Shown: piece by piece, positions 1-64,000 of the stretch
Numbering within the stretch: the stretch's first letter is position 1
How the letters are laid out: every line of letters begins with the position of its first letter
From: Mycobacterium sp. SVM_VP21
Lineage (GTDB): Bacteria > Actinomycetota > Actinomycetes > Mycobacteriales > Mycobacteriaceae
Assembly (NCBI GenBank): GCA_024758765.1
Contig: CP101406.1
Coordinates: 496,001 to 560,000 of the forward strand
DNA: 64,000 bases
Reading direction: 5' to 3'
The notes under the pieces: model-generated
What the model was told of the DNA's origin: nothing
Database searches by the model: none
Seen by the model: only the letters and a program-made list of their open reading frames with translations
Position numbers and translations under genes: made by a program

Positions 1-29
1 CCAGGGGCCGGGGTGGGCTGAGCCAGCTG

Positions 30-446
30 ATGAGCCTGCCGGAGGGACTGGCGCAGATGGTGGCCGACTTCGCCGAAGTCGAAGGACAGGACAAGCTGCG
101 GCTGCTGCTCGAATTCGCCGACGAACTGCCCGAGCTGCCCGATGAGCTGACCGAATCCGCCATGGAACCGGTACCGGAGTGCCAGTCGCCGTTGTTCCTG
201 CATGTCGATGCCGCAGACCGGCAGCGGGTGCGGCTGTATTTCAGCGCGCCTGTAGAGGCACCGACGACGCGCGGCTTCGCATCGATTTGGGCCGCCGGCC
301 TGGACGGCGAACCGGCCGACGTCATCCTGGGCGTGCCGGAGGATTTCGCGTCTCGGCTGGGATTGGCCGCACTGATCAGTCCGCTGCGGCTGCGGGGTAT
401 GTCGGCCATGTTGACCCGCATCAAGCGGCATTTACGCGCCGCGTAA
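30..446 (+). CDS. SufE-family cysteine desulfuration protein
   Basis: The 138-residue product matches the SufE/CsdE fold family, whose members take sulfane sulfur from a cysteine desulfurase and pass it to Fe-S assembly. The family's acceptor cysteine lies in a C-Q-S-x-L motif, seen here as P-E-C-Q-S-P-L-F-L near residue 51. Length is normal for the family. The ATG at 30 begins directly after the window edge, so the spacing to the upstream gene (a rhodanese, sseA, in M. tuberculosis) cannot be judged. Its position directly before accA3 is the Rv3284-Rv3285 arrangement. The function is inferred from family and synteny. Confidence 0.85.
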
Positions 447-504
447 GGGGCACTGGAACAGGTTCAGCGGTCGCGCTTTACACTGCCTGAAGCTAGATTC
501 TTAA

Positions 505-2331
<1,827 letters not shown>

Positions 2332-2336
2332 CCGAC

Positions 2337-2732
2337 ATAGAACCGATCGAGATCAACGCCGGCCCGTGGTATCTGCGGATACCACGGGCCGACGATCGTA
2401 TCGACGACCGTGTGACTCTGGCCGACCTCGGTGAGACCGACCCGGACTACGTCGCGAAGGCGGAATCAGGCTGGGCCGATGACTCGGGCTATCTCTGGGC
2501 AGTCTGCGAACCGACGACGGGGGAACTGTTGGCCGAGGTGACGCTGAATCCCGCCTCGGGCGAGATCACCAGTCGGCACCGGCCAGGTTATGGCCCGGCA
2601 GCACTGACCGGGACGCAGGCGGTGTCCCGGTTCGCTGCGGGCGCGTTAGGTCTGACGCCGGTGATGACCGGCGTGGGTGGTGCGGCTTCGCCCGACGAAA
2701 ACCCAGGTCAAGCCGCCGATCGCCAACGCTAG
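2337..2732 (+). CDS. Small conserved mycobacterial protein downstream of accA3 (start uncertain)
   Basis: A frame with good mycobacterial codon use opens 5 bp after accA3 and runs to 2732. It reads E-P-I-E-I-N-A-G-P-W-Y-L-R at its front, which I recall as the start of a conserved mycobacterial protein of this place, sometimes annotated as an acetyltransferase. The codon expected to be ATG is ATA at 2337. The first ordinary start in frame is GTG 2412, which would drop about 25 residues that look coding. No acetyl-CoA-binding motif is clear, so the enzymatic label is not supported. The 3' end overlaps the convergent membrane-protein gene by 87 bp. Confidence 0.55.
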   Translation: MEPIEINAGPWYLRIPRADDRIDDRVTLADLGETDPDYVAKAESGWADDSGYLWAVCEPTTGELLAEVTLNPASGEITSRHRPGYGPAALTGTQAVSRFAAGALGLTPVMTGVGGAASPDENPGQAADRQR

Positions 2733-2930
2733 GACCGCGATACCGAAGCCCAGCGTCCACCCAGCGTCGTGCTGCGCGGCGGCGCTCATGAAGCCCACCA
2801 ATGCCAGCGCCGCCATCAGCAGCATGGCCAATCCCGGCAACTCACGGCGGTCCTTGAACACCAGTCCGGCCCGCGGCTGGGTCGTACGCCTCTGATCGAT
2901 TCCCTCATCGGTGTCGCTGATGTCGCTCAT
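2646..2930 (-). CDS. Small two-helix membrane protein
   Basis: The 94-residue product starts M-S-D-I-S-D-T and has a charged, probably cytoplasmic N-terminal third followed by two hydrophobic segments (about residues 32-52 and 58-78) and a basic tail. AAGGGG lies before ATG 2930. It resembles in size and layout the small membrane proteins that accompany the mycobacterial sigF locus, but I cannot name the family. It is convergent with, and overlaps, the gene following accA3. Its upstream side is the 55-bp repeat tract. Confidence 0.6.
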   Translation of the reverse strand: MSDISDTDEGIDQRRTTQPRAGLVFKDRRELPGLAMLLMAALALVGFMSAAAQHDAGWTLGFGIAVLALAIGGLTWVFVGRSRTTHAGHHRRQT

Positions 2931-3035
2931 GAGGCCCCTTGTACCCTCGCCGCTGCGGCCCGAAACCCGCTGCGCTGATGTCGACGACCTTCCCGGGCAA
3001 GCGGGTGGGCCCACACCGCCGGGGAGTGCCCCCAT

Positions 3036-3175
3036 TCGCCCGGCTCCGCCGCGCTCGCAGTCGCCGCTGCGCTGATGGCGGCGACCTGCTGCGCCCGGCT
3101 CCGCCGCGCTCGCAGTCGCCGCTGCGCTGATGGCGGCGACCTGCTGCGCCCGGCTCCGCCGCGCTCGCAGTCGCC
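3036..3175 (+). repeat. 55-bp tandem repeat tract
   Basis: Two identical 55-bp units (3066-3120 and 3121-3175) follow a partial copy (about 3036-3065). A diverged copy of the unit's front half is visible at about 2969-2991. Each unit is rich in CGCTGCGC, CCGGCTCCGCCGCGCTC and related strings. The last copy ends directly against the stop codon of the F420-type oxidoreductase gene on the other strand. No reading frame is supported across it. Confidence 0.85.
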
Positions 3176-4159
3176 TTAAGGTGCGTCGCGCAGCGCCGCC
3201 AGCAGCGGCTCTGCGGCCTCCTTGAGGAAGGCTTCCTGGGTCTCCCCGCCGATCTGGATCAGCGCGATGTCGGTGAAACCGGCGTCGCGGTAGGCGCCGA
3301 CGGCGTCGACGATTGCGTCCAGTTCCGGCCCACACGGTATGGCCCCGGCAACGTCGCGCGGCTGCACGTAGCGGGTGGCGGCCGCGAACGCCGCCGGTGT
3401 CGGCAGCTCGGAATTGACCGACCAGCCGCCGCCGAACCAGCGGAATTGCCGGTGGGCGCGCTGTATTGCCTTATCCCGGTCGAGATCCCAGCACACTGGT
3501 AACTGCCCGATGACGCGCCCACCCGCCAATCCGGCCGCCTGCCGTGCGGCGTGCCAGGACTGGACCAGATCCCGGTCGGGCTGCACCGCGATCAGGTGAT
3601 CGGCAGCCGCGGCGAATCTGTCGACGCCTTTGGGCCCCGACATGGCCACGGCCAACGCGACCGGGATGTCCGGCAGGTCCCAGAGCCGCGCCTGGTCGAC
3701 TTCGAAATGGTCGCCGTGGTGGTCAACCGTCTCCCCCATCAGCAGCTCGCGGATGATCTTGATGGCTTCACCGAGCATGGCTTGCCTGCGCACTACGTTC
3801 GGCCACCCCGCGCCCGTCACGATGTGCTCGTTGAGGTTCTCCCCGCTGCCCAGCCCCAGGGTGAACCGGCCCTCGGCCAGAATCTGCACGGTGGCAGCCT
3901 GCTGGGCCACGACCGCCGGGTGATAGCGCATCGTCGGGCAGGTGACGTAGCTGTAAAGGCCTATGTCTTGAGTGGCGTGCGCGACCGCGCCCAGCAGCGC
4001 CCACGCGTTGGGAGCGTGGCCCTGCGACACCAGCCACGGCGAAAAATGATCGCTGCACACCGCGAAGTCGAAACCGCGTTCCTCGGCGGCAACGGCGTAG
4101 CCGACCAGCTCTGCGGGCCCGCTCTGTTCGGTCATCAGGGTGTAGCCGAAGCGTGTCAT
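3176..4159 (-). CDS. LLM-class F420-dependent oxidoreductase
   Basis: The 327-residue protein belongs to the luciferase-like TIM-barrel family that uses deazaflavin F420 in mycobacteria. The N-terminus M-T-R-F-G-Y-T-L-M, the C-S-D-H-F block and the G-L-G-S-G-E-N-L-N-E-H glycine region near residue 105 are typical of the F420-dependent subgroup that includes glucose-6-phosphate dehydrogenase-like enzymes. The substrate is unknown. The open frame extends upstream to 4252, but ATG 4159 matches the family N-terminus and avoids the divergent gene. The TAA stop (3176-3178) abuts the tandem repeats. Confidence 0.85.
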   Translation of the reverse strand: MTRFGYTLMTEQSGPAELVGYAVAAEERGFDFAVCSDHFSPWLVSQGHAPNAWALLGAVAHATQDIGLYSYVTCPTMRYHPAVVAQQAATVQILAEGRFTLGLGSGENLNEHIVTGAGWPNVVRRQAMLGEAIKIIRELLMGETVDHHGDHFEVDQARLWDLPDIPVALAVAMSGPKGVDRFAAAADHLIAVQPDRDLVQSWHAARQAAGLAGGRVIGQLPVCWDLDRDKAIQRAHRQFRWFGGGWSVNSELPTPAAFAAATRYVQPRDVAGAIPCGPELDAIVDAVGAYRDAGFTDIALIQIGGETQEAFLKEAAEPLLAALRDAP

Positions 4160-4251
4160 GCTGCCGGAATACCCAACGGCCGACCACCGAAACGGCACGG
4201 CGCCGTTTGGCGCGGTCCCGGTGGCGGGTATCCGCAAGCGTGCGCACCGCA

Positions 4252-5247
4252 ATGATCCCCACCGAACCTCGACTGCCCGCCGCGTGCGGGCCGTTGTCTG
4301 CGACGGTGTGCGGCCTCTTGCGTCGGCCCGCCGGCGCGGCCGCTGAGCTCATCGCCCCGACCACCGGCACCGACCCGTACGGCCGCGACCTGCAACTGGC
4401 GCTCTACGTCTGCTACGAGTTGCATTACCGCGGGTTCGCCGATGTCGACCCCGGTTGGGAGTGGGACGCCACCCTATTGGGACTACGCACGCAACTCGAA
4501 CGCGCGTTCCTCGCCCGTGTGCGTCGCGATGTCGGAGTGATACCGCCAGACGCGACGGCCGATGCCGAAATGGATGCCGCGTCAACCGAGCCCGTGCACG
4601 GCGCCGGACCCTCGTGGTATCTGCGCGATCACGGCACCTGGGAGCAGGCTCGCGAGTACTTCGTCCACCGATCGCTGTACCACCTCAAGGAGGGCGATCC
4701 GCACGCCTGGATCATCCCGCGCCTGACCGGCCAGGCCAAGGCGTCGTTTGTCGCGGTCGAATTCGACGAGTACGGCGCCGGGCGGGGTCCGCGGGTGCAC
4801 CAGCAGCTCTTCGCCGACCTGCTCACCGCGGCCGGGCTGGATGCCGGTTACCTCGCCTACCTCGATGTTGTCCCTGCCGAGTCGCTGGCGGTGGTGAATC
4901 TGATGTCGCTGTTCGGGTTGCATCGCCGCTGGCGGGGTGCGGCCGCCGGACACTTCGCGGCCACCGAGATCACCTCACCTCCGGGCTCGAGCCGGTTGGT
5001 CGCGGCGCTGCGGCGGATGGGCGCGCCGGAGCCGTGCGTAGCGTTCTACGCCGAGCACGTCGAGGCCGACGCGGTACACGAGCAGGTGGTGCGCAATGAC
5101 GTGATCGGCCACCTGTTGGACGAGAATCCGCATTTGGAGACCGATGTCGTATTCGGTATCCGAGCTCTCGGCGCCGTGGAAAATCGGCTCGCCGACGTGA
5201 TGGCATCAGCCTGGTCAGCGGGGCGCTCGTCACTGCTCGGGACGTGA
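4252..5247 (+). CDS. Iron-containing redox enzyme family protein (heme-oxygenase-like fold)
   Basis: The roughly 331-residue protein resembles the HO-like helical, metal-binding proteins annotated as iron-containing redox enzymes (PqqC/CADD relatives). Candidate metal ligands are spread over conserved-looking blocks: E-Y-F-V-H-R-S-L-Y-H-L, V-A-V-E-F-D-E-Y-G, and H-V-E-A-D-A-V-H-E near the C-terminus, the last being a common His/Glu signature of this family. The start is not certain: ATG 4252 (M-I-P-T-E-P) is preferred, and GTG 4240 is possible; the frame continues further upstream into the divergent gene. The substrate cannot be told. Confidence 0.65.
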   Translation: MIPTEPRLPAACGPLSATVCGLLRRPAGAAAELIAPTTGTDPYGRDLQLALYVCYELHYRGFADVDPGWEWDATLLGLRTQLERAFLARVRRDVGVIPPDATADAEMDAASTEPVHGAGPSWYLRDHGTWEQAREYFVHRSLYHLKEGDPHAWIIPRLTGQAKASFVAVEFDEYGAGRGPRVHQQLFADLLTAAGLDAGYLAYLDVVPAESLAVVNLMSLFGLHRRWRGAAAGHFAATEITSPPGSSRLVAALRRMGAPEPCVAFYAEHVEADAVHEQVVRNDVIGHLLDENPHLETDVVFGIRALGAVENRLADVMASAWSAGRSSLLGT

Positions 5248-5333
5248 AAATTAAGGTTTCACTGGGATTTTCCAGAAATTGTCGGGCACCTCTTGGCCAA
5301 TCGCTGCGGGCCTCGGTAACGTCTGGTTTCTCC

Positions 5334-5433
5334 GGTTGAGTTCACAGCCGCAGTGAAACGTCACCGCGTAAACGCAGCCCCGGAAGTGATTACGTTGACG
5401 TGATCCAACAGCACGATTCGTCGACTGATGGAG
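5334..5433 (+). promoter_or_regulatory. Leader shared with the second STAS gene
   Basis: Two blocks in front of the STAS gene at 5441 recur in front of the STAS gene at 20523. GGTTGAGTTCACAGCC (5334-5349) matches GGTTGAGTTAACAGCC (20387-20402). TCGACTGATGGAG (5421-5433), which contains the GGAG ribosome-binding site, is identical to 20503-20515. The rest of both leaders differs. No GGGTA -10 box is visible, so the sigma factor is not known. Confidence 0.5.
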
Positions 5434-5440
5434 CCACAGC

Positions 5441-5878
5441 ATGACGATCAACAAGATTACTCAGAGCGCTTTTGCCACTCCGGCAACGGAAGCCACCCAA
5501 GTTTGGCGCAATCACACCGCCAAGTTCACCGTTCATTGGGGTCGCTCCGGAGCCGTCGTCGCCGTAGATGGAGAGATCGACGCGGCGAACGCCAGCCCAT
5601 TCGCGGACTATGCCAAACGGTGCGCCGAGTGCTGCGAATGGCTGGTGGTGGACCTATCTGAGCTGACATTCATTGGAACCACCGGATTTTCAGCTCTTCA
5701 GTCGATCAGCGCGCAGTGTTCCGGCGCGCAGACCAATCTGAAGGTGGTTCCGAGTCCCGCACTGTCCACTCTGCTGCGGATCTGCGATCCACACTCTCGG
5801 CTTCCGCTGGTGCCCTCGCTGAGGGACGCGTTGGCAGAGGTCCAACGGCCCGGTCGGCCGCTTCGCCTCGTCCCGTGA
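5441..5878 (+). CDS. STAS-domain anti-sigma factor antagonist
   Basis: This 145-residue protein is a single STAS domain of the anti-anti-sigma (RsbV/SpoIIAA) type, which binds an RsbW-type kinase in its unphosphorylated form and frees the sigma factor. The central strand-loop E-L-T-F-I-G-T-T-G-F-S-A-L near residue 75 is the phosphorylation loop, with Thr or Ser available. The stretch A-K-R-C-A-E-C-C-E-W-L-V-V-D is nearly repeated in the paralogue at 20523. GGAG in the leader sets ATG 5441. The gene converges on katE with 9 bp between stops. Which anti-sigma factor it serves is inferred, not shown. Confidence 0.85.
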   Translation: MTINKITQSAFATPATEATQVWRNHTAKFTVHWGRSGAVVAVDGEIDAANASPFADYAKRCAECCEWLVVDLSELTFIGTTGFSALQSISAQCSGAQTNLKVVPSPALSTLLRICDPHSRLPLVPSLRDALAEVQRPGRPLRLVP

Positions 5879-5887
5879 TCTAGAGGT

Positions 5888-8014
5888 CTAGGCAGGAACC
5901 GCGTCGGCAGAGCGGTTCCAGGCGCGGTGCCCGGCGAGTGCAGCGGCGAACGCGTCGAAGAACTCGTCATTCAAGTCGTCGGCCGCGGCCGTCGTCGTCA
6001 CCAACCCGGAGGCGACGACGACCGCGGTGTCCTCGGCCGGTCGCTCGGAGATGCCGGCCTTGGGCAACAGTTTGACGCCTGCCCCGAACGCCCCGATCAC
6101 CTTGAGGTGCTTGTAGGCCTCCGCGACGAAGTGCACCGCATACCCATCGCCGGACAACGCCTCCACCGCGTCTGGCCCGCACGGCACGACCACCGCGTCG
6201 TAGAGCACCGACGCCATCGTCGTGAAGGCCCGGTCGACACCCAGTCGGCCGCCCGAACCCCCGGCCAGTTCACCGCCGGCGATCGGCGCCAGCACTTCGG
6301 CGATCGCGCCGCGTTCCCGCATCGCCGCGACGAACCGTTCGACACCCACCACGTCCACACCGTCGGCGGCCAGCACCGCGATCTTGCGGCTTTCGATGCC
6401 GGGCGGGTCCTCGTCGGCCGGGGTACCGGTGTCGCTCAGCTGCGAGAGCGCCGGCGACAGCACCACCTCGTCGACGGGCTTCTCGCCGGGCGCATCCAGG
6501 CCCAGTTTCTCGGCCACCTGGCGCGCCAGATCGTGGTCGACCATGTTCAGCTGTTCGACAGCGCGCTGCCGGATCTCGACGTGTTCGCATTTCCCCAGTT
6601 CAAAGGCGTAGGCGGCGACGATGTGTCTCGCTTCGGGCGCGGTCATACTTCGGTAGAACATCCGCGCTTGGCCGTAGTGGTTCTCGAAGCTCGCGGCGCG
6701 CTTGCGGATCTTGGCCCCGTCCACCTTCTCGGTGTAGTGCCGGAACACGCCCTCGTCCGCCAGGGCCGGGCAGCCACCGCCCAACGAATTCTTGTAGTAG
6801 CTGGACTTTCCCCGCGGTATCGCCTGTTGGCCGTAGCCGTCGTGCTGGTTGTTGCGTACCTGGGCCACCGGCCGGTTGATCGGCAACTGAGCAAAGTTCG
6901 GTCCACCGAGCCGGATCAACTGCGTATCCAGGTAGGAGAAGTTGCGGAACTGCAGCAACGGGTCGTTGGTGAAGTCGATTCCCGGCACGACGTTGGCCGT
7001 GCAGAACGCCACCTGCTCGGTTTCGGCGAAGAAGTTCTCCGGGTTGCGGTTGAGCACCATCTTGCCGACCGGGCGCACTGGAACCTGTTCTTCGGGAATG
7101 ATTTTGGTGGCGTCCAATAGGTCGAAGTCGAACTTGAACTCCTCGGCTTCGGCAACCAGCTGCACTCCAAGTTCCCATTCCGGAAATTGACCGGCCTCGA
7201 TGGCGTCCCACAGATCGCGCCGGTTGAAGTCGGGGTCCTTGCCGGCGATCTTCTGGCATTCGTCCCAGATCAGCGAATGCACGCCGAGCTTCGGCTTCCA
7301 GTGGAACTTCACGAACGTTCCTTCGCCGCTTGCATTCACGAAGCGGAAGGTGTGCACGCCGAAGCCCTGCATCATCCGGTAGCTGCGCGGCAGAGCACGG
7401 TCCGACATCAGCCACATGATGGCGTGCAGCGTCTCGGGCTGCAGCGACACGAAGTCCCACAGCGTGTCGTGAGCGGACTGGGCCTGCGGAATCTCGTTGT
7501 CCGGCTCTGGTTTCACCGCATGCACAAAGTCGGGAAACTTGATGCCGTCCTGAATGAAGAAAACCGGAAAGTTGTTGCCCACCAGATCGTAGTTGCCCGC
7601 CTCGGTGTAGAACTTGGTGGCGAATCCGCGTACGTCACGCACGGTGTCGGCCGAACCGCGCGAGCCGGCCACGGTGGAGAACCGCACGAACACCGGCGTC
7701 CTGGTGCCTGGCGTGGTCAGAAAGCGTGCCGCGGTGTACTGCGCAAGCGAGTCGTCATAGGGCTCGAAATAGCCGTAGGCGCCCGCCCCGCGGGCATGCA
7801 CCACGCGTTCGGGAATCCGCTCATGATCGAAGTGGGTGATCTTCTCCCGGGCGTGAAAGTCCTCCAGCAGCGTGGGCCCACGCTCACCGACCGTCAGTGC
7901 GTCGTCGGTGTGGTCGACGCGCACCCCCTGCTGAGTCGTGAGGTATCCGGACTGCCGGTCGAACCGGTAATCGTCGAGTTGTCGCTGCTTGCCGTCACGG
8001 TCCTCGGTAGCCAC
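5888..8014 (-). CDS. katE: Large-subunit (clade 2, HPII-type) catalase
   Basis: The 708-residue protein is a monofunctional heme catalase that disproportionates hydrogen peroxide. The catalytic distal His is residue 73 ([10 protein letters not shown]), the partner Asn is in G-N-N-F-P-V-F-F (147-148), and the proximal Tyr lies in R-N-F-S-Y-L-D-T-Q. After the core, residues from about 555 form the flavodoxin/DJ-1-like C-terminal domain typical of large-subunit catalases. GTG 8014 follows GAGAGGAAAA on the minus strand. A weak SigF-like promoter (8056-8080) lies upstream. This enzyme differs from KatG, the catalase-peroxidase mycobacteria mainly use. Confidence 0.95.
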
Positions 8015-8055
8015 CGCTTTTCCTCTCGTCGGTATTTGGGAAGTCCACGGGTGGG

Positions 8056-8080
8056 TATCCCAGCCAGGTCATCCGCAAAC
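8056..8080 (-). promoter_or_regulatory. Weak SigF-like promoter before katE
   Basis: On the minus strand GTTT (8080-8077) is followed after 15 bp by GGGATA (8061-8056), a one-base variation on the GGGTA -10 box. It lies 42 bp before the katE GTG. Confidence 0.3.
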
Positions 8081-8114
8081 GGCCAGAACCATCCGCGAAC
8101 GGGAGGGGAAGAGT

Positions 8115-8795
8115 GTGAGCGCCCAATCGGCTGTGTTGTTCGACGTCGACGGCACCCTGGTCGATTCCAACTATCTGCACGTGCACGCCTGGCGGCATGC
8201 GTTCGCCGAGCTAGACCTGGAGGTGGAATCGTGGCGGATCCACCGCGCCATCGGCATGGACGGATCCGCACTGGTGCGTCTGCTGTCTGACGACGCTTCC
8301 GACGACGTCCGGCGGCGCCTCAACGAGCTGCACTCGCGGTACTATCTGCAGTCAGCGACTCTGCTGGCGCCACTGCCGGGTGCCCGGAAGCTGCTGGAAC
8401 GCATAGCTGCTCTTGGCCTTCCGGTGGTGCTGGCCACCTCGGCACCCGAGGACGAGTTGGCGGTGCTGCGCAAGGCGCTCGATTGTGACGACCTTGTCGC
8501 GGCGGTCACCTCGTCTGCCGATGTGGATGTCGCGAAGCCGAATCCCGACATCAGCGCGATTGCGCTGGAACGGGTCGGCGCAACGGCGGGGCGTGCCGTC
8601 TTCGTGGGCGACGCAGTCTGGGATGCCCAAGCGTGCGTGCGCGCCGGGGTGCCCAGCATCGGTCTACTCAGCGGCGGCGTCTCCCGCGCCGAGTTGGATA
8701 CGGCCGGTGCGACGGTAGTTTTCGACAACGCCGACGATTTACTGGAGCACCTGGATCAGACGCTGATCGCCGGCCTGGCCGACGGGCGGGGTTGA
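8115..8795 (+). CDS. HAD-superfamily phosphatase (beta-phosphoglucomutase/Gph-like)
   Basis: The 226-residue protein has all haloacid dehalogenase motifs: D-V-D-G-T (motif I, Asp10 and Asp12), T-S-A (motif II), V-A-K-P-N-P-D (motif III lysine) and F-V-G-D-A-V-W-D (motif IV). An alpha-helical cap sits between motifs I and II. Such proteins hydrolyse small phosphorylated metabolites; the substrate is not evident. GTG 8115 follows GGGAGGGG (8101-8108). The gene diverges from katE and converges on the ChaB-type gene. Confidence 0.88.
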   Translation: MSAQSAVLFDVDGTLVDSNYLHVHAWRHAFAELDLEVESWRIHRAIGMDGSALVRLLSDDASDDVRRRLNELHSRYYLQSATLLAPLPGARKLLERIAALGLPVVLATSAPEDELAVLRKALDCDDLVAAVTSSADVDVAKPNPDISAIALERVGATAGRAVFVGDAVWDAQACVRAGVPSIGLLSGGVSRAELDTAGATVVFDNADDLLEHLDQTLIAGLADGRG

Positions 8796-8810
8796 TACTG
8801 CCGTCGTCCG

Positions 8811-9224
8811 CTATTTGCCGCGGACCCGGCGGTTGTGCTTCTTGATCGCCGTGACCAGTTCAGCTTTGCGCATCGTCGATCGTCCGTGAATGTCCAGCCG
8901 GCGGGCTACGTCCAGCAGATGCTGCTTGCTGGCGTTGGCGTCGACGCCCTCCGCAGACGGTCCGGAGTTGTTCGGACCGCCGCCGGCCGCGAGCTTGTCC
9001 GACGGGCCGCGCTTCTTCTTGGGTTCCCAGTGGTCCCCCACCTTCTCAAAACTGTGCTTCAGCGCGGCATAGGCGACTCGGTGCGCACGTTGCTCGCTGC
9101 CATATTCCTTGGCGGCGGCATCGTGCGCCTTGGCGAAGGTGCGCTGCGCCTTGGCGCCGGAGCGCTGTAGCGTGCTGGGCAGCTCGCCACGCTTAACGGT
9201 GCCGCTCTTCGTCGTCTTGGGCAT
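8811..9224 (-). CDS. ChaB-family protein with C-terminal Rho-N/SAP-like motif
   Basis: The 137-residue basic protein has a ChaB domain in its N-terminal half (L-P-S-T-L-Q-R-S, F-A-K-A-H-D-A-A near residues 15-75) and, at the C-terminus, a Rho-N-terminal-like helical motif (L-L-D-V-A-R-R-L-D-I-H-G-R-S-T-M-R-K-A-E-L). The latter often binds nucleic acid. A Gly/Ser/Pro linker separates them. GGAGG before ATG 9224 excludes the upstream M-Q-S-L extension. The cellular role of ChaB in actinobacteria is unknown; its stress-gene setting suggests a stress role. Confidence 0.8.
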   Translation of the reverse strand: MPKTTKSGTVKRGELPSTLQRSGAKAQRTFAKAHDAAAKEYGSEQRAHRVAYAALKHSFEKVGDHWEPKKKRGPSDKLAAGGGPNNSGPSAEGVDANASKQHLLDVARRLDIHGRSTMRKAELVTAIKKHNRRVRGK

Positions 9225-9296
9225 GAGACCTCCAATCAGCGACTGCAATCGAGGTTGGTTACCCCGTGAAACAGCTCAGCAACCATCTGGGGGCAG

Positions 9297-9806
9297 CTAC
9301 CATCCCGTCGGGTCGACCTGCAGTGGAACGCTCGCGGGCGCTGGCCTCGCTCGGTCGTCATCCTGAATGACCGCCAGCGGGCATTGGCAGCGTGGCGTCA
9401 ATGCCGCACCGACCGAGCCCGACAATAGATGCCGCAGCCGTCGACGGCCGCTTGATCCGACGACAACCAGATCGGCTTGTCGGGACAAATCAGCCAGCAC
9501 GTCAACCGGATCGGTAAACACCACCTTGGCCTTCAGTTGCGCCGGCACGGCGCCACGGCCACTGTCACTGGCGACGTCGACGGCGTCATCGACGATCCGT
9601 TGCACGCGCCGATGCGGCAATTCGTGTTGGCCGAACACGATCCGTCGGGCCATCAGAGGTGATAACTGGGTCGAGGCCGCGTGCACCAGAGTGAGTGGTA
9701 ACGCACGGCGGTCAGCTTCCTGGGCTCCCCAGCGCACAGCGGCCCGAGACGCCGAGGATCCGTCGACGCCGACCACGATTCCGGCACTTGCAGTATTCGA
9801 AGCCAT
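9297..9806 (-). CDS. Universal stress protein, single Usp domain
   Basis: The 169-residue protein has the Usp fold with the N-terminal strand G-I-V-V-G-V-D-G-S and the ATP-binding signature G-x2-G-x9-G-S (V-V-V-G-S-S-G-R-R-R-L-R-H-L-L-S-G-S), so it is expected to bind ATP. Start ATG 9806 (M-A-S-N-T-A-S-A-G) fits the family; the frame continues upstream without support. No Shine-Dalgarno is seen, and a SigF-like promoter (9819-9843) would place the transcript start nearly on the ATG. Confidence 0.9.
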   Translation of the reverse strand: MASNTASAGIVVGVDGSSASRAAVRWGAQEADRRALPLTLVHAASTQLSPLMARRIVFGQHELPHRRVQRIVDDAVDVASDSGRGAVPAQLKAKVVFTDPVDVLADLSRQADLVVVGSSGRRRLRHLLSGSVGAALTPRCQCPLAVIQDDDRARPAPASVPLQVDPTGW

Positions 9807-9818
9807 AAAGACGGAGGT

Positions 9819-9843
9819 TAACCAGCGCGTCCTGCAGTCAAAC
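9819..9843 (-). promoter_or_regulatory. SigF-like promoter before the universal stress gene
   Basis: Minus strand GTTT (9843-9840), 16-bp spacer, GGTTA (9823-9819), one mismatch to GGGTA. Twelve bases separate it from ATG 9806, consistent with a leaderless or nearly leaderless message. Confidence 0.45.
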
Positions 9844-10193
9844 CCCGCGTCGTTCGTCGATCGGTTGCCCCAGTTTGTAAGGCTTTTCGCCGTCGACGGG
9901 CTGACCGGTCTACTGCAAGCCATCACCGGTATGGGCTAGGCGGCGGCCGTGCACGACGTTGCGCAGCATCCGATCGACGATCCCACCCGCATCGCCGATC
10001 CACTGCGCATGACCACCCGCCGCGCGCCGGATTCGCCTGTCCCCAACAACATCATCTGCGCACCTCGTTCCGTTCGCCGATGTCCCACCGAATGCCGGCA
10101 GCACCCCGCTTCCGTCGCGACCAAACGCCATTTGGCTTCCGCACGACCCTCAGGTTTCGAGAGCGGTCGAAAGGGGAACTGATGGGGGTACAG
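9844..10193. other. Intergenic stretch without a supported gene
   Basis: The 387 bp between the universal stress gene and the small membrane gene hold the usp promoter, a possible SigF-like promoter at 10153-10178 and an open plus-strand frame (9949-10182) with no ribosome-binding site and no recognisable protein. I see no RNA gene or repeat. Confidence 0.5.
10153..10178 (+). promoter_or_regulatory. Possible SigF-like promoter before the small membrane operon
   Basis: GGTTT (10153-10157), 16-bp spacer, GGGAA (10174-10178). The -10 differs from GGGTA at one base; the same GGGAA variant appears before the CsbD gene. Confidence 0.35.
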
Positions 10194-10442
10194 ATGAATG
10201 GAGGGCGGATGCGAATCGGTGGATTGGCCGGGACTTTTGTGCTGATCTGGCTGCTGATCGGCGTGTTCGCCGCTTGGCAGCGCGACTATTTCCATGGCAG
10301 CCAAACCAGTTGTGCAAATGCTGGAACCATCGCTGTCACCACGTTGGCGGGTCCGTTGAACTATCTCGGGTTCAACCCGGTTGTGTCCGACTGCCATTTG
10401 CCGCAGCCCTCTTCGTTGGGTGCGGTCGGTTTGATTGTGTGA
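10194..10442 (+). CDS. Small membrane or exported protein
   Basis: The 82-residue product (M-N-G-G-R-M-R-I-G-G-L) has one strong hydrophobic segment at about residues 7-26 with W-L-L-I-G-V-F-A-A-W, then a short outer part with two cysteines (T-S-C-A-N and S-D-C-H-L) that could pair. GGGGG (10184-10188) favours ATG 10194, although ATGs at 10182 and 10209 are also in frame. The next gene, encoding a DUF6131 protein, starts 15 bp downstream, so the two probably form an operon. The family is not recognised with certainty. Confidence 0.65.
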   Translation: MNGGRMRIGGLAGTFVLIWLLIGVFAAWQRDYFHGSQTSCANAGTIAVTTLAGPLNYLGFNPVVSDCHLPQPSSLGAVGLIV

Positions 10443-10457
10443 GAGAAGGGATTGGTA

Positions 10458-10613
10458 ATGATTGGCCTCGGAGTGGTCCTGCTTATTCTGGCGCTCATAT
10501 TTAAAATCAACGTCCTCTGGACAATCGGCGTCATTCTGTTGGTTGTCGGCGCGGCACTGTGGATTCTGGGCGCGGTCGGTCGCCCGGTCGCGGGTCGGCG
10601 CTACTGGTATTGA
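10458..10613 (+). CDS. DUF6131-type small membrane protein
   Basis: The 51-residue product is almost wholly membrane-embedded: two hydrophobic stretches (M-I-G-L-G-V-V-L-L-I-L and I-G-V-I-L-L-V-V-G-A-A-L) and a conserved C-terminus G-R-R-Y-W-Y. It has the same length and the same ends as the protein encoded at 24305-24460. GAAGGG precedes ATG 10458. A perfect hairpin follows the stop. Function unknown. Confidence 0.8.
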   Translation: MIGLGVVLLILALIFKINVLWTIGVILLVVGAALWILGAVGRPVAGRRYWY

Positions 10614-10623
10614 TCCCAACCGA

Positions 10624-10651
10624 GGCACGGCGCGAACTGTCGCGCCGTGCC
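10624..10651 (+). terminator. Hairpin terminator after the DUF6131 gene
   Basis: A perfect 12-bp stem (10624-10635 with 10640-10651) closed by an ACTG loop begins 11 bp after the stop. It is GC-rich and lacks a T-tract, which is usual for mycobacterial terminators. Confidence 0.8.
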
Positions 10652-10714
10652 TTGCACAGTTGACGTTGAGGTTGCTCGGCGGCCTGATCACGCCGGATGA
10701 CAGGGGCACGTGCG

Positions 10715-11671
10715 ATGACCGTCGCTGCCGACGCTGATCGCGGCACCTTCAAACACATTGCGTTGTTCTACCGGTCGCCGCAGGAGTACCTGGACTACCT
10801 GGTGCCATTCATCACCGATGGCGTAGCCCTAGGCCTTCCCATCTTGGTGGCGGTGCCTGAACCCAACCTCTCGCTGCTACACGGTGCACTCCCCGCAGAC
10901 GCAGTAGAAGCTGTGGCTCTGGCCGACATGAACCAAGTGGGACGCAACCCCAGCCACATCCTGGGCGGTGTGTTCGGTACCTTCGCCGCTCGGCACCCGT
11001 CCGGACGGGTCCAGATGGTCGGCGAGCCGGTCTGGAGCAGTCGATCAAAGCCGGAGTATCCGGCCTGCGTGCAGCACGAGGCACTGGTCAATGAGGCATT
11101 CACTGGCCGGGAAATCACGGTGGTCTGCCCTTACGATGCAACACATTTGGATTCCCACATTCTCATCGACGCCGAGATCACCCACCCGAGTTTGGGCCGC
11201 TGCGGGCAGCCAGAGCGCACCAGCTCCGGCTTCGCTCCCGAGACCGCGTGGGCGCGCTACAACGAACCGCTGCCCAGTAGCCCGACCGCGGCAAGCTACA
11301 CACTGCGCAGACTTGCCGATCTGGCCGGCGCCCGACAATTCGCCGCCAGGTACGCGCGCTGGTTCGGCGTCGCCGACGCCGACATCGCAGATCTGCAGTT
11401 GATCGTCAACGAGCTGGCATCTAACAGCCTGCAGCACGGTCGCGGTCCGCGTGCCCTGCTGTTGTGGGAGGCGGGCGACCAATTGATCTGCCAGGTACGC
11501 GATGCCGGCCACCTCACCGACCGGCTTGCTGGACGCAGGCCAATCATCGGCGGCTATGCCGACGGGTGCGGGCTGTTCGTGGTCAACGCAACCGCGGAAC
11601 TGGTGCGTATTCACACCACAGCAAGCGGAACCACGGTACAGGCGCATCTGCGGATGAGGAAGTCCACGTGA
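10715..11671 (+). CDS. MEDS-domain anti-sigma regulatory protein with HATPase domain
   Basis: The 318-residue protein has an N-terminal MEDS (MEthanogen/methylotroph, DcmR Sensory) domain (F-K-H-I-A-L-F-Y-R-S-P-Q-E-Y, residues about 8-170) and a C-terminal RsbW-type HATPase_c domain with the N-box L-I-V-N-E-L-A-S-N-S-L-Q-H-G and a V-R-D-A-G box. This arrangement is the sensor/anti-sigma type that phosphorylates STAS antagonists. ATG 10697 (M-T-G-A-R-A) is an alternative start. The stop TGA overlaps the ATG of the next STAS-like gene (TGATG), so the pair is translationally coupled and probably works as a complex. Confidence 0.85.
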   Translation: MTVAADADRGTFKHIALFYRSPQEYLDYLVPFITDGVALGLPILVAVPEPNLSLLHGALPADAVEAVALADMNQVGRNPSHILGGVFGTFAARHPSGRVQMVGEPVWSSRSKPEYPACVQHEALVNEAFTGREITVVCPYDATHLDSHILIDAEITHPSLGRCGQPERTSSGFAPETAWARYNEPLPSSPTAASYTLRRLADLAGARQFAARYARWFGVADADIADLQLIVNELASNSLQHGRGPRALLLWEAGDQLICQVRDAGHLTDRLAGRRPIIGGYADGCGLFVVNATAELVRIHTTASGTTVQAHLRMRKST

Positions 11672-11988
11672 TGGGCGCCTACCGCGCGGACAGGTCGGGC
11701 GAATTCGGCCACATCGGCGGGGAATTTTTGTATCGTGCGGCCGAGTACCTCGCAGACGGTCTGAACCTCGACCAGCGAGTCACCTATGTCGGCGCGGACG
11801 ACCCGCACGACACCCTCGAGATCGACGCTCGCGAGCTGGAGTTCATCGGGCATCGGCAGCTTTGCCTGCTCGACCGCTGCTGCGCCGCCCACGGCCGAAA
11901 GGCCATGCTGCGCAGCGACCGAGCAGTTGTGCATCGACTGGTCAACCTCCTCGGCTTCGCCAACGTCCACATCGAGGCGACGGCGTGA
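11671..11988 (+). CDS. Degenerate STAS-like protein coupled to the MEDS-HATPase
   Basis: The 105-residue product has the shape of a STAS domain (D-A-R-E-L-E-F-I-G-H-R-Q-L-C-L-L followed by V-V-H-R-L-V-N-L-L-G-F). Where the STAS proteins at 5441 and 20523 have F-I-G-T-x-G-F-S-A-L, this one has F-I-G-H-R-Q-L-C-L-L, so the loop lacks the phosphorylatable Ser/Thr. Its start overlaps the upstream stop by one base, and GAGGA (11656-11660) provides a ribosome-binding site. A constitutive antagonist or structural partner of the MEDS-HATPase is my inference. Confidence 0.7.
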   Translation: MGAYRADRSGEFGHIGGEFLYRAAEYLADGLNLDQRVTYVGADDPHDTLEIDARELEFIGHRQLCLLDRCCAAHGRKAMLRSDRAVVHRLVNLLGFANVHIEATA

Positions 11989-12263
11989 CCTCGTTGATCG
12001 TCTTCTGTTGGGCCGGCGAGGCCCCTGCCGGGAGAGCAATAAGGGCAGTGGGACCCCGCCGGCTCCTGCGGTGACATCGTGTGCGGCGCAACCTACTTCG
12101 CTGCCACGTCGGTGGCGATGCGCGCGCAGTCCCAGTCTGCGTCGAAGGCGCCCACGATGGTCGGACATCGGTGCGCGACGCACGAGTCACCGCCCGCTGG
12201 TGCAAATCGCGTTAGACCATCACCTCCCTGAACGGGCAACTGCTGAGTCAAGTCCGCGGCGAG

Positions 12264-12536
12264 TCACGGAGGAGACCGCTGGGTCGGCCTCACTCTGCTA
12301 TTACGCCGCCGCGTGGCCGACCGGTGTTTACGGCCGGCCGACGGCAGCGCATCGCCCCGATCGGAAGTCGCACTGCCAAGGGCGAGCTTGGCGGGGCGAG
12401 GCCGAGCGACGGGCATTTCGGCGAGTACCGCGGTCCAGTGCCCGGGTTTTGCGGTGATCAACAGCCGCAGCCATTCGGCGCGCACGATGCTCTCCGCCTC
12501 GTCGAGCACCTCCGCGGTCAGAGTGTCGGTGGTCAT
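12264..12536 (-). CDS. Small protein encoded downstream of hsp20
   Basis: The 90-residue product begins M-T-T-D-T-L-T-A-E-V-L-D-E-A-E-S and has an acidic helical N-terminal half with E-W-L-R-L-L, then a very basic, probably disordered C-terminal half ending R-V-R-P-T-Q-R-S-P-P. Its ribosome-binding site AAGGAGGTGA is almost fully complementary to 16S rRNA. It lies 45 bp downstream of hsp20 on the same strand and is probably co-transcribed. I recognise the general type from other mycobacteria but know no function. Confidence 0.6.
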   Translation of the reverse strand: MTTDTLTAEVLDEAESIVRAEWLRLLITAKPGHWTAVLAEMPVARPRPAKLALGSATSDRGDALPSAGRKHRSATRRRNSRVRPTQRSPP

Positions 12537-12581
12537 TCGCTCACCTCCTTCACTAGTGGGCCGCCGCCCGGCCCCTCGCAA

Positions 12582-13004
12582 TCAGGCGTTAATAACCCGC
12601 TCGTCGTGACTACTCGCGATCTTGATTCGCCGCGGCTTTGCCTTCTCGGCGACCGGAATGGTCAGCCGCAGCACTCCGTCCTGATAGCTCGCCTGAATCT
12701 GGCTGGCATCGAGATTGTCACCGAGGAACAACTGGCGGCTGAAGACACCGCGCGGCCGTTCCGCGGATACCATCTCGCGGCTTTGATCCAGCCCTGGACG
12801 CTCGGCGTGCACCGTCAGCACGTTGCGTTCGACATCAAGGTCCAGGGAATCCTCCGCGACCCCAGGCAAGTCGAACTCGACGATGAACTGGTCGCCGTCA
12901 CGCCAGGCGTCCATGGGCATGACCGCCGGCCGTGCCGCGGTGCCCAGCACCTGCTGGGTCCAGCGGTCGAGATCACGGAATGGGTCGGTCCGCATCAACA
13001 TCAT
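12582..13004 (-). CDS. Hsp20 / alpha-crystallin small heat-shock protein
   Basis: The 140-residue protein has a short N-terminal arm ([11 protein letters not shown]), an alpha-crystallin domain (about residues 35-130; [19 protein letters not shown]) with the A-S-Y-x-D-G-V-L-x-L signature, and a C-terminal extension. It is an ATP-independent holdase chaperone. AGGAGGT five bases upstream selects ATG 13004, though ATG 13001 is possible. It diverges from a MerR-type regulator across an operator-like palindrome, so it is probably repressed or activated by that protein. Confidence 0.93.
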
Positions 13005-13017
13005 CTCCACCTCCTAG

Positions 13018-13053
13018 ATCTGCGGCAGATCATCTATGTCTGCCGGCATAGAT
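13018..13053. promoter_or_regulatory. Operator-like inverted repeats between hsp20 and the MerR gene
   Basis: Two perfect inverted repeats lie between the divergent genes. ATCTGC-G-GCAGAT is at 13018-13030 and ATCTATG-N8-CATAGAT at 13032-13053. The second has the spaced-arm shape of HspR-type operators although not the HAIR sequence. TATATA-like sequence follows at about 13057-13063. Confidence 0.65.
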
Positions 13054-13079
13054 TTTTATATAGCACCGGTGGTAGTTTC

Positions 13080-13541
13080 GTGCAAGAGGAGCCCGAGAAA
13101 TTTCCCGACGAGTGGAAGCGACGCGACGTGGCTGACGAGATGAATGTTCGGTCCGGGCTTGGGGTATACGGCATCTCGGTGGCAGCCGAGTTGTCCGGTA
13201 TCGGACCGCAGACCTTGCGACTCTACGAGAGCCGCGGCCTGCTGACTCCGGCGCGCACCGCGGGCGGAACACGGCGCTACAGCGATGACGATCTTGCGCG
13301 GCTGCGACGAATCACGGAGCTGGTAGACATCGGCATCAACGTGGCCGGTATCGGGCAGATCCTCGGCCTAGAAGCGCGTAACGCCCGATTGGAGTCGGAC
13401 AACAACAGACTGGAATCCGACAACACCCGACTGAAGTCGGACAACTCTCAACTGAAATCGGACTATGCCCTGCTCGCTGCCCAGCGCGCCGCCCTGCCGG
13501 CCCCGGGCACGCCACGACCGCGGAAACGAAAGGGGTCATGA
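13080..13541 (+). CDS. MerR-family regulator, HspR-like, with heptad-repeat tail
   Basis: The protein has the MerR winged helix (V-A-A-E-L-S-G-I-G-P-Q-T-L-R-L-Y-E, G-L-L-T-P-A-R-T-x-G-G-T-R-R-Y-S) and a C-terminal series of four seven-residue repeats of the L-x-S-D-N-x-x type, predicted to form a dimerising coiled coil. It lacks a metal- or drug-binding domain. Start candidates in frame are GTG 13080, GTG 13128 and ATG 13140; the choice is uncertain. It is divergent to hsp20 and likely controls it and itself through the palindromes at 13018-13053. The stop overlaps the start of the next gene. Confidence 0.85.
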   Translation: MQEEPEKFPDEWKRRDVADEMNVRSGLGVYGISVAAELSGIGPQTLRLYESRGLLTPARTAGGTRRYSDDDLARLRRITELVDIGINVAGIGQILGLEARNARLESDNNRLESDNTRLKSDNSQLKSDYALLAAQRAALPAPGTPRPRKRKGS

Positions 13542-13750
13542 TGACCAACCCTGAACGGCTACCGGCGACCGAAGATGTTCCGGAGGCAGATCTCGCCGAA
13601 CAGCGGATCCCCACCGATGCGAGCGACGACGACGCGCTGGATCTGGCCGCTCTGGAAAACGCCACCGATACCGATGCCAACCCCGCGGACCTGATCGATC
13701 AGGCCATCAGTGTTCCGCTGCCCGACGACGACTACCACACCGACCGATGA
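13538..13750 (+). CDS. Small acidic protein coupled to the MerR regulator
   Basis: The 70-residue protein is strongly acidic (D-A-S-D-D-D-A-L-D-L) and likely disordered, with a C-terminal P-L-P-D-D-D-Y motif seen in small mycobacterial stress-locus proteins. ATG 13538 overlaps the MerR stop (ATGA), indicating coupled translation. A second acidic protein is encoded at 34916 in the sigF neighbourhood. Function unknown. Confidence 0.65.
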   Translation: MMTNPERLPATEDVPEADLAEQRIPTDASDDDALDLAALENATDTDANPADLIDQAISVPLPDDDYHTDR

Positions 13751-13765
13751 GACATCAGCCGGCAG

Positions 13766-13993
13766 CTACTCGGATTTGACGACGTCTGCCTCGGCACGCC
13801 GCTGTGCCCCATTCCGGCGCCGATGGCTGGTGTCGCACAGCGGGTAATTGCGGCTGCGCCCACACGTGCAGATGGCCACCATAAACCGATCCGATTCGAC
13901 GACGCCCTCAGGCGTCTCGATCCGCACCGGGCCGGCGACCAGGACCGGACCATTGCGGACGGGCCGTACCACCCTTTTCTCCGGGACCGTCAC
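13766..13993 (-). CDS. CDGSH iron-sulfur domain protein
   Basis: The 75-residue protein carries a CDGSH-type motif C-x-C-x9-C-D-T-S-H (C-T-C-G-R-S-R-N-Y-P-L-C-D-T-S-H), so it should bind one [2Fe-2S] cluster through three Cys and one His. Bacterial members are small cytosolic redox proteins. GTG 13993 overlaps the TGA of the methyltransferase gene (GTGA), so both are one operon. The frame continues upstream, but the overlap and family size fix this start. Confidence 0.88.
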   Translation of the reverse strand: MTVPEKRVVRPVRNGPVLVAGPVRIETPEGVVESDRFMVAICTCGRSRNYPLCDTSHRRRNGAQRRAEADVVKSE

Positions 13994-14685
13994 GGCTTGT
14001 CCGCCCTGATCACCACCAGCTGTTCCAGCCGGCAGCCGCGAGGCACCTGGCCGGTGGATTCCAGCCAGCCGGCGTACGCGGTGAGCACCGGACCGAACGG
14101 AATACGCCGGACAGCGACGGCCTCGGCAGACAGACCCGATTCCCGCAGACTCTCCAGTGAGTGCGCGACATCGGCGAGGGCGGACTGCACCAGTAGCAGG
14201 GAACCGCCGCTGCGCAACAGCGCTGCCGCCGACCGGCAGAGCGGCTCCAGCACGATTCGCCCGTCTGAGCCGCCGTTCCACGACCATTCCGGACCGCCTG
14301 CCGATGGGATAGGTCCGCCGGAGCATGGCGAGGGCACATAGGGCGGGTTGGCCACCACCAGGTCGAACGGGGCACAGCGCAACGCTCCACTCCAGGGTCC
14401 CTGCCGAATCGCTACGTCCACGCCGGCGGCACGCACGTTATTCCGGGCGCACCGCACCGCGCGCGGGCAGATGTCGAACGCGGTAACGCTGTCCGCGCCC
14501 AGCTCGGCCGCCGCGATGGCCGCCACCCCGCTGCCGGTGCACAGATCCAGCACCCGGGCCCGACGAGCCAACCCGGTACGTTCCATGGTCTCGATGAGAA
14601 GATGCGAATCCTCTTGCGGCACATATACGCCGTCTAAGTTCGGCGGCCGGCGACGCAGGGCGCCGGACACCCCCAAGGTAGTCAT
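13990..14685 (-). CDS. HemK-like N5-glutamine methyltransferase family protein
   Basis: The 231-residue protein has a Rossmann-type SAM-binding fold with V-L-D-L-C-T-G-S-G-V-A-A-I (motif I near residue 46) and V-V-A-N-P-P-Y-V-P-S, the NPPY catalytic motif of PrmC/HemK-type enzymes and other N-methyltransferases that act on glutamine, adenine or cytosine. It lacks the N-terminal helical domain of PrmC, so it resembles the short HemK2-type. The target is unknown. It is coupled to the CDGSH gene downstream. Confidence 0.85.
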   Translation of the reverse strand: MTTLGVSGALRRRPPNLDGVYVPQEDSHLLIETMERTGLARRARVLDLCTGSGVAAIAAAELGADSVTAFDICPRAVRCARNNVRAAGVDVAIRQGPWSGALRCAPFDLVVANPPYVPSPCSGGPIPSAGGPEWSWNGGSDGRIVLEPLCRSAAALLRSGGSLLLVQSALADVAHSLESLRESGLSAEAVAVRRIPFGPVLTAYAGWLESTGQVPRGCRLEQLVVIRADKP

Positions 14686-14691
14686 CGGCGA

Positions 14692-14955
14692 TTACCCGCC
14701 GTTCTTGCTGGATGTCACACACCGACTGGCGAGCCGACTCGGCGAACTCGTCCATCTTCGGCTTCGCGCCCCCACCGGTTGGTGGTCAAGCTTGGCGTCG
14801 CAGCTACCGTTCAGCAGATGGATCGGCCCGCCACCGGACGTCGCCAGACAACACCCGAGTTCTCCCGTTAATTTGGCGTGGCCGATGGCCCCGGCCCGGT
14901 CCAGGACCCACCACTGACGGAGCCAATCGAGGATGAAGTCAGCGGTTTTCGGCAT
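14692..14955 (-). pseudogene. Remnant of a thiamine-diphosphate enzyme (pyruvate oxidase / acetolactate synthase type)
   Basis: The frame begins with a good ribosome-binding site (GAAGGGAG) and M-P-K-T-A-D-F-I-L-D-W-L-R-Q-W, as ThDP-dependent pyruvate oxidase-like enzymes do. It then jumps to G-H-A-K-L-T-G-E-L-G-C-C-L-A-T-S-G and H-L-L-N-G-S-C-D-A-K-L-D-H-Q-P, which normally lie about residues 60-100. The intervening pocket region and everything after about residue 100 are missing or out of frame. A full enzyme is about 550-600 residues. A SigF-type promoter upstream remains intact. Confidence 0.75.
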
Positions 14956-14981
14956 TGGCTGCTCCCTTCAACACGCACGGA

Positions 14982-15006
14982 TTACCCGCCACCGGCGTTG
15001 TCAAAC
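14982..15006 (-). promoter_or_regulatory. SigF-type promoter before the ThDP-enzyme remnant
   Basis: Minus strand GTTT (15006-15003), 15-bp spacer, GGGTAA (14987-14982); the -35 overlaps the udgX stop codon. The remnant's ATG lies 26 bp after the -10. Confidence 0.6.
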
Positions 15007-15675
15007 TGCGGGGTGCGCCAGTGGTGCGCCACCTCTGGACACGGCATTATGGGCTACCCGCAGGTCGTCGACGAATGCTTCGTAGGCCTGCGCACGCTGG
15101 TCGCTGCGGTCACGCAGCACGGCCGAGGGATGAACGGTGGCCAGGACCCTTGGCCGACCATTGGACCCGGCCAGGCACAGTAGCTCACCGCGCCCGGTGG
15201 AGATACGAAACGACGCACCCAGCAGCGACTGTGCGGCGGTGGCGCCCAGACAGACCACCACTTCTGGCCGCACCGAGTCGATTTCGGCGATCAACCACGG
15301 CCGGCAAGCCACCACCTCAGTGCGGCCGGGCTTCTGGTGGATGCGGCGTTTGCCCTCGCGGCGGGTGAACTTGAAATGCTTGACCGCGTTGGTCACATAG
15401 GCCAGTGCCGGATCAATTCCTGCGTCGCGCACCGCACGGTCCAGCAACCGCCCGGCCGGCCCGACGAACGGGTGGCCCTCGAGATCCTCATGATCGCCGG
15501 GCTGCTCACCGACCAGCATCAGCGGCGCACCCCGCCGGCCCTCGCCGAAGACGGTCTGCGTCGCATCGCGGTACAGGGAACAACCGTGGCACTGTGCAGC
15601 CGCCTCACGCAGTGCACTCAGCGTCCGCCGCTCGGGCAGGTAGCGCTGCGCCCCAGGCTCTTTCGTCGTTGCCAT
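15001..15675 (-). CDS. udgX: UdgX uracil-DNA glycosylase
   Basis: The 224-residue protein is a family 4-like uracil-DNA glycosylase of the UdgX type, which excises uracil and stays covalently bound to the abasic DNA. Motif G-E-Q-P-G-D is at about 57-62. The diagnostic insertion K-R-R-I-H-Q-K-P is present, and its His113 corresponds to the residue that crosslinks to DNA in M. smegmatis UdgX. Four cysteines, including C-H-G-C near residues 29-32, fit the [4Fe-4S] cluster. ATG 15675 (M-A-T-T-K-E-P-G) agrees with the family start; the frame continues upstream without support. Confidence 0.93.
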   Translation of the reverse strand: MATTKEPGAQRYLPERRTLSALREAAAQCHGCSLYRDATQTVFGEGRRGAPLMLVGEQPGDHEDLEGHPFVGPAGRLLDRAVRDAGIDPALAYVTNAVKHFKFTRREGKRRIHQKPGRTEVVACRPWLIAEIDSVRPEVVVCLGATAAQSLLGASFRISTGRGELLCLAGSNGRPRVLATVHPSAVLRDRSDQRAQAYEAFVDDLRVAHNAVSRGGAPLAHPAV

Positions 15676-15711
15676 GGCACTTACACCGCCGTTGGGTAGT
15701 CCGAGCGGAGG

Positions 15712-15739
15712 CTGGACCCGATCCGCAGATCGGGTCCAG
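15712..15739 (-). terminator. Hairpin terminator after the MPT63-like gene
   Basis: A perfect 11-bp stem (15712-15722 with 15729-15739) and a 6-base loop lie 12 bp after the stop of the DUF1942 gene and before udgX, and may insulate the two. Confidence 0.75.
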
Positions 15740-15751
15740 CTCAACGCCGCG

Positions 15752-16231
15752 TCAGGCCTTGCTGGTCCACACCAGCACGTCCTGGACGCCGTCGTTGTAG
15801 ACCACGCCATCCGGCGCCGGTCCGGTGACATCGAAGTAGATCTTGCCGTTGGCCGCAGCACCCTGGGCGATCGGCCCGGGATTGATGCCGCCCGGCGTGG
15901 GCACCGTGTTGATCACCCGGTAGGTGTCACTGTTGGCCGCCCTGGCGTTGAAGTCCGCGACCACCGGGGTCACCGTGCCGCGGTCGGCACGAGCCGTCAC
16001 GTCGGCTTGATACAGCTTGCCGTGGGGCCGATAGCCCGGAATGGTGACGCTCGCCGGTCCCAGGTTGCTGACTGTGTAGGACGTTGCCATCGCCCCGTCG
16101 TTGAGCTGTTCGGGCGTGCCGAACGGCTGGATCGCCGGCTCGGCTGAGGCGGTGGTCGCGGAGAAAACACTCAGCACGGCAATTCCGGCCGCGCCGGCGG
16201 CCGTCTTGGCCGCAGTCGTGGAGAGCTTCAC
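15752..16231 (-). CDS. MPT63-family secreted immunogenic protein (DUF1942)
   Basis: The 159-residue protein has a Sec signal peptide (M-K-L-S-T-T-A-A-K-T, hydrophobic A-G-I-A-V-L-S-V-F, cleavage near A-S-A-E-P at about 31) and a beta-sandwich DUF1942 domain with T-V-S-N-L-G-P-A-S-V and G-K-I-Y-F-D-V-T-G. Family members such as MPT63 and MPB63 are abundant secreted antigens of unknown molecular function. GTG 16231 follows AAGGAG. A full SigF-type promoter is 63 bp upstream. Confidence 0.9.
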   Translation of the reverse strand: MKLSTTAAKTAAGAAGIAVLSVFSATTASAEPAIQPFGTPEQLNDGAMATSYTVSNLGPASVTIPGYRPHGKLYQADVTARADRGTVTPVVADFNARAANSDTYRVINTVPTPGGINPGPIAQGAAANGKIYFDVTGPAPDGVVYNDGVQDVLVWTSKA

Positions 16232-16300
16232 TTTTGACTCCTTCCGTCGAGTCGATACGTAACGGCGGTCCGCGTTGCTGGAACACGCCTGTCACAGCGC

Positions 16301-16326
16301 TTACCCGGCACGGTCAACGGGGAAAC
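16301..16326 (-). promoter_or_regulatory. SigF-type promoter before the MPT63-like gene
   Basis: Minus strand GTTT (16326-16323), 16-bp spacer, GGGTAA (16306-16301). It would give a leader of about 60 bases with its own ribosome-binding site. Confidence 0.65.
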
Positions 16327-16501
16327 GCGGTGGTAGTTGCGCAGCGTGGAGAAATTGTGGATAGTTACGTCGCTCGGGCGTTCAGGAGGCAGCGCCGGTC
16401 TGGATTGTCCGTGCACTCATTCCTGCGATTCCGGACCGCGGCTTGCCCGCCGGCCGTTGGAATCAGCTCATACTGTTGGGGTACGAGAAGGCGGGTATGC
16501 G

Positions 16502-17170
16502 GTGGTCGGGGATGTAAACGCTTCATTTGCGACGCCGGCGGACGACGCGGCCGAGTTACATAGCGACCTCGACCTGGTGGTCGGCCACGGCGAGCCGCAG
16601 CGGGTTGGCCGGTTCCGGTACTGGCTCGGTGAGCAGCGCTGGGAGTGGTCGGACACGGTGGCCCGCATGCATGGCTACGAGCCGGGCACGGTGACGCCCA
16701 CTACCGAGTTGCTGCTGCAGCACAAACATCCCGAGGACCGCGCCCAGGTCGCTGAGGTGCTGGAACGGGTTATCCAAGGTGAGCCGTTCAGCAGTCGACA
16801 CCGCATCATCGACACCGGTGGGCAGGAGCACTGGGTGATCGTGGTCGGTGACCGCATGCTCGACGACGCCGGGGTGGTGACCGGAACGGCAGGCTTCTAC
16901 GTCGACGTCACCGATGTGCTGCAGGCCGATGTCAGCGCCGCAGTCTCCGAGGTCGCCGAGTCGCGTGCGGTCATCGAGCAGGCCAAGGGTGTGCTGATGG
17001 TCGCCTACGGCATCTCCGCGGAGCGGGCGTTCGACATCCTGGTGTGGCGCTCGCAGGAGACCAATGTCAAGGTGCGCGACCTGGCGGCCCGCTTCCTGGC
17101 TGCTTTCACTGGTCGGCTGCCGTCTGAGGTGCTCTCCGATCTGGACCACACACTGTTGACCGTGAGCTGA
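16502..17170 (+). CDS. PAS-ANTAR regulator
   Basis: The roughly 222-residue protein has a PAS (PAS_3-like) sensor domain at about residues 35-135 (W-E-W-S-D-T-V-A-R-M-H-G-Y) and a C-terminal ANTAR RNA-binding domain (A-V-I-E-Q-A-K-G-V-L-M-V-A-Y-G-I at about 160-215). ANTAR proteins bind paired stem-loops in mRNA leaders and antiterminate transcription. The start is uncertain: GTG 16502 is chosen because the preceding residues look non-coding. It is followed by a STAS-HATPase gene in the same direction 72 bp later. Confidence 0.85.
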   Translation: MVGDVNASFATPADDAAELHSDLDLVVGHGEPQRVGRFRYWLGEQRWEWSDTVARMHGYEPGTVTPTTELLLQHKHPEDRAQVAEVLERVIQGEPFSSRHRIIDTGGQEHWVIVVGDRMLDDAGVVTGTAGFYVDVTDVLQADVSAAVSEVAESRAVIEQAKGVLMVAYGISAERAFDILVWRSQETNVKVRDLAARFLAAFTGRLPSEVLSDLDHTLLTVS

Positions 17171-17242
17171 AATTGCGGCGGCACGAGAGGTGAACTCGTC
17201 GGCACTGGCGGGTAATTAGCCCCTCAGTGGTGAACGAGTGCG

Positions 17243-18025
17243 ATGACGGACTGCAGACCGGGTGCGGCCATGACTAGGGCGCCAGTTCATCTCACTGTGT
17301 CGGTAACTGATGTGGGCGGGGTTTGCCTGCTGACCGCCGTGGGAACGCTGGACAGCACCAATTATCTCGAACTGCGCGACTGCGTGATCAAGGCAGCGCT
17401 CGACGAACCGCCGGCGGTGTTGGTCGACGTCGGCGACCTCGACGTCCCGGCTCGCTCGGCGTGGTCTGTGTTCACCAGCGCCCGTTGGCATGTGAGCGTT
17501 TGGCCGGATATCCCGATCCTGTTGGTCTGCGAGCGACCTGAAACAATGGCGCGGCTCTCCGAAACCGGTGTGACGCGCTACGTTCCGGCACACTCCGACC
17601 TTGAGACTGCACTGGGTTCGCTGCCACGTCCCAAACGCACTCGCCGCAGGGTCAGCGCAGAATTGCCACGCCGCCTAAGCAGCTTGCGCCGTTCCCGTGA
17701 CTTCGTCGCGGAGTGGCTGTCCAGCTGGTCGCAGGATCAGTTGATACCGACGGCCAAGGTGATCGTGGACGTGCTGGTGGAAAACGTGTTACGCCATACC
17801 GACAGCTCACCGACGGTCTTGTTGGAAAGCGCGGGCTCGACGGTCACCGTTGCGGTCCAAGACGCCGACGCCGCCCCGGCTGTGCTCCACGAGGGCCCCG
17901 ACGGCTTGCCTGCCCGAGCGTCGGGCTTAGCGGTCGTTGGTGCGGTGTGTCGCACGTGGGGCAGTACTCCCACTGCGAAGGGCAAGACCGTATGGGCGGT
18001 GATCAGGCCGGAATGCCGGCTTTAG
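17243..18025 (+). CDS. STAS-HATPase fusion, anti-sigma regulator
   Basis: The 260-residue protein joins an N-terminal STAS-like domain (about 10-115; V-C-L-L-T-A-V-G-T-L-D-S-T-N) to an RsbW-like HATPase_c domain (about 140-258; V-I-V-D-V-L-V-E-N-V-L-R-H-T, V-A-V-Q-D-A-D). It therefore unites antagonist and kinase halves of a partner-switching system. The STAS loop reads L-D-V-P-A-R-S-A-W, with one serine that could be phosphorylated. ATG 17270 (M-T-R-A-P-V-H) is an alternative start. It converges on the GAF-ANTAR gene with 9 bp between stops. Confidence 0.8.
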   Translation: MTDCRPGAAMTRAPVHLTVSVTDVGGVCLLTAVGTLDSTNYLELRDCVIKAALDEPPAVLVDVGDLDVPARSAWSVFTSARWHVSVWPDIPILLVCERPETMARLSETGVTRYVPAHSDLETALGSLPRPKRTRRRVSAELPRRLSSLRRSRDFVAEWLSSWSQDQLIPTAKVIVDVLVENVLRHTDSSPTVLLESAGSTVTVAVQDADAAPAVLHEGPDGLPARASGLAVVGAVCRTWGSTPTAKGKTVWAVIRPECRL

Positions 18026-18034
18026 CGCATGACT

Positions 18035-18736
18035 TCACTGTCCCCGGCCGACGCGTGTCACCAATTGCACGGCAACCTCGGTCAGCGGAGTGTTGGAGTT
18101 CTGCGACAGCCGCTTGAGCAGCTCAAAGGCTTGCACCGCGTCGATGTCGAACCGCTCCATGAGCATGCCTTTGGCCTGGCCGATGATGTCGCGGGAGGCC
18201 AGCGCACTGCGAAACTGCTCGTCGCGACGAACCATGTGCCAGGCCAGTGCGGCGTGAGTGGCCAGGATCAGCCCTAATTCCACCGCGTCGTCATCGAAAG
18301 CGTTGGCGGTTTGGGCGTAGAAGTTCAGAGCGCCAGTGGTGCCATCACCGGTGAATATTTCGAATGCCAGAACGGAACGGATCGGCGTGGTGGCTGCGAC
18401 CTCCCGGCAATACGACGGCCAGCGCTCCTCCCCGCAGACGTCATCCAGCCGAACCACATGATGCTTCCACGCCGCGGCCAGACACGGCCCCTCCCGCAGA
18501 CGACGCTGAATGCCGTCCAGCGCAGCCGGGTATCCATCTGTCGCGGAGAGGGTCTGCACCTCACCGCTCGATGTCGCGAGCGTGACACCAGCATGCTGGG
18601 CACAAGACATGTGCCCGAGAAGATTGGCGACCAGTTCGTCGAGCGCGCCATCGGCGTCGGCACGAGTCCGCTGATTCAGCGTGTGCACCAGGTCCGCCAC
18701 GTCACGCATCATGTCGTTGCGGCTCGTCACCGCCAT
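18035..18736 (-). CDS. GAF-ANTAR regulator
   Basis: The 233-residue protein has a GAF sensory domain (about 25-165; L-R-E-G-P-C-L-A-A-A, R-S-V-L-A-F-E-I-F) and a C-terminal ANTAR domain (D-I-I-G-Q-A-K-G-M-L-M-E-R-F-D-I-D at about 175-230). Such proteins couple a ligand or redox signal to RNA antitermination and are frequent in mycobacteria. ATG 18736 has GGAG eight bases upstream; ATG 18775 is an alternative. An inverted repeat (18835-18850) lies in its presumed leader. Confidence 0.88.
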   Translation of the reverse strand: MAVTSRNDMMRDVADLVHTLNQRTRADADGALDELVANLLGHMSCAQHAGVTLATSSGEVQTLSATDGYPAALDGIQRRLREGPCLAAAWKHHVVRLDDVCGEERWPSYCREVAATTPIRSVLAFEIFTGDGTTGALNFYAQTANAFDDDAVELGLILATHAALAWHMVRRDEQFRSALASRDIIGQAKGMLMERFDIDAVQAFELLKRLSQNSNTPLTEVAVQLVTRVGRGQ

Positions 18737-18834
18737 GTCTTCGCTCCGCCCAGGTCCCCCGCCAGATGGATCCATGCTCCTCCGATCAGCCAGTAGCGGC
18801 AACCACTTCAGCGTTGGGTCCCGACAATCCGTGC

Positions 18835-18850
18835 TGAAACGAAAGTTTCA
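18835..18850. promoter_or_regulatory. Inverted repeat upstream of the GAF-ANTAR gene
   Basis: TGAAAC-GAAA-GTTTCA is a perfect 6-bp inverted repeat. A wider imperfect repeat (TGAAACGAAA against TTTCGTTCA, to 18864) encloses it. It could be an operator or an RNA hairpin in the leader. Confidence 0.4.
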
Positions 18851-18868
18851 CCAAATTTCGTTCAGGTG

Positions 18869-19249
18869 TTACATATTTGAAGCCCGGGCCGGGGCTGCGG
18901 TAGGCAGGAGCCGTTCGTACACCCGCAGCGTATCGGTCGCAACCCCGTCCCAGGAGTACCTTGCACGGGCCCGCTCTCGCCCGGCCCTGCCAAAGCTGGA
19001 CGCAGCGCGCCGATCCCGACGTACTGCGTTGATGGCGTTCGCGCAGGCGCGCGGGTCCTTCGGCGGGATCAGCAGGCCCGTCACGTCGTAGACACCAGTG
19101 TCGAGCGTGCGGGTGTAGACGTCGACATCGTGGCCACGGCGGGCCAGCGCCGCCGACAGCTCAGCGACGTGAACGGTCTGGCCGCCAGCGTCGGCTCCGC
19201 TCAACGCGGCGAGCGGGCTGGCATGTTCGGAGATCATCGCGATCTTCAC
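18869..19249 (-). pseudogene. Internally deleted GT4-type glycosyltransferase
   Basis: The 126-residue frame consists of the N-terminal 50 residues of a GT4 glycosyltransferase (M-K-I-A-M-I-S-E-H-A-S-P-L, G-A-D-A-G-G-Q-T-V-H-V) joined directly to the typical C-terminal part (D-V-T-G-L-L-I-P-P-K-D-P, R-A-R-A-R-Y-S-W-D). The roughly 250 residues carrying most of the acceptor domain and the nucleotide-sugar E-x7-E motif are absent, so it cannot be an active enzyme. The deletion kept the frame. GTG 19249 overlaps the stop of the upstream intact glycosyltransferase (GTGA). Confidence 0.75.
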
Positions 19250-20241
19250 GGCGATCCTCCCCCGCCGCATTGCGCCTCGATGATCTGGTCCCACTGATGC
19301 AGGAATCGGTCGAGGCCGAAGTGTTCCGTGGCGTAGTTGCGGGCTGCCTTGCCCACGACCTCGGCCAGGTAACGGTCGGCGATCAGCCCGCTCAGCGCGG
19401 TCTGCAGGGTGTCGAGGTCCGCACTGACGACCCCTGCCTCGGGTGGCACCACCAGCGGGGCCATCGTGGCAGCCACCGCCACCACCGGCATGCCCAGGAA
19501 CATGGCCTCCAACAGCGAGGGGCCCAGCGATGTCCAGCGCGCGGTGTGCAGATAGACCCGGCGGTGTGCCAGTTCCTTCATGAGCTGGTCGGTGCGCAAG
19601 TCGCCATGGCCGACCACACCCGCACACCGATGCGCCGGCTCATTCAGATCCTCGGTGCCGATTCCCCAGACATCGACCGGCGCGAACCGCCCCAACGGGC
19701 CCAGCAGGTCGGCGCCGACGGTGCGCCACCGACGCAACGGTTCGTCGATCAGGGCACCGGCTGCCGCGATGTCCCCGGTATAGAGGTGGCCCGGGTCGGC
19801 GATCCCGTGGTCGATCACCATGGTCGGTGCACGACCGTTGTCCCACATCAGCTGGTTGAACGCGGTGACGTGGATCAGCGGGATGTCATTGCGGTCCGCG
19901 ATGGGGTGCAGGCTCTCCACCACAAACGGTCGCGGGGTGTTGTGCTCGACGTACACCGCGGGGACATCGATTCCGGGCCGGCGGCCCAGCAGGCGTGCCG
20001 TCAGCTCCAGCTCGTGGGGTCGCTGCAGCACCACCAGGTCGATCTCCTGGTCACGCAATGCGGTCAGGGGCACTTCCCGTGCCCGCGGCCAGTCCCGACC
20101 GCACAGCCCACGCCCGTCGGGATCACGCGGGGCGTTGACCGGAATGAGGTAGCGGTGTTCGCCGGCGACGAAGGAATCCATCCACGAGCCGTGCACATGC
20201 CAGACGAGCAGCGAACGGCGGGTGGTCTGCGGAAATGCCAT
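19246..20241 (-). CDS. GT4-like glycosyltransferase
   Basis: The 331-residue protein has a GT-B-type layout: an N-terminal part with L-L-V-W-H-V-H-G-S-W-M-D and Y-V-E-H-N-T-P-R, and a C-terminal Rossmann part with the donor-binding block T-S-L-G-P-S-L-L-E-A-M-F-L-G-M-P-V-V-A. Donor and acceptor sugars cannot be told. Start ATG 20241 has no ribosome-binding site, but a SigF-type promoter ends 10 bases before it, which suggests a leaderless transcript. It is coupled to the deleted glycosyltransferase that follows. Confidence 0.82.
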   Translation of the reverse strand: MAFPQTTRRSLLVWHVHGSWMDSFVAGEHRYLIPVNAPRDPDGRGLCGRDWPRAREVPLTALRDQEIDLVVLQRPHELELTARLLGRRPGIDVPAVYVEHNTPRPFVVESLHPIADRNDIPLIHVTAFNQLMWDNGRAPTMVIDHGIADPGHLYTGDIAAAGALIDEPLRRWRTVGADLLGPLGRFAPVDVWGIGTEDLNEPAHRCAGVVGHGDLRTDQLMKELAHRRVYLHTARWTSLGPSLLEAMFLGMPVVAVAATMAPLVVPPEAGVVSADLDTLQTALSGLIADRYLAEVVGKAARNYATEHFGLDRFLHQWDQIIEAQCGGGGSP

Positions 20242-20250
20242 AACCGGTTG

Positions 20251-20275
20251 TTACCCGCGACACCGGAGCCTAAAC
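20251..20275 (-). promoter_or_regulatory. SigF-type promoter before the glycosyltransferase
   Basis: Minus strand GTTT (20275-20272), 15-bp spacer, GGGTAA (20256-20251). Exactly ten bases lie between GGGTA and ATG 20241. Confidence 0.65.
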
Positions 20276-20386
20276 GTGGAAAAGGTCCCCGAAGCGGTTT
20301 GCTACAAGGGGATTCGGCGGCGATCGGGGAAGGGACCGTTACCAAATCGTTGCAGTGCGCCGAACATCGGCGTAGGTTCGTTAGCA

Positions 20387-20515
20387 GGTTGAGTTAACAG
20401 CCACCCGGAAAGACGCGTCAACCACGCTAGCCAGGGAGGCACACTCCCTGCATCTCATCCGTGAAGGTGTAACTCGCATCGACGCGATCCACAGTACGAG
20501 TTTCGACTGATGGAG
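20387..20515 (+). promoter_or_regulatory. Leader shared with the first STAS gene
   Basis: GGTTGAGTTAACAGCC (20387-20402) and TCGACTGATGGAG (20503-20515) repeat the blocks found at 5334-5349 and 5421-5433 before the paralogous STAS gene. The second block supplies the ribosome-binding site. Confidence 0.5.
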
Positions 20516-20522
20516 TAATTCA

Positions 20523-20957
20523 ATGCCCGCTTTAAGAACCGCCGGATCGGTGTTCCCGGCGACCCGAATAAATTCCCTTCCCCCGTCCGATACCTGGGCG
20601 AGCCGCACCGCCCGTTCCGTAACCCGCTGGGGGCGGTCTGGCGCAGTGATCAGCGTCGGCGGTGAACTCGACGCCTCCAACGCCAACCAGCTGTCCGACT
20701 ACGTGCAACGCTGCGCGGGATACTGCGAGTGGCTGGTCCTCGACCTCAATGACCTGGAATTCATTGGTACCGCAGGCTTTTCGGCACTCAAGACGATAAC
20801 CGACCGATGCGCCGAAACGATGGTGTACTGCACGACGGTGCCCGGTGTCGCGGTATCGCGCCTGCTGCGAATCTGCGATCCCGGAAACGCATTCCCCACC
20901 ACCACGTCGGTGGCTGACGCACTGGCCGGCGTGCAGGGGTTCCGGCAGGTCCGCTAG
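20523..20957 (+). CDS. STAS-domain anti-sigma factor antagonist
   Basis: The 144-residue protein is a single STAS domain and a clear paralogue of the one at 5441: W-G-R-S-G-A-V-I-S-V-G-G-E-L-D-A, C-E-W-L-V-L-D-L-N-D-L and F-I-G-T-A-G-F-S-A-L. Thr or Ser in the loop can be the phosphorylation site for an RsbW-type kinase. The first 35 residues differ between the copies. Its stop TAG shares the palindrome CTAG (20954-20957) with the stop of the convergent transporter gene. Confidence 0.85.
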   Translation: MPALRTAGSVFPATRINSLPPSDTWASRTARSVTRWGRSGAVISVGGELDASNANQLSDYVQRCAGYCEWLVLDLNDLEFIGTAGFSALKTITDRCAETMVYCTTVPGVAVSRLLRICDPGNAFPTTTSVADALAGVQGFRQVR

Positions 20958-22420
20958 CTATCCCGTCCCCGGGCGAGTTCGCGGGCCCGTGCTTCACTCT
21001 CCACCGCCGGCCCCGAACCGGGTAGCCGCCTTCCAGCGACTTCGGGGGTGAAGGCCAGCGCGAGCGCGCCGATGGCCCCGGCCACGACCAGCAGGTAGGC
21101 CGGTGCCATCGGGTTGCCGGTGCTTGAAACCAGTGCCTCGGCCATCAGCGGTGTGGTGCCGCCAAACGCCGAGACCGACACATTGAAGCCGATGGCTAGC
21201 GCTCCGTAACGAACCGGGGTGGGAAACAGGGCGGGCAGTGTCGCCGGCAACGTCGCATCGAAGCACAGCAGCATCAGCCCGATCAGCAGAACTCCGGCAA
21301 ACGCCGTCGGACAGTTGTGGGCGGAGCAGATCAGACCAAACGCTGGAACCGAAAGAGCCAGCAACATAGCGCATCCCGTCCACAGCACCGGTTTGACTCC
21401 GATGCGATCGGACAACCGTGCCACCGGAATCACAGTGGCCATCAGCACCAACAGCGTCAGCACGATTACGAGCAGCCCGGCAGTGTGTGGGATCTGCGCG
21501 GTGGTCTGCAGGTACGTGGGCAGGTAGCCGGTGAGCAGGTAGTCGGTGACGTTGTAGGTCAGCACCAGTGCGATACACAGCAGCAGGGGCCGCCACTGAC
21601 TGGCGGTACGTCCCAGTTGCCGCACGGCGGAGTCCTCGGAGTCTTCCTGCTGGCCGCTTGTCTGTTCATAGGCCGGTGATTCCTCCAAACGCAGCCGCAG
21701 GTAGAGGGCGATCATGCCCAGTGGGGCGCTGAGCAACAACGGAATTCGCCACCCCCAACTGACCATTTCCGCGTCAGTAAGCCGACTCTGCAGTACGGTG
21801 ACCAACACACCGGCGGCGACGTAGCCGGCCTGCGAACTCAGCGGAAGAAATCCGGCCATCATGCCGCGTTTGTTATCCGGAGCCTGCTCACCCACGTAGA
21901 CCATCGCACCGACGTATTCACCGCCGGCGGAGAAGCCCTGCACCATGCGCGTCGCGACGAGCAGGATGGGTGCAGCGACACCGATAGCGCTGTAGCCGGG
22001 AAGCAACCCGGTGGCGGTGGTGCCGAGCGTCATCAGCAGCAGCGTGGTGACCAGCACCCGCTTACGCCCGATCCGATCACCGAGTGGGCCGAAGACCACT
22101 CCGCCGACCGGGCGCACCGCGAACGCCGCGGCCAGGGTGCCGAAGGCGCCGATCAGGCTGCTGGTGCCGGTGCCCGGGTAGAACACCCTCGCGATGGTCG
22201 TGGCCAGGTATCCGTAGACACCAAAGTCGTACCACTCCATGAAGTTACCGATCGCAGTGCCGCGGATGGAGCGCCGGAGCTGCTCAGGATCAGCGACCCG
22301 GATCTGTTCGCGCCGCCACAGTCGGCGGCGATGTCTGCGTCCGACCAGCGGGCTATCCCACGCGGCCCTGGAGCTGCTGCGCGGCGAAGTCGGCCCCCTG
22401 TTGGACCATCGTTGCGTCAT
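20954..22420 (-). CDS. MHS-family MFS transporter (ProP/shikimate-permease type)
   Basis: The protein is a 12-helix major facilitator of the metabolite:H+ symporter group: I-G-N-F-M-E-W-Y-D-F-G-V-Y-G-Y in helix 1, D-R-I-G-R-K-R-V-L in loop 2-3, and R-M-V-Q-G-F-S-A-G-G-E-Y in helix 4. Relatives carry proline/betaine, shikimate, citrate or ketoglutarate; this substrate is unknown. Homologues start at about D-P-E-Q-L-R-R (22290s), but no ATG, GTG or TTG lies there. The nearest upstream start, ATG 22420, overlaps the cutinase gene by 68 bp, so the true start is open. Confidence 0.85.
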   Translation of the reverse strand: MTQRWSNRGPTSPRSSSRAAWDSPLVGRRHRRRLWRREQIRVADPEQLRRSIRGTAIGNFMEWYDFGVYGYLATTIARVFYPGTGTSSLIGAFGTLAAAFAVRPVGGVVFGPLGDRIGRKRVLVTTLLLMTLGTTATGLLPGYSAIGVAAPILLVATRMVQGFSAGGEYVGAMVYVGEQAPDNKRGMMAGFLPLSSQAGYVAAGVLVTVLQSRLTDAEMVSWGWRIPLLLSAPLGMIALYLRLRLEESPAYEQTSGQQEDSEDSAVRQLGRTASQWRPLLLCIALVLTYNVTDYLLTGYLPTYLQTTAQIPHTAGLLVIVLTLLVLMATVIPVARLSDRIGVKPVLWTGCAMLLALSVPAFGLICSAHNCPTAFAGVLLIGLMLLCFDATLPATLPALFPTPVRYGALAIGFNVSVSAFGGTTPLMAEALVSSTGNPMAPAYLLVVAGAIGALALAFTPEVAGRRLPGSGPAVESEARARELARGRDS

Positions 22421-23054
22421 CGCCGGCGTAGCTGTCGTGTGCCGCAAAGTTCATGCCGTCGGAGCACACCGCATCCTCGACTGCGCACACCTGCAAAGTC
22501 TTTGCCTGGTACAGGGGTCCGATCACGATCGTGGGCTCTTGCAGAAAATTCATCGCCCGCTCGTTGGGCATGGCGAACAACACGACCGCGGCCACGTGGT
22601 CGGCAACGTCGGGGTCCAACGGTTTGGGCACTGTCGCCGGGTCGATCCCGTCCGGCACCTGGGCCGACGTGACGAAACCCATCACCGCCGCGCCCTGGGA
22701 GTAGCCGCCCAGCACCATCTTGGTTTTAGGGCAGCTGGTCGCCCGGGAGACGACGTGAGTACCCGCGTCTCGAATGCCGTCGACGCCGGTGTCCCAGTGG
22801 TCGGTGGCGGGGTAGTTGACCGCGTAGACAGCCGGGCTCGTTCCCAGGCGGGCATTCAGCGCGTTGAGGAAGGCTTGGCCCGTCGGGCCGACGCCTGGCG
22901 GCTCACCGGTTCCGCGCGCGAAGACCACCTCGGTGTCGGGACACGGCGCTGCCCTCGCGACGGGGACGCCGGGAGCCAGAAGCATCGCGGCCCCGGCAGC
23001 GGACGCCGCGATCGCCAGCGGGCCAATGGAATCGAGGCTGGTACGCGCAGACAT
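22353..23054 (-). CDS. Secreted cutinase-family esterase
   Basis: The 233-residue protein has a signal peptide (hydrophobic I-A-A-S-A-A-G-A-A-M-L-L, cleavage near A-R-A-A-P) and a cutinase alpha/beta-hydrolase domain: V-V-F-A-R-G-T-G-E-P-P-G-V-G, nucleophile Ser in G-G-Y-S-Q-G-A-A-V, and a C-terminal C-S-D-G-M...H-D-S-Y block with the Asp/His part of the triad. Mycobacterial cutinases (CULPs) hydrolyse lipid esters outside the cell. GTG 23072 is an alternative start, but ATG 23054 fits a SigF-like promoter 11 bases upstream. A second cutinase gene is at 28465. Confidence 0.9.
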   Translation of the reverse strand: MSARTSLDSIGPLAIAASAAGAAMLLAPGVPVARAAPCPDTEVVFARGTGEPPGVGPTGQAFLNALNARLGTSPAVYAVNYPATDHWDTGVDGIRDAGTHVVSRATSCPKTKMVLGGYSQGAAVMGFVTSAQVPDGIDPATVPKPLDPDVADHVAAVVLFAMPNERAMNFLQEPTIVIGPLYQAKTLQVCAVEDAVCSDGMNFAAHDSYAGDDATMVQQGADFAAQQLQGRVG

Positions 23055-23065
23055 GTCGGTGTAGG

Positions 23066-23091
23066 TGCCCACCGCGCACCCGCCTCAAACC
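23066..23091 (-). promoter_or_regulatory. SigF-like promoter before the first cutinase
   Basis: Minus strand GGTTT (23091-23087), 16-bp spacer, GGGCA (23070-23066), one mismatch in the -10. Eleven bases separate it from ATG 23054. Confidence 0.4.
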
Positions 23092-23223
23092 GCATGTCCG
23101 AAAAATTTATATCCCGGTAGCGCTTTGGCGAACACTCTGGACAACAGTCCGCCACTTTGTTAAGACAAGAAGGTCAGATATCTGTCTTCAGACTGCAGGG
23201 CAGCCATCCGCGGATTTTCCTAA

Positions 23224-24270
<1,047 letters not shown>

Positions 24271-24304
24271 CGTGGGGGATCCAGCGTGAACGCCGCTAGG
24301 GCAT

Positions 24305-24460
24305 TCAGTACCAGTAGCGTCGGCCGCCGACCGGCCGCCCCACCGCCCCCAATATCCAGAACACCGCGCCCACGACCAGCAGGACAATCCCGATCGCCCA
24401 CAAAACGTAGACGTTGAAAACCAGGCCCAGGATCAGCAGCAACAAACCGAGGCCGATCAT
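24305..24460 (-). CDS. DUF6131-type small membrane protein
   Basis: The 51-residue product, M-I-G-L-G-L-L-L-L-I-L..., is the paralogue of the one at 10458-10613, with the same length and the same R-R-Y-W-Y end. Two hydrophobic stretches imply a hairpin in the membrane. Its ATG (24460-24458) overlaps the stop of the hemerythrin gene (ATGA), so it is translationally coupled to it. Confidence 0.8.
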   Translation of the reverse strand: MIGLGLLLLILGLVFNVYVLWAIGIVLLVVGAVFWILGAVGRPVGGRRYWY

Positions 24461-25020
24461 GAGTCATACCCCAGGATTGCGTCGCGTGCCCGGTCCACCA
24501 TCGAGGCAAACGGTCCGACGAAGGCGTTGGCAAGCGCGCCCTCGACCCTGGCGTGCGGCCTGGTCGGTGCGATCGCCTCGGCGAGCCTGACCGCCCGCTC
24601 CAACAGCTTCAGTTCGGATTCACTGAGTTCGTCACGCAGCTGGGCGAATTCGTCGTGTTCTTCGTGGCCGGCATGTTCGAGAACATCGTCGCGAAGTTCC
24701 CGGAGTTTTTCGGTGAAGAACTCCGAATCGACATTGACGTTCTCCAGCTCGCCCAGGGCCTCCTTGGCTTTCTTCTCCTCGGCCAGCCGTGCATCGATCA
24801 TTGCGCGGCCGTTGTCGAGCTCCTGGGCAGCTCGCGGGTGCACGATCTCTTCTTCGGCCGTCTCGTGGACGGCCAGCAGCCGGCGCAACCGTACGAACGA
24901 CTCGTCGCGCTCGGAGCCGGCGGCCAGCAGTGTCTCGTCAAACAGCGTCTTGATGCGGTGGTGCTGCTCGGTGAGGAAATCGACCACGTCTGTCCGGCTG
25001 TGCAATGTCGTCTGTGCCAT
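24457..25020 (-). CDS. Hemerythrin HHE-domain protein
   Basis: The 187-residue protein is a four-helix hemerythrin-like domain with iron ligands in T-E-Q-H-H-R-I-K, A-V-H-E-T-A-E-E-E-I-V-H-P-R and H-A-G-H-E-E-H-D-E-F. Such mycobacterial proteins bind a di-iron centre and are linked to hydrogen peroxide or nitric oxide responses and SigF. A long charged helix (E-E-K-K-A-K-E-A-L) lies in the middle. ATG 25020 is 10 bases from a SigF-type -10 box and lacks a ribosome-binding site, which suggests a leaderless message. It is coupled to the DUF6131 gene. Confidence 0.9.
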   Translation of the reverse strand: MAQTTLHSRTDVVDFLTEQHHRIKTLFDETLLAAGSERDESFVRLRRLLAVHETAEEEIVHPRAAQELDNGRAMIDARLAEEKKAKEALGELENVNVDSEFFTEKLRELRDDVLEHAGHEEHDEFAQLRDELSESELKLLERAVRLAEAIAPTRPHARVEGALANAFVGPFASMVDRARDAILGYDS

Positions 25021-25030
25021 GGCTATGGGC

Positions 25031-25055
25031 TACCCCAACGAAGTTGGGGCAAAAC
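25031..25055 (-). promoter_or_regulatory. SigF-type promoter before hemerythrin, with internal palindrome
   Basis: Minus strand GTTT (25055-25052), 16-bp spacer, GGGTA (25035-25031). The spacer and -10 contain the perfect inverted repeat CCCCAAC-GAA-GTTGGGG (25032-25048), a possible repressor site covering the -10. Confidence 0.7.
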
Positions 25056-25061
25056 CCGCAC

Positions 25062-26522
25062 CTAGGCCACCACTCGGATGTGCTCGAGTAACGAGTCGGC
25101 AGCGTCGGGCAACGCCATCCCGGCGGCCAGCCCAGAGCGCAGATAGTCGATGACAGCGGTGTTGAGCCGTTCGCCGGGCACCACAGCCGGCACTCCCGGC
25201 GGATACGGCGTGATCTGCTCTGCTGCGATACGGCCGGCAGCTCGTGATGCGGCGATCATCTCGGTAGCGCCAAAGAATGCATCCCGGGGCAACTGCACGG
25301 TCTCCAGCTGCAGTTCCTGCGGCGAGGGCAGACGGATCTCCGGCGGTCGTTGGAAAGACGTTGCGGCGTCGCGCCACCCGCGCAGCGCCTCCAGCAGCCG
25401 GTCAGTCGTTCCGTGGTCATCGGCGAAGGACATGGTGACCAGGATCCGCCGGTGGTCGGCCAATCCCACGTCGAGGCAGCGCTGTTCGCGGAGCCAGTCC
25501 CGGGCCTGATAGCCCGACGTCCCGGTTGCCGATACGTCGACCAGCACCTGCAGCCGGTCCAGATCGTGGGAGGCCTCCGCACCGAGCAGCGCATGTTCGA
25601 GCACTTCGACGTCCGGAATCTCATCGATACGCCCGCGCACGTCGCGCGCCAACTTGATTGCGGCATCCAGCAGTTCATGTCCGTGGTACACCATCTGGCG
25701 ACGCCAGCCGTCCAGTGCTGCGTAGATCGGCACGCTGGGACTGGTGGTCATCAACAGATCGGCGCACGCCGTCAGTCGCTCCCGGTCGATGAGATCACCT
25801 TGGATGTGGTAAACGGAGCCCTGCTCGAATCCCGCGCCCATCTTGTGCACGCTGACCACGCAGACGTCGGCGCCGGAGTCCATCGCCCAGGTCGGCAGGT
25901 CTTCGTGGAAGGGCAGGTGGGCGCCCCACGCCTCATCGACGATCAGCGGCTTGCCACGTTCATGACAGATCTCGGCGATGGCGGCCAGGTCTGCGCAGGT
26001 GCCGTACGGCGACGGGCTGACCACCAGCGCGCCCGCTGCGTCGGGATTCTCCTCCCACGCACCGGCAACCCGTTCCGGTGACGGCGGATGGCACAGATGC
26101 CGTTCGGCGTCCCAGCGCGGGGCGATCCAGCGCGGTTGGATGCCGGAGAAGATCAACCCACCCACCACAGACTTGTGACTGTCGCGCGGCAGCAGCAGCC
26201 CACCGCCCGCGCCGCCGGCCACCGCCATCATCGCGGCACGAACGGAAAGCGAACTGCCACAGGTGGAGAAGAATGCCGTCGAGGCACCAACGGCGTCGGC
26301 CATCAGTTGCTCGGCATCGGTCAAGTACTCTGCGCGTGCTTCCCAGTCATCCAAGCCGCCGCGGGCGAGCACATCGGCACGGAACAGGTCGGCCCCCAAC
26401 ACCTCGAGCACTGATGTGTCTGCGCCACGTCCCCGGCGGTGCCCGGGAGGGTTGAACCCATATCGGTCCTTGCGGTGATAGTCGGCCAGGGCTTCCAGCA
26501 CAGGTGCTCGGCGCTGATCCAT
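25062..26522 (-). CDS. Orn/Lys/Arg decarboxylase-family PLP enzyme (short form)
   Basis: The 486-residue protein is a fold type I PLP decarboxylase of the short Bacillus SpeA type, without the N-terminal wing domain of E. coli enzymes. F-N-P-P-G-H near residue 23, D-E-A-W-G-A-H-L-P-F and the Schiff-base lysine in S-V-H-K-M-G-A-G-F are visible. It should decarboxylate lysine, ornithine or arginine, giving polyamines or acid resistance. It lies 21 bp after the small membrane gene in the pfpI transcription unit and is therefore probably under the same SigF-type promoter. Confidence 0.88.
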   Translation of the reverse strand: MDQRRAPVLEALADYHRKDRYGFNPPGHRRGRGADTSVLEVLGADLFRADVLARGGLDDWEARAEYLTDAEQLMADAVGASTAFFSTCGSSLSVRAAMMAVAGGAGGGLLLPRDSHKSVVGGLIFSGIQPRWIAPRWDAERHLCHPPSPERVAGAWEENPDAAGALVVSPSPYGTCADLAAIAEICHERGKPLIVDEAWGAHLPFHEDLPTWAMDSGADVCVVSVHKMGAGFEQGSVYHIQGDLIDRERLTACADLLMTTSPSVPIYAALDGWRRQMVYHGHELLDAAIKLARDVRGRIDEIPDVEVLEHALLGAEASHDLDRLQVLVDVSATGTSGYQARDWLREQRCLDVGLADHRRILVTMSFADDHGTTDRLLEALRGWRDAATSFQRPPEIRLPSPQELQLETVQLPRDAFFGATEMIAASRAAGRIAAEQITPYPPGVPAVVPGERLNTAVIDYLRSGLAAGMALPDAADSLLEHIRVVA

Positions 26523-26543
26523 ATCGACGAGCCTCCTGTCTCT

Positions 26544-26891
26544 CTAGTGCCGGAAGGCGATCACCAGCGCCAACAGATCGACCCCCAGCAGCGCCCAACC
26601 GGCCACCGGCACCAGGAAGCCACGCCGGCGTCCCGCTGTGAAAAATGAGGCCAGGATGGTCAATGCGGCAATGGCCGGCGCGCCGTAATAGAGCAGTCCG
26701 AAGACCGCTCCGCTGGGCCCGAGGTCGGGGCACTCCGCGGTGCTGCAGGCGGCGGTGCTCATCACCGCGCCGGTCGCTACCACCATCACCAAGGCGGCCC
26801 CGGCGGCGGTCAGCAGAGCAGCGGCCCAGTTCACCCAGAGTCGGGCGCGGCGGTTGTCGGTCTCGACCGGTACCGGCATCGGTTCGGCCAT
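26544..26891 (-). CDS. Four-helix membrane protein with paired cysteines
   Basis: The 115-residue protein has four predicted transmembrane segments. In the loop after the first helix pair it carries C-x4-C-P-D-L-G, which recurs as C-x4-C-P-E-L in the protein encoded at 35293. The overall sequences are alike (N-W-A-A-A-L-L-T-A against N-W-A-L-S-L-L-T-A), so the two are paralogues. ATG 26891 overlaps the stop of the pfpI-type gene (TGATG). Family and function are not recognised. Confidence 0.75.
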   Translation of the reverse strand: MAEPMPVPVETDNRRARLWVNWAAALLTAAGAALVMVVATGAVMSTAACSTAECPDLGPSGAVFGLLYYGAPAIAALTILASFFTAGRRRGFLVPVAGWALLGVDLLALVIAFRH

Positions 26892-27460
26892 CACAACGTC
26901 GCCTCGCGTGTCGCGAACTCCGCCACCAGGGCATCGCAGAAGGCCGGCAGGTCGTCGGGTTTACGGCTCGACAAGAGGATCGATGGCCCGCAGTCGCAGC
27001 GCACCAACTCCTCGTCCACCCAATCACCGCCCGCATTGACGATGTCGGTACGCAAGCTCGGCCACGACGTAATCCGCCGGCCGGCAACGACTCCGGCCTC
27101 CACCAGCGTCCACGGGCCATGGCAGATGACAGCGACCGGTTTGCCGACATCGAAGAACTCGCGCACGAACGACACCGCGCGTTCATCGGTACGCAACTGG
27201 TCGGGGTTGGCCACCCCGCCCGGCAAGACCAGCGCATCGAAGTCATCCGCCGACCCATCCTCGACCTGCCGGTCCACATCGAATTTGTCGGCACGGTCCA
27301 GGTGGTTGAAGGCCTGAACCGGGCCATCGGCGGTGGACACCAGCACCGGACGCCCACCGGCCTCAGTGACCGCGCGCCACGGTTCGGTCAGCTCGACCTG
27401 TTCGACGCCTTCCGGCGCCACCAGAAATGCGACCCGTCGTCCTTCCAACGGTCCGGACAT
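26891..27460 (-). CDS. PfpI/DJ-1-family type 1 glutamine amidotransferase-like protein
   Basis: The 189-residue protein matches the PfpI/YhbO branch of the DJ-1 superfamily, thought to act as deglycases or chaperones under stress. The nucleophile elbow is V-I-C-H-G-P-W-T-L near residue 115, with Cys followed by His, and the upstream acidic residue lies in G-V-E-Q-V-E-L. AGGAGAG precedes ATG 27460; the longer frame upstream is not coding. It heads an operon with the membrane protein and the decarboxylase. Confidence 0.9.
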   Translation of the reverse strand: MSGPLEGRRVAFLVAPEGVEQVELTEPWRAVTEAGGRPVLVSTADGPVQAFNHLDRADKFDVDRQVEDGSADDFDALVLPGGVANPDQLRTDERAVSFVREFFDVGKPVAVICHGPWTLVEAGVVAGRRITSWPSLRTDIVNAGGDWVDEELVRCDCGPSILLSSRKPDDLPAFCDALVAEFATREATL

Positions 27461-27901
27461 GACCTCTCCTTTCTGTGCTGCAGTCAGGTCCCCCGGTAGC
27501 GACCCGCATACCCGGCTGCCCGGTCCCACAAACGAAGCGGTGTAGCAAGCCAATTGCGGGGGTACCCCGCCGTAATGGATTGGCGGACCGGACGCGTTGC
27601 TCCGGTTATAGGCGCGCTCATGTGTCGGCCGCTCGCCGATCTTCTTGCACGCCACCATCCCGGCGTGCCATCGACCACCGGGCCGGCCTACCGTCCGGGC
27701 CGGCCCGGTCCGCACCACTGCCCGGCAACCGGCAGCGCAGCAGTAATACAGCGCCCGCCAGCGTGAGCAGTGGTACGTGCGGTTCCCGGCAGCGTCTCTC
27801 GCCCAACCAGCGGGGAGCGGCTGGATTGCCGCGACGGCCACGGTTACCGCCACGGCAATCCAGCCGATGGGTATCCCGGCTGCGGTCTATGAAGCCATCC
27901 T
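27461..27901. other. Intergenic stretch, no gene supported
   Basis: The 441 bp between the pfpI-type gene and the TB8.4-type gene hold the SigF-type promoter at 27508-27533 and a short palindrome GGGGTACCCC at about 27557-27572. Open frames on both strands here have no ribosome-binding site and no recognisable protein. Confidence 0.5.
27508..27533 (-). promoter_or_regulatory. SigF-type promoter before the pfpI operon
   Basis: Minus strand GTTT (27533-27530), 16-bp spacer, GGGTAT (27513-27508): a full match to the mycobacterial SigF pattern. Leader of about 40 bases to ATG 27460. Confidence 0.75.
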
Positions 27902-28327
27902 TCAGTACTTGTTGCAGGTCTTGGCGATGGGACCGACCATGTTGACGAACGGCGCCGCTTCCGGCACCCCCTGTGCCTGCTGAAGCATCTGCTCACGCTG
28001 CGGCGCCGGTGAGGCGAGGAAGTTCTGCAAGAAAGACTGAGCCATCGGCGTGGCGTCGAATTGTGCCGCGGTATCCGGTGACTGAGCATTCATGGCCGCC
28101 ACCACCTGCGAATAACTACATGTCGTGTTCACCGCGGGATTCTGCGACCACTGGCTCGGCTGCCCCGGCTGGTTCGGCTGACCCGGTTGAGCCGGCTGGC
28201 CGGGTTGGCCCGGTTGGGTCGGCTGAGGTGGCTGCCCCGGTTCGGCGTTCGCCAGTCCGATGCCGCCTGCCAACGCCAGCGCCATGCCGCCGACAGCGGC
28301 AAGCCTGATCAAAGACGTTGTGATCAT
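27902..28327 (-). CDS. TB8.4-type secreted protein with Gln/Pro/Gly repeat insert
   Basis: The 141-residue protein has a signal peptide (M-I-T-T-S-L-I-R-L, cleavage near A-N-A-E-P at about 28), then about ten short Q-P-G-Q-P-type repeats (residues 30-60), then a helical domain with the paired cysteines of the TB8.4/hemophore-like family (N-T-T-C-S-Y-S-Q-V-V-A-A-M-N and I-A-K-T-C-N-K-Y at the end). M. tuberculosis Rv1174c has the domain without this repeat insert. Members are secreted, and some relatives bind heme. Confidence 0.85.
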   Translation of the reverse strand: MITTSLIRLAAVGGMALALAGGIGLANAEPGQPPQPTQPGQPGQPAQPGQPNQPGQPSQWSQNPAVNTTCSYSQVVAAMNAQSPDTAAQFDATPMAQSFLQNFLASPAPQREQMLQQAQGVPEAAPFVNMVGPIAKTCNKY

Positions 28328-28425
28328 TGGTTTCTCCCCTTCAATTCATGTTCCGTCGACGACGGCACCGGGTTAGGCTTGCCGTTTTCGCCCGAGCTAA
28401 ACCCCGGTTTGCCGCCGGGAGCAAT

Positions 28426-28452
28426 GGTTTGCCCACTGTTTACAGCGGGTAC
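28426..28452 (+). promoter_or_regulatory. SigF-type promoter before the second cutinase
   Basis: GGTTT (28426-28430), 16-bp spacer, GGGTAC (28447-28452): a full match to the SigF pattern. GTG 28465 is only 13 bases beyond GGGTA, so the transcript is leaderless or nearly so. This promoter also argues against the upstream in-frame GTG at 28327. Confidence 0.75.
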
Positions 28453-28464
28453 GGACCAAGTGCT

Positions 28465-29136
28465 GTGATTACTCGAATCCTCACCGTGGTGGGCCTGTCG
28501 AGTTGCGCGCTGCTGTGCTGGCCGGGCCCCGGCGAAGCGGCCGCATCCGGATGCCCCGACATTCAAGTCGTGTTCGCTCGCGGCACCGGGGAACCGCCCG
28601 GTGTCGGCTGGATGGGCCAGCAGTTCGTCGACGCACTACGGTGGCGCACCTGGGGACGCACCGTGGACGTTTACCCGGTCGACTTTCCCGCCGTGCCCGA
28701 ATTCGGTCCCTCCGCTGCGGGTGTCAGCGATGCAGCCGACCACATCCGCGACACGGTGGCGAGTTGCCCGAGCACCCAAATGGTCCTCGGCGGATATTCA
28801 CGTGGCGCGGCCCTGATCGGATACCTCACCGAACCGAGCGCCAGACTCGGGGCACCGTTAGCACCCGCTGCGGCCGACCACGTCGCCGCGGTGGCGCTGC
28901 TGGGAAGGCCATCAGCGGCGTTCCTGAACTCCATCGGCGCTCCGCCGCTGGAGATCGGTTCGGGCTACACCGGCAAAACGATCGACCTGTGCGCGCCGGG
29001 TGATCCAGTCTGCTCGGTGGGCGGTGACGGTGCCGCGCATGCGGCATACGCGGCCAACGGAATGACGGCACAAGCGGCGGACTTCGCCGTCGACCACCTC
29101 AGGCCACCCGAAAGCGTTCCAGATCAACCGCTTTGA
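28465..29136 (+). CDS. Secreted cutinase-family esterase
   Basis: The 223-residue protein has a signal peptide (V-I-T-R-I-L-T-V-V-G, cleavage near G-E-A-A-A-S-G) and a cutinase domain close to that encoded at 22353: D-I-Q-V-V-F-A-R-G-T-G-E-P-P-G-V, nucleophile in G-G-Y-S-R-G-A-A-L, and C-A-P-G-D-P-V-C-S...H-A-A-Y for Asp and His. It acts outside the cytoplasm on lipid esters. The longer frame from 28327 would bury the signal peptide, so GTG 28465 is chosen. Confidence 0.88.
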   Translation: MITRILTVVGLSSCALLCWPGPGEAAASGCPDIQVVFARGTGEPPGVGWMGQQFVDALRWRTWGRTVDVYPVDFPAVPEFGPSAAGVSDAADHIRDTVASCPSTQMVLGGYSRGAALIGYLTEPSARLGAPLAPAAADHVAAVALLGRPSAAFLNSIGAPPLEIGSGYTGKTIDLCAPGDPVCSVGGDGAAHAAYAANGMTAQAADFAVDHLRPPESVPDQPL

Positions 29137-29346
29137 CCGTCAATCCTGCCCAGCGGAGCTGCGGTCGGGACGCAACACCCCGCCCGCTTGCGGTGGTAGC
29201 ACACCGGCGAAGGCCATCCGCGTGGCGTCCACCGCGGGGTCGCGGCCGACTGCCAGGGTCTTCGGGAGCGCGTTGCCGTCTGCCGTCTCGGTGCCGGCAA
29301 CACACCGGTTGACAGGCCCACGCACTGCTGAGCGTGATCTGCACAC

Positions 29347-29370
29347 GTTTCACCACCGCCCCGCGGGGTA
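29347..29370 (+). promoter_or_regulatory. SigF-type promoter before the FAD/Rieske gene
   Basis: GTTT (29347-29350), 15-bp spacer, GGGTA (29366-29370), then exactly ten bases to ATG 29381. No ribosome-binding site separates them. Confidence 0.7.
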
Positions 29371-29380
29371 CTGATCGACC

Positions 29381-30883
29381 ATGACCTCGTTGTGGCTTGC
29401 CGACCGGATCGCAACATCACCGGCTTCGGGCACCGCTGAAGATCTGCCCGGTATCGCCGACGTGGTGGTGGCCGGTGCCGGTATCACCGGTCTGATGACC
29501 GCGGTGCTACTGGCACGCGCAGGCCGCCAAGTGCTGGTGCTGGAGGCCAGGACGGTCGGAGGCTGCGCGACCGGCAACACCACCGCCAAAATCAGCCTGC
29601 TGCAGGGCACCCAGCTGTCGACGATCTCGGCGAAGCAGGGCAAGAGCCTGGCCGCTGCATACCTGGACGGCAACCGCACCGGACAGGACTGGCTGCTGTC
29701 GTTCTGCGCGGCTACCGGAGTGCCGGTCCAGCGCGAGGACGCCTACAGTTTCGCCCAGTCTGAGCGTGGGGTGGCGGCAGCGCGCGCCGAGTTCGAGGCC
29801 TGCCGGGCACTGGGGCTGCCGGCAACCTGGGAGGCGCACGCCGACGTGCCGTTTGACTACCACGGCGGTGTCCGACTGGGCGAACAGGCACAGTTCGACC
29901 CGATGCCGCTTCTCGACGCACTGCGCGCCGAACTGCTCACCAGCGGTGGACAACTGCTGGAACACACTCGGGTGCAGCGTGTTTCCACCAACCGTCGCGG
30001 CCTTCGGCTAGAAGTCGACGGCCCGCACCGGCACGCCGAACTGCAGGCCACCCACCTGGTGCTGGCCACCGGAATCCCGATCTTGGACCGCGGCGGATAC
30101 TTCGCCCGCGTCAAACCCAGCCGGTCATACTGCATGGCTTTCGACGTGCCCGGCGAGGTCACCCGCCCCATGATGATCTCCACCGATTCACCGACGCGCT
30201 CGCTGCGCTATGCCCCGGTCGACGGCTCAGAACTACTCCTGGTCGGCGGGGCCGGGCACACCGTCGGCCGCGAAAAGCACCCGATCGACGCGCTAGCCGA
30301 ACTCGAGTCATGGGCGGTCAGGCATTACCCGGGCGCCACCCGCACGCACCTGTGGTCAGCGCAGGACTACGCGCCCATCGGCGAGCTGCCCTATGTCGGT
30401 CCTATCCTTCCGGAGAACGACACCATCTACGTGGCAACCGGTTTCAACAAATGGGGCATGACCAACGGGGCCGCCGCTGCCCTCGCATTGTCGGGCCGGC
30501 TGCTTGGCGAGCGGCCGCCGTGGGACCGGGCGTTCGCGAGCTGGAGAACCGGTGAGCTACGTGGACTGCCGGCGGCGGCGGCCAATCTTGCGGTCGGCGT
30601 CCACCTGGCGAAAGGCTGGATCACGCCGACGGCCCACGTCGGCCAGCAGTGCCTGGGCACGGACGCCGGCGTGGTCAGCGGGCCACCGTGGCGCCTGCAG
30701 GCCCACTGCCGAGTGGACGGTGTCGAACACCGCCTCTCCCCGGTCTGCCCCCACCTGGGTGGCATCGTCACCTGGAACGACGCCGATCGAGCCTGGGAGT
30801 GCCCGCTGCACGGATCACGCTTCACCCCCGACGGGACCCTTCTGGAAGGCCCGGCCACCCGCGGGCTGGCCGCCAGCAGCTGA
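29381..30883 (+). CDS. FAD-dependent oxidoreductase fused to a Rieske [2Fe-2S] domain
   Basis: The 500-residue protein has an N-terminal DAO-type FAD domain (V-V-V-A-G-A-G-I-T-G-L near residue 30; V-G-G-C-A-T-G-N-T-T) and a C-terminal Rieske domain with ligands in C-P-H-L-G-G and C-P-L-H-G-S-R-F (about 460-490). Bacillus and actinobacterial proteins of this layout (YhfW type) are oxidoreductases of unknown substrate. The single chain joins flavin and iron-sulfur centres. The SigF-type promoter implies stationary-phase or stress expression. Confidence 0.9.
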   Translation: MTSLWLADRIATSPASGTAEDLPGIADVVVAGAGITGLMTAVLLARAGRQVLVLEARTVGGCATGNTTAKISLLQGTQLSTISAKQGKSLAAAYLDGNRTGQDWLLSFCAATGVPVQREDAYSFAQSERGVAAARAEFEACRALGLPATWEAHADVPFDYHGGVRLGEQAQFDPMPLLDALRAELLTSGGQLLEHTRVQRVSTNRRGLRLEVDGPHRHAELQATHLVLATGIPILDRGGYFARVKPSRSYCMAFDVPGEVTRPMMISTDSPTRSLRYAPVDGSELLLVGGAGHTVGREKHPIDALAELESWAVRHYPGATRTHLWSAQDYAPIGELPYVGPILPENDTIYVATGFNKWGMTNGAAAALALSGRLLGERPPWDRAFASWRTGELRGLPAAAANLAVGVHLAKGWITPTAHVGQQCLGTDAGVVSGPPWRLQAHCRVDGVEHRLSPVCPHLGGIVTWNDADRAWECPLHGSRFTPDGTLLEGPATRGLAASS

Positions 30884-30899
30884 GCAGCCGGCCGGCGTC

Positions 30900-30924
30900 G
30901 TTTACCCCACGCCGGGGCGGGTAA
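30900..30924 (+). promoter_or_regulatory. SigF-type promoter before the PPOX-like gene
   Basis: GTTT (30900-30903), 15-bp spacer, GGGTAA (30919-30924). GTG 30972 is about 48 bases downstream. Confidence 0.6.
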
Positions 30925-30971
30925 TCGACCGCTGGGCGGTCAAAGACGGCTGCGAAGCGACGAGGTGCGCG

Positions 30972-31292
30972 GTGTGCATCATCGACCATGCCATGCGTCA
31001 GATCGTCGAGAGCGCAAAGCTGGCGTTCGTGGCCACCGTCTGCGACGACGGTTCGCCGAACCCGTCACCGAAGGAGTCCCTGCCGGTCTACGGGGACGAG
31101 CACCTGGCATTCATGCACATGGCGTCGCCGACGACGGCGGCCGATCTGCGCCGCGACCCGCGCATTGAGGTCAATGTGGTGGACTTCCTCAAACGGCGCG
31201 GCTACCGATTCAAGGGCACCGCACAGTTGCGACCGCCCGGCGACGAGGTCTACGAGTGGCTGCGGCAGGCAGTGGGGACCACAAGCGGATGA
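30972..31292 (+). CDS. Short PPOX-type flavin-binding protein, possibly truncated
   Basis: The 106-residue product matches the pyridoxamine 5'-phosphate oxidase-like split-barrel family (K-L-A-F-V-A-T-V, D-G-S-P-N-P-S-P-K-E-S-L, V-N-V-V-D, R-R-G-Y-R-F-K-G-T-A). It ends where relatives have 30-40 more residues. The next frame (+1) stays open to 31353 and reads D-E-F-G-F-V-G-I-A-E-H-V, so a frameshift near 31280 is possible. ATG 30993 is an alternative start. Convergent with sigF. Confidence 0.6.
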   Translation: MCIIDHAMRQIVESAKLAFVATVCDDGSPNPSPKESLPVYGDEHLAFMHMASPTTAADLRRDPRIEVNVVDFLKRRGYRFKGTAQLRPPGDEVYEWLRQAVGTTSG

Positions 31293-31359
31293 GTTCGGCT
31301 TCGTGGGCATCGCCGAACATGTAGGCCCCGTACAGATCTACGGGCTGCGATGAGCAAGG

Positions 31360-32148
31360 CTACTGCAGCTGATCGCGCAGCTTCGCCAGCGATTTAGCCA
31401 GCAAGCGCGACACGTGCATCTGCGAGATGCCGACCCGCTCGGCGATCTGAGTCTGGGTCATCGACTCGAAGAACCGCAACACCAGCACTGTTCGTTCCCG
31501 CTCCGGAAGGGCGTCCAGCAAGGGCCGCAACGCCTCTCGGTCCTCGATACGGTCCATCCGGGCGTCGACCTCACCGAGGGTGTCAGCGATCGAGCGGACG
31601 TCGTCCTCGTCCGAGCTGCCGCCGCCGTCAATCGACAGCGTGTTGTACGAGCTGCCCGCGACCAGCCCTTCGACCACCTCATCGCGGCTCAACTCGAGCT
31701 CGGCCGCGAGTTCGGAGGCGGTCGGCGCGCGCCCCAGGCGTTGGGAAAGTTCGGCCGTGGCCACCCCCAACCGCAGGTGTAGCTCTTTGAGCCGGCGGGG
31801 CACTTTGACCGACCAGCTGTTGTCGCGGAAGTGGCGGCGGACCTCGCCCATGATCGTCGGCACCGCGAACGAAACGAAATCCGAGCCGGTCTCGACGTCG
31901 AAGCGTGTCACGGCGTTGACCAGACCCACCCGGGCTACTTGGACCAGGTCGTCGCGCAACTCTCCGCGGCCCTCGAATCGGCGAGCAATGTGGTCGGCCA
32001 ACGGCAGACACCGCTCCACGATCTTGTCTTTGCGGTTACAAAAGTCGGGCGAATCGGCATCGTATTGGGCTAGTTCCCGAAACATATCGCCGACATCGGA
32101 ATACTCCGATCCGGACTGTGAGCCGCTGCCGGCGGCACGCGGAGTCAC
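31360..32148 (-). CDS. sigF: RNA polymerase sigma factor SigF
   Basis: The 262-residue sigma factor is of the SigB/SigF group 3 type. Region 2 (L-A-D-H-I-A-R-R-F-E-G-R-G, D-L-V-Q-V-A-R-V-G-L-V-N-A), region 3 and the region 4 helix-turn-helix (T-Q-T-Q-I-A-E-R-V-G-I-S-Q-M-H-V-S-R-L) are complete. It directs stationary-phase and stress transcription from GTTT/GGGTA promoters, which abound in this window. GTG 32148 overlaps the rsbW stop (GTGA), so the two are translated together. Very close to M. tuberculosis SigF. Confidence 0.97.
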   Translation of the reverse strand: MTPRAAGSGSQSGSEYSDVGDMFRELAQYDADSPDFCNRKDKIVERCLPLADHIARRFEGRGELRDDLVQVARVGLVNAVTRFDVETGSDFVSFAVPTIMGEVRRHFRDNSWSVKVPRRLKELHLRLGVATAELSQRLGRAPTASELAAELELSRDEVVEGLVAGSSYNTLSIDGGGSSDEDDVRSIADTLGEVDARMDRIEDREALRPLLDALPERERTVLVLRFFESMTQTQIAERVGISQMHVSRLLAKSLAKLRDQLQ

Positions 32149-32582
32149 CGTCTGGAGTCCGCCCGGCGGGTTGTCAGCGTGACCCCGAATACCTCACCCG
32201 CATTGTCGGATTCATGCGCACCGCGGAATGTCTGGACATCATCGACCAGCGAAGTCAGCACGTGCCAGCTGAAACTTCCCGGAGTCAGTACACCCGCCCC
32301 ATCACCGGCAGCCGACGCCTGGATCGTCACGTGGTCGTCATGCGGGTCGATGACGACTGTCAGCATTGCGCCGGGTGCCGCGCTCCGGATCAGCTGGGTG
32401 CAAAGCTCATCGATCGCCAACCGCAGATCAGAGACGGTGTCGACATCAAGGTCCTCGTAGGTGGCGATCGCACCGACCAACATGCGCACCACCGCCAGGC
32501 TTTCCAACCTGGGCGTAACCCGCAGTTCGACGGCCCGTTCGCTGCACGATCGCTGAGCCCGGTCACTGTCAATGTCGGTCAT
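32145..32582 (-). CDS. rsbW: Anti-sigma-F factor RsbW (UsfX)
   Basis: The 145-residue protein is the HATPase-fold anti-sigma factor that binds SigF. The N-box region reads L-R-L-A-I-D-E-L-C-T-Q-L, with Thr in place of the usual Asn, as is common in the mycobacterial protein. Length equals that of M. tuberculosis UsfX. GGAGG precedes ATG 32582. The order usfY-rsbW-sigF on the minus strand is the conserved mycobacterial operon. STAS antagonists encoded elsewhere in the window are candidate partners. Confidence 0.94.
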   Translation of the reverse strand: MTDIDSDRAQRSCSERAVELRVTPRLESLAVVRMLVGAIATYEDLDVDTVSDLRLAIDELCTQLIRSAAPGAMLTVVIDPHDDHVTIQASAAGDGAGVLTPGSFSWHVLTSLVDDVQTFRGAHESDNAGEVFGVTLTTRRADSRR

Positions 32583-32733
32583 GAGGCCTCCCGGCGAAAT
32601 CGGACCGAGACTACTGCTGCGTGTCAATCGACTGCTCACCACCCTCGCCCGCAGGCACCCTCGCGCATTCCGCCCTGAGCCGACACCGTCAACATCGCAC
32701 GCCGGCCGCCCGGAGATCAGTCATGGGAAGTCT

Positions 32734-32759
32734 GTACCCGATCGCCAGGGAACTCAATC
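32734..32759 (-). promoter_or_regulatory. Candidate SigF autoregulatory promoter before rsbW
   Basis: Minus strand GATT (32759-32756), 16-bp spacer, GGGTAC (32739-32734). The -35 is imperfect. It lies about 150 bp before rsbW, in the place of the known SigF-dependent usfX promoter of mycobacteria. Confidence 0.5.
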
Positions 32760-32768
32760 ATCGATTTC

Positions 32769-32797
32769 GGCGCCTAGTCATTTTGGCGCCCAGTCAT
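32769..32797. repeat. Direct repeats upstream of the rsbW promoter
   Basis: GGCGCCTAGTCAT (32769-32781) and GGCGCCCAGTCAT (32785-32797) are 12/13 identical and 16 bp apart. They sit just upstream of the candidate -35, a usual place for an activator. Confidence 0.5.
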
Positions 32798-32801
32798 AGA
32801 G

Positions 32802-32829
32802 CGGCCCGGCCGGAACACCGGCCGGGCCG
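32802..32829 (-). terminator. Hairpin terminator after usfY
   Basis: A perfect 12-bp GC-only stem (32802-32813 with 32818-32829) with an AACA loop lies 14 bp after the usfY stop and separates it from the rsbW promoter. Confidence 0.8.
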
Positions 32830-32843
32830 ACTTGCCCCCCGGG

Positions 32844-33155
32844 TTAACTTGTGGAGGGCTGCTCGCGCATCTCGGCGTGTGCCAGATGCCACTGATGGTT
32901 CACTTTGCCGATCCGGCGATGCTCGACCAGCAGCCACACCGTGCCCAGAGCGGCGGCGAGCACCGCGATGATCGCGACCTCCACGCCCTGACGATCGTGA
33001 CCGGTCCCAAACGCGGCTAGGCAGCCGATACCAGCCACCATGCCCACCACCAGCAGTGAGTAGCCCGGCCAACCCATGACGTCGATCATGGCGCGGCCCG
33101 CATGGGGCCGAGTCGTCCGGACATGGTCGACCGGGTCATGAAACGTGTCGCCCAT
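32844..33155 (-). CDS. usfY: UsfY membrane protein
   Basis: The 103-residue protein matches UsfY: M-G-D-T-F-H-D-P-V-D-H-V-R-T-T-R-P, then two hydrophobic segments (about 28-50 and 60-80) and E-H-R-R-I-G-K. Its role is unknown; it is encoded upstream of rsbW-sigF in mycobacteria. GGAGGAGG precedes ATG 33155. A strong hairpin after the gene suggests that most transcription of rsbW-sigF starts separately. Confidence 0.92.
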   Translation of the reverse strand: MGDTFHDPVDHVRTTRPHAGRAMIDVMGWPGYSLLVVGMVAGIGCLAAFGTGHDRQGVEVAIIAVLAAALGTVWLLVEHRRIGKVNHQWHLAHAEMREQPSTS

Positions 33156-33324
33156 CGCACTTCCTCCTCCTGAACAGCAATCTGGAGCCGCTCGAAGAAG
33201 TCGACCGATATGAGGTGAACCCGTCCGCGACCCAAAACTATCGTATGCCGATATGTAGATCGCAGCGCCTCGCTTACAGGATGTTCACAGCCACGCAACA
33301 GCGAAGTCATGGCGGCCCCCGCGA

Positions 33325-33741
33325 TCAGCCAATGCCCATGATCGGAACCCCACTCACCAGCAAGACGACCAGCATCAGCGTCAACAAGAACCATCCGGCA
33401 CCCTGCCAGCCCCACCAAGTGCCCCGTGCGCGCCACACCTGGTACGTGCGCGCAAACGCGCGCAACCCACCGGAGACCAGGATCACCGGAGCACCCACGG
33501 CCAGGACGGTCCGGTAGGGCCGCCCGCACCCCGCGGTGGCCGCCCGCGGGTCGCACGTGCCCACCCACAACACCGCTATCACGACAAACGCCAGCGCGGC
33601 AGCGGTGATCATCCCGGCGAATCGAGCGGCCGCTCGGACCTCCCGGTCCTCCTGGCCCAGCCGATCGCCACCGGGAGCAGTGCGCGACGGTGTGCGCGGT
33701 TCCACATCTCCCACCGTCCGCGCTGATGAGCTCTGCGTCAA
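33325..33741 (-). CDS. Membrane protein, family unknown
   Basis: The frame of up to 138 residues has a polar N-terminal part (about 1-38) and three hydrophobic segments (about 43-60, 75-95 and 115-135), with cysteines in the first outer loop (G-T-C-D-P and A-G-C-G-R). The only start at the 5' end is TTG 33741; a later start is possible. It diverges from the CsbD gene. It differs in sequence from the paralogue pair at 26544 and 35293. Confidence 0.6.
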   Translation of the reverse strand: MTQSSSARTVGDVEPRTPSRTAPGGDRLGQEDREVRAAARFAGMITAAALAFVVIAVLWVGTCDPRAATAGCGRPYRTVLAVGAPVILVSGGLRAFARTYQVWRARGTWWGWQGAGWFLLTLMLVVLLVSGVPIMGIG

Positions 33742-33765
33742 GGCGATTCATTCATCTGCGCCAAC

Positions 33766-33790
33766 GTTTGGGCGCCCGGCTGCCCGGGAA
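33766..33790 (+). promoter_or_regulatory. Possible SigF-like promoter before the CsbD gene
   Basis: GTTT (33766-33769), 16-bp spacer, GGGAA (33786-33790), one mismatch in the -10. GGTTG-N17-GGGTG nearer the gene is an alternative. Confidence 0.35.
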
Positions 33791-33855
33791 GCCTTGCGGT
33801 TGTGGCGGGCCTCTCCACCGGGTGGGGCTGTCACACGAACACGAAGGGAGGGCTC

Positions 33856-34095
33856 ATGTCGGACGACAAGAGCAGCGCTACCGAAGACGGCATCCGCGGC
33901 ACCGTGGAGGGCGTCAAGGGCAAGGCCAAGGAAGCGTTAGGGGCCGTGACCGGCAACGACGAGCTGGCCCGCGAGGGCCGGGCGCAGCAGGACAAGGGCG
34001 AAGCGCAGCGCGACGCCGCGAAGCACCAGGCCGAGGCCGAATCGGCCCGAGCGGGTGCGAAGGCAGCCGAGGCGCGCGAACAGTCTCACCAGTAG
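33856..34095 (+). CDS. CsbD-family stress protein
   Basis: The 79-residue protein has the CsbD motif (G-T-V-E-G-V-K-G-K-A-K-E-A-L-G-A-V-T-G) and a charged, Ala/Glu-rich helical tail (K-H-Q-A-E-A-E-S-A-R). CsbD proteins are small general stress proteins controlled by SigB in Bacillus; the function is unknown. GAAGGGAGGG precedes ATG 33856. The frame upstream of this ATG is not supported. A terminator hairpin follows. Confidence 0.88.
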   Translation: MSDDKSSATEDGIRGTVEGVKGKAKEALGAVTGNDELAREGRAQQDKGEAQRDAAKHQAEAESARAGAKAAEAREQSHQ

Positions 34096-34108
34096 CCCGA
34101 GGGGAGGG

Positions 34109-34139
34109 CAGGCCCGGTCCGCCTGACGGGCCGGGCCTG
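34109..34139 (+). terminator. Hairpin terminator after the CsbD gene
   Basis: A 12-bp stem with one G-U pair (34109-34120 with 34128-34139) and a 7-base loop lies 14 bp after the stop. Confidence 0.8.
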
Positions 34140-34155
34140 TCGCTACCTGCGGGGT

Positions 34156-34181
34156 GGTTATTACCTGGGTACAACGGGTAG
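34156..34181 (+). promoter_or_regulatory. SigF-like promoter before the GlnR-type regulator
   Basis: GGTTA (34156-34160), 15-bp spacer, GGGTAG (34176-34181). It lies about 46 bp before ATG 34227. Confidence 0.5.
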
Positions 34182-34226
34182 TAAAAGCCTTGAGGCAGAA
34201 AAGTATCCACGGGTTGGAGCCAGGCG

Positions 34227-34901
34227 ATGGAGATCATGTTACTGACCGGCCGCGACGCATTCGCGCGGTCACTGTCTGGGTTGGGTGTCTTCGGCCATTC
34301 GATCGTCCGCAGTCCACTGGCACTCACCGCGCGAGCCGACTGCCGTGGGGCGACAGCCGTTCTGGTGGACGGCTGTGCTGACGTGCCGACCGCGAAGGAG
34401 AGCTGCCGCAAACTCGGAGTCTGGGAGCCGTCGGCTGCCGTGCTGGCCGTCGTTGCCGCCGAGAACTTCGCCGCGGTCGGTCTCGATTGGCACGTCGATG
34501 ATGTTCTGATCGCGACCGCAGGCCCCGCGGAGGCGAACGCTCGGCTGCGACTGGCCCTAGCCCGTCGGCGCGAATCCACCCACAACACGCTGCAATTCGG
34601 CGCCTTGGTCATCCACCCGGACAGTTTCACCGCGTCGCTGTCGAATCGCGATCTTGACCTCACACTCACCGAATTCAAACTGCTCAACCATCTGGTACAG
34701 CATGCCGGCCAAGCATTCACGCGTGCCCGGCTGCTGCGTGAGATATGGGGCGGCGAGGGTGGCCGCCGCAAAGTCGACGTTCACGTGCAGCGATTGCGCG
34801 CCAAGCTCGGCGCCGACCACGAGTCGATCGTCGATACCGTTCGCGGTGTCGGCTACATGACACCGGAGTTGCCTCAATCGCAATGGGCCATCGCCAACTG
34901 A
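34227..34901 (+). CDS. Orphan GlnR-type winged-helix response regulator
   Basis: The 224-residue protein matches the actinobacterial GlnR family: a receiver-like domain (about 1-105) and an OmpR-type winged helix (about 125-215; D-L-T-L-T-E-F-K-L-L, K-V-D-V-H-V-Q-R-L-R-A-K-L-G). The receiver has an Asp at the equivalent position (A-V-L-V-D-G), but the acidic pair after strand 1 and the strand-5 lysine of phosphorylated receivers are absent, as in GlnR. The wing and recognition helix are intact. GGAG lies eight bases before ATG 34227. It is probably a paralogue of the nitrogen regulator; its targets are unknown. Confidence 0.85.
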   Translation: MEIMLLTGRDAFARSLSGLGVFGHSIVRSPLALTARADCRGATAVLVDGCADVPTAKESCRKLGVWEPSAAVLAVVAAENFAAVGLDWHVDDVLIATAGPAEANARLRLALARRRESTHNTLQFGALVIHPDSFTASLSNRDLDLTLTEFKLLNHLVQHAGQAFTRARLLREIWGGEGGRRKVDVHVQRLRAKLGADHESIVDTVRGVGYMTPELPQSQWAIAN

Positions 34902-34915
34902 GAAAGCCAAATGCC

Positions 34916-35239
34916 ATGACAGAACAACCCGATTCCGATTCGGCGGCCACCGACACCACCGGCGACGACACGCTGCCGCCGAGTGAGGCCACCGACTCCG
35001 ACGAGCTGCGCAATGACGACGGCGACGCCACTGTCACCCCACCGGACAATTGGCAAGCCGCTGACAGCGCGACCGCTTACGAGTCGTTGGACGCCAAGCT
35101 GGCAGCCGAGCAACCCGAGGACGCGGGCACTGGCCACGATCCCGATGACGTTGTCGGAGCTGTTGGAGGCGGTCGACACCGCGCACAGGTATCTGGAAGT
35201 CCCGAAGACGGCGACTCGTTCTTCGCTGTCGAGGAGTGA
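34916..35239 (+). CDS. Small acidic protein downstream of the GlnR-type gene
   Basis: The 107-residue protein is highly acidic and probably disordered (D-S-D-S-A-A-T-D-T-T-G-D-D), with recognisable blocks E-S-L-D-A-K-L-A-A-E-Q-P, D-P-D-D-V-V-G and the C-terminus G-S-P-E-D-G-D-S-F-F known from small mycobacterial/actinobacterial stress-locus proteins resembling DUF5709. ATG 34916 lies 14 bp after the regulator stop, so they are likely one operon. Function unknown. Confidence 0.7.
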   Translation: MTEQPDSDSAATDTTGDDTLPPSEATDSDELRNDDGDATVTPPDNWQAADSATAYESLDAKLAAEQPEDAGTGHDPDDVVGAVGGGRHRAQVSGSPEDGDSFFAVEE

Positions 35240-35292
35240 ACTCAGTAGTAGTTGTCGCAGCGATCCCCTCTGCAGATCCGCCACTGGGTCCG

Positions 35293-35688
35293 TCAAAACA
35301 TCAGGACCAAAACCCCCAAGTCGGCCAGCAGTAGCGCCCACCCGCACGCCCAGACCACGATCCCGCGGCGATGCGTCGCCAGGAAGAAGGCGAGGAACAG
35401 CGTCAGCGCAGCTACGCCAGCCGCTCCGTGATAGAGCACGCCGAACAGTGGCCCGTTCACCTTGAGCTCCGGGCACGCCGCCCGGTTACACAGCGCGGAG
35501 CCGGAGACCCTGGCCAGCGCGAATGCCATGAGCAGTGCGGCGGCCGGCGCGGTCAGCAGCGACAGTGCCCAGTTGGCCCACGTCCAATCGCGGGGCAGCG
35601 CTTCGGACGGCGCAGCGCCTGCCGCGCGCGGTTGCGCATCGGCGAAGATCGGCCGGACTGCCGTCACACCGTCATCCAGAATGATCAT
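35293..35688 (-). CDS. Four-helix membrane protein with paired cysteines
   Basis: The 131-residue paralogue of the protein encoded at 26544 has a polar N-terminus (M-I-I-L-D-D-G-V-T-A-V-R), then four transmembrane segments with C-x4-C-P-E-L in the loop after the first. GGAGGCGGGG precedes ATG 35688; the frame upstream is not coding. A full SigF-type promoter lies 36 bp upstream. Both paralogues have a SigF promoter, which supports a stress role in the membrane. Confidence 0.8.
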   Translation of the reverse strand: MIILDDGVTAVRPIFADAQPRAAGAAPSEALPRDWTWANWALSLLTAPAAALLMAFALARVSGSALCNRAACPELKVNGPLFGVLYHGAAGVAALTLFLAFFLATHRRGIVVWACGWALLLADLGVLVLMF

Positions 35689-35723
35689 CCCCCGCCTCCG
35701 ATCACCGACATCACCGTTGCCGG

Positions 35724-35749
35724 ATACCCGGCGACGACGAGCACAAAAC
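35724..35749 (-). promoter_or_regulatory. SigF-type promoter before the membrane protein gene
   Basis: Minus strand GTTT (35749-35746, preceded by G), 16-bp spacer, GGGTAT (35729-35724): a full match to the SigF pattern. Confidence 0.75.
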
Positions 35750-35794
35750 CGCAGCGCGGGAGCGCTCCGGCTCCACACTTGGCACCATGGCTGG

Positions 35795-38700
35795 GTGGGA
35801 CCACACGACCGACAAACCCCCGGGCCGCTCGCTCGGTTCTCGGCGCTGACCCGCGACTGGTTCACCGGCACCTTCACGGCGCCGACGCCGGCGCAGGAGC
35901 AGGCCTGGTCGGCGATCGCCGACGGCCACAACACGCTCGTGGTCGCGCCGACCGGTTCCGGTAAGACGCTGGCGGCATTCCTGTGGGCGCTCGACCAACT
36001 GACCGCACAGCCCGGTCAGGGCACCCGGGTGCTCTACATCTCGCCGCTCAAGGCGCTGGCCGTCGACGTCGAGCGCAACCTGCGTACCCCGTTGGCCGGC
36101 ATCGCCCGGATGGCCGCACAGCGCGAGCTACCCGCTCCGGGCATCACCGTGGGCGTGCGCTCCGGCGACACCTCGCCGGCGCGGCGCCGTGAACTGGTCG
36201 CCAAGCCGCCCGACATCTTGATCACCACCCCGGAGTCGCTGTTTCTGATGCTGACTTCGGCGGCACGGGAGACATTGACCGGAGTCCGCACGGTGATCGT
36301 CGACGAGGTACACGCAGTGGCCGGGACCAAGCGGGGCACCCACCTAGCACTGTCCCTGGAGCGCCTCGACGCGATCCTCGCCCGGCCCGCCCAGCGGATC
36401 GGGTTGAGCGCGACGGTGCGCCCGGCCGAAGAGGTCGCCCGGTTCCTGTCCGGTCAGTCCCCCACCACGATCGTGACTCCCCCGGCCGCCAAGACGTTCG
36501 AACTGACGGTTCAAGTTCCCGTCCCCGACATGGCCAATCCGGCCGAGGGCACCGTCTGGCCTGAGGTCGAAGAACGCATCGTCGACCTGATCGAAGCCCA
36601 CCAGTCCTCGATCGTCTTCGCCAACTCTCGTCGGCTCGCCGAGCGTTTGACTGGGCGGCTCAACGAGATTCACGCGGAACGTTGCGTTGACACCGCGCAG
36701 GAGCTGGCCCCTCTGGCACGAGCCCACCACGGCTCGGTATCGCTGCAGACCCGAGCCGACGTCGAGGAGGACCTCAAGAGCGGGCGGCTGCGCGCGGTGG
36801 TGGCGACCTCGAGCCTGGAGCTGGGTATCGACATGGGTGCGGTCGACCTGGTCATCCAGATCGAGGCGCCGCCGTCGGTGGCCAGCGGACTGCAGCGCGT
36901 CGGCCGGGCCGGGCACCAGGTCGGCGAGATCTCCTCGGGTGTACTGATTCCCAAACACCGCACCGATCTGATCGGCTGCGCGGTCGCGGTACAGCGGATG
37001 CTCGCCGGCCAGATCGAAACCCTGACGGTACCGGCCAACCCGCTGGATATCCTGGCCCAGCACACGGTGGCCGCGGCCGCGCTGGAGCCATTGGACGCCG
37101 AAGCCTGGTTCGACACCGTGCGCCGCAGCGCTCCGTTCGCCACCCTGTCGCGCGGTGTTTTCGAGGCGACGCTGGACCTGCTCTCCGGCAAGTACCCGTC
37201 GACCGAATTCGCGGAACTGCGACCACGTTTGGTCTACGACCGCGACACCGGAACCCTGACCGGCCGGCCCGGCGCGCAACGACTCGCCGTCACCTCCGGC
37301 GGCGCCATCCCCGACCGTGGACTGTTCGCGGTGTACCTGGCGGGCACTGACGAAACACGGAAGCCCTCCCGGGTAGGCGAACTCGACGAGGAGATGGTCT
37401 ACGAGTCGCGTCCCGGCGATGTGATCTCGCTGGGCGCCACCACCTGGCGGATCACCGAGATCACCCATGATCGGGTGCTGGTTGCCCCGGCACCCGGCCA
37501 GCCGGGACGGCTGCCGTTCTGGCACGGCGACGGTGTCGGGCGGCCGGCCGAGCTGGGTGCGGCGCTCGGTGCGTTCACCGGTGAATTGGCAGGCCTTGAC
37601 GCTGAATCGTTCGACAAACGCTGCGCGGATTTGGGTTTCGACGACTATGCGCTCGACAATCTGAGGCAACTGCTCCACGATCAGCGCGCCGCCACCGGGG
37701 CCGTGCCCACCGACACCACGCTGGTGGTGGAGCGGTTCCGCGATGAGCTCGGTGACTGGCGGGTGGTCCTGCACTCCCCGTACGGACTACGTGTGCACGG
37801 GCCGTTGGCACTGGCGGTGGGCCGGCGGCTGCACGACCGCTACGGCATCGACGAGAAGCCGACGGCCTCCGACGATGGCATCGTGGTCCGGCTGCCCGAC
37901 ACCGACTCCGGTGCGCAAGCGCCCGGCGCGGAACTGTTCGTGTTCGACGCAGATGAGATCGAGCCGATCGTCACCGCCGAGGTGGGCGGCTCGGCCTTGT
38001 TCGCCTCCCGGTTCCGGGAATGCGCGGCACGGGCATTGCTGTTGCCGCGCCGGCACCCCGGCCGGCGGACCCCGCTTTGGCAGCAACGCCAACGAGCGGC
38101 CCAACTGCTCGACGTGGCCCGCAAATATCCGACGTTCCCGATCGTGCTGGAGACGGTGCGCGAATGCCTGCAGGACGTCTACGACGTCCCCGCGCTGACG
38201 ACGCTGATGGCGCAGATCGCCCAACGCCGGGTGCGGGTGTCCCAAGTCGAGACCGCCACCCCGTCACCGTTCGCGGCGTCGCTGTTGTTCGGCTACGTCG
38301 GGGCATTCATGTACGAAGGCGACAGCCCGCTGGCCGAGCGCCGCGCGGCGGCCCTGTCACTGGATCCCACTCTGCTGGCGCAATTGCTGGGCCGAGTCGA
38401 ACTGCGCGAACTGCTCGACCCGGAGGTGGTCACCGGCCTGAGCGCACAACTGCAGCATCTGACGCCGGAGAAGGCCGCCCGCGACGCCGAAGGGGTAGCC
38501 GATCTGCTGCGGCTACTCGGTCCGCTCACCACCGAAGAGGTCAGCGCCCGAGCCGCCGGCGCTGCGGTGAACGGCTGGCTCGAACACCTGTTGGCCGCCC
38601 GGCGGGTGCTGACGGTGGCGTTCGGCGGGCAGCGCTGGTGGGTGGCGATCGAGGACATCGGCCGGCTGCGCGACGGCCTCGGGGTGGCGGTACCGCCCGG

Positions 38701-40255
38701 GGTGCCGACGGGCTTCACCGAACCGGTCGCCGATCCGCTGGGCGAGCTGCTGGGCCGCTTCGCCCGCACCCGGGGGCCGTTCACCACCGGGCAGGCCGCA
38801 GGCCGGTTCGGGCTGGGAGTGCGGGTCGCGGCCGACGCGCTGGGTCGATTGGCCGCCGACGGACGGGTAATGCGTGGCGAATTCGCCGACTTCCCGGACT
38901 CCCCCGGCGAACAGTGGTGCGACAGCGAGGTGCTGCGGATCCTCCGGCGCCGGTCACTGGCCGCGCTGCGAGCGGCGATCGAGCCGGTGTCGCCGGGCGC
39001 CTACGGGCGCTTCCTGCCGGCCTGGCAGCAGATCGGCACTCCGGACGTCGCCACCACCGGCGTGGACGGGCTGGCCGGGGTGATCGAACAACTGGCCGGC
39101 GTAGCACTGCCCGCTTCGGCGGTCGAACCGTTGATCTTCGGGCCGCGGGTGCGCGACTACTCACCGGCCATGCTCGACGAACTGCTGGCCTCCGGGGAAG
39201 TGCTGTGGTCGGGCGCGGGCGCGCCGGCCGGCAGCGCCCCGGCCACCGACGGCTGGATCAGCTTTCACACCGCAGATTCGGCGCCGCTGACGTTGTCACC
39301 CGCGACGCCGATCGAGTTCGGCGACGCCCACCGGGCGATTCTGGACGCCCTACACGGCGGCGGTGCGTTCTTCTTCCGCCAGCTCTGCGGTGACGCGAGC
39401 GAAGCGGAACGCAAAGCCGCACTGTGGGAGCTGATTTGGGCGGGATGGGTCACCGGCGACACCTTCGCTCCGGTGCGCGCGGTGCTGGCCGGCACCCGGC
39501 GCGCCACCCCGGCGCACCGCAGTAGACGCCCGCCCCGGCTTAGCCGCTACAGCGTGGCGCAGGCCGCTGCCCGCGCCACCGACCCAGCAGTGGCCGGTCG
39601 CTGGTCGGTTTTGCCCGCCCCGCAATCCGATTCCACCGTGCGAGCGCACCACACCGCCGAACTGCTGCTGAACCGCTACGGCGTGCTGACCCGCGGCGCA
39701 GTCGCCGCTGAGGCGGTACCGGGCGGTTTCAGCACCGTCTACAAGGTGTTGACCGCGTTCGAGGAAGCCGGGCGATGCCAGCGTGGCTATTTCATCGAGT
39801 CGCTGGGGGCTGCGCAGTTCGCGCTGGCCTCCACCGTGGACCGGCTGCGCGGCTACCTCGACGGTGTCGACCCCGCCCGGCCCGACTACCACGCGGTGGC
39901 ACTGGCCGCCGCCGACCCGGCAAACCCGTACGGCGCGGCACTGAGCTGGCCGGCCCACCCGGGAACGGCCCGACCGGGCCGCAAAGCCGGCGCGCTGGTG
40001 GTCCTGGTCGACGGGGAACTGGCGTGGTTCGTCGAGCGAGGCGGTCGAACGCTGCTGAACTTCGCCGACACCGCCGAGGCACAGCGTGCCGCCGCCGGGG
40101 CGCTGGCTCGGCTGATCGCCGACCGGCGGGTGGACGGGATTCGCATCGAGCGGGTCGACGGCGTGCCGGTATTGGAGCTACCCGATTCTCCGACACTGGA
40201 TGCGTTGATCGAGGCCGGATTCTCCCGCACGCCACGCGGATTGCGGATGCGCTGA
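35795..40255 (+). CDS. lhr: Lhr-type large ATP-dependent helicase
   Basis: The 1486-residue protein is an SF2 DNA helicase of the Lhr family, which translocates 3'-5' and unwinds RNA:DNA hybrids. Motif I is A-P-T-G-S-G-K-T near residue 50, motif II D-E-V-H, motif III S-A-T-V-R, and motif [10 protein letters not shown]. The winged helix, beta-barrel and C-terminal domains follow, filling the usual Lhr length of about 1500. GTG 35795 begins the part matching M. tuberculosis Lhr ([11 protein letters not shown]). Its TGA overlaps the nei ATG, so both repair genes are coupled. It is induced by DNA damage in mycobacteria. Confidence 0.95.
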
Positions 40256-41019
40256 TGCCCGAGGGGGACACCGTATTTCACACTGCGACGGTGCTGGACG
40301 CCGCGTTGACGGGAGAGACCTTGACCCGCTGCGATATCCGAGTGCCACGATACGCCGGCGTCGATCTGAGCGGGCAACGCGTCGATGAGGTAATCAGCCG
40401 CGGCAAGCATCTGTTCGTCCGCGTCGGATCGTCCAGCATCCATTCTCATCTGAAAATGGAGGGCAGTTGGCGGGTGGGGCGACATCTTGCCGGACACAGC
40501 CTGGTCAATCATCGGGTGCGAATCATTTTGGAGGCAGGCCCCGTTCGAGCCACCGGTGTTGATCTGGGTGTGCTGGAGGTGCTGAACCGCCACCATGACG
40601 GCGATGCCGTGGCGCACCTGGGACCGGATCTGCTCGGCGCCGACTGGGATCCGGCCTTGGCCGCAGCCCGCCTAGTTGCCGATCCTGCGCGTCCGCTGGC
40701 GTCGGCACTGTTGGATCAGACGGTGATGGCCGGGATCGGCAATGTCTACTGCAATGAGTTGTGCTTCGTCGTCGGCCGGCTGCCGACGACACCCGTTGTG
40801 GAACTGAATGATCCGGATCGACTGGTGTCGCGGGCACGCGAGATGTTGTGGGCGAACCGGTTGCGATGGTCGCGCTGTACCACCGGCGACACCCGGCCGG
40901 GCCGACAGCTGTGGGTGTACGGCCGGGCCGGCCAGCCGTGTCGGCGATGCGGTACCAGCGTGGATTCCGACCGCAACGGCGAGCGTATTCGGTTCTGGTG
41001 CCCGTCGTGTCAGCGGTGA
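40255..41019 (+). CDS. nei: Endonuclease VIII-type DNA glycosylase
   Basis: The 254-residue Fpg/Nei-family glycosylase has the catalytic N-terminal P2-E3 (M-P-E-G-D-T-V), the helix-two-turn-helix ([12 protein letters not shown]) and a C-terminal zinc finger (C-x2-C and C-x2-C near 225-252). It removes oxidised pyrimidines and cuts the abasic site. It corresponds to Rv3297. The start overlaps the lhr stop (TGATG). Confidence 0.95.
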
Positions 41020-41108
41020 TGCCGGAGTTCCCGGCCGCCGACAAACCGAAGCCGGCCGGCTAGCTTGCCGGCCGGCTTTCGGCTGTCAGCACCCGAGGCG
41101 CTGGTCGA

Positions 41109-41537
41109 TCACGGCCAGCCGCCGCAACCCACGCCGGGCACGCAACCGCCGCCGCCGCCGGGTCCACCCCAGCCGGTGGGGCCACCGGGGATCGTGCCGC
41201 TGCCCCCGCCGGGCCCACCGCCACCGGTCGGACCACCGGGAATCTGGCCCCCGCCACCACCAGGCCCACCACCACCGGTCGGGCCACCGGGAATCTGGCC
41301 CCCACCACCACCGGGTCCGCCACCACCGGTCGGACCACCCGGCTCGCCCGGCTCACCCGGGTTTTCTGGGCCCGGTCCGCCCGGTACCGGCTCGAGTGTG
41401 GTCTCAGTTGTGGTGGTGGTCGTCGTCGTGGTCGTGGTGGTACTCGGACCCTCCTCTTTGGTGCCGTTGCAACCGGCTGCCACCAGCGCGACTGCGCTGC
41501 CGAGCACCGCGATCGTCATCTTGCCGTGTGCCTTCAT
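41109..41537 (-). CDS. Lipoprotein with poly-Thr and Gly/Pro repeats
   Basis: The 142-residue protein has a lipoprotein signal (M-K-A-H-G-K-M-T-I, lipobox V-A-A-G-C near residue 22), followed by a run of twelve threonines and about three copies of a 17-residue Gly/Pro repeat (I-P-G-G-P-T-G-G-G-G-P-G-G-G-G-G-Q). The repeats are also near-identical in DNA, with a 51-bp period. A C-terminal pair of cysteines (G-C-V-P-G-V-G-C) ends it. The threonine run is probably glycosylated. ATG 41537 is chosen over the longer frame to 41591. M. tuberculosis has lpqC in this region, but this protein is unrelated. Confidence 0.75.
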   Translation of the reverse strand: MKAHGKMTIAVLGSAVALVAAGCNGTKEEGPSTTTTTTTTTTTTETTLEPVPGGPGPENPGEPGEPGGPTGGGGPGGGGGQIPGGPTGGGGPGGGGGQIPGGPTGGGGPGGGSGTIPGGPTGWGGPGGGGGCVPGVGCGGWP

Positions 41538-41615
41538 CAGAATCAGACTCCTTCTGCTCTGGTCGTGCCTTCCTGTACCCAGGACTGTCACAGCCGAAAC
41601 CCCGGGCGGCTGGAG

Positions 41616-42488
41616 TCAGTTCGCGTCGAGGTCGCGTTCACTCACGAAACCGCGCGGCCGCCCGGTGAAGGGGTCGTCGAACTCCAGCCGGTGGGCCAGC
41701 AGTCGTAACGGCTGCGAGAAATCGTCGGGGGCAACGTCGATGATCTGCGGGTACAGCGGATCGCCGTCGATAGGCAGACCGAGTGAGGCCAGGTGAACTC
41801 GCAACTGGTGGGTGCGCCCGGTGCGCGGGGTAAGCCGGTAGCGGCCATCCCCCACCGACTCGACCAGCGTCTCGGCGTTCGGCTCGCCGGGTTCTTCACG
41901 CGCCTGCAGGCAACCACGCTCCTTGACGATGCGACTGCGCACCAGCTGCGGGAACGCGACGGTCGGCTCGGCGGAGGACCGCGCCAGGTACTGCTTGCGC
42001 ACTGCGCCGCGGGCGAACAGGGTCTGATAGGGCCCCCGCAGCTCTCGGCGGGTGGTGAACAACAGCACCCCGGCGGTCAGTCGATCCAGCCGGTGCGCCG
42101 GACTCAGCTCTGGAAGGTCTAATTCGCGCCGCAGCCGTACCAGCGCGGTCTGGGCCACATGGCTGCCGCGCGGCATGGTCGCCAGAAAATGCGGCTTGTC
42201 GATCACCACCAGGTCCGCGTCGCGGTGCAGCACCGGAAGGTCGAACGGCACCGGCACCTCGTCGGGCAGATCGCGATAGAAGAAGACGTGCGCCCCGGCC
42301 GGCAACACCGTGGTGTCGTCGACGACCGCCCCGTCTACGGTAACCACTTCGCCGGCAGCCACTTTCGCCGCAGTGGCCGTACCGAACCGGCTACGCAGCT
42401 CGGCGGCGACCGGGCCCCCGTGCAAACGCAGCCGGGCCGGCCCCAGACCGTCGCGCACGGGCAGCGGGGCGGGGCGTCGCCGGGTCAC
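41616..42488 (-). CDS. RluA-type pseudouridine synthase
   Basis: The 290-residue protein has the RluA catalytic motif H-R-L-D-R-L-T near residue 128, where Asp is the nucleophile, and G-R-T-H-Q-L-R-V-H-L. An N-terminal part of about 60 residues resembles an S4-like RNA-binding domain (V-A-A-G-E-V-V-T-V-D-G). The RNA target is unknown. It corresponds to Rv3300c. Its start overlaps the 3' end of nhaA by 4 bp. Confidence 0.93.
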   Translation of the reverse strand: MTRRRPAPLPVRDGLGPARLRLHGGPVAAELRSRFGTATAAKVAAGEVVTVDGAVVDDTTVLPAGAHVFFYRDLPDEVPVPFDLPVLHRDADLVVIDKPHFLATMPRGSHVAQTALVRLRRELDLPELSPAHRLDRLTAGVLLFTTRRELRGPYQTLFARGAVRKQYLARSSAEPTVAFPQLVRSRIVKERGCLQAREEPGEPNAETLVESVGDGRYRLTPRTGRTHQLRVHLASLGLPIDGDPLYPQIIDVAPDDFSQPLRLLAHRLEFDDPFTGRPRGFVSERDLDAN

Positions 42489-43753
42489 GGCAGCGTGAGG
42501 TCGAACGACGAGGCGTTGTCTTCCGAGCGGGCATAGGCCCGGTCGCGAGAAGTCAGCAGTACCGCCGCCAGCAGCGCCGAAGTCAGCGTGCCAATAAGCA
42601 CGCCCAATTTGACGTGTTCTCGGCGGACGGGGTCGGCAAAGGCGAGGTCACCTACTAGCAGTGCGACGGTGAATCCGATGCCGCCGAGTAAGCCCAGCGC
42701 AACCACATCAATCCACTTCAGCGAGGTGTCGAGTTCGGCTCGCGTCAACGCGGCGGTCAGCGCGGCGGCTCCGACGACGCCGACGACCTTTCCCACGACC
42801 AGGCCGGCGACGATCCCGATGGCGACGGGATCCCGCAGTGCCGTGGCCAATCCATGCAGGCCACCAAAGGTGACCCCGGCAGCGAAGAATGCGAATACCG
42901 GTACCGCAAGGCCGGCGGACAGCGGGCGAATCCGGTGCTCGAGGTCTTTGGTGTCCAGCCAATGCCGCGCTGACGTGCCGCGCTTGCCCGACTCGCGAAC
43001 GGGAACGGCTAGACCGAGCAACACACCGGCGATGGTGGCGTGCACACCGGATTCGTGGACCAGATACCAGGTGACGGCGGCCAGCGGAAGCAACACGGCG
43101 GCGTTGCCGAAACGCCGAGTGGCCACCGCGAACAACGCCAACGGAACGAGTGCCAGCCCAAGGGCGGCGAGGTTGAGGTCGTCGGTGTAGAACACCGCGA
43201 TCACGGTGACCGCCATGAGGTCGTCGACCACAGCCAAGGTCAGCAGAAAGGTACGCAGCGCCGAGGGCAGGTGTGACGAGATCACGGCCAGTATGGCCAG
43301 CGCGAACGCGATGTCCGTGGCGGTGGGAATGGCCCACCCGCGTAGCGCGCCACCCCCGGTGTTGGCGTTGACGGCGATGAATATCGCTGCGGGCATGACC
43401 ATTCCGCCGACCGCGGCGATGACGGGAAGCGCTGCGCGACGCGGGTCACGCAGGTCGCCGGCGAGCACCTCGTACTTCAATTCCAGGCCGACCACGAAGA
43501 AGAAGATCGCCAGCAGGCCGTCGGCCGCCCACGCCGACAACGGAAGACTCAAATGCCAGGCGCGGGGGCCGACAGTCAGGTCGCCGAGCCGGAAGTAGAA
43601 GGCCGACCAGGGTGAGTTGGCCCATACGATGGCGACGGTGGCGGTGAGAAGCAACAGCGCTCCACCGACGGTCTCCTTGCGGAGCACGTCGGCGAGCCGT
43701 CGAGCTTCGGCCGAAGATTCGCGGCCGAAAAGTGGGGGGCGACCAGAGGTCAA
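42485..43753 (-). CDS. nhaA: Na+/H+ antiporter NhaA
   Basis: The 422-residue protein is an electrogenic sodium/proton antiporter. It has the typical N-terminal R-K-E-T-V-G-G-A-L-L-L, F-F-F-V-V-G-L-E-L-K, A-I-P-T-A-T-D-I-A-F and the paired Asp in L-A-V-V-D-D-L-M-A-V that bind Na+. About twelve hydrophobic segments are visible. TTG 43753 is the apparent start, with AAAGG upstream. There is no counterpart at this place in M. tuberculosis, so it is an addition in the syntenic block. Confidence 0.93.
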   Translation of the reverse strand: MTSGRPPLFGRESSAEARRLADVLRKETVGGALLLLTATVAIVWANSPWSAFYFRLGDLTVGPRAWHLSLPLSAWAADGLLAIFFFVVGLELKYEVLAGDLRDPRRAALPVIAAVGGMVMPAAIFIAVNANTGGGALRGWAIPTATDIAFALAILAVISSHLPSALRTFLLTLAVVDDLMAVTVIAVFYTDDLNLAALGLALVPLALFAVATRRFGNAAVLLPLAAVTWYLVHESGVHATIAGVLLGLAVPVRESGKRGTSARHWLDTKDLEHRIRPLSAGLAVPVFAFFAAGVTFGGLHGLATALRDPVAIGIVAGLVVGKVVGVVGAAALTAALTRAELDTSLKWIDVVALGLLGGIGFTVALLVGDLAFADPVRREHVKLGVLIGTLTSALLAAVLLTSRDRAYARSEDNASSFDLTLP

Positions 43754-43822
43754 AGGAGAGCCTTTGATTCGAATGACAGATTGTCAGCGGCCTAGAGCCT
43801 CGAAGGCGAAAGGCGTTGTCGC

Positions 43823-43984
43823 TCAGTGGTGCGCCGGGGGGCAGCCGGCAAGCTTGCCATGCGCATTGTTGCCCCAGGACGTGGTGTAGCCGTTGGTGCC
43901 CCGGGGGCGCAGATCCCGATCGGCCGGCAGCAGCACTTTCCGCATGGTGGTGCGGCGCGTCTGCTCGGGCATGCCGCTCACCAT
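43823..43984 (-). CDS. Possible small protein upstream of nhaA
   Basis: A 53-codon frame (M-V-S-G-M-P-E-Q-T-R-R; alternative ATG 43972) ends N-N-A-H-G-K-L-A-G-C-P-P-A-H-H. The balanced composition in an otherwise gene-free gap suggests a real small protein, but I recognise no family. It lies 69 bp upstream of nhaA on the same strand. Confidence 0.35.
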   Translation of the reverse strand: MVSGMPEQTRRTTMRKVLLPADRDLRPRGTNGYTTSWGNNAHGKLAGCPPAHH

Positions 43985-44028
43985 ACCGGGACCGACAGAC
44001 GTTCCGCCAGGTCAGCGGTATTCGGTGT

Positions 44029-45741
44029 TCAGGTAAGCGGAATCGGCTCCAGAATTTCGGCCCGCGCCTCGGGCGCACTGACTCGCAGCGCATCCGCCGA
44101 GGCGTCGTCGGGCTGCTCCTGCGAGAGGATCTCGGCCTCCACCCGTGCGGTGTAGTTGGCCACCTCCGCCTCGATGTCGGCGTCGTTCCAGCCGAGCACC
44201 GCCGCCATCACTTCGGCGACCTCGCGCGCGCAGTTGACTCCGCGGTGGGCGTACTCGATGGAGATCCGGGTCCGCCGGGCCAGTACGTCCTCCAGGTGCA
44301 GTGCGCCCTCCGCGGCGGCCGCGTAGGCGACTTCCACCTTCAGGTAGGTGGCTGCCTCGGCGATCGGGTCCAGTAGCTCCGGCTGCCCGTCGGCCACCGC
44401 CAGGACGTCGTGGATCAGCGAGCCGTAACGGTCCAGCAGGTGCCGCACTCGGTAGGGGTGCAGGCCCTGGTGGGCACCGACGTGCTCGACCTGGTTGATC
44501 AGCGCGAAGTAGCCGTCGGCGCCCAACAGCGGCACCTTCTCGGTGATCGAGGGAGCGACCCGCGTCGGGATGTACTCGGCGGCGGCGTCGATCGCGTCGG
44601 CTGCCATCACCCGGTAGGTGGTGTACTTGCCGCCGGCGATCGCCACCAGGCCCGGCGCCGGAACCGCGACCGCGTGCTCGCGCGACAGCTTCGAGGTGTC
44701 GTCGTTCTCCCCCGCCAACAGCGGCCGCAGCCCCGCGTAGACGCCTTCGATGTCGGCATGAGTCAGCGGCGTGGCCAACGCGGTGTTGACGTGGGTCAGG
44801 ATGTAATCGATGTCGGCTTTGGTGGCCGCGGGGTGGGCCAGATCCAGATTCCAGTCGGTGTCGGTGGTGCCGATGATCCAGTGGGTGCCCCATGGGATGA
44901 CGAACAGCACCGACTTCTCGGTCCGCAGGATGATGGCCGCTTCCGAAACGATCCGGTCGCGCGGCACCACGATGTGCACGCCCTTGGAGGCCCGGACGTG
45001 GAACCGACCGCGCTGACGCGAGAGCGCCTGGATCTCATCGGTCCATACCCCGGTGGCGTTGACCACGACGTGTCCCTGAACTTCGGTGACTTCGCCGTTC
45101 TCGGAGTCGCGGACCCGCACCCCGGTCACGCGGTCGCCTTCGCGCAGCAGCGCGACGACCTGGCTGGAGATGCGGATGACCGCGCCGTAGTGCCCCGCCG
45201 TGCGTGCGACGGTCAGGGTGTGGCGGGCGTCGTCGACGACGGTGTCGTAGTAGCGGATGCCGCCGATCAACGCGCTGCGCTTCAGCCCCGGACACAAACG
45301 CAGTGCGCCGGCGCGGGTCAGATGACGTTGCGCGGGAACCGATTTCGCCCCACCAAGCTGGTCGTAGAGGAAGATCCCGCTGGCCACGTATGGCCGTTCC
45401 CACCACCGCCGGGTCAGCGGGTACAGAAACGGCAGCGGCTTGACCAGGTGCGGCGCCAGCGTTGTCAGCGACAGCTCGCGTTCGTGCAGCGCCTCGCGCA
45501 CCAGCCCGAACTCCAGCTGCTCGAGGTAGCGCAGTCCACCGTGGAACATCTTCGAGCTTCGGCTCGAGGTCCCAGCGGCGAAGTCACGCGCCTCCACCAG
45601 CGCCACCTTGAGGCCGCGGGTGGCGGCATCGAGCGCACAGCCGGCGCCCACCACCCCGGCGCCGATCACCACTACGTCGAACTGCTCACTGCCCAGTCGT
45701 TCCCAGGCTCGTGCTCGTTGGTCCGGTCCCAGCGTGCTCAC
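44029..45741 (-). CDS. glpD2: Aerobic glycerol-3-phosphate dehydrogenase
   Basis: The 570-residue FAD-dependent enzyme oxidises glycerol-3-phosphate to dihydroxyacetone phosphate at the membrane and passes electrons to quinone. The FAD-binding V-V-I-G-A-G-V-V-G-A-G is near residue 25. S-S-R-S-S-K-M-F-H-G-G-L-R-Y and the C-terminal DAO_C domain (L-E-D-V-L-A-R-R-T-R) follow. It matches Rv3302c over its whole length. GTG 45741 is preferred to the upstream start at 45771. Confidence 0.95.
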   Translation of the reverse strand: MSTLGPDQRARAWERLGSEQFDVVVIGAGVVGAGCALDAATRGLKVALVEARDFAAGTSSRSSKMFHGGLRYLEQLEFGLVREALHERELSLTTLAPHLVKPLPFLYPLTRRWWERPYVASGIFLYDQLGGAKSVPAQRHLTRAGALRLCPGLKRSALIGGIRYYDTVVDDARHTLTVARTAGHYGAVIRISSQVVALLREGDRVTGVRVRDSENGEVTEVQGHVVVNATGVWTDEIQALSRQRGRFHVRASKGVHIVVPRDRIVSEAAIILRTEKSVLFVIPWGTHWIIGTTDTDWNLDLAHPAATKADIDYILTHVNTALATPLTHADIEGVYAGLRPLLAGENDDTSKLSREHAVAVPAPGLVAIAGGKYTTYRVMAADAIDAAAEYIPTRVAPSITEKVPLLGADGYFALINQVEHVGAHQGLHPYRVRHLLDRYGSLIHDVLAVADGQPELLDPIAEAATYLKVEVAYAAAAEGALHLEDVLARRTRISIEYAHRGVNCAREVAEVMAAVLGWNDADIEAEVANYTARVEAEILSQEQPDDASADALRVSAPEARAEILEPIPLT

Positions 45742-45803
45742 GTGTGCCAGGCTACGTGGCCGCCCGCCCAAACACGCTGCGACGCTCGCTTCAGTACCGC
45801 TGC

Positions 45804-47285
45804 TCAGTCGAGGTCGTCGTGCGTCATCAGCCGGCGAGCCGCCTCGGTGAGCGAACCCGACAGCGACGGATACACCGCCAGGGTCTGCGCCAGGTCGGAC
45901 ACGGTGATGCGGTTCTGCACCGCCAGCGCGATCGGCAGGATCAGCTCGGAGGCGATCGGCGCCACCACCACCCCGCCGATCACCGTTCCGGTGGCCGGTC
46001 GGCAGAACAGCTTGAGGAAGCCGTATCGCATCCGGCTCATCTTGGCCCGGGCGTTGGTCTGCAGCGGCAGCATGACGGTGCGGGCGGGCACCGTGCCGTC
46101 GTCGATCTGCGACTGCGGTACCCCGACCGCGGCAATCTCGGGTCGGGTGAACACCGCGGCCGCCACCGTCCGCAGCCGGATCGGGGCCACCGCGTCGCCC
46201 AACGCGTGATACATCGCGATCCGGCCCTGCATGGCCGCCACCGACGCCAACGGCAGCAGCCCGGTACAGTCCCCGGCCGCGTAGATCCCGGGTACCGACG
46301 TCCGCGACACCCGGTCCACCTGCAGGTAATTGCCGGGTCCGAGCTCGATTCCGACCCGCTCCAGACCCAGCCCGGCGGTGTTGGGCACCGACCCGACCGT
46401 CATCAACGCGTGGCTGCCCGCCACGGTGCGGCCGTCGGTCATGGTGACCAGCACCCCGTTGCCCGCGCGGCTCACCGAGGCGGCGCGGGCGTTCTTGACC
46501 AGGGTGACGCCGCGTTCGGCGAACACACTCTCCAGCACCCGGGCCGCGTCGGGATCCTCGTGCGGGAGCACCCGGTCGCGGCTGGCCACCACCGTCACCT
46601 TGACCCCGAGCTCGGTGTAGGCGTTGGCGAACTCCGCTCCGGTGACCCCGGACCCCACCACCACCAGGTGTTCGGGCAGGGTGTGCAGGTCATAGAGCTG
46701 CCGCCAGGTCAGGACTCGCTCGCCGTCCGGCTCGGCACCCGGCAGGGTGCGAGGACTGGCGCCGGTGGCGATCAGCACCACGTCGGCGTCGAGCACACGT
46801 TGCGCACCGTGCTCATGCGGCGGTCCCGGCTTCCCCTCGCCTCCGGCGAGCCTCGCCGAACCGCCGTCGTGTTCGGTGACCCGGACCCGGTGGTGCGCCA
46901 GGCCGGGTTCGGGGTCGATCAGCTCCCCGCGGCCGGCGATGACCTCGACGCCGGAGTTGACCAGCTGGGTACGGATGTCGGCGGACTGCGCCGCAGCCAG
47001 GGATTTCACCCGCTCGTGGATCTTGTCCAGCTCGATCTCGGCATCGGTGAAGTGGATGTCGAAACCCAGGTGCGGGGCGCGTCGCAGCTCGGTGCGGACC
47101 CCGGACGAGGCGATGAAGGTCTTGGACGGCACGCAGTCCCACAACACGCAGGCGCCGCCGAGGCCGTCGGCGTCGACCACCGTCACCGATACCGCTTCGG
47201 GCCCCTTGGCCGCTGCAACCAGCGCCGCCTCGTAGCCGGCCGGGCCACCGCCGACGATCACGATGCGCGTGGAGGGAGAAGTCAC
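45804..47285 (-). CDS. lpdA: LpdA-type NAD(P)H quinone reductase / flavoprotein disulfide reductase
   Basis: The 493-residue protein matches Rv3303c. It has FAD (V-I-V-G-G-G-P-A-G-Y) and NAD(P)H (V-V-V-G-S-G-V-T-G-A-E-F) binding sites and A-G-D-C-T-G. The redox site here reads G-G-A-C46-V-L-W-D-C51-V-P-S-K, which has both cysteines, while as I recall M. tuberculosis LpdA has only the second. The C-terminal His-Glu pair of dihydrolipoamide dehydrogenase is missing (Y-P-S-L-S-G-S). The longer frame upstream is not coding; GTG 47285 starts the family sequence. It ends about 20 residues earlier than in M. tuberculosis. Confidence 0.93.
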   Translation of the reverse strand: MTSPSTRIVIVGGGPAGYEAALVAAAKGPEAVSVTVVDADGLGGACVLWDCVPSKTFIASSGVRTELRRAPHLGFDIHFTDAEIELDKIHERVKSLAAAQSADIRTQLVNSGVEVIAGRGELIDPEPGLAHHRVRVTEHDGGSARLAGGEGKPGPPHEHGAQRVLDADVVLIATGASPRTLPGAEPDGERVLTWRQLYDLHTLPEHLVVVGSGVTGAEFANAYTELGVKVTVVASRDRVLPHEDPDAARVLESVFAERGVTLVKNARAASVSRAGNGVLVTMTDGRTVAGSHALMTVGSVPNTAGLGLERVGIELGPGNYLQVDRVSRTSVPGIYAAGDCTGLLPLASVAAMQGRIAMYHALGDAVAPIRLRTVAAAVFTRPEIAAVGVPQSQIDDGTVPARTVMLPLQTNARAKMSRMRYGFLKLFCRPATGTVIGGVVVAPIASELILPIALAVQNRITVSDLAQTLAVYPSLSGSLTEAARRLMTHDDLD

Positions 47286-47327
47286 AGCGACTAACCTATC
47301 CGGGGCGCGACGTTTAAGCTTTCTGCC

Positions 47328-47819
47328 GTGCCGCTCTACGCCGCCTACGGGTCGAACATGCATCCCGAACAGATGCTGCAGCGGGCTCCGCACTCCCCGA
47401 TGACCGGCACCGGCTGGTTGCACGGCTGGCGGTTGACGTTCGCCGGCGAGGACATCGGCTGGGAAGGTGCCCTGGCGACCGTGGTCGAAGACCCGGAGTC
47501 GAGTGTGTTCGTCGTCCTCTACGACGTGACTCCCGAGGACGAGAAGAACATGGACAGCTGGGAGGGTTCGGAGTTCGGCATCCACAAGAAGATCCGCTGC
47601 CGGGTGGACCGGGTGGACGGGATGACCGCGGACCCGGTCGAGGGTGCGCCCGCGCCGGTGCTGGCGTGGCTGTACGTGGTGGACGCCTGGGAGCGCGGGC
47701 TGCCGTCCGCGCGCTATCTGGGTGTGGTGGCCGAAGCCGCCCAGATCGCCGGTGCGCCAGAAGAATACGTGCGCAACCTGCAGACCCGCCCGGCCCGCAA
47801 CATCGGCCCCGGCAGCTAG
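47328..47819 (+). CDS. Gamma-glutamylcyclotransferase-like protein
   Basis: The 163-residue protein has the GGCT/AIG2 fold motif Y-A-A-Y-G-S-N-M-H near the N-terminus and a conserved acidic region (E-K-N-M-D-S-W-E-G). It corresponds to Rv3304. The substrate may be gamma-glutamyl peptides. GTG 47328 is separated by 42 bp from the divergent lpdA. Its stop shares the CTAG palindrome (47816-47819) with the stop of the amidohydrolase. Confidence 0.88.
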   Translation: MPLYAAYGSNMHPEQMLQRAPHSPMTGTGWLHGWRLTFAGEDIGWEGALATVVEDPESSVFVVLYDVTPEDEKNMDSWEGSEFGIHKKIRCRVDRVDGMTADPVEGAPAPVLAWLYVVDAWERGLPSARYLGVVAEAAQIAGAPEEYVRNLQTRPARNIGPGS

Positions 47820-48997
47820 TAGCCCAGATCGGTCTGGTCGACGACGCCGGCCATCACCCGCACCCCGACTGCCAGCGCGCGCTCGTCGAGATCGAACGTC
47901 GGCTGGTGCAGATCCAGTTGCGGCCCGCTGCCCGGCCACACCCCGAGTCGGCCCATGGCACCGGGAACCTGCTCCAGATACCAGGAGAAGTCCTCCCCGC
48001 CACCGGACTGTTGGGTCTCGGCCAGCACCTCGGGCCCGATGGACTCGATCGCGTGGGTCAGCATCCGCGTCGACACCGCTTCGTTGACCACCGGCGGCAC
48101 TCCGCGGTGGTAGTTGAGCGTGTGTTCGATGTTCAGCGGCTCCAGCAGAGACGCCACCGCCTCCTCGACGATGCTCTCCATCGCAACCCAGGTATCCCGG
48201 CTGGCCGTGCGCACCGTACCGGCCAGACGCCCCGACTGCGGTATGGCGTTGGCGGCGGCACCGGAATTCACTGCACCCCAGACCAACACCGTGCTGTTTC
48301 GCGGATCGATGCGCCGAGACAGCACCCCGGGCAGCCCGGTGATGAGCGTGCCCAGCCCATAGACCAGGTCGGCGGTCAGGTGCGGCCGCGAGGTGTGTCC
48401 GCCGGGACCGCTGAGGGTGATCTCGATGGTGTCGGCCGCCGACGTGATGGGCCCCGGAATGGTGGCCACCCGGCCGACCTCCAGCCGCGGATCGCAGTGC
48501 AGCGCGAAGATCCGGCTGACCCCGCTCAACACGCCGGCGGCGATCGCGTCGATCGCCCCGCCCGGCATCAGTTCTTCAGCGGCCTGGAACACCAGCCGCA
48601 CCCCGACCGGCAGTTCCGGCGCCGAAGCCAGCGCCAGCGCCGCACCCAACAGGATCGCGGTGTGCGCGTCGTGACCGCAGGCGTGCGTCACCCCCGGCAC
48701 CAGCGAGGCGTACGGCGCCCCGGTCTGTTCGGTCATCGGCAAGGCGTCGATATCGGCCCGCAACGCGACGCGAGGCCCATCTTCCGGGCCGAAGTCGCAG
48801 GTCAAGCCGGTTCCGCTGGGTAATACCTTGGGGTTGAGTCCAGCGCTGGCGAGACGCTCGGCGATGAACTGGGTGGTCGCGAACTCCTGCCGGCTGAGCT
48901 CCGGGTGGCGGTGCAGGTGCCGTCGCCACGCCACCAATTCCTCGGCATGGGCCGCCAGCCACGCCTCGACGGCGTGCGACACGGGAGTTGGAGACAT
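47816..48997 (-). CDS. amiA1: M20-family amidohydrolase AmiA1
   Basis: The 393-residue metal-dependent hydrolase has M20/IAA-amidohydrolase motifs: [32 protein letters not shown], and the C-terminal S-G-G-G-E-D-F-S-W. It cleaves N-acyl amino acids or peptides. It matches Rv3305c. The second M20 gene of M. tuberculosis (Rv3306c, amiB1) is absent: the next gene is deoD. Confidence 0.92.
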
Positions 48998-49040
48998 TCA
49001 GGCAGTATCCCATCGCGGCGCGCTATTAAACTCAGTGCCT

Positions 49041-49847
49041 GTGACGGTACCGCTGGCAACTCAGGCGGCTGCGGTTGTAGCCCGGCGCACCGGCGTGCGG
49101 ACGCATGACGTGGCGGTCGTGCTCGGTTCCGGGTGGGCGCCCGCGGTGGCAGCCCTCGGCACCGCGACTGCGACCCTGCCGATGGCCGACCTGCCCGGGT
49201 TCAGCACGCCGACCGCGGCGGGCCACACCGGCGAGCTGGTATCCATGCAGATCGGCACGCACCGGGTGCTGGTGCTGGTCGGCCGGATCCACGCCTACGA
49301 GGGCCATCAGCTCGTCGACGTCGTCCGCCCAATCCGCACGGCCGTCGCGGCAGGGGCCAACACCGTGGTGCTGACCAACGCGGCCGGCGGCTTACGGACC
49401 AGCTACCACGTCGGCCAACCGGTGCTGATCAGCGACCATCTGAACATGACCGGGCGCTCCCCCCTGGAGGGCGCGCACTTCGTCGACATGGTCGATGCCT
49501 ACACCCCGTCGCTGCGCGCGCTGGCCCACCAAGTCGACCCCACCCTCGCCGAGGGGGTCTATGCCGGGATGGCCGGCCCGCAGTACGAGACCCCGGCCGA
49601 AATCCGGATGCTGCGCACCCTCGGCGCTGACCTGGTGGGCATGTCGACCGTGCACGAGGCGATCGCTGCCCGGGCGGCCGGTGCCCAAGTCCTGGGCCTG
49701 TCGCTGGTGACCAACCTGGCGGCCGGGATCACCGGTGAGCCGCTCAGTCATGCCGAGGTGCTGGCCGCGGGTCGGGAATCGGCTGCCCGGATGGGCACGC
49801 TGCTGGCCGACGTGATCGCCCGGCTGCCGGCGCCCTCAGATCAGTAG
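49041..49847 (+). CDS. deoD: Purine nucleoside phosphorylase
   Basis: The 268-residue enzyme splits inosine and guanosine with phosphate. Trimeric PNP motifs are [34 protein letters not shown] and S-L-V-T-N-L-A-A-G. It corresponds to Rv3307. GTG 49041 is the likely start; GTG 49035 is also in frame. Its end overlaps the convergent glycosyltransferase gene by 7 bp. Confidence 0.93.
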
Positions 49848-51343
49848 CTCACTCCCGAGCTGTGCCGCATCCGCGGCCACATCGTTGCCCAGCTGCCTAC
49901 CGGCTGCTCGCACAGGTAGATCTTCGCGGCGCTCTCCCCGTTGCGCACCCCGGTGGGGAACCGGGTCGACGTCAGGTAGGTGACGTGCCGCCAATACTGC
50001 GTCAACTTCCCGACCGGGAATCGCCCGACGCACAGCACCGTGTCGGCGCTGCCGTCCGGCGGACCCCACTGTGCGTAGGTGCTGTCGCCGCTGACTACCG
50101 GCCGGTTGATGCCGGCCGTCGGACCGAGTACCCGCAGCGCCGAGGCTTCGCCGTAATTGCTGGTGAAGATCGGCACGTCGTCGGGCAGCGAGGCCGCGGC
50201 GGCCGCGACCTCGTCGACGAACCGCGGCCACCCGTAGGTCTCCATCGGAATGGGATTGACCTTCCGCAATTTTGTGGCGTTCGCCGGTGGTAGCACCGGC
50301 AGGCAGAACACGACCGCGCCGGCGAACAGCGCGACCAGGGCAATCGCCCAGCCGCGCGGCGGCCGGTCGGGATTCTCGGCTTCGATATACACGGCCCCGG
50401 CAGCAAACAGCGCTGCCAGCGCCGGCCCGGCGTAATAGCAGCGGCCGCCGGTGCTGACACACAACACCAGTGCGGCCACCGGCACCACCAAGACCCAGCG
50501 GTGCTCCCGACCCTCGGGCGACGCCAGCCAGTAGGCCCCGATCGCCCAGAGCAGCACCAGCAGCGGACCCGCATACAACAACAGCAGCAGCGGTAGCTGG
50601 ATCAGCGATCCCGCCGGGCCGCCCATCCGCACCGACATGGCGTGGGCGAACGTCAGACTGGGCCAGCCGTGCGCGGCCTGCCAGATCAGGTTGGGGGCCG
50701 CCAGCGCCACCGCCACGGCGGCGGCCAGCCACGGTCCGGCCGTGCGCAACACGTCGCGCCGGTACATCGCCAGACCGACCCCGATACCGATGAGCAGCAA
50801 TGCGACGGTCTGCTTGGCTTCTAGTCCGATGCCGGCCACCACGCCGGCCGGCAACCAGGCCAGCACCGTTTCGATCCGCAACGCCCGCGTCACCAGCAGC
50901 AGCACCGCTATCCAGATCAGCTGGTCGACCACGGTGGTCCCGAAGAACATTGCGGCACCCATGAACAGCGGGCTGGCCGCGACGGCCGCCGCCGTGATGA
51001 TCTGGGCGACGCGCCGCCCACCGAATTCGGCGGCCAACAGGGCCGCCAGCACGATGGTGCCCAGATGTATCGCGATCGCCAACAACCGAAGCCCCAGCAA
51101 GCCCCCCAAGGCCGCCATCCGGGCTAGCAGGGGTACCAGCGGCGGGTGGTCGAAGTATCCCCAGGCCGGGTGCTGGCCACAGATCACGTAGTAGAACTCG
51201 TCGGGGTGCCAGCCGTAGTTCATCGCGAAAACCCCGTGGACGACCGCGGCCACGGCGACCACGATGCCTACCGGCATGAGCGTTCGTCGATTCGCCGGCG
51301 AGGCAGTTGAACAACTCGCCAGGGAAGGTGTGGAACCAGTCAC
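49841..51343 (-). CDS. GT39-type membrane glycosyltransferase
   Basis: The 500-residue protein has about ten transmembrane segments and, in the first outer loop, the acidic D-E-F-Y-Y motif of GT-C enzymes (H-P-D-E-F-Y-Y-V-I near residue 47), followed by Y-F-D-H-P-P-L-V-P of ArnT-like transferases. It uses a polyprenyl-phosphate sugar and acts outside the membrane. A C-terminal soluble domain of about 170 residues contains I-F-T-S-N-Y-G-E. It is not in the corresponding M. tuberculosis place (between deoD and pmmB) and looks like an insertion. Confidence 0.87.
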
Positions 51344-51433
51344 ACCGGCACTCCCTTGTCATCTTGGGCACAAACGCGGGCATCGTAACAAGTAGTTGAC
51401 ACATGTCCATTTGCCGCTTGTCACAATCAACGG

Positions 51434-53044
51434 GTGACCCCCGAGGATTGGATCGCCCACGACCCCGACCCGGTTACCGCGGCGGAGCTGCGCGCGTGCA
51501 GTCCGGGCGAGTTAGCCACCCGGTTCGCGACACCGCTGCGGTTCGGCACGGCCGGGCTGCGGGGACCGGTGCGGGGCGGGCCGGACGCGATGAACCTCGC
51601 CGTGGTGCTGCGCGCCAGCTGGGCGGTGGCGCAGGTGCTCAGCGCGCAGCGCCGCACGAGTTCGACGGTGGTGGTCGGCGGCGACGCGCGTCACGGCTCG
51701 GCGCAGTTTACGATCGCGACGGCTGAAGTGCTTGCCGCCGCAGGCTTTTCGGTATTACTTCTTCCCCAACCATGCCCGACGCCGGTGGTGGCGTTCGCGG
51801 TGCGCCACACCGGTGCGGCGGCCGGCATTCAGATCACCGCCTCGCACAATCCGGCAGGAGACAACGGCTACAAGGTGTACTTCGACGGCGGCGTGCAGAT
51901 CGTCTCGCCGACCGACACCGAGATCGAGGCAGCGATGGCCGACGCTCCCCCGGCCGACGTGATCGCCCGCCGCCGTGTTGCGCCGACCGGAGATGAACTC
52001 ATTGCGCGCTACATCGGGCGGGCCGCCGCCGTGCGGCGCCACGGCGGCCGGGTTCGAGTAGCGCTGACACCGCTGCACGGCGTGGGCGGCAAGATTGCGG
52101 TCGAGGTCCTGCGCGCCGCGGGGTTTGCTGATATCCACCCGGTGAAGACCCAGTTCGACCCCGATCCAGACTTTCCCACCGTGGCGTTTCCCAACCCGGA
52201 AGAACCCGGGGCCACTGACGCGCTGCTGTCGCTGGCCGCCGACGTTGGCGCCGACGTCGCGATCGCCCTGGATCCCGATGCCGACCGATGCGCGGTCGGC
52301 ATCACCGGGCCTGACGGCTGGCGGATGCTGACCGGAAATGAAACCGGTTGGCTGTTGGGTGATTACCTGCTGTCACGACTGCCCGTGGGTCGGGCGGCTG
52401 GCGTGGTGGTGGCCAGCAGCGTGGTGTCGTCGCGCATGCTGGTGCGCATCGCACAGCGCTACGGCGCCCGCCATGTGGAGACGCTGACCGGGTTCAAGTG
52501 GCTGGCGCGCGCCGATAACGCCCTGCCCGGCGCCACGTTGGCCTACGCCTACGAGGAGGCGATCGGCTACTGCGTCGACCCGGAGGCGGTGCGCGACAAA
52601 GATGGCATCAGCGCCGCGGTGTTGGCCTGCGATCTGGTGGCGGCCCTGGCAGGTCGGGGCAGCTCCGTTCCCGAAGCCCTCGACGAGTTGGCCCGCCGGC
52701 ACGGTGTGCACGTCACCGACGCGGTGACGCGCCGAGTCGCCAACCCCGCCGAGGCGGCTGCGGTGATGGCCCGGCTACGCGCCGAGCCCCCCGAGACGCT
52801 GGCCGGATTCGCCGTCACCGCAACCGATCTGCTGCACCGCAGCGGACCGGTGACCGACGCGCTGGAGTTCAGCGGCGAGCGTGACGGCAGCTCGGTACGG
52901 GTGGTGGTGCGACCGTCGGGTACCGAGCCGAAGCTCAAGTGCTACCTCGAGGTCACCCGGCCGCCGTCGGATGACCTTGCCGGGGACCGCGCCGAGGCTC
53001 AGCGGGTGTGTGGGGCCGTCGCCGACGCGGTCCGCTGCTGGTAG
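51434..53044 (+). CDS. pmmB: Phosphomannomutase / phosphoglucomutase family protein PmmB
   Basis: The 536-residue alpha-D-phosphohexomutase has the active-site phosphoserine loop T-A-S-H-N-P-A-G-D-N-G (near residue 145), the metal-binding D-P-D-A-D-R and the C-terminal phosphate-binding R-P-S-G-T-E-P-K. It corresponds to Rv3308. It converts hexose- or pentose-1-phosphates to 6/5-phosphates; its place with deoD, upp, deoA and cdd makes phosphopentomutase activity for nucleoside salvage a fair guess. GTG 51434 is the start. Confidence 0.93.
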   Translation: MTPEDWIAHDPDPVTAAELRACSPGELATRFATPLRFGTAGLRGPVRGGPDAMNLAVVLRASWAVAQVLSAQRRTSSTVVVGGDARHGSAQFTIATAEVLAAAGFSVLLLPQPCPTPVVAFAVRHTGAAAGIQITASHNPAGDNGYKVYFDGGVQIVSPTDTEIEAAMADAPPADVIARRRVAPTGDELIARYIGRAAAVRRHGGRVRVALTPLHGVGGKIAVEVLRAAGFADIHPVKTQFDPDPDFPTVAFPNPEEPGATDALLSLAADVGADVAIALDPDADRCAVGITGPDGWRMLTGNETGWLLGDYLLSRLPVGRAAGVVVASSVVSSRMLVRIAQRYGARHVETLTGFKWLARADNALPGATLAYAYEEAIGYCVDPEAVRDKDGISAAVLACDLVAALAGRGSSVPEALDELARRHGVHVTDAVTRRVANPAEAAAVMARLRAEPPETLAGFAVTATDLLHRSGPVTDALEFSGERDGSSVRVVVRPSGTEPKLKCYLEVTRPPSDDLAGDRAEAQRVCGAVADAVRCW

Positions 53045-53108
53045 CGCTCATTCGCCCCATTCGTTGCCAGCCGCCACACCCGACTCAGCGGCCACCAGCC
53101 CGACAGGG

Positions 53109-53205
53109 TGTGATGGTTGCCCGGCTTTGCGCGACAACGGGCGTCGGGAGGGCTGGCTCCGCCAACGCAACAACGTTTGTCGCTCAAAGCCGGGCAACAG
53201 TCACA
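53109..53205. repeat. Long imperfect inverted repeat between pmmB and upp
   Basis: Arms of 29 bp (53109-53137 and 53177-53205) match at 26 positions, with 39 bp between them. They begin TGTGA and end TCACA. It sits between convergent genes and can be a bidirectional terminator or the remains of a small non-autonomous element. Confidence 0.7.
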
Positions 53206-53242
53206 TACTCGCCCACCGGTTACCGGTGTGACGGTGGTGATC

Positions 53243-53866
53243 TCAGCGTGGCCCGAACTGGCGGTCACCGGCATCGCCCAGTCCCGGAACGATATAGGCG
53301 TCCTCGTTCAGTCCGTCGTCAACCGTGGCGGTGAACAGCCGCACCCCCGGTGCCGCCTGCGCCAGTGCCGCAACGCCTTCCGGTGCCGCCACCACGCACA
53401 GCACGGTGATGTCGGTGGCGCCGCGGTCGACCAGCAGTCCCAGGGTGTGCGCCAGCGAGCCGCCGGTGGCCAGCATCGGGTCGAGGACCATGACCGGCGT
53501 GCCGCTCAGGTCCGCCGGCAGCGACGCCAGGTACGGAACCGGTTGGTGGGTTGTCTCGTTGCGCGCCACCCCGACGAAACCAACGTCGGCTTCGGGGATC
53601 AGGGCGTGTGCCGCGTCCACCATGCCCAGTCCGGCGCGCAGCACCGGCACCAGCAGCGGTGGCCGCGCCAGCCGCGCCCCGCCGGTGTCGGTCAGCGGGG
53701 TGCGCACGGCGATGTGCTCGCGGGGCGCGTCGCGGGTGGCCTCGTAGACCAGCATCCAGGTCAGCTCGCGCAGCGCCGACCGGAATGCCGCATTGTCGCT
53801 GCGCTCGTCGCGCAGCGTCGTCAACCGCGCCGCGGCCAGCGGGTGGTCGACGACGCGCACATTCAC
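53243..53866 (-). CDS. upp: Uracil phosphoribosyltransferase
   Basis: The 207-residue enzyme makes UMP from uracil and PRPP. It has the PRPP-binding [12 protein letters not shown] and the C-terminal uracil-binding [11 protein letters not shown]. Length equals M. tuberculosis Upp (Rv3309c). GTG 53866 (V-N-V-R-V-V-D-H-P) is preferred; the frame upstream is not coding. Confidence 0.95.
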
Positions 53867-53883
53867 GCCTGGGACCCTACGGG

Positions 53884-55278
53884 TCATGCGCCGAGGAAGT
53901 TGAGGATCTCGAACACCACGCCGCCCATCTCCAGCATCGGTGCCAGTGAGATCAACGGTTCCCCGTTGAACACGGCGTCGGGGCCCAGCCAATCGGCGAC
54001 GTTCAGCGATATCGCCAAGTCGTTCCAGGCGTCGAGCAGATGGGCGTCCACGGCATTGGTGAGGTGGTAGCCGGTCAACAGTGCATCGACCAACGAATCC
54101 GGCAGCGGGGACTGCCCGGCGAGTCCCAGCAGGTCATTGACCGGGTCGACGAAGCTGTGCACCGCGGCGTACTGCAGGCCGGCCAACATCTGCAGCGGGT
54201 CCATCCGCAGTCCGAAACCGGCTACATCGGAGCCGTCGGCCAGCTGGCCGCCGGCGGTGACGGCCCAGGGCCCGACGGCATCAGTACCGTTGGCACCGAC
54301 GAACGGGTCACCCGGATTGCCGTAGCCCCAGTCGATCACCAGTTTGAGCATCGGCGCCAGCGCATCCCCGATGACCGTGCCGACGTCGCCGAGCTGGTAG
54401 AGCGGCCACAGGATGGGCAACTGCTGCGGAATCAGGTAGAAGTCGGTGTCCCCGATCCTGCCGAGGTCGATGGTGTCGGCCAGGTTGTCGAAGTCGATGT
54501 AGGAGAAATGCACGGTCGCCGTGCCGATCAGCGCGTTGACCATGGCCAGCAGGTTGGCCGGGTCCTGCGGGAAGTTGGCCAGGCCGTCGTATTCACCGGT
54601 GTAGATGGTGGTGTCGAATCCGCTGGTCGGGGTCGGCCCGATGCTCAACGGGATGCCCAGAAACGGCAGATGGACCGGCTGATCGCCCAACAGCGGGTAT
54701 GCCGGGAAGCGGGTCAGGACGCCGCCGAGCGGGTTATTGGGGTTGCCGATCAGCACGAAGTTCAGGTTGTCCGGGTCATAAACGCCCCCGCCTCCGCCCG
54801 GTGCGTTGGCGAGCAGGTCGATCATCAACTGGGTGGAGACCGTGGCGCTCTGGGAGTAGCCGAACACCGTGACGTTGTCGCCGTTTTCCAGTTGCGGTAC
54901 CACCGCGGCCTGCAGGATCTCGGTGCCGCGGGCTATCGATTGGGCGAAGGTCAGATACGGGTTCGGTGGGGGCAAGCACACCAGCGGGCAGAACTGGTTA
55001 GGGGTGACCAGACCGGCGAAATCGTAGGAGGGAAAAGTCGGCTGACCTGGGAACCAGGGTGTCGCAGGCTGCAGGAACAGGTTCAGCACCGCGTCCATGT
55101 AGCCGCCGACCGTGGGGTCGGGAATGCTGGTCGGCCCCATGATCCAGCCCTCATTGGCCAACAGCGCAACGTTGGGCCGATCTGCCGCGCCGAGGCCCGG
55201 CGCCCCTGGCCCGCAGGTCACCGAGAGCACCGACGCCGCTACGAGCAGTGCTGCTCCCAGCGAGCGTCGGTGCGGCAT
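53884..55278 (-). CDS. Exported PE-PPE-domain hydrolase, copy 1
   Basis: The 464-residue protein has an N-terminal signal or anchor ([12 protein letters not shown]) and a PE-PPE alpha/beta-hydrolase domain with the nucleophile elbow V-F-G-Y-S-Q-S-A-T near residue 150, [19 protein letters not shown] and Y-D-G-L-A-N-F-P. It lacks PE or PPE N-terminal domains. Related M. tuberculosis proteins are esterases or acyltransferases for trehalose lipids. It is the downstream gene of the pair with 55283-56707 (4-bp gap). Sequence repeats with the copies include [10 protein letters not shown]. Confidence 0.85.
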
Positions 55279-55282
55279 CGAT

Positions 55283-56707
55283 CTAGGCGTCGAGCAGGTT
55301 GACCAGGCTGAAGCCCACCCCGAGCAGGTCCAGCAGCGGCTGGGCGGAGATCAGCGGCGCGCCGTTGAAGATGGCGTCCGGGCCCAGCACGTCGAGCAGG
55401 TTCCACTGGGTGGCCAAGTCTTGCCATCCGGTGAGCAGCCCCTGGTCCAGGCCGACGGTCAGGTTGTAACCCGACAGCAGCGTGTCGACGAACGAGTCCG
55501 ACAGCGGGCCCAGCCCGGCGAAGTCCAGCAGGTTGTTGATCGTGTTGGCCAGGCTCTGCACGCCGGCGTACTGCAGGCCGGCCAGCATCTGCAGCGGGTC
55601 CATCCGCAGCAGGAAGCCGGCGACACCGGTGTCCTCCGACAGCTGGCCGGTCGCGGTGACCGCCCAGGCGCCGGCCGTACCGATCGGGTCGACACCGTTG
55701 ACGGTGATTCCGGCGTCGGGGGCGCCCGGGTTGCCGTAGGACCAGTCGATGACCGTCTTGAGGATGGGCGCCACCGCGTCAGCGGCGAACTTGCCGATGT
55801 CACCGAGGCCGTAGAGGGGTCCGAGGATCGGCAGCTGCTCGGGCAGCACGAAGTAGTTGGTGTTGCCGATCGTGCCCAGGTCGATGGCGTTGGCGAGGTT
55901 GTCGGTGAAGTAGGCGTTGTGCACCGCCCCGATCCCCATGATCGCGTTGATCACGGCCAGCAGGTTGGTGGGGTCCTGGGGGAAGACGGCCCAGCCGTCG
56001 TATTCGGTGGCATAGACGTCGGTCGCGAACGGCAGGGTCGGGGTCGAGTCGATACCCAGCGGGATGTTCAGGAACGGGATGTGCTGCATGTTCCCGTCGA
56101 ACCCGTCCGGGAAGTGCAACCGGGTCAGCATGCCGCCGATGGGGTTGTTCGGGGCACCGATCAGCACGAAGTGCAGGTTGTCGGGGTCGAAGCTAAGACT
56201 GCCGCCGCTCGGATCCCCGGCGAGCAGGCTGTGCATCGCCAGGGTGGCGATGACCGAGCTCTGCGAGTAGCCGAACACCGTGACTTCGTCACCGGCCTCG
56301 AGCTGTGGGCGGATCGCAGCTTCGAGGTTGGCCACGCCCTCCGCGAGCGAGTCCCCGAAGTTCAGCTGCGGGACAGGCAGCGGTTGGCAGACGATCGGGC
56401 AGAACTGTTCGGGCGTGGTCAGGCCGTTCAGCGCGTAGCCCGCATACGTCGTCTGCCCGGCGAACCACGGTGTGACGGGCTGCAGGTAGAAGTCCCGCAC
56501 CACGTCCATGTAGCTGCCGATCGTCGGGTCGGCTTGGCCGGTGCCGGTCATGATCCAGGCCTGACCGGCCAGCAGCGTGACGTCGGCGAGCATCCTCTCG
56601 ATCCGGGACGCCAACGCCGGACTCAGCAGCGACGACACGCCCAGGAGAACGGCGCAGAGTGCGGCCAACAACGTCGCCCCCAACGGATGCACTCGCTTGG
56701 CCGTCAT
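55283..56707 (-). CDS. Exported PE-PPE-domain hydrolase, copy 2
   Basis: The 474-residue paralogue has an N-terminal hydrophobic stretch (L-L-A-A-L-C-A-V-L-L-G-V) and the same domain plan: V-F-G-Y-S-Q-S-S-V elbow near 165, D-P-D-N-L-H-F-V-L-I-G-A-P-N-N-P-I-G-G, Y-D-G-W-A-V-F-P and [17 protein letters not shown] precedes ATG 56707. It is followed after 4 bp by copy 1. The C-terminal part is a helical region of about 120 residues of unknown role. Confidence 0.87.
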   Translation of the reverse strand: MTAKRVHPLGATLLAALCAVLLGVSSLLSPALASRIERMLADVTLLAGQAWIMTGTGQADPTIGSYMDVVRDFYLQPVTPWFAGQTTYAGYALNGLTTPEQFCPIVCQPLPVPQLNFGDSLAEGVANLEAAIRPQLEAGDEVTVFGYSQSSVIATLAMHSLLAGDPSGGSLSFDPDNLHFVLIGAPNNPIGGMLTRLHFPDGFDGNMQHIPFLNIPLGIDSTPTLPFATDVYATEYDGWAVFPQDPTNLLAVINAIMGIGAVHNAYFTDNLANAIDLGTIGNTNYFVLPEQLPILGPLYGLGDIGKFAADAVAPILKTVIDWSYGNPGAPDAGITVNGVDPIGTAGAWAVTATGQLSEDTGVAGFLLRMDPLQMLAGLQYAGVQSLANTINNLLDFAGLGPLSDSFVDTLLSGYNLTVGLDQGLLTGWQDLATQWNLLDVLGPDAIFNGAPLISAQPLLDLLGVGFSLVNLLDA

Positions 56708-56824
56708 CGCAGACCTCCCAGGTCAGTTCGAATACGTCATCGGTGATCACTTACCCCCACCTGGCAAGATCACATTAATCTATTAGGTGGTTTTCAGCGT
56801 TGACCTTCATGGAGAAAACGCATG

Positions 56825-56842
56825 TTGTCAAATCGATGACAA
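56825..56842. promoter_or_regulatory. Inverted repeat between PE-PPE copies 2 and 3
   Basis: TTGTCA-AATCGA-TGACAA is a perfect inverted repeat in the 165-bp gap upstream of copy 2. It could be a repressor site. No clear -10/-35 pair was seen beside it. Confidence 0.35.
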
Positions 56843-56872
56843 TCGACCTGGCTTTGCGCGAGGTGGGCCGGC

Positions 56873-58351
56873 TTAAGCGCCGAAGTAGTTAAAAAGACTG
56901 AAGCCCAGGCCGATCAGGTCCAGCAGCCCGTCGCCGGGCACCGCCGCTCCGCTCAGCAGGGCGTCGGGGCCCAGCACATCGCCCAGGTTCAGCGCAGTGG
57001 CCAGGTCGCTCCAGCCGTTGATCAGGAACTGGTCGATGGAGTTGATCAGGTCGTAGCCGGTGACGGTCTGCAGGACGTCGGTGATACCGGTGATGGTGCT
57101 GATGTCGCCGGCGGTGAGGACACCGCCACTGGCCGCGGCCGCGACGTCGGCCCACGGGCCGACGAGGCTCTGGATCAGCGCGTTCTGGACCCCGGCCAGC
57201 ATCTGCAGCGGGTCCATCCGCTCGAACAGGCCCATCACGCTGGATCCGTCGTAGAGTTCGCCGGTCGGCGTCATCGCCCAAGGCCCGCCCGCCACCCCGA
57301 ACGCCTGCTGGTAGGCGCTGCCGCTGATGAAGTCACCGGCCGGGATCCGGTACAGCCCGTTGACGGCCGGGTCACCGGCGTTGCCGTAGCCCCAGTCGAT
57401 GACCAGCCGGGCCCACGGCGAAAAGAAGTCGCCGAAGAACTGCCCCGCAGTCCCCCCATTGAACATGAACTGCAGGATCGGCAGGTTCTGCGGAACCATG
57501 TAGAAGCTCGCGTCGCCGATCGTGCCGACGTTGATGGCACCGGCCAGCTGCTCAGCGGTGTAGTCGGGGTAGTACGGGTGCACGGTGAGGATGCCGATGA
57601 GGGCATTGATGACGGCCAGGATGTTGGTCGGGTCCTGCGGGAAGTTGGCCCAGCCGTCGTACTCACCGGTGTAGATGTCCGAGGCGATGTGCTCGGTCGG
57701 GGTGGCGTCCAGGCTCAGCGGAATGTTGACGAACGGCAGGTGCTGGTCTCCCGGGAATTGGAAGCGATCGAGGATCCCGCCGATCGGATTGTTCGGGTCG
57801 CCGATCAGAACGACGTGCATGTTGCCCAGCTGATCCAGGGTCGGGTAGCCGGCGGTCCCGGCGTTGGCGATCAGATTGTTCATCTCGATGGTCGCGATGG
57901 CGGCGCTCTGCGAGTAGCCGAACACCGTCACGTTGTCGCCGGCCAGGAGCTGCGGCAGGATCGATTGGTTGAGCAAGCCCACCCCGGTGTTCAGCGAGGT
58001 GCCGAAGTTCATCGGCGGTTGGCCCGGGATGCACACGAACGGGCAGAACTGCTCCGGCGTGGCCAGGCCCTGGAAGTCGTAGCCGGGGAACGTCGGCTGG
58101 CCGGTGAAGAGCGGCGATGACGGTTGCAGATATCCCGCGAGAATCTGGCCCAGGTAGGGCCCGACGCTGGGGTCGGGCACGCCGGTGCCGCTCATGATCC
58201 AGCCCGCATCGGCCAGCAGCCGCAGCCGGATCGCCAACTGGTCCACGCTGTAGGCCACCGCCGCGGACAACGCCGAGGTCAGGACCAATACCGCGGCGCA
58301 CAGCACCGCCAGCAGCATCGCGCCCGCCTGGCGCAACCGACCAGTCGTCAT
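56873..58351 (-). CDS. Exported PE-PPE-domain hydrolase, copy 3
   Basis: The 492-residue protein is the first of the three in direction of transcription. An N-terminal hydrophobic segment (M-L-L-A-V-L-C-A-A-V-L-V-L) is followed by the PE-PPE domain with V-F-G-Y-S-Q-S-A-A near 160, G-D-P-N-N-P-I-G-G and Y-D-G-W-A-N-F-P. GGGGAGG precedes ATG 58351; the frame continues to 58423 without support. Its C-terminal part has an insertion (A-A-A-A-S-G-G-V-L-T) not shared by copies 1 and 2. Confidence 0.87.
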   Translation of the reverse strand: MTTGRLRQAGAMLLAVLCAAVLVLTSALSAAVAYSVDQLAIRLRLLADAGWIMSGTGVPDPSVGPYLGQILAGYLQPSSPLFTGQPTFPGYDFQGLATPEQFCPFVCIPGQPPMNFGTSLNTGVGLLNQSILPQLLAGDNVTVFGYSQSAAIATIEMNNLIANAGTAGYPTLDQLGNMHVVLIGDPNNPIGGILDRFQFPGDQHLPFVNIPLSLDATPTEHIASDIYTGEYDGWANFPQDPTNILAVINALIGILTVHPYYPDYTAEQLAGAINVGTIGDASFYMVPQNLPILQFMFNGGTAGQFFGDFFSPWARLVIDWGYGNAGDPAVNGLYRIPAGDFISGSAYQQAFGVAGGPWAMTPTGELYDGSSVMGLFERMDPLQMLAGVQNALIQSLVGPWADVAAAASGGVLTAGDISTITGITDVLQTVTGYDLINSIDQFLINGWSDLATALNLGDVLGPDALLSGAAVPGDGLLDLIGLGFSLFNYFGA

Positions 58352-58540
58352 CGACCTCCCCCGGCCCCGGTTTTCCAACAGCAGCGACGCTAGCCACCCG
58401 GCGGCCGCGGCCAACCCGATCACCGCAAAATTCAGGATTCTTTAATTCGCGATGCGAAGCGCCCCGCCGCCAATCACGACGCCAATCCCGGTGCAATCCC
58501 GCCTTCGGGCCGCGCGGGCTACATCGTTACTCTGTGCGCC

Positions 58541-59818
58541 ATGGCAGCTGACCTTGTACCGATCCGCCTCACGGTGACCGATGGTGACCGCTACACCCTG
58601 TGGGCGCCGAGCTGGCGCGACTCCGGTGACGAGTGGCAGGCGTTCCTGGGCAGGGATGAAGACCTCTACGGTTTCGCCACCGCAGCCGACCTGGTCGCGT
58701 TCGTACGGGTGAACGACAACAACGACCTGGCTGACCACCCGGCCTGGACGCAGCTTGTCCAGGCCAACGCCCACAAGCTGAACCCGGGCCGAAACCGGCA
58801 GTACGACCTGATCGCGGTCGAGGAACTGCTCACCGAGAAGCCGACCAAGCAATCCGTCCAGTCACTGGCCAATGCACTGGAGATCGTCTCGGCGATCGGC
58901 TCGGTCTGCGACCTGGCACCGGTGACGAAGTTCTTCAACGGCAACCCCAACCTCGGCTGGCTGGCCGGCGGCGTCGACAACTTCACCGGCCGGGCCGGGC
59001 GCAAGCGCTGGGAGCTGATCGCCGAGATCATCGGCCGCAACTGGGGCGGTGTGCTGACCGCGATCGAAGAGATCATCACCACGCCCGACGTCGACGCCGC
59101 CGCGGCGTCGCAAGCGGCCGATGAGCTGGCCGCAGAAGCCCCGGCCGAGCCGGAGCCGGCCGACGAAGACGTCGATGACACCGAGGCCGCCGACGAGGAG
59201 ACCGGTGACGACGAACCGGTCGCCGCGACCACCGAGCGGGCCTCGGGCGACCGGCTAGTGCTTGGCGGCGACGCGAACTTCTGGACCAAGGTGGGCATCG
59301 ACCCGATTCGGATCATCACCGACAACGGGACGTTCTTCACCCTGCGCTGTTACCTCGGCGACCAGCCGGTGTTCCTGGGCCGCAACGGCCGGATCAGCGT
59401 GTTCGGTTCCGAGCGCGCCCTGGCCCGCTACCTGGCCGACGAGCACGACCACGACCTGTCGGATCTGAGCACCTACGACGACATCCGGACCGCCGCCACC
59501 GACGGTTCGCTGTCGATCGACATCACCGATGACAACGTCTACGTGCTCTCCGGAATGACCGACGACCTCACCGACGGGCCGGACGCAGTGGACCGTGAGC
59601 AGCTCGATCTAGCCGTCGAATTTCTGCAAGACGTGGGTACCTACGCCGAGGACGGCGTCGTCGCCGACGCCCTCCAGCCGGACCGTCCGCTGGGCCGGAT
59701 GGTCAGCTATGTCCTCGACCGGGAATCGGTCAATGAACCGCAGCGCCCGTACGCGCCCGCCGTCAAGGAATGGGAGCAGCTCGAACAGTTCGTGCAGTCG
59801 CGGCTGCGGCGCGAATAA
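58541..59818 (+). CDS. Conserved mycobacterial protein (Rv3311-like)
   Basis: The 425-residue protein is cytosolic by sequence, with two similar halves (I-R-L-T-V-T-D-G-D-R-Y-T and I-R-I-I-T-D-N-G-T-F-F-T; G-F-A-T-A-A-D-L-V-A-F and V-F-G-S-E-R-A-L-A-R-Y) joined by a long Ala/Glu/Asp-rich linker (about 185-235). It matches Rv3311, of unknown function. The two halves look like an internal duplication. Its position after the PE-PPE genes keeps the M. tuberculosis order. Confidence 0.85.
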   Translation: MAADLVPIRLTVTDGDRYTLWAPSWRDSGDEWQAFLGRDEDLYGFATAADLVAFVRVNDNNDLADHPAWTQLVQANAHKLNPGRNRQYDLIAVEELLTEKPTKQSVQSLANALEIVSAIGSVCDLAPVTKFFNGNPNLGWLAGGVDNFTGRAGRKRWELIAEIIGRNWGGVLTAIEEIITTPDVDAAAASQAADELAAEAPAEPEPADEDVDDTEAADEETGDDEPVAATTERASGDRLVLGGDANFWTKVGIDPIRIITDNGTFFTLRCYLGDQPVFLGRNGRISVFGSERALARYLADEHDHDLSDLSTYDDIRTAATDGSLSIDITDDNVYVLSGMTDDLTDGPDAVDREQLDLAVEFLQDVGTYAEDGVVADALQPDRPLGRMVSYVLDRESVNEPQRPYAPAVKEWEQLEQFVQSRLRRE

Positions 59819-60034
59819 CGCTTTGCCGCCCGGTCGCGTCAGCACGGCGTGGCCGGCGGGAGGAGTCCGCACGCAGGAAGCCATGCGCAGTACCGCGAAA
59901 TTCAATCCGAATTACGGCAATCAATAACGCCAATTCATTGCCGACCGGACATATTCACGACTAACATCTGGCCCGATAGCACTCGGGCCGAGCCGTGCGG
60001 TTTGCGGGGGCCTTCCAATTCGAAAGGACTACAC

Positions 60035-60598
60035 ATGCGCAAGGCAACACAGCGGGCCGCAGCAGTATCCGCAGCAGTATTGGGAGTCGCGCTGATCGGC
60101 ACGGGTTGCAACGGCACCGCCAAGGAGAAGACCAGCGAGGCCCTGAGCTCGGCCAGCTCGGTTGCGTCCTCAGCCAGCTCGGTGATCTCGTCCGCGATGA
60201 GCACCCCGGCCGAGGAGAGCGCCGCCAGCTCCACCGAGATGACCGGCGCCGACGGCAAGGAATACACCGTCTCCGGGCCGATTCTGGCCAAGCTCGACTC
60301 CCTGGACGCGACCGCCAAGCAGGACCTGGGCGAGCCCACCGGCGCCGAGCAGAAGAACCCCGATGGCGGCATCTACCAGCAGTTCGACGGCGGCGTGATC
60401 GTTCACACCACCCGTTCGTACGTGGTGTGGGGCAAGATCCGCGACAAGTGGAACGAGCTGGGCGGTTCGCAGGGCAAGCTCGGCTACCCGACCAGCGACG
60501 AGACCACCAACGCGGACGGGTCCAAGCAGACCACCTTCGAGCACGGCATCGTCACCTGGAAGACCGGCGACGCCGAGGCCACCGTCACCGAGCACTGA
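60035..60598 (+). CDS. Lipoprotein with LGFP-type repeats
   Basis: The 187-residue protein has a lipoprotein signal (M-R-K-A-T-Q-R-A-A, lipobox I-G-T-G-C near 23), a Ser-rich linker (S-S-A-S-S-V-A-S-S) and a C-terminal domain with LGFP-like repeats (G-G-I-Y-Q-Q-F-D-G-G-V-I-V, L-G-Y-P-T-S-D-E, F-E-H-G-I-V-T-W). Such repeats occur in surface proteins that bind cell-wall components. GAAAGGA precedes ATG 60035. M. tuberculosis has the pilin gene mtp near here, which I do not see in this window. Confidence 0.82.
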   Translation: MRKATQRAAAVSAAVLGVALIGTGCNGTAKEKTSEALSSASSVASSASSVISSAMSTPAEESAASSTEMTGADGKEYTVSGPILAKLDSLDATAKQDLGEPTGAEQKNPDGGIYQQFDGGVIVHTTRSYVVWGKIRDKWNELGGSQGKLGYPTSDETTNADGSKQTTFEHGIVTWKTGDAEATVTEH

Positions 60599-60668
60599 TA
60601 ACTGGATCGAAGGCCGGGCAGTCGCCACCGCGATTGTCCGGCCTTCGCCAGTTCTCGCCCGCTGGGAA

Positions 60669-61757
60669 TCAGCCGATCAGCGCCGCATATTGCGGCTTGA
60701 TCACTTCTTCGATGATCTGCACCCGCTGATCGAACGGGATGAACGCCGACTTCATCGCGTTCACGGTGAACCGCTGCAGATCGGCCCAGCCGTACCCGAA
60801 GGTCTCGGCCAGCACCAGCATCTCCTTGCTCATGGTGGTGTCGCTCATCAGCCGGTTGTCGGTGTTGACCGTCACCCGCAGCCGAGCGCGGGCCAACAGA
60901 TCGAAGGGGTGCTCGGCAATGCTGCCGACTGCCCCGGTCTGGACGTTGGAACTCGGACACAGCTCCAACGGGACCCGCTTGTCCCGCACGATCGCCGCCA
61001 GCCGTCCAAGTCGCACCGTACCGTCGTCGTCGACGGTGATGTCGTCGGTGATCCGCACCCCGTGCCCCAGCCGGTCGGCGCCACAGAATGCGATCGCCTC
61101 GTGGATCGAGGGCAGCCCGAACGCCTCGCCCGCATGGATGGTGAAGCGCGCGTTGTGGTCACGCATGTACTCGAAGGCATCCAGGTGCCGGGTCGGGGGG
61201 TAGCCGGCCTCGGCGCCGGCGATATCGAAGCCGACCACACCCTTGTCGCGGAACCGGATGGCCAGCTCAGCGATCTCGCGCGACAGCGCGGCGTGGCGCA
61301 TGGCGGTGACCAGGCAGCGCACCGTGATCTCCCGCCCGGCGGCGGCCGCCTCACGCTCACCGTCGGCGAAACCGGCCAGCACCGCGTCGGTCACCTCGTC
61401 GAACGACAGCCCGCCCTCGATGTGCAGTTCGGGCGCGAATCGCACCTCGGCGTAGACGACGGCGTCGGCGGCCAGATCCTCGACGCATTCGCGGGCCACC
61501 CGATGCAGGGCGTCGGCGGTCTGCATCACCGCCACGGTGTGGCTGAACGGTTCGAGATAGCGCTCCAGCGAGCCGCTGTGTGAACGTGTCCGGAACCAGG
61601 TGGCCAGTTCGTCGGGATCGGTCTCCGGCAGCTCGTCGTAGCCGACCTGTCCGGCGATGTCGACGACGGTGGCCGGGCGCAGGCCGCCGTCCAGGTGATC
61701 GTGCAGCAGCGCCTTGGGGGCCTGCCCGATGGTCTCCAGGCTCACCGGTGTGCTCAT
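60669..61757 (-). CDS. add: Adenosine deaminase
   Basis: The 362-residue enzyme deaminates adenosine and deoxyadenosine. Zinc and catalytic motifs are H-D-H-L-D-G-G near residue 19, [17 protein letters not shown] and the acidic Asp pair in T-V-N-T-D-N-R. It matches Rv3313c. It lies 7 bp after deoA on the same strand; the cluster cdd-deoA-add is one nucleoside-salvage transcription unit. Confidence 0.95.
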
Positions 61758-61764
61758 GGCTTCA

Positions 61765-63066
61765 TCATGGGGTCGCCTCGATGATCAGGGGGCGCGGCAG
61801 CGGCGGTGTGTCGCCGACGCAGTAGCCGCCGTGCAGCTCGGCCAACGCGGGGGCGAGCCGCTCGGGGGTGTCGGTGTACAGCGTGAACAAGGTCTCGCCG
61901 GCGGCCACCGGGTCGCCCGGCCGGCGGTGAATCCGCACCCCCGCGCCGTGCTGCACCCGCTCGCCCGGCCGAGACCGGCCCGCGCCGAGACGCCATGCCG
62001 CCAGGGCCACCGCCATTGCATCGATGTCACCCATGAAGCCGCCCCGATCTGCAGTCACGGACTCGGCGCACGCCGCCACCGGCAACGGCACCCCCAGATC
62101 CCCGCCCTGGGCGGCGACCATCGCAGTGAACCGGTCCATCGCGGTGCCATCACGCAGGGTCTGCGCGGGATCCACACGGTCGATCCCGGCCAGCGCCAGC
62201 ATCTCACTCGCCAGCCGCACCGTCAGCGCCACCACATCGGCCGGGCCGCCGCCGGCCAGCACTTCGAGGGCTTCGGCCACCTCGATGGCGTTGCCGACGG
62301 TGCACCCCAGCGGCGTGCTCATCTCGGTGAGCAGGGCTCGGGTGGCGACCCCGTGCGCCACGCCCAGTCCGACCATCATCCGGGCCAGTTCCCGGGCCTG
62401 CTCGGCGGAGCGCATGAACGCGCCCGACCCGACCTTGACGTCCAAGACCAGGGCTGCGGTGCCCTCGGCGAGCTTCTTGCTCATCACCGAGCTGGCGATC
62501 AGCGGCAGCGATTCCACCGTGGCGGTGACGTCACGCAACGCGTAGAGCTTGGCGTCGGCCGGCGCCAGAGTGCCGGCCGCGAAGACCGCCGCGCCGACGC
62601 CGGCCAACTGCTCGCGCAGCCTTGTCGTAGACAGCGCCACCTCGAAACCCGCGATCGATTCCAGCTTGTCCAAGGTGCCGCCGGTGTGGCCCAAGCCGCG
62701 CCCCGACGCGCTCGGTACCGCAGCTCCGCAGGCGGCGACGACGGCGACCAGCGGCAGCGTGATCTTGTCGCCGACACCACCGGTGGAGTGCTTGTCCACG
62801 GTTTTCAGGGGCATGCCGCCGCGGCTCAGGTCGGTGAAGTCCATCCGCTCCCCCGAGGCGATCATCGCCGAGGTCCAGCGCACGGTTTCGGCCGCGTCCA
62901 TCCCACGCAGGTAGATCGCCATCAGCAGCGCCGACATCTGCTCTTCGGCGACCAGCCCTGCGGTGTAGCCGTCGATCAGCCAGTCGATCCCGGCATCGGG
63001 CAGCCGGTGGCCGTCACGCTTGGTGGCAATCAGCGTCGGGGCGTCAAAGGAGGCCAGCACGCTCAT
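61765..63066 (-). CDS. deoA: Thymidine phosphorylase
   Basis: The 433-residue enzyme splits thymidine with phosphate. The signature [14 protein letters not shown] is near residue 85, the active region [16 protein letters not shown] follows, and a C-terminal domain carries the swivelling part. Its ATG 63066 overlaps the cdd stop (ATGA). It matches Rv3314c. Confidence 0.95.
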
Positions 63067-63455
63067 GGCAGCGCATCGGGCCCGAAAGCGTCCGGCAGCA
63101 GCTCGGCCAACGGCCGTGGCCCCGCCGGGTGGTCGATGAGCAGCTCGGAGCCACCGTGTTCGAGCAGTACCTGGCGGCAGCGACCGCACGGCATCAGCAG
63201 ATTCCCATCGGCGTTGCTGCACGACAGCGCCACCAGCCGGCCGCCGCCGGCGGCGTAGAGCCCACAGACCACCGCGCACTCAGCGCACAGGCCCAGCCCA
63301 TATGAGACATTTTCCACATTGCAGCCGGTGACGACCCGGCCGTCGTCGGTCAGTCCGGCCGCGCCGACGCGCAGTCCCGAGTACGGCGCGTAGGCATTAG
63401 CTGAAACATTGATTGCGTTGCGCCGCAACATATCCCAGTCCACTTCGTGGGACAT
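63063..63455 (-). CDS. cdd: Cytidine deaminase
   Basis: The 130-residue enzyme is the homotetrameric type. It has the zinc ligands in L-C-A-E-C-A-V (Cys and catalytic Glu) and P-C-G-R-C-R-Q, and N-V-E-N-V-S-Y. It corresponds to Rv3315c and heads the cdd-deoA-add operon. Confidence 0.96.
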   Translation of the reverse strand: MSHEVDWDMLRRNAINVSANAYAPYSGLRVGAAGLTDDGRVVTGCNVENVSYGLGLCAECAVVCGLYAAGGGRLVALSCSNADGNLLMPCGRCRQVLLEHGGSELLIDHPAGPRPLAELLPDAFGPDALP

Positions 63456-63698
63456 TCAACAGATCCCCTGTCGACCTGAGCGCACCACATCACCTCGTCC
63501 GTCCGTCAGCAACGATCAAATTTCAGCGTAGTCGCAGGCCTTGGCTACTCGTCAGTAACTTTTACGTGGTCGTTTCGGACCTGTTGATGGGTTTAGAGTC
63601 CTTGCCGAGGTTTATTAACAGCGATGGCGTTGCGGAGCGACCGTACGCACGGTATAGGCCGGGCGCAGCGGGCCGCCGCAGAAAATTTGGAGGCGCTG

Positions 63699-64000
63699 AT
63701 GACGGCGACATCCGCGGATGCGGCGACGCCGGGGACCCGGACGGATGGGATGCGGTTCCGGCGGCAGAGTCTGTACAAGGGCGACCCGGGAATGTGGGCG
63801 TTCGCGCTGCACCGGATCACCGGTGCGACGATCTTCTTCTTCCTGTTTGTCCACGTGCTCGACACGGCCCTGGTGCGGGTAAGCCCGGAGGCCTACACCG
63901 AGGTGATCGCGACCTACAAGACCCCGCTGGTCGGCCTGATGGAGCTGGGCCTGGTGGCCGCGGTGCTGTTCCACGGTCTCAACGGGGTCCGGCTGATCCT
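63699..64000 (+). CDS. sdhC: Succinate dehydrogenase cytochrome b556 subunit (5' part)
   Basis: The frame runs off the window edge. Its first 100 residues have the SdhC signature R-Q-S-L-Y-K-G-D-P-G-M-W-A-F-A-L-H-R-I-T-G near residue 21, with the heme/quinone-region His, and three hydrophobic helices. TTGGAGG precedes ATG 63699. It matches Rv3316, the first gene of the sdhCDAB operon. Confidence 0.93.
   Translation, partial: MTATSADAATPGTRTDGMRFRRQSLYKGDPGMWAFALHRITGATIFFFLFVHVLDTALVRVSPEAYTEVIATYKTPLVGLMELGLVAAVLFHGLNGVRLI

Follow-up and report, generated by a model that had tools for sequence, protein, structure and literature searches.

In M. smegmatis, tens of genes beside sigF (MSMEG_1766-1804), many of them SigF-dependent and with promoters of the type GTTT-N15-17-GGGTA, are described in those parts of PMC4694148 that deal with this region, and the genes named there include ChaB, UsfY, a methylase and homologues of RsbW. 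A passage of PMC5445863 calls the cluster the 'stress response gene cluster', and the corresponding passages of PMC7693655 and PMC4694148 place the genes for RsbW3 and RsfA within it. Its locus numbers place the cluster on that side of sigF where chaB and rsbW are. MSMEG_1807, an acetyl-/propionyl-CoA carboxylase gene which we take to be accA3, is a near neighbour of sigF on the opposite side. SigF-dependent genes clustered near sigF were thus known before, and what is new in the locus described here is the history of its gathering.

The window, i.e., the whole 64 kb stretch of DNA that was analysed, belongs to the Mycolicibacter lineage, a group of environmental mycobacteria; the nearest genome among those compared is M. 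heraklionensis, with a sigF that is 99% identical. The accA3-lhr interval is 33.5 kb, and accA3 and sigF are 29.0 kb apart, where an earlier note on this DNA gave about 28 kb for their separation. Many genes with SigF sites adjoin sigF, along with ChaB, UsfY and a relative of RsbW, as in the parts of PMC4694148 that describe M. smegmatis. The bulk of the cluster here, however, lies between sigF and accA3, with chaB 22 kb from sigF, so that chaB, rsbW and sigF are not contiguous, and the gene content seems largely different when judged by table names alone. The features are collected in Table 1.

Table 1. Genes of the accA3-lhr interval. Fractions are orthologues with the site; those for the weaker sites (katE, usp, cutinase 1, rsbW, csbD) are for Mycolicibacter and include the window.
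Feature	Position	Strand	Basis	SigF-type site and remarks
accA3, left border	538..2331	+	gene call	one orthologue per genome in 20 genomes searched
Small ORF	2646..2930	-		strict, 11 nt before start (ends at 2942); ORF in 7/8 other Mycolicibacter regions, in one as two pieces
luc, F420-dependent LLM-class oxidoreductase	3176..4159	-	TIGR03557	strict, 4170-4193; 8/8, window included
HO-like iron-containing redox enzyme	4306..5247	+	Haem_oxygenas_2	strict, 4205-4230; 7/8
STAS antagonist-type protein 1	5441..5878	+	Pfam	Thr at phospho-acceptor place (IGTTG)
Catalase katE	5888..8014	-	Pfam	GTTT-N16-GGATA; 6/6
ChaB	8811..9224	-		GGTT-N16-GGGTA at 9260; G[GT]TT site in 5/8
Usp	9297..9926	-	Pfam	GTTT-N16-GGTTA at 9819; 3/4
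MEDS-HATPase	10715..11671	+	Pfam	N-box E-x-x-x-N
Degenerate STAS	11671..11988	+	E 7e-4, below Pfam cut-off	no Ser/Thr at acceptor place
Hsp20	12582..13010	-	Pfam	
MerR/HspR-like regulator, divergent from hsp20	13140..13541	+	start chosen by eye	
Methyltransferase (MTase)	13990..14685	-		orthologues with site 10 nt before start, 4/8
Small ORF	14692..14955	-		27 nt downstream of strict site 14983-15006; ORF in 5/8 other Mycolicibacter regions
UdgX-family uracil-DNA binding protein	15001..15675	-	NCBIfam	
DUF1942 (MPT63-like) protein	15752..16231	-		strict, 16302; 7/7
PAS-ANTAR	16502..17170	+	Pfam	one weak matrix match
STAS-HATPase	17243..18025	+	STAS half passes Pfam; HATPase half by eye	
GAF-ANTAR	18035..18802	-	Pfam	
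Glycosyltransferase (GT)	19246..20241	-		strict, 20252; 6/7
STAS antagonist-type protein 2	20523..20957	+	Pfam	Thr at acceptor place (IGTAG)
Cutinase 1	22353..23072	-		GTTT-N16-GGGCA at 23066; 8/8
Hemerythrin	24457..24987	-	Pfam	strict, 25031; 6/6 Mycolicibacter
PfpI/DJ-1 protein	26891..27475	-	Pfam	strict, 27509; 6/7
Cutinase 2	28465..29136	+		strict, 28427-28451, 13 nt before start; 9/9, spacer diverged
FAD-Rieske oxidoreductase	29381..30883	+	Pfam	strict, 29347-29370, 10 nt before start; 6/6 Mycolicibacter
PNPOx-fold protein	30972..31292	+		strict, 30900-30923; 3/3
sigF	31360..32148	-	Pfam	
rsbW, anti-SigF	32145..32582	-	PDB 8ih8_C	GATT-N16-GGGTA at 32734; G[AG]TT-N16-GGGTA in 9/9, distance to start varies
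UsfY	32844..33155	-	NF041247	
CsbD	33856..34095	+	Pfam	GTTT-N16-GGGAA at 33766; GTTT-N16/17-GGGAA in 8/8
GlnR-type regulator	34227..34901	+		GGTT-N16-GGGTA at 34156; 7/8
Small protein	35293..35688	-	no Pfam match; hydrophobic by eye	strict, 35725; 6/6
lhr helicase, right border	35795..40255	+		

When a strict site is defined as GTTT-N15-17-GGGTA, the window has 13, and 12 of these lie between accA3 and lhr. Nine of the ten close promoters listed in the earlier note are strict, and the tenth is the GlnR site of Table 1. Beyond that list there are strict sites at 2942(-), just outside 3176-35750, and at 4170(-) and 4205(+), the last two back to back before luc and the HO-like gene, and also the minus-strand site upstream of chaB. 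Five of six weaker promoters that had been proposed recur before orthologous starts in Mycolicibacter, and the true start of usp is probably downstream of its site; for the sixth, at 10153, motif and matrix scans of the window found no target gene. For several island genes, including HAD, MFS, esterase and MEDS, none of the orthologues tested had a strict site. The stress effectors named in the note (katE, usp, hemerythrin, hsp20, pfpI, csbD, FAD-Rieske and udgX) were all borne out by the domain searches in Table 1. The methyltransferase is possibly the counterpart of the SigF-dependent 'methylase' MSMEG_1771, a match by name only.

Since GTTT-N-GGGTA is short, and since the reversed pattern gives 6-43 matches per genome across 20 genomes, the sites could in principle be chance matches in AT-richer intergenic DNA, but for strict sites this has been refuted so far that its probability is negligible. 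Nine Mycolicibacter intervals, 376 kb in all, contain 105 sites when the spacer is 15-17, and from 0 to 6 in any one of nine further spacer bins. For comparison, 79 permuted patterns give a mean of 4.2 sites and a maximum of 37, and this maximum, for TTTG-GGGTA, is read as the true sites shifted by one base. The strict motif stands at conserved places before the genes, and GTTT and GGGTA are kept while the spacers between them diverge, for example at cutinase 2 in nine of nine genomes. A matrix scan at scores of 14 or more finds 26 matches in the island (some in two registers) and 2 in the other 30.5 kb of the window; the expectation under a Markov model is 2.25. When the threshold is lowered to 9, the island count is 81 against an expected 41, from which follows that weak matches are largely noise.

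The earlier note proposed that the motif density be compared with that of the rest of the genome. In eight Mycolicibacter relatives, for which this comparison was made, the density in the island is far above that elsewhere: the strict sites in the interval and in the genome number 14/39, 16/41, 10/38, 17/43, 16/42, 4/29, 7/26 and 9/21, with binomial p values from 9e-7 to 4e-22. The interval makes up 0.25-1.3% of the genome and contains 14-43% of its strict sites, an over-representation of 20- to 102-fold. For five other mycobacteria the corresponding numbers are 3/38, 1/72, 1/66, 3/42 and 1/64. In the eight Mycolicibacter genomes 57-86% of the strict sites are thus outside the island, some of them background (the reversed pattern gives 7-28 matches per genome here). 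What the note calls a self-contained SigF module is a dense and non-random promoter island with an anti-sigma factor, several STAS/HATPase proteins and stress effectors, but 'self-contained' goes too far, since more than half of the strict sites are elsewhere.

Outside Mycolicibacter, accA3 is 0.13-6.5 kb from sigF in 62 of 68 loci, and in the other six it is outside the DNA examined. Traced orthologues of island genes appear, by their upstream motifs, to keep SigF-type promoters in other mycobacteria, mostly away from sigF. The promoter travels with the gene: the FAD-Rieske site is present in 11 of 11 genomes and the hemerythrin site in 12 of 12 loci examined (11 genomes; 16 matches in all). 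In eight of ten non-Mycolicibacter genomes FAD-Rieske lies outside the sigF stretch, about 0.4 Mb away in two and on another contig in six; hemerythrin is next to UdgX in two relatives.

Consider now the group of luc, MTase and the HO-like gene, which in M. asiaticum, genome G034, M. litorale and M. deserti have their flanking genes in common, with PfpI at this home site only in the first two. The outer flank genes are 11.8-53.7 kb apart in these four genomes, and 8, 6, 3 and 1 strict sites, respectively, lie between the inner flanks. In Mycolicibacter the flanks are 6.4-9.4 kb apart in six of ten genomes and the inner flanks are together in a seventh, so that seven of the ten have a closed site; G026 and G030 were outside this reading, and a rearrangement in G029 separates the flanks by 215 kb. 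In ten home-site stretches read, from eight genomes, there was no island-gene match and no strict site. The HO-like gene has a single match in nine of ten Mycolicibacter genomes, none in the tenth and no second copy in any, and in eight of the nine it is 1.5-1.9 kb from accA3. From the closed home site and the lack of a second copy follows that, for this one group, native SigF genes have moved to sigF. The trees of HO-like and FAD-Rieske, the latter being the gene tree available outside this group, have Mycolicibacter as one clade (support 99 and 100) next to M. talmoniae, as has the core-gene tree (99), which means vertical descent.

We consider it likely that the SigF general-stress regulon was consolidated beside sigF specifically in Mycolicibacter, by relocation in the ancestor of the genus. 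SigF-controlled genes from other chromosomal places would then have been moved, promoters included, into the sigF-accA3 gap, and later losses and insertions would have given the gap of 9.5 to 58 kb in living species. The shared genes have the same order in M. kumamotonensis and M. heraklionensis, which means that the ancestor of these two had a large island. We lean slightly towards the more specific proposal that at least three SigF-controlled groups (luc/PfpI/MTase/HO-like; FAD-Rieske; hemerythrin) moved in the Mycolicibacter ancestor, and that the larger islands hold about half of the above-background strict promoters, together with their switch, in about 1% of the chromosome. In M. talmoniae, FAD-Rieske, PAS-ANTAR, STAS-HATPase and GAF-ANTAR are within about 13 kb of sigF, and the gathering may thus have begun before Mycolicibacter, or be shared. 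Clustering as such is not unique to Mycolicibacter, since M. asiaticum and M. gordonae have a SigF cluster of their own, with luc, PfpI, MTase, HO-like, PAS-ANTAR, STAS-HATPase, GT, CsbD and SigF sites; it is on a contig other than that of sigF, whereas Mycolicibacter has these genes at sigF.

An alternative is that the ancestral sigF locus was already a large cluster, which Mycolicibacter kept and slow growers scattered. CsbD, GT, PAS-ANTAR and UsfY-like genes do adjoin sigF in several Mycolicibacterium-side lineages, as does FAD-Rieske in M. litorale, and MSMEG_1766-1804 adjoins sigF and is largely SigF-dependent according to the relevant parts of PMC4694148. Part of the linkage may therefore be old. 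These genes are, however, on the lhr side of sigF and the Mycolicibacter island is on the accA3 side, and the four genomes with common home flanks for HO-like, MTase and luc fall on either side of Mycolicibacter in the core-gene tree, so that old linkage with later dispersal is unlikely.

It is also improbable that the sigF-accA3 gap is a neutral hotspot, tolerating insertions of any genes, SigF genes included. The variable gap length, the island genes without strict sites and a 37-kb block adjoining accA3 in M. icosiumassiliensis, which encodes a Mutator transposase as well as two phage-integrase proteins, are in line with a hotspot, but it would not favour SigF genes formerly elsewhere in the same lineage, and the over-representation of SigF sites also speaks against it. 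Acquisition of a genomic or mobile island with its own sigma factor, to which the GC content of 65.8% versus 68.5-68.8% in the flanks and the variable gene content could be ascribed, is very improbable: a scan of ORFs in the island of the window found no integrase, transposase or tRNA border, the HO-like and FAD-Rieske trees are compatible with that of the core genes, and HO-like is single. The 'insertion' of the earlier note is an insertion relative to other mycobacteria, at least part of which is the lineage's own relocated SigF genes.

The usual view of an alternative sigma factor's regulon is that its genes are scattered, and the Mycolicibacter locus shows how such genes can come to be neighbours in a bacterium. 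The same promoters and genes can be traced both scattered and gathered in one bacterial family with a closed donor site, which makes it possible to count gains and losses and to see their direction. If relocation to sigF is true, the locus would be a natural test of whether target genes near their regulator are favoured by selection, and it becomes directly testable whether nearness to sigF affects how the stress response is timed or how noisy it is. The locus also adds conserved, footprinted SigF-type promoters to those of M. tuberculosis and M. smegmatis, as well as further HATPase/STAS candidates for testing against SigF.

In the usual working mode, SigF would be bound by RsbW until STAS antagonists free it under stress, and SigF-RNA polymerase would then fire the GTTT-N15/16-GGGTA promoters of stress effectors, those for redox and envelope functions among them. 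An RsbW relative adjoining sigF, as expected for partner switching, and STAS proteins make the locus similar to the mycobacterial SigF system with RsbW1/2/3, RsfA and RsfB, while the MEDS-HATPase with intact N-box, the STAS-HATPase and the degenerate STAS protein set it apart. The interleaved anti-sigma/antagonist regulators of the earlier note are present by domain, except that the degenerate STAS and one HATPase half are sub-threshold or assigned by eye. Only RsbW among them has an established SigF role; nothing tested ties the others to SigF, and the MEDS-HATPase, STAS and ANTAR genes had no strict SigF promoter in the orthologue survey. RsbW is firmly identified by its match to PDB 8ih8_C (E 5.5e-49), its HATPase match of 26.7 bits being below the Pfam cut-off. 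The E and N of the N-box are both kept in one of the three HATPase proteins, the MEDS-HATPase, and in RsbW the N-box Asn is replaced by Gln.

A scan of the window finds 12 strict SigF-type promoter sites, of the form GTTT-N15-17-GGGTA, in the island between accA3 and lhr that holds sigF. The earlier note had claimed ten close promoters here; nine of these are strict sites and the tenth has the form GGTT-N16-GGGTA, and the three strict sites closest to accA3 had been missed. Two of these three lie back to back between luc, which encodes an LLM-class oxidoreductase, and the gene of an HO-like (Haem_oxygenas_2) redox enzyme, with their GTTT boxes 11 bp apart, and the same pair is also among the listed matches of G001, the nearest to the window of the genomes compared, and of the Mycolicibacter genomes G027 and G030. 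In five of 13 promoters, GGGTA stands 10-13 nt 5' of the start codon, a position from which leaderless or near-leaderless messages would be made.

In the accA3-lhr intervals of nine Mycolicibacter, 376,043 bases taken together, the motif occurs 105 times with a spacer of 15 to 17 (38 sites at 15, 60 at 16 and 7 at 17). In the same intervals, nine further spacer bins of three bases contain 0-6 sites each, and 79 permuted half-site patterns give a mean of 4.2 and a maximum of 37. With these spacer and permutation controls, the alternative that the sites are chance matches to the motif can be rejected.

To follow the conservation of the sites, the DNA ahead of orthologous genes was searched with the pattern G[GT]TT-N14-17-GGGTA, both in the window and in as many as eight other Mycolicibacter. 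A site precedes all orthologues of cutinase 2 (9/9), FAD-Rieske (6/6), hemerythrin (6/6), DUF1942 (7/7), the small protein encoded from 35293 (6/6) and PNPOx (3/3), as well as luc (8/8), once the stretch is widened beyond an upstream start, and it precedes nearly all orthologues of the HO-like enzyme (7/8), the GlnR-type regulator (7/8), the methyltransferase (MTase, 7/8), the glycosyltransferase (GT, 6/7) and PfpI (6/7); for ChaB the count is 5/8. Most of the conserved sites keep a near-equal distance to their gene while their spacer sequences diverge. Conservation is partial for rsbW (3/9), UdgX (1/5) and OrnDC (2/5), and no site of this pattern is found before accA3, lhr, sigF, nei2, MEDS-HATPase, STAS, STAS-HATPase, GAF-ANTAR, PAS-ANTAR, HAD, MFS, esterase, katE or usp, the last two of which have weaker forms. 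Most of the weaker sites that had been claimed also recur before orthologues. By these counts, strict sites are found before a sizeable share of the effectors, and hardly any regulator has one.

The numbers of strict sites in the interval and in the whole genome are 14/39 in M. heraklionensis, 16/41 in UM_WGJ, 10/38 in M. icosiumassiliensis, 17/43 in M. kumamotonensis, 16/42 in M. algericus (where lhr lies beyond the DNA examined and the interval end was placed by hand), 4/29 in MYC098, 7/26 in MYC017 and 9/21 in M. arupensis. The interval makes up 0.25-1.34% of these eight Mycolicibacter genomes, and the site excess is 20- to 102-fold; G025 and G031, with accA3 and sigF on separate contigs, were left out of the counts, and G001 was treated as the same genome as G022, which holds the M. 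heraklionensis locus, because their motif totals are equal. The corresponding numbers in five other mycobacteria are 3/38 (M. shimoidei), 1/72 (Mycobacterium sp. SCH5900713), 1/66 (M. asiaticum), 3/42 (M. litorale) and 1/64 (M. hippocampi). The reversed pattern, used as a control, has 7-28 matches per genome in the eight Mycolicibacter genomes, so some of the sites elsewhere in these genomes are background. When this background is subtracted, the island accounts for 50-59% of the sites in four genomes (in M. heraklionensis, for instance, 14 out of 39 minus 12), for 37% in MYC017 and for 27% in MYC098. In M. icosiumassiliensis and M. arupensis the control is at least as large as the count outside the island, which leaves the share unusable. 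To call the SigF module self-contained, as the earlier note did, was to overstate the case, and its core claim of a SigF island stands.

At non-Mycolicibacter loci, accA3 and sigF are close neighbours, 133-6529 bp apart with a median of 598 in 62 of 68. The other six (L017, L043, L054, L065, L067 and L074) lack accA3 in the DNA examined, and three of them with full flanks (L043, L065 and L067) may be exceptions to the short distance. In the eight Mycolicibacter genomes where accA3 and sigF are on the same contig, the distance is 9.5-58.3 kb. M. kumamotonensis and M. heraklionensis have their shared genes in identical order, and a large island was therefore present in their ancestor; the ordered subsets of island genes in MYC098, MYC017, M. 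arupensis and the window are read as later loss. The window's SigF shares 99% identity with its M. heraklionensis counterpart and 90-97% with those of the other 11 Mycolicibacter loci, one of which is filed as Mycobacterium sp. UM_WGJ, and a tree built from SigF, AccA3 and Lhr (56 of 81 rows kept, with M. talmoniae filling only 11% of the columns) places the window beside M. heraklionensis within the Mycolicibacter clade (SH-aLRT 99).

In M. smegmatis, a SigF-dependent cluster next to sigF has been described (MSMEG_1766-1804; PMC4694148, PMC5445863). The Mycolicibacter island is a variant of this cluster: both are situated at sigF, but the island lies on the other side and contains other genes. 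The examined text of PMC6917791 has no sigF-linked regulon, and a history of relocation or consolidation of this regulon was not found in searches of an open-access library.

Such a history can be followed for the HO-like gene, which has one orthologue in each of 10 non-Mycolicibacter genomes, away from sigF in nine of them (in seven on another contig) and, in M. talmoniae, on a contig too short to show the distance. In M. asiaticum and M. gordonae it is surrounded by luc, PfpI, MTase, PAS-ANTAR, STAS-HATPase, GT and CsbD, with nine strict sites in 58 kb and eight in 40 kb, respectively. G034 (Mycobacterium sp. SCH5900713), M. litorale and M. deserti share the conserved genes that flank the M. 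asiaticum cluster. These genes define a home site, within the inner flanks of which there are 8 strict sites in 47.9 kb (M. asiaticum), 6 in 23.7 kb (G034), 3 in 13.8 kb (M. litorale) and 1 in 6.2 kb (M. deserti). The two flank genes of the home site are separated by 6.4-9.4 kb in six of ten Mycolicibacter (G022, G023, G024, G025, G028 and G031), 215 kb apart in G029 and on separate contigs in G026, G027 and G030, with the inner flank genes still together in G027. In ten home-site stretches from eight of these genomes (all but G026 and G030), no match to any island gene is present, luc, PfpI, MTase and HO-like included, and there is no strict site. Nine of the ten Mycolicibacter have one match each to the HO-like gene and MYC098 has none; in eight of the nine the gene lies 1.5-1.9 kb from accA3, and in M. 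icosiumassiliensis the two are separated by a block that encodes a transposase and two phage-integrase proteins.

A G[GT]TT-N14-17-GGGTA site directly precedes the start of FAD-Rieske in 11/11 genomes, and the gene is off the sigF stretch in eight of ten non-Mycolicibacter genomes, about 0.4 Mb from sigF in M. asiaticum and M. hippocampi and on another contig in six. The site of the hemerythrin orthologues is kept in all 12 fetched loci. For one group of genes, that of the HO-like home site, the relocation of native genes to sigF is demonstrated, and for other groups it is likely. The alternative, that the island is a mobile element, was rejected on the ORF scans, the core tree, the HO-like copy number and the trees of HO-like and FAD-Rieske, in both of which Mycolicibacter forms one clade adjoining M. 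talmoniae.

The FAD-Rieske orthologue in M. talmoniae, and likewise that in M. parafortuitum, has one in-frame stop and has kept the SigF site. The block in M. icosiumassiliensis (L090-L092) is 37 kb long and lies between luc and accA3; among eight ORFs scanned are the two phage-integrase proteins, a Mutator transposase, and P450 and acyl-CoA genes, and the small ORF 2646 is split, with one piece on either side.

According to PMC7693655, SigF of M. smegmatis is held by RsbW1, which is antagonised by RsfB and RsfA as well as by RsbW3, and RsfB is phosphorylated by RsbW2. The RsbW of the window is a close relative of RsbW in PDB 8ih8. All orthologues read lack Asn in the N-box, with Gln or Leu in eight Mycolicibacter and Arg in 73/73 others. 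Since loss of this Asn goes with weak kinase activity, RsbW would suit the part of an anti-sigma factor that is not a strong kinase. MEDS-HATPase, which has no relative in the PDB at E 0.1, keeps both Glu and Asn of the N-box in 7/7, and is a candidate for the kinase arm. STAS proteins 1 and 2 have Thr at the phospho-acceptor place in 8/8 and 7/8 Mycolicibacter, respectively; antagonists of SpoIIAA type are phosphorylated at this Ser/Thr place, and the two are the predicted antagonists. A STAS gene, likely that of a SigF antagonist, also lies near sigF in 63 of the 68 non-Mycolicibacter loci.

The gene content claimed for the island was borne out domain by domain, and hsp20 is real. A 311-aa MerR gene that would overlap it was rejected: Hsp20 is encoded on the opposite strand, and MerR is shorter. 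The hsp20 gene and the HspR-like MerR gene are divergent and, since there is no strict SigF site, the pair is probably under its own control. The window also has a short glycosyltransferase remnant, which looks internally deleted, since UM_WGJ and M. kumamotonensis are longer by about 830 bp at this place. Outside the island, beyond nei2, there is a 13th strict site with no called gene downstream, and a site of identical sequence occurs in G001. A scan of the window with Rfam gave 0 families at gathering level, and cutinase 1 has partial matches in three plasmid records. Two small proteins of the island are, by eye from their translations, apparent paralogues, one of which has a conserved strict SigF site.

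Positions of island borders, sites and genes
Feature	Sequence	Position	Strand
accA3, end	window	2331	
Strict site near accA3	window	2942	
Stretch between luc and HO-like gene	window	4159-4306	
Strict site, first of pair	window	4170	
Strict site, second of pair	window	4205	
Hsp20	window	12582-13010	
Divergent hsp20/MerR pair	window	12582-13541	
Rejected 311-aa MerR gene	window	12606-13541	
Glycosyltransferase remnant	window	18869-19270	
Place of extra DNA in relatives	window	19110	
Small protein	window	26544-26894	
Small protein	window	35293-35688	
lhr, start	window	35795	
13th strict site	window	41576-41600	-
Site identical to 13th	G001, C23	20178	
37-kb block	M. icosiumassiliensis (G024), C2	about 1553000-1589000
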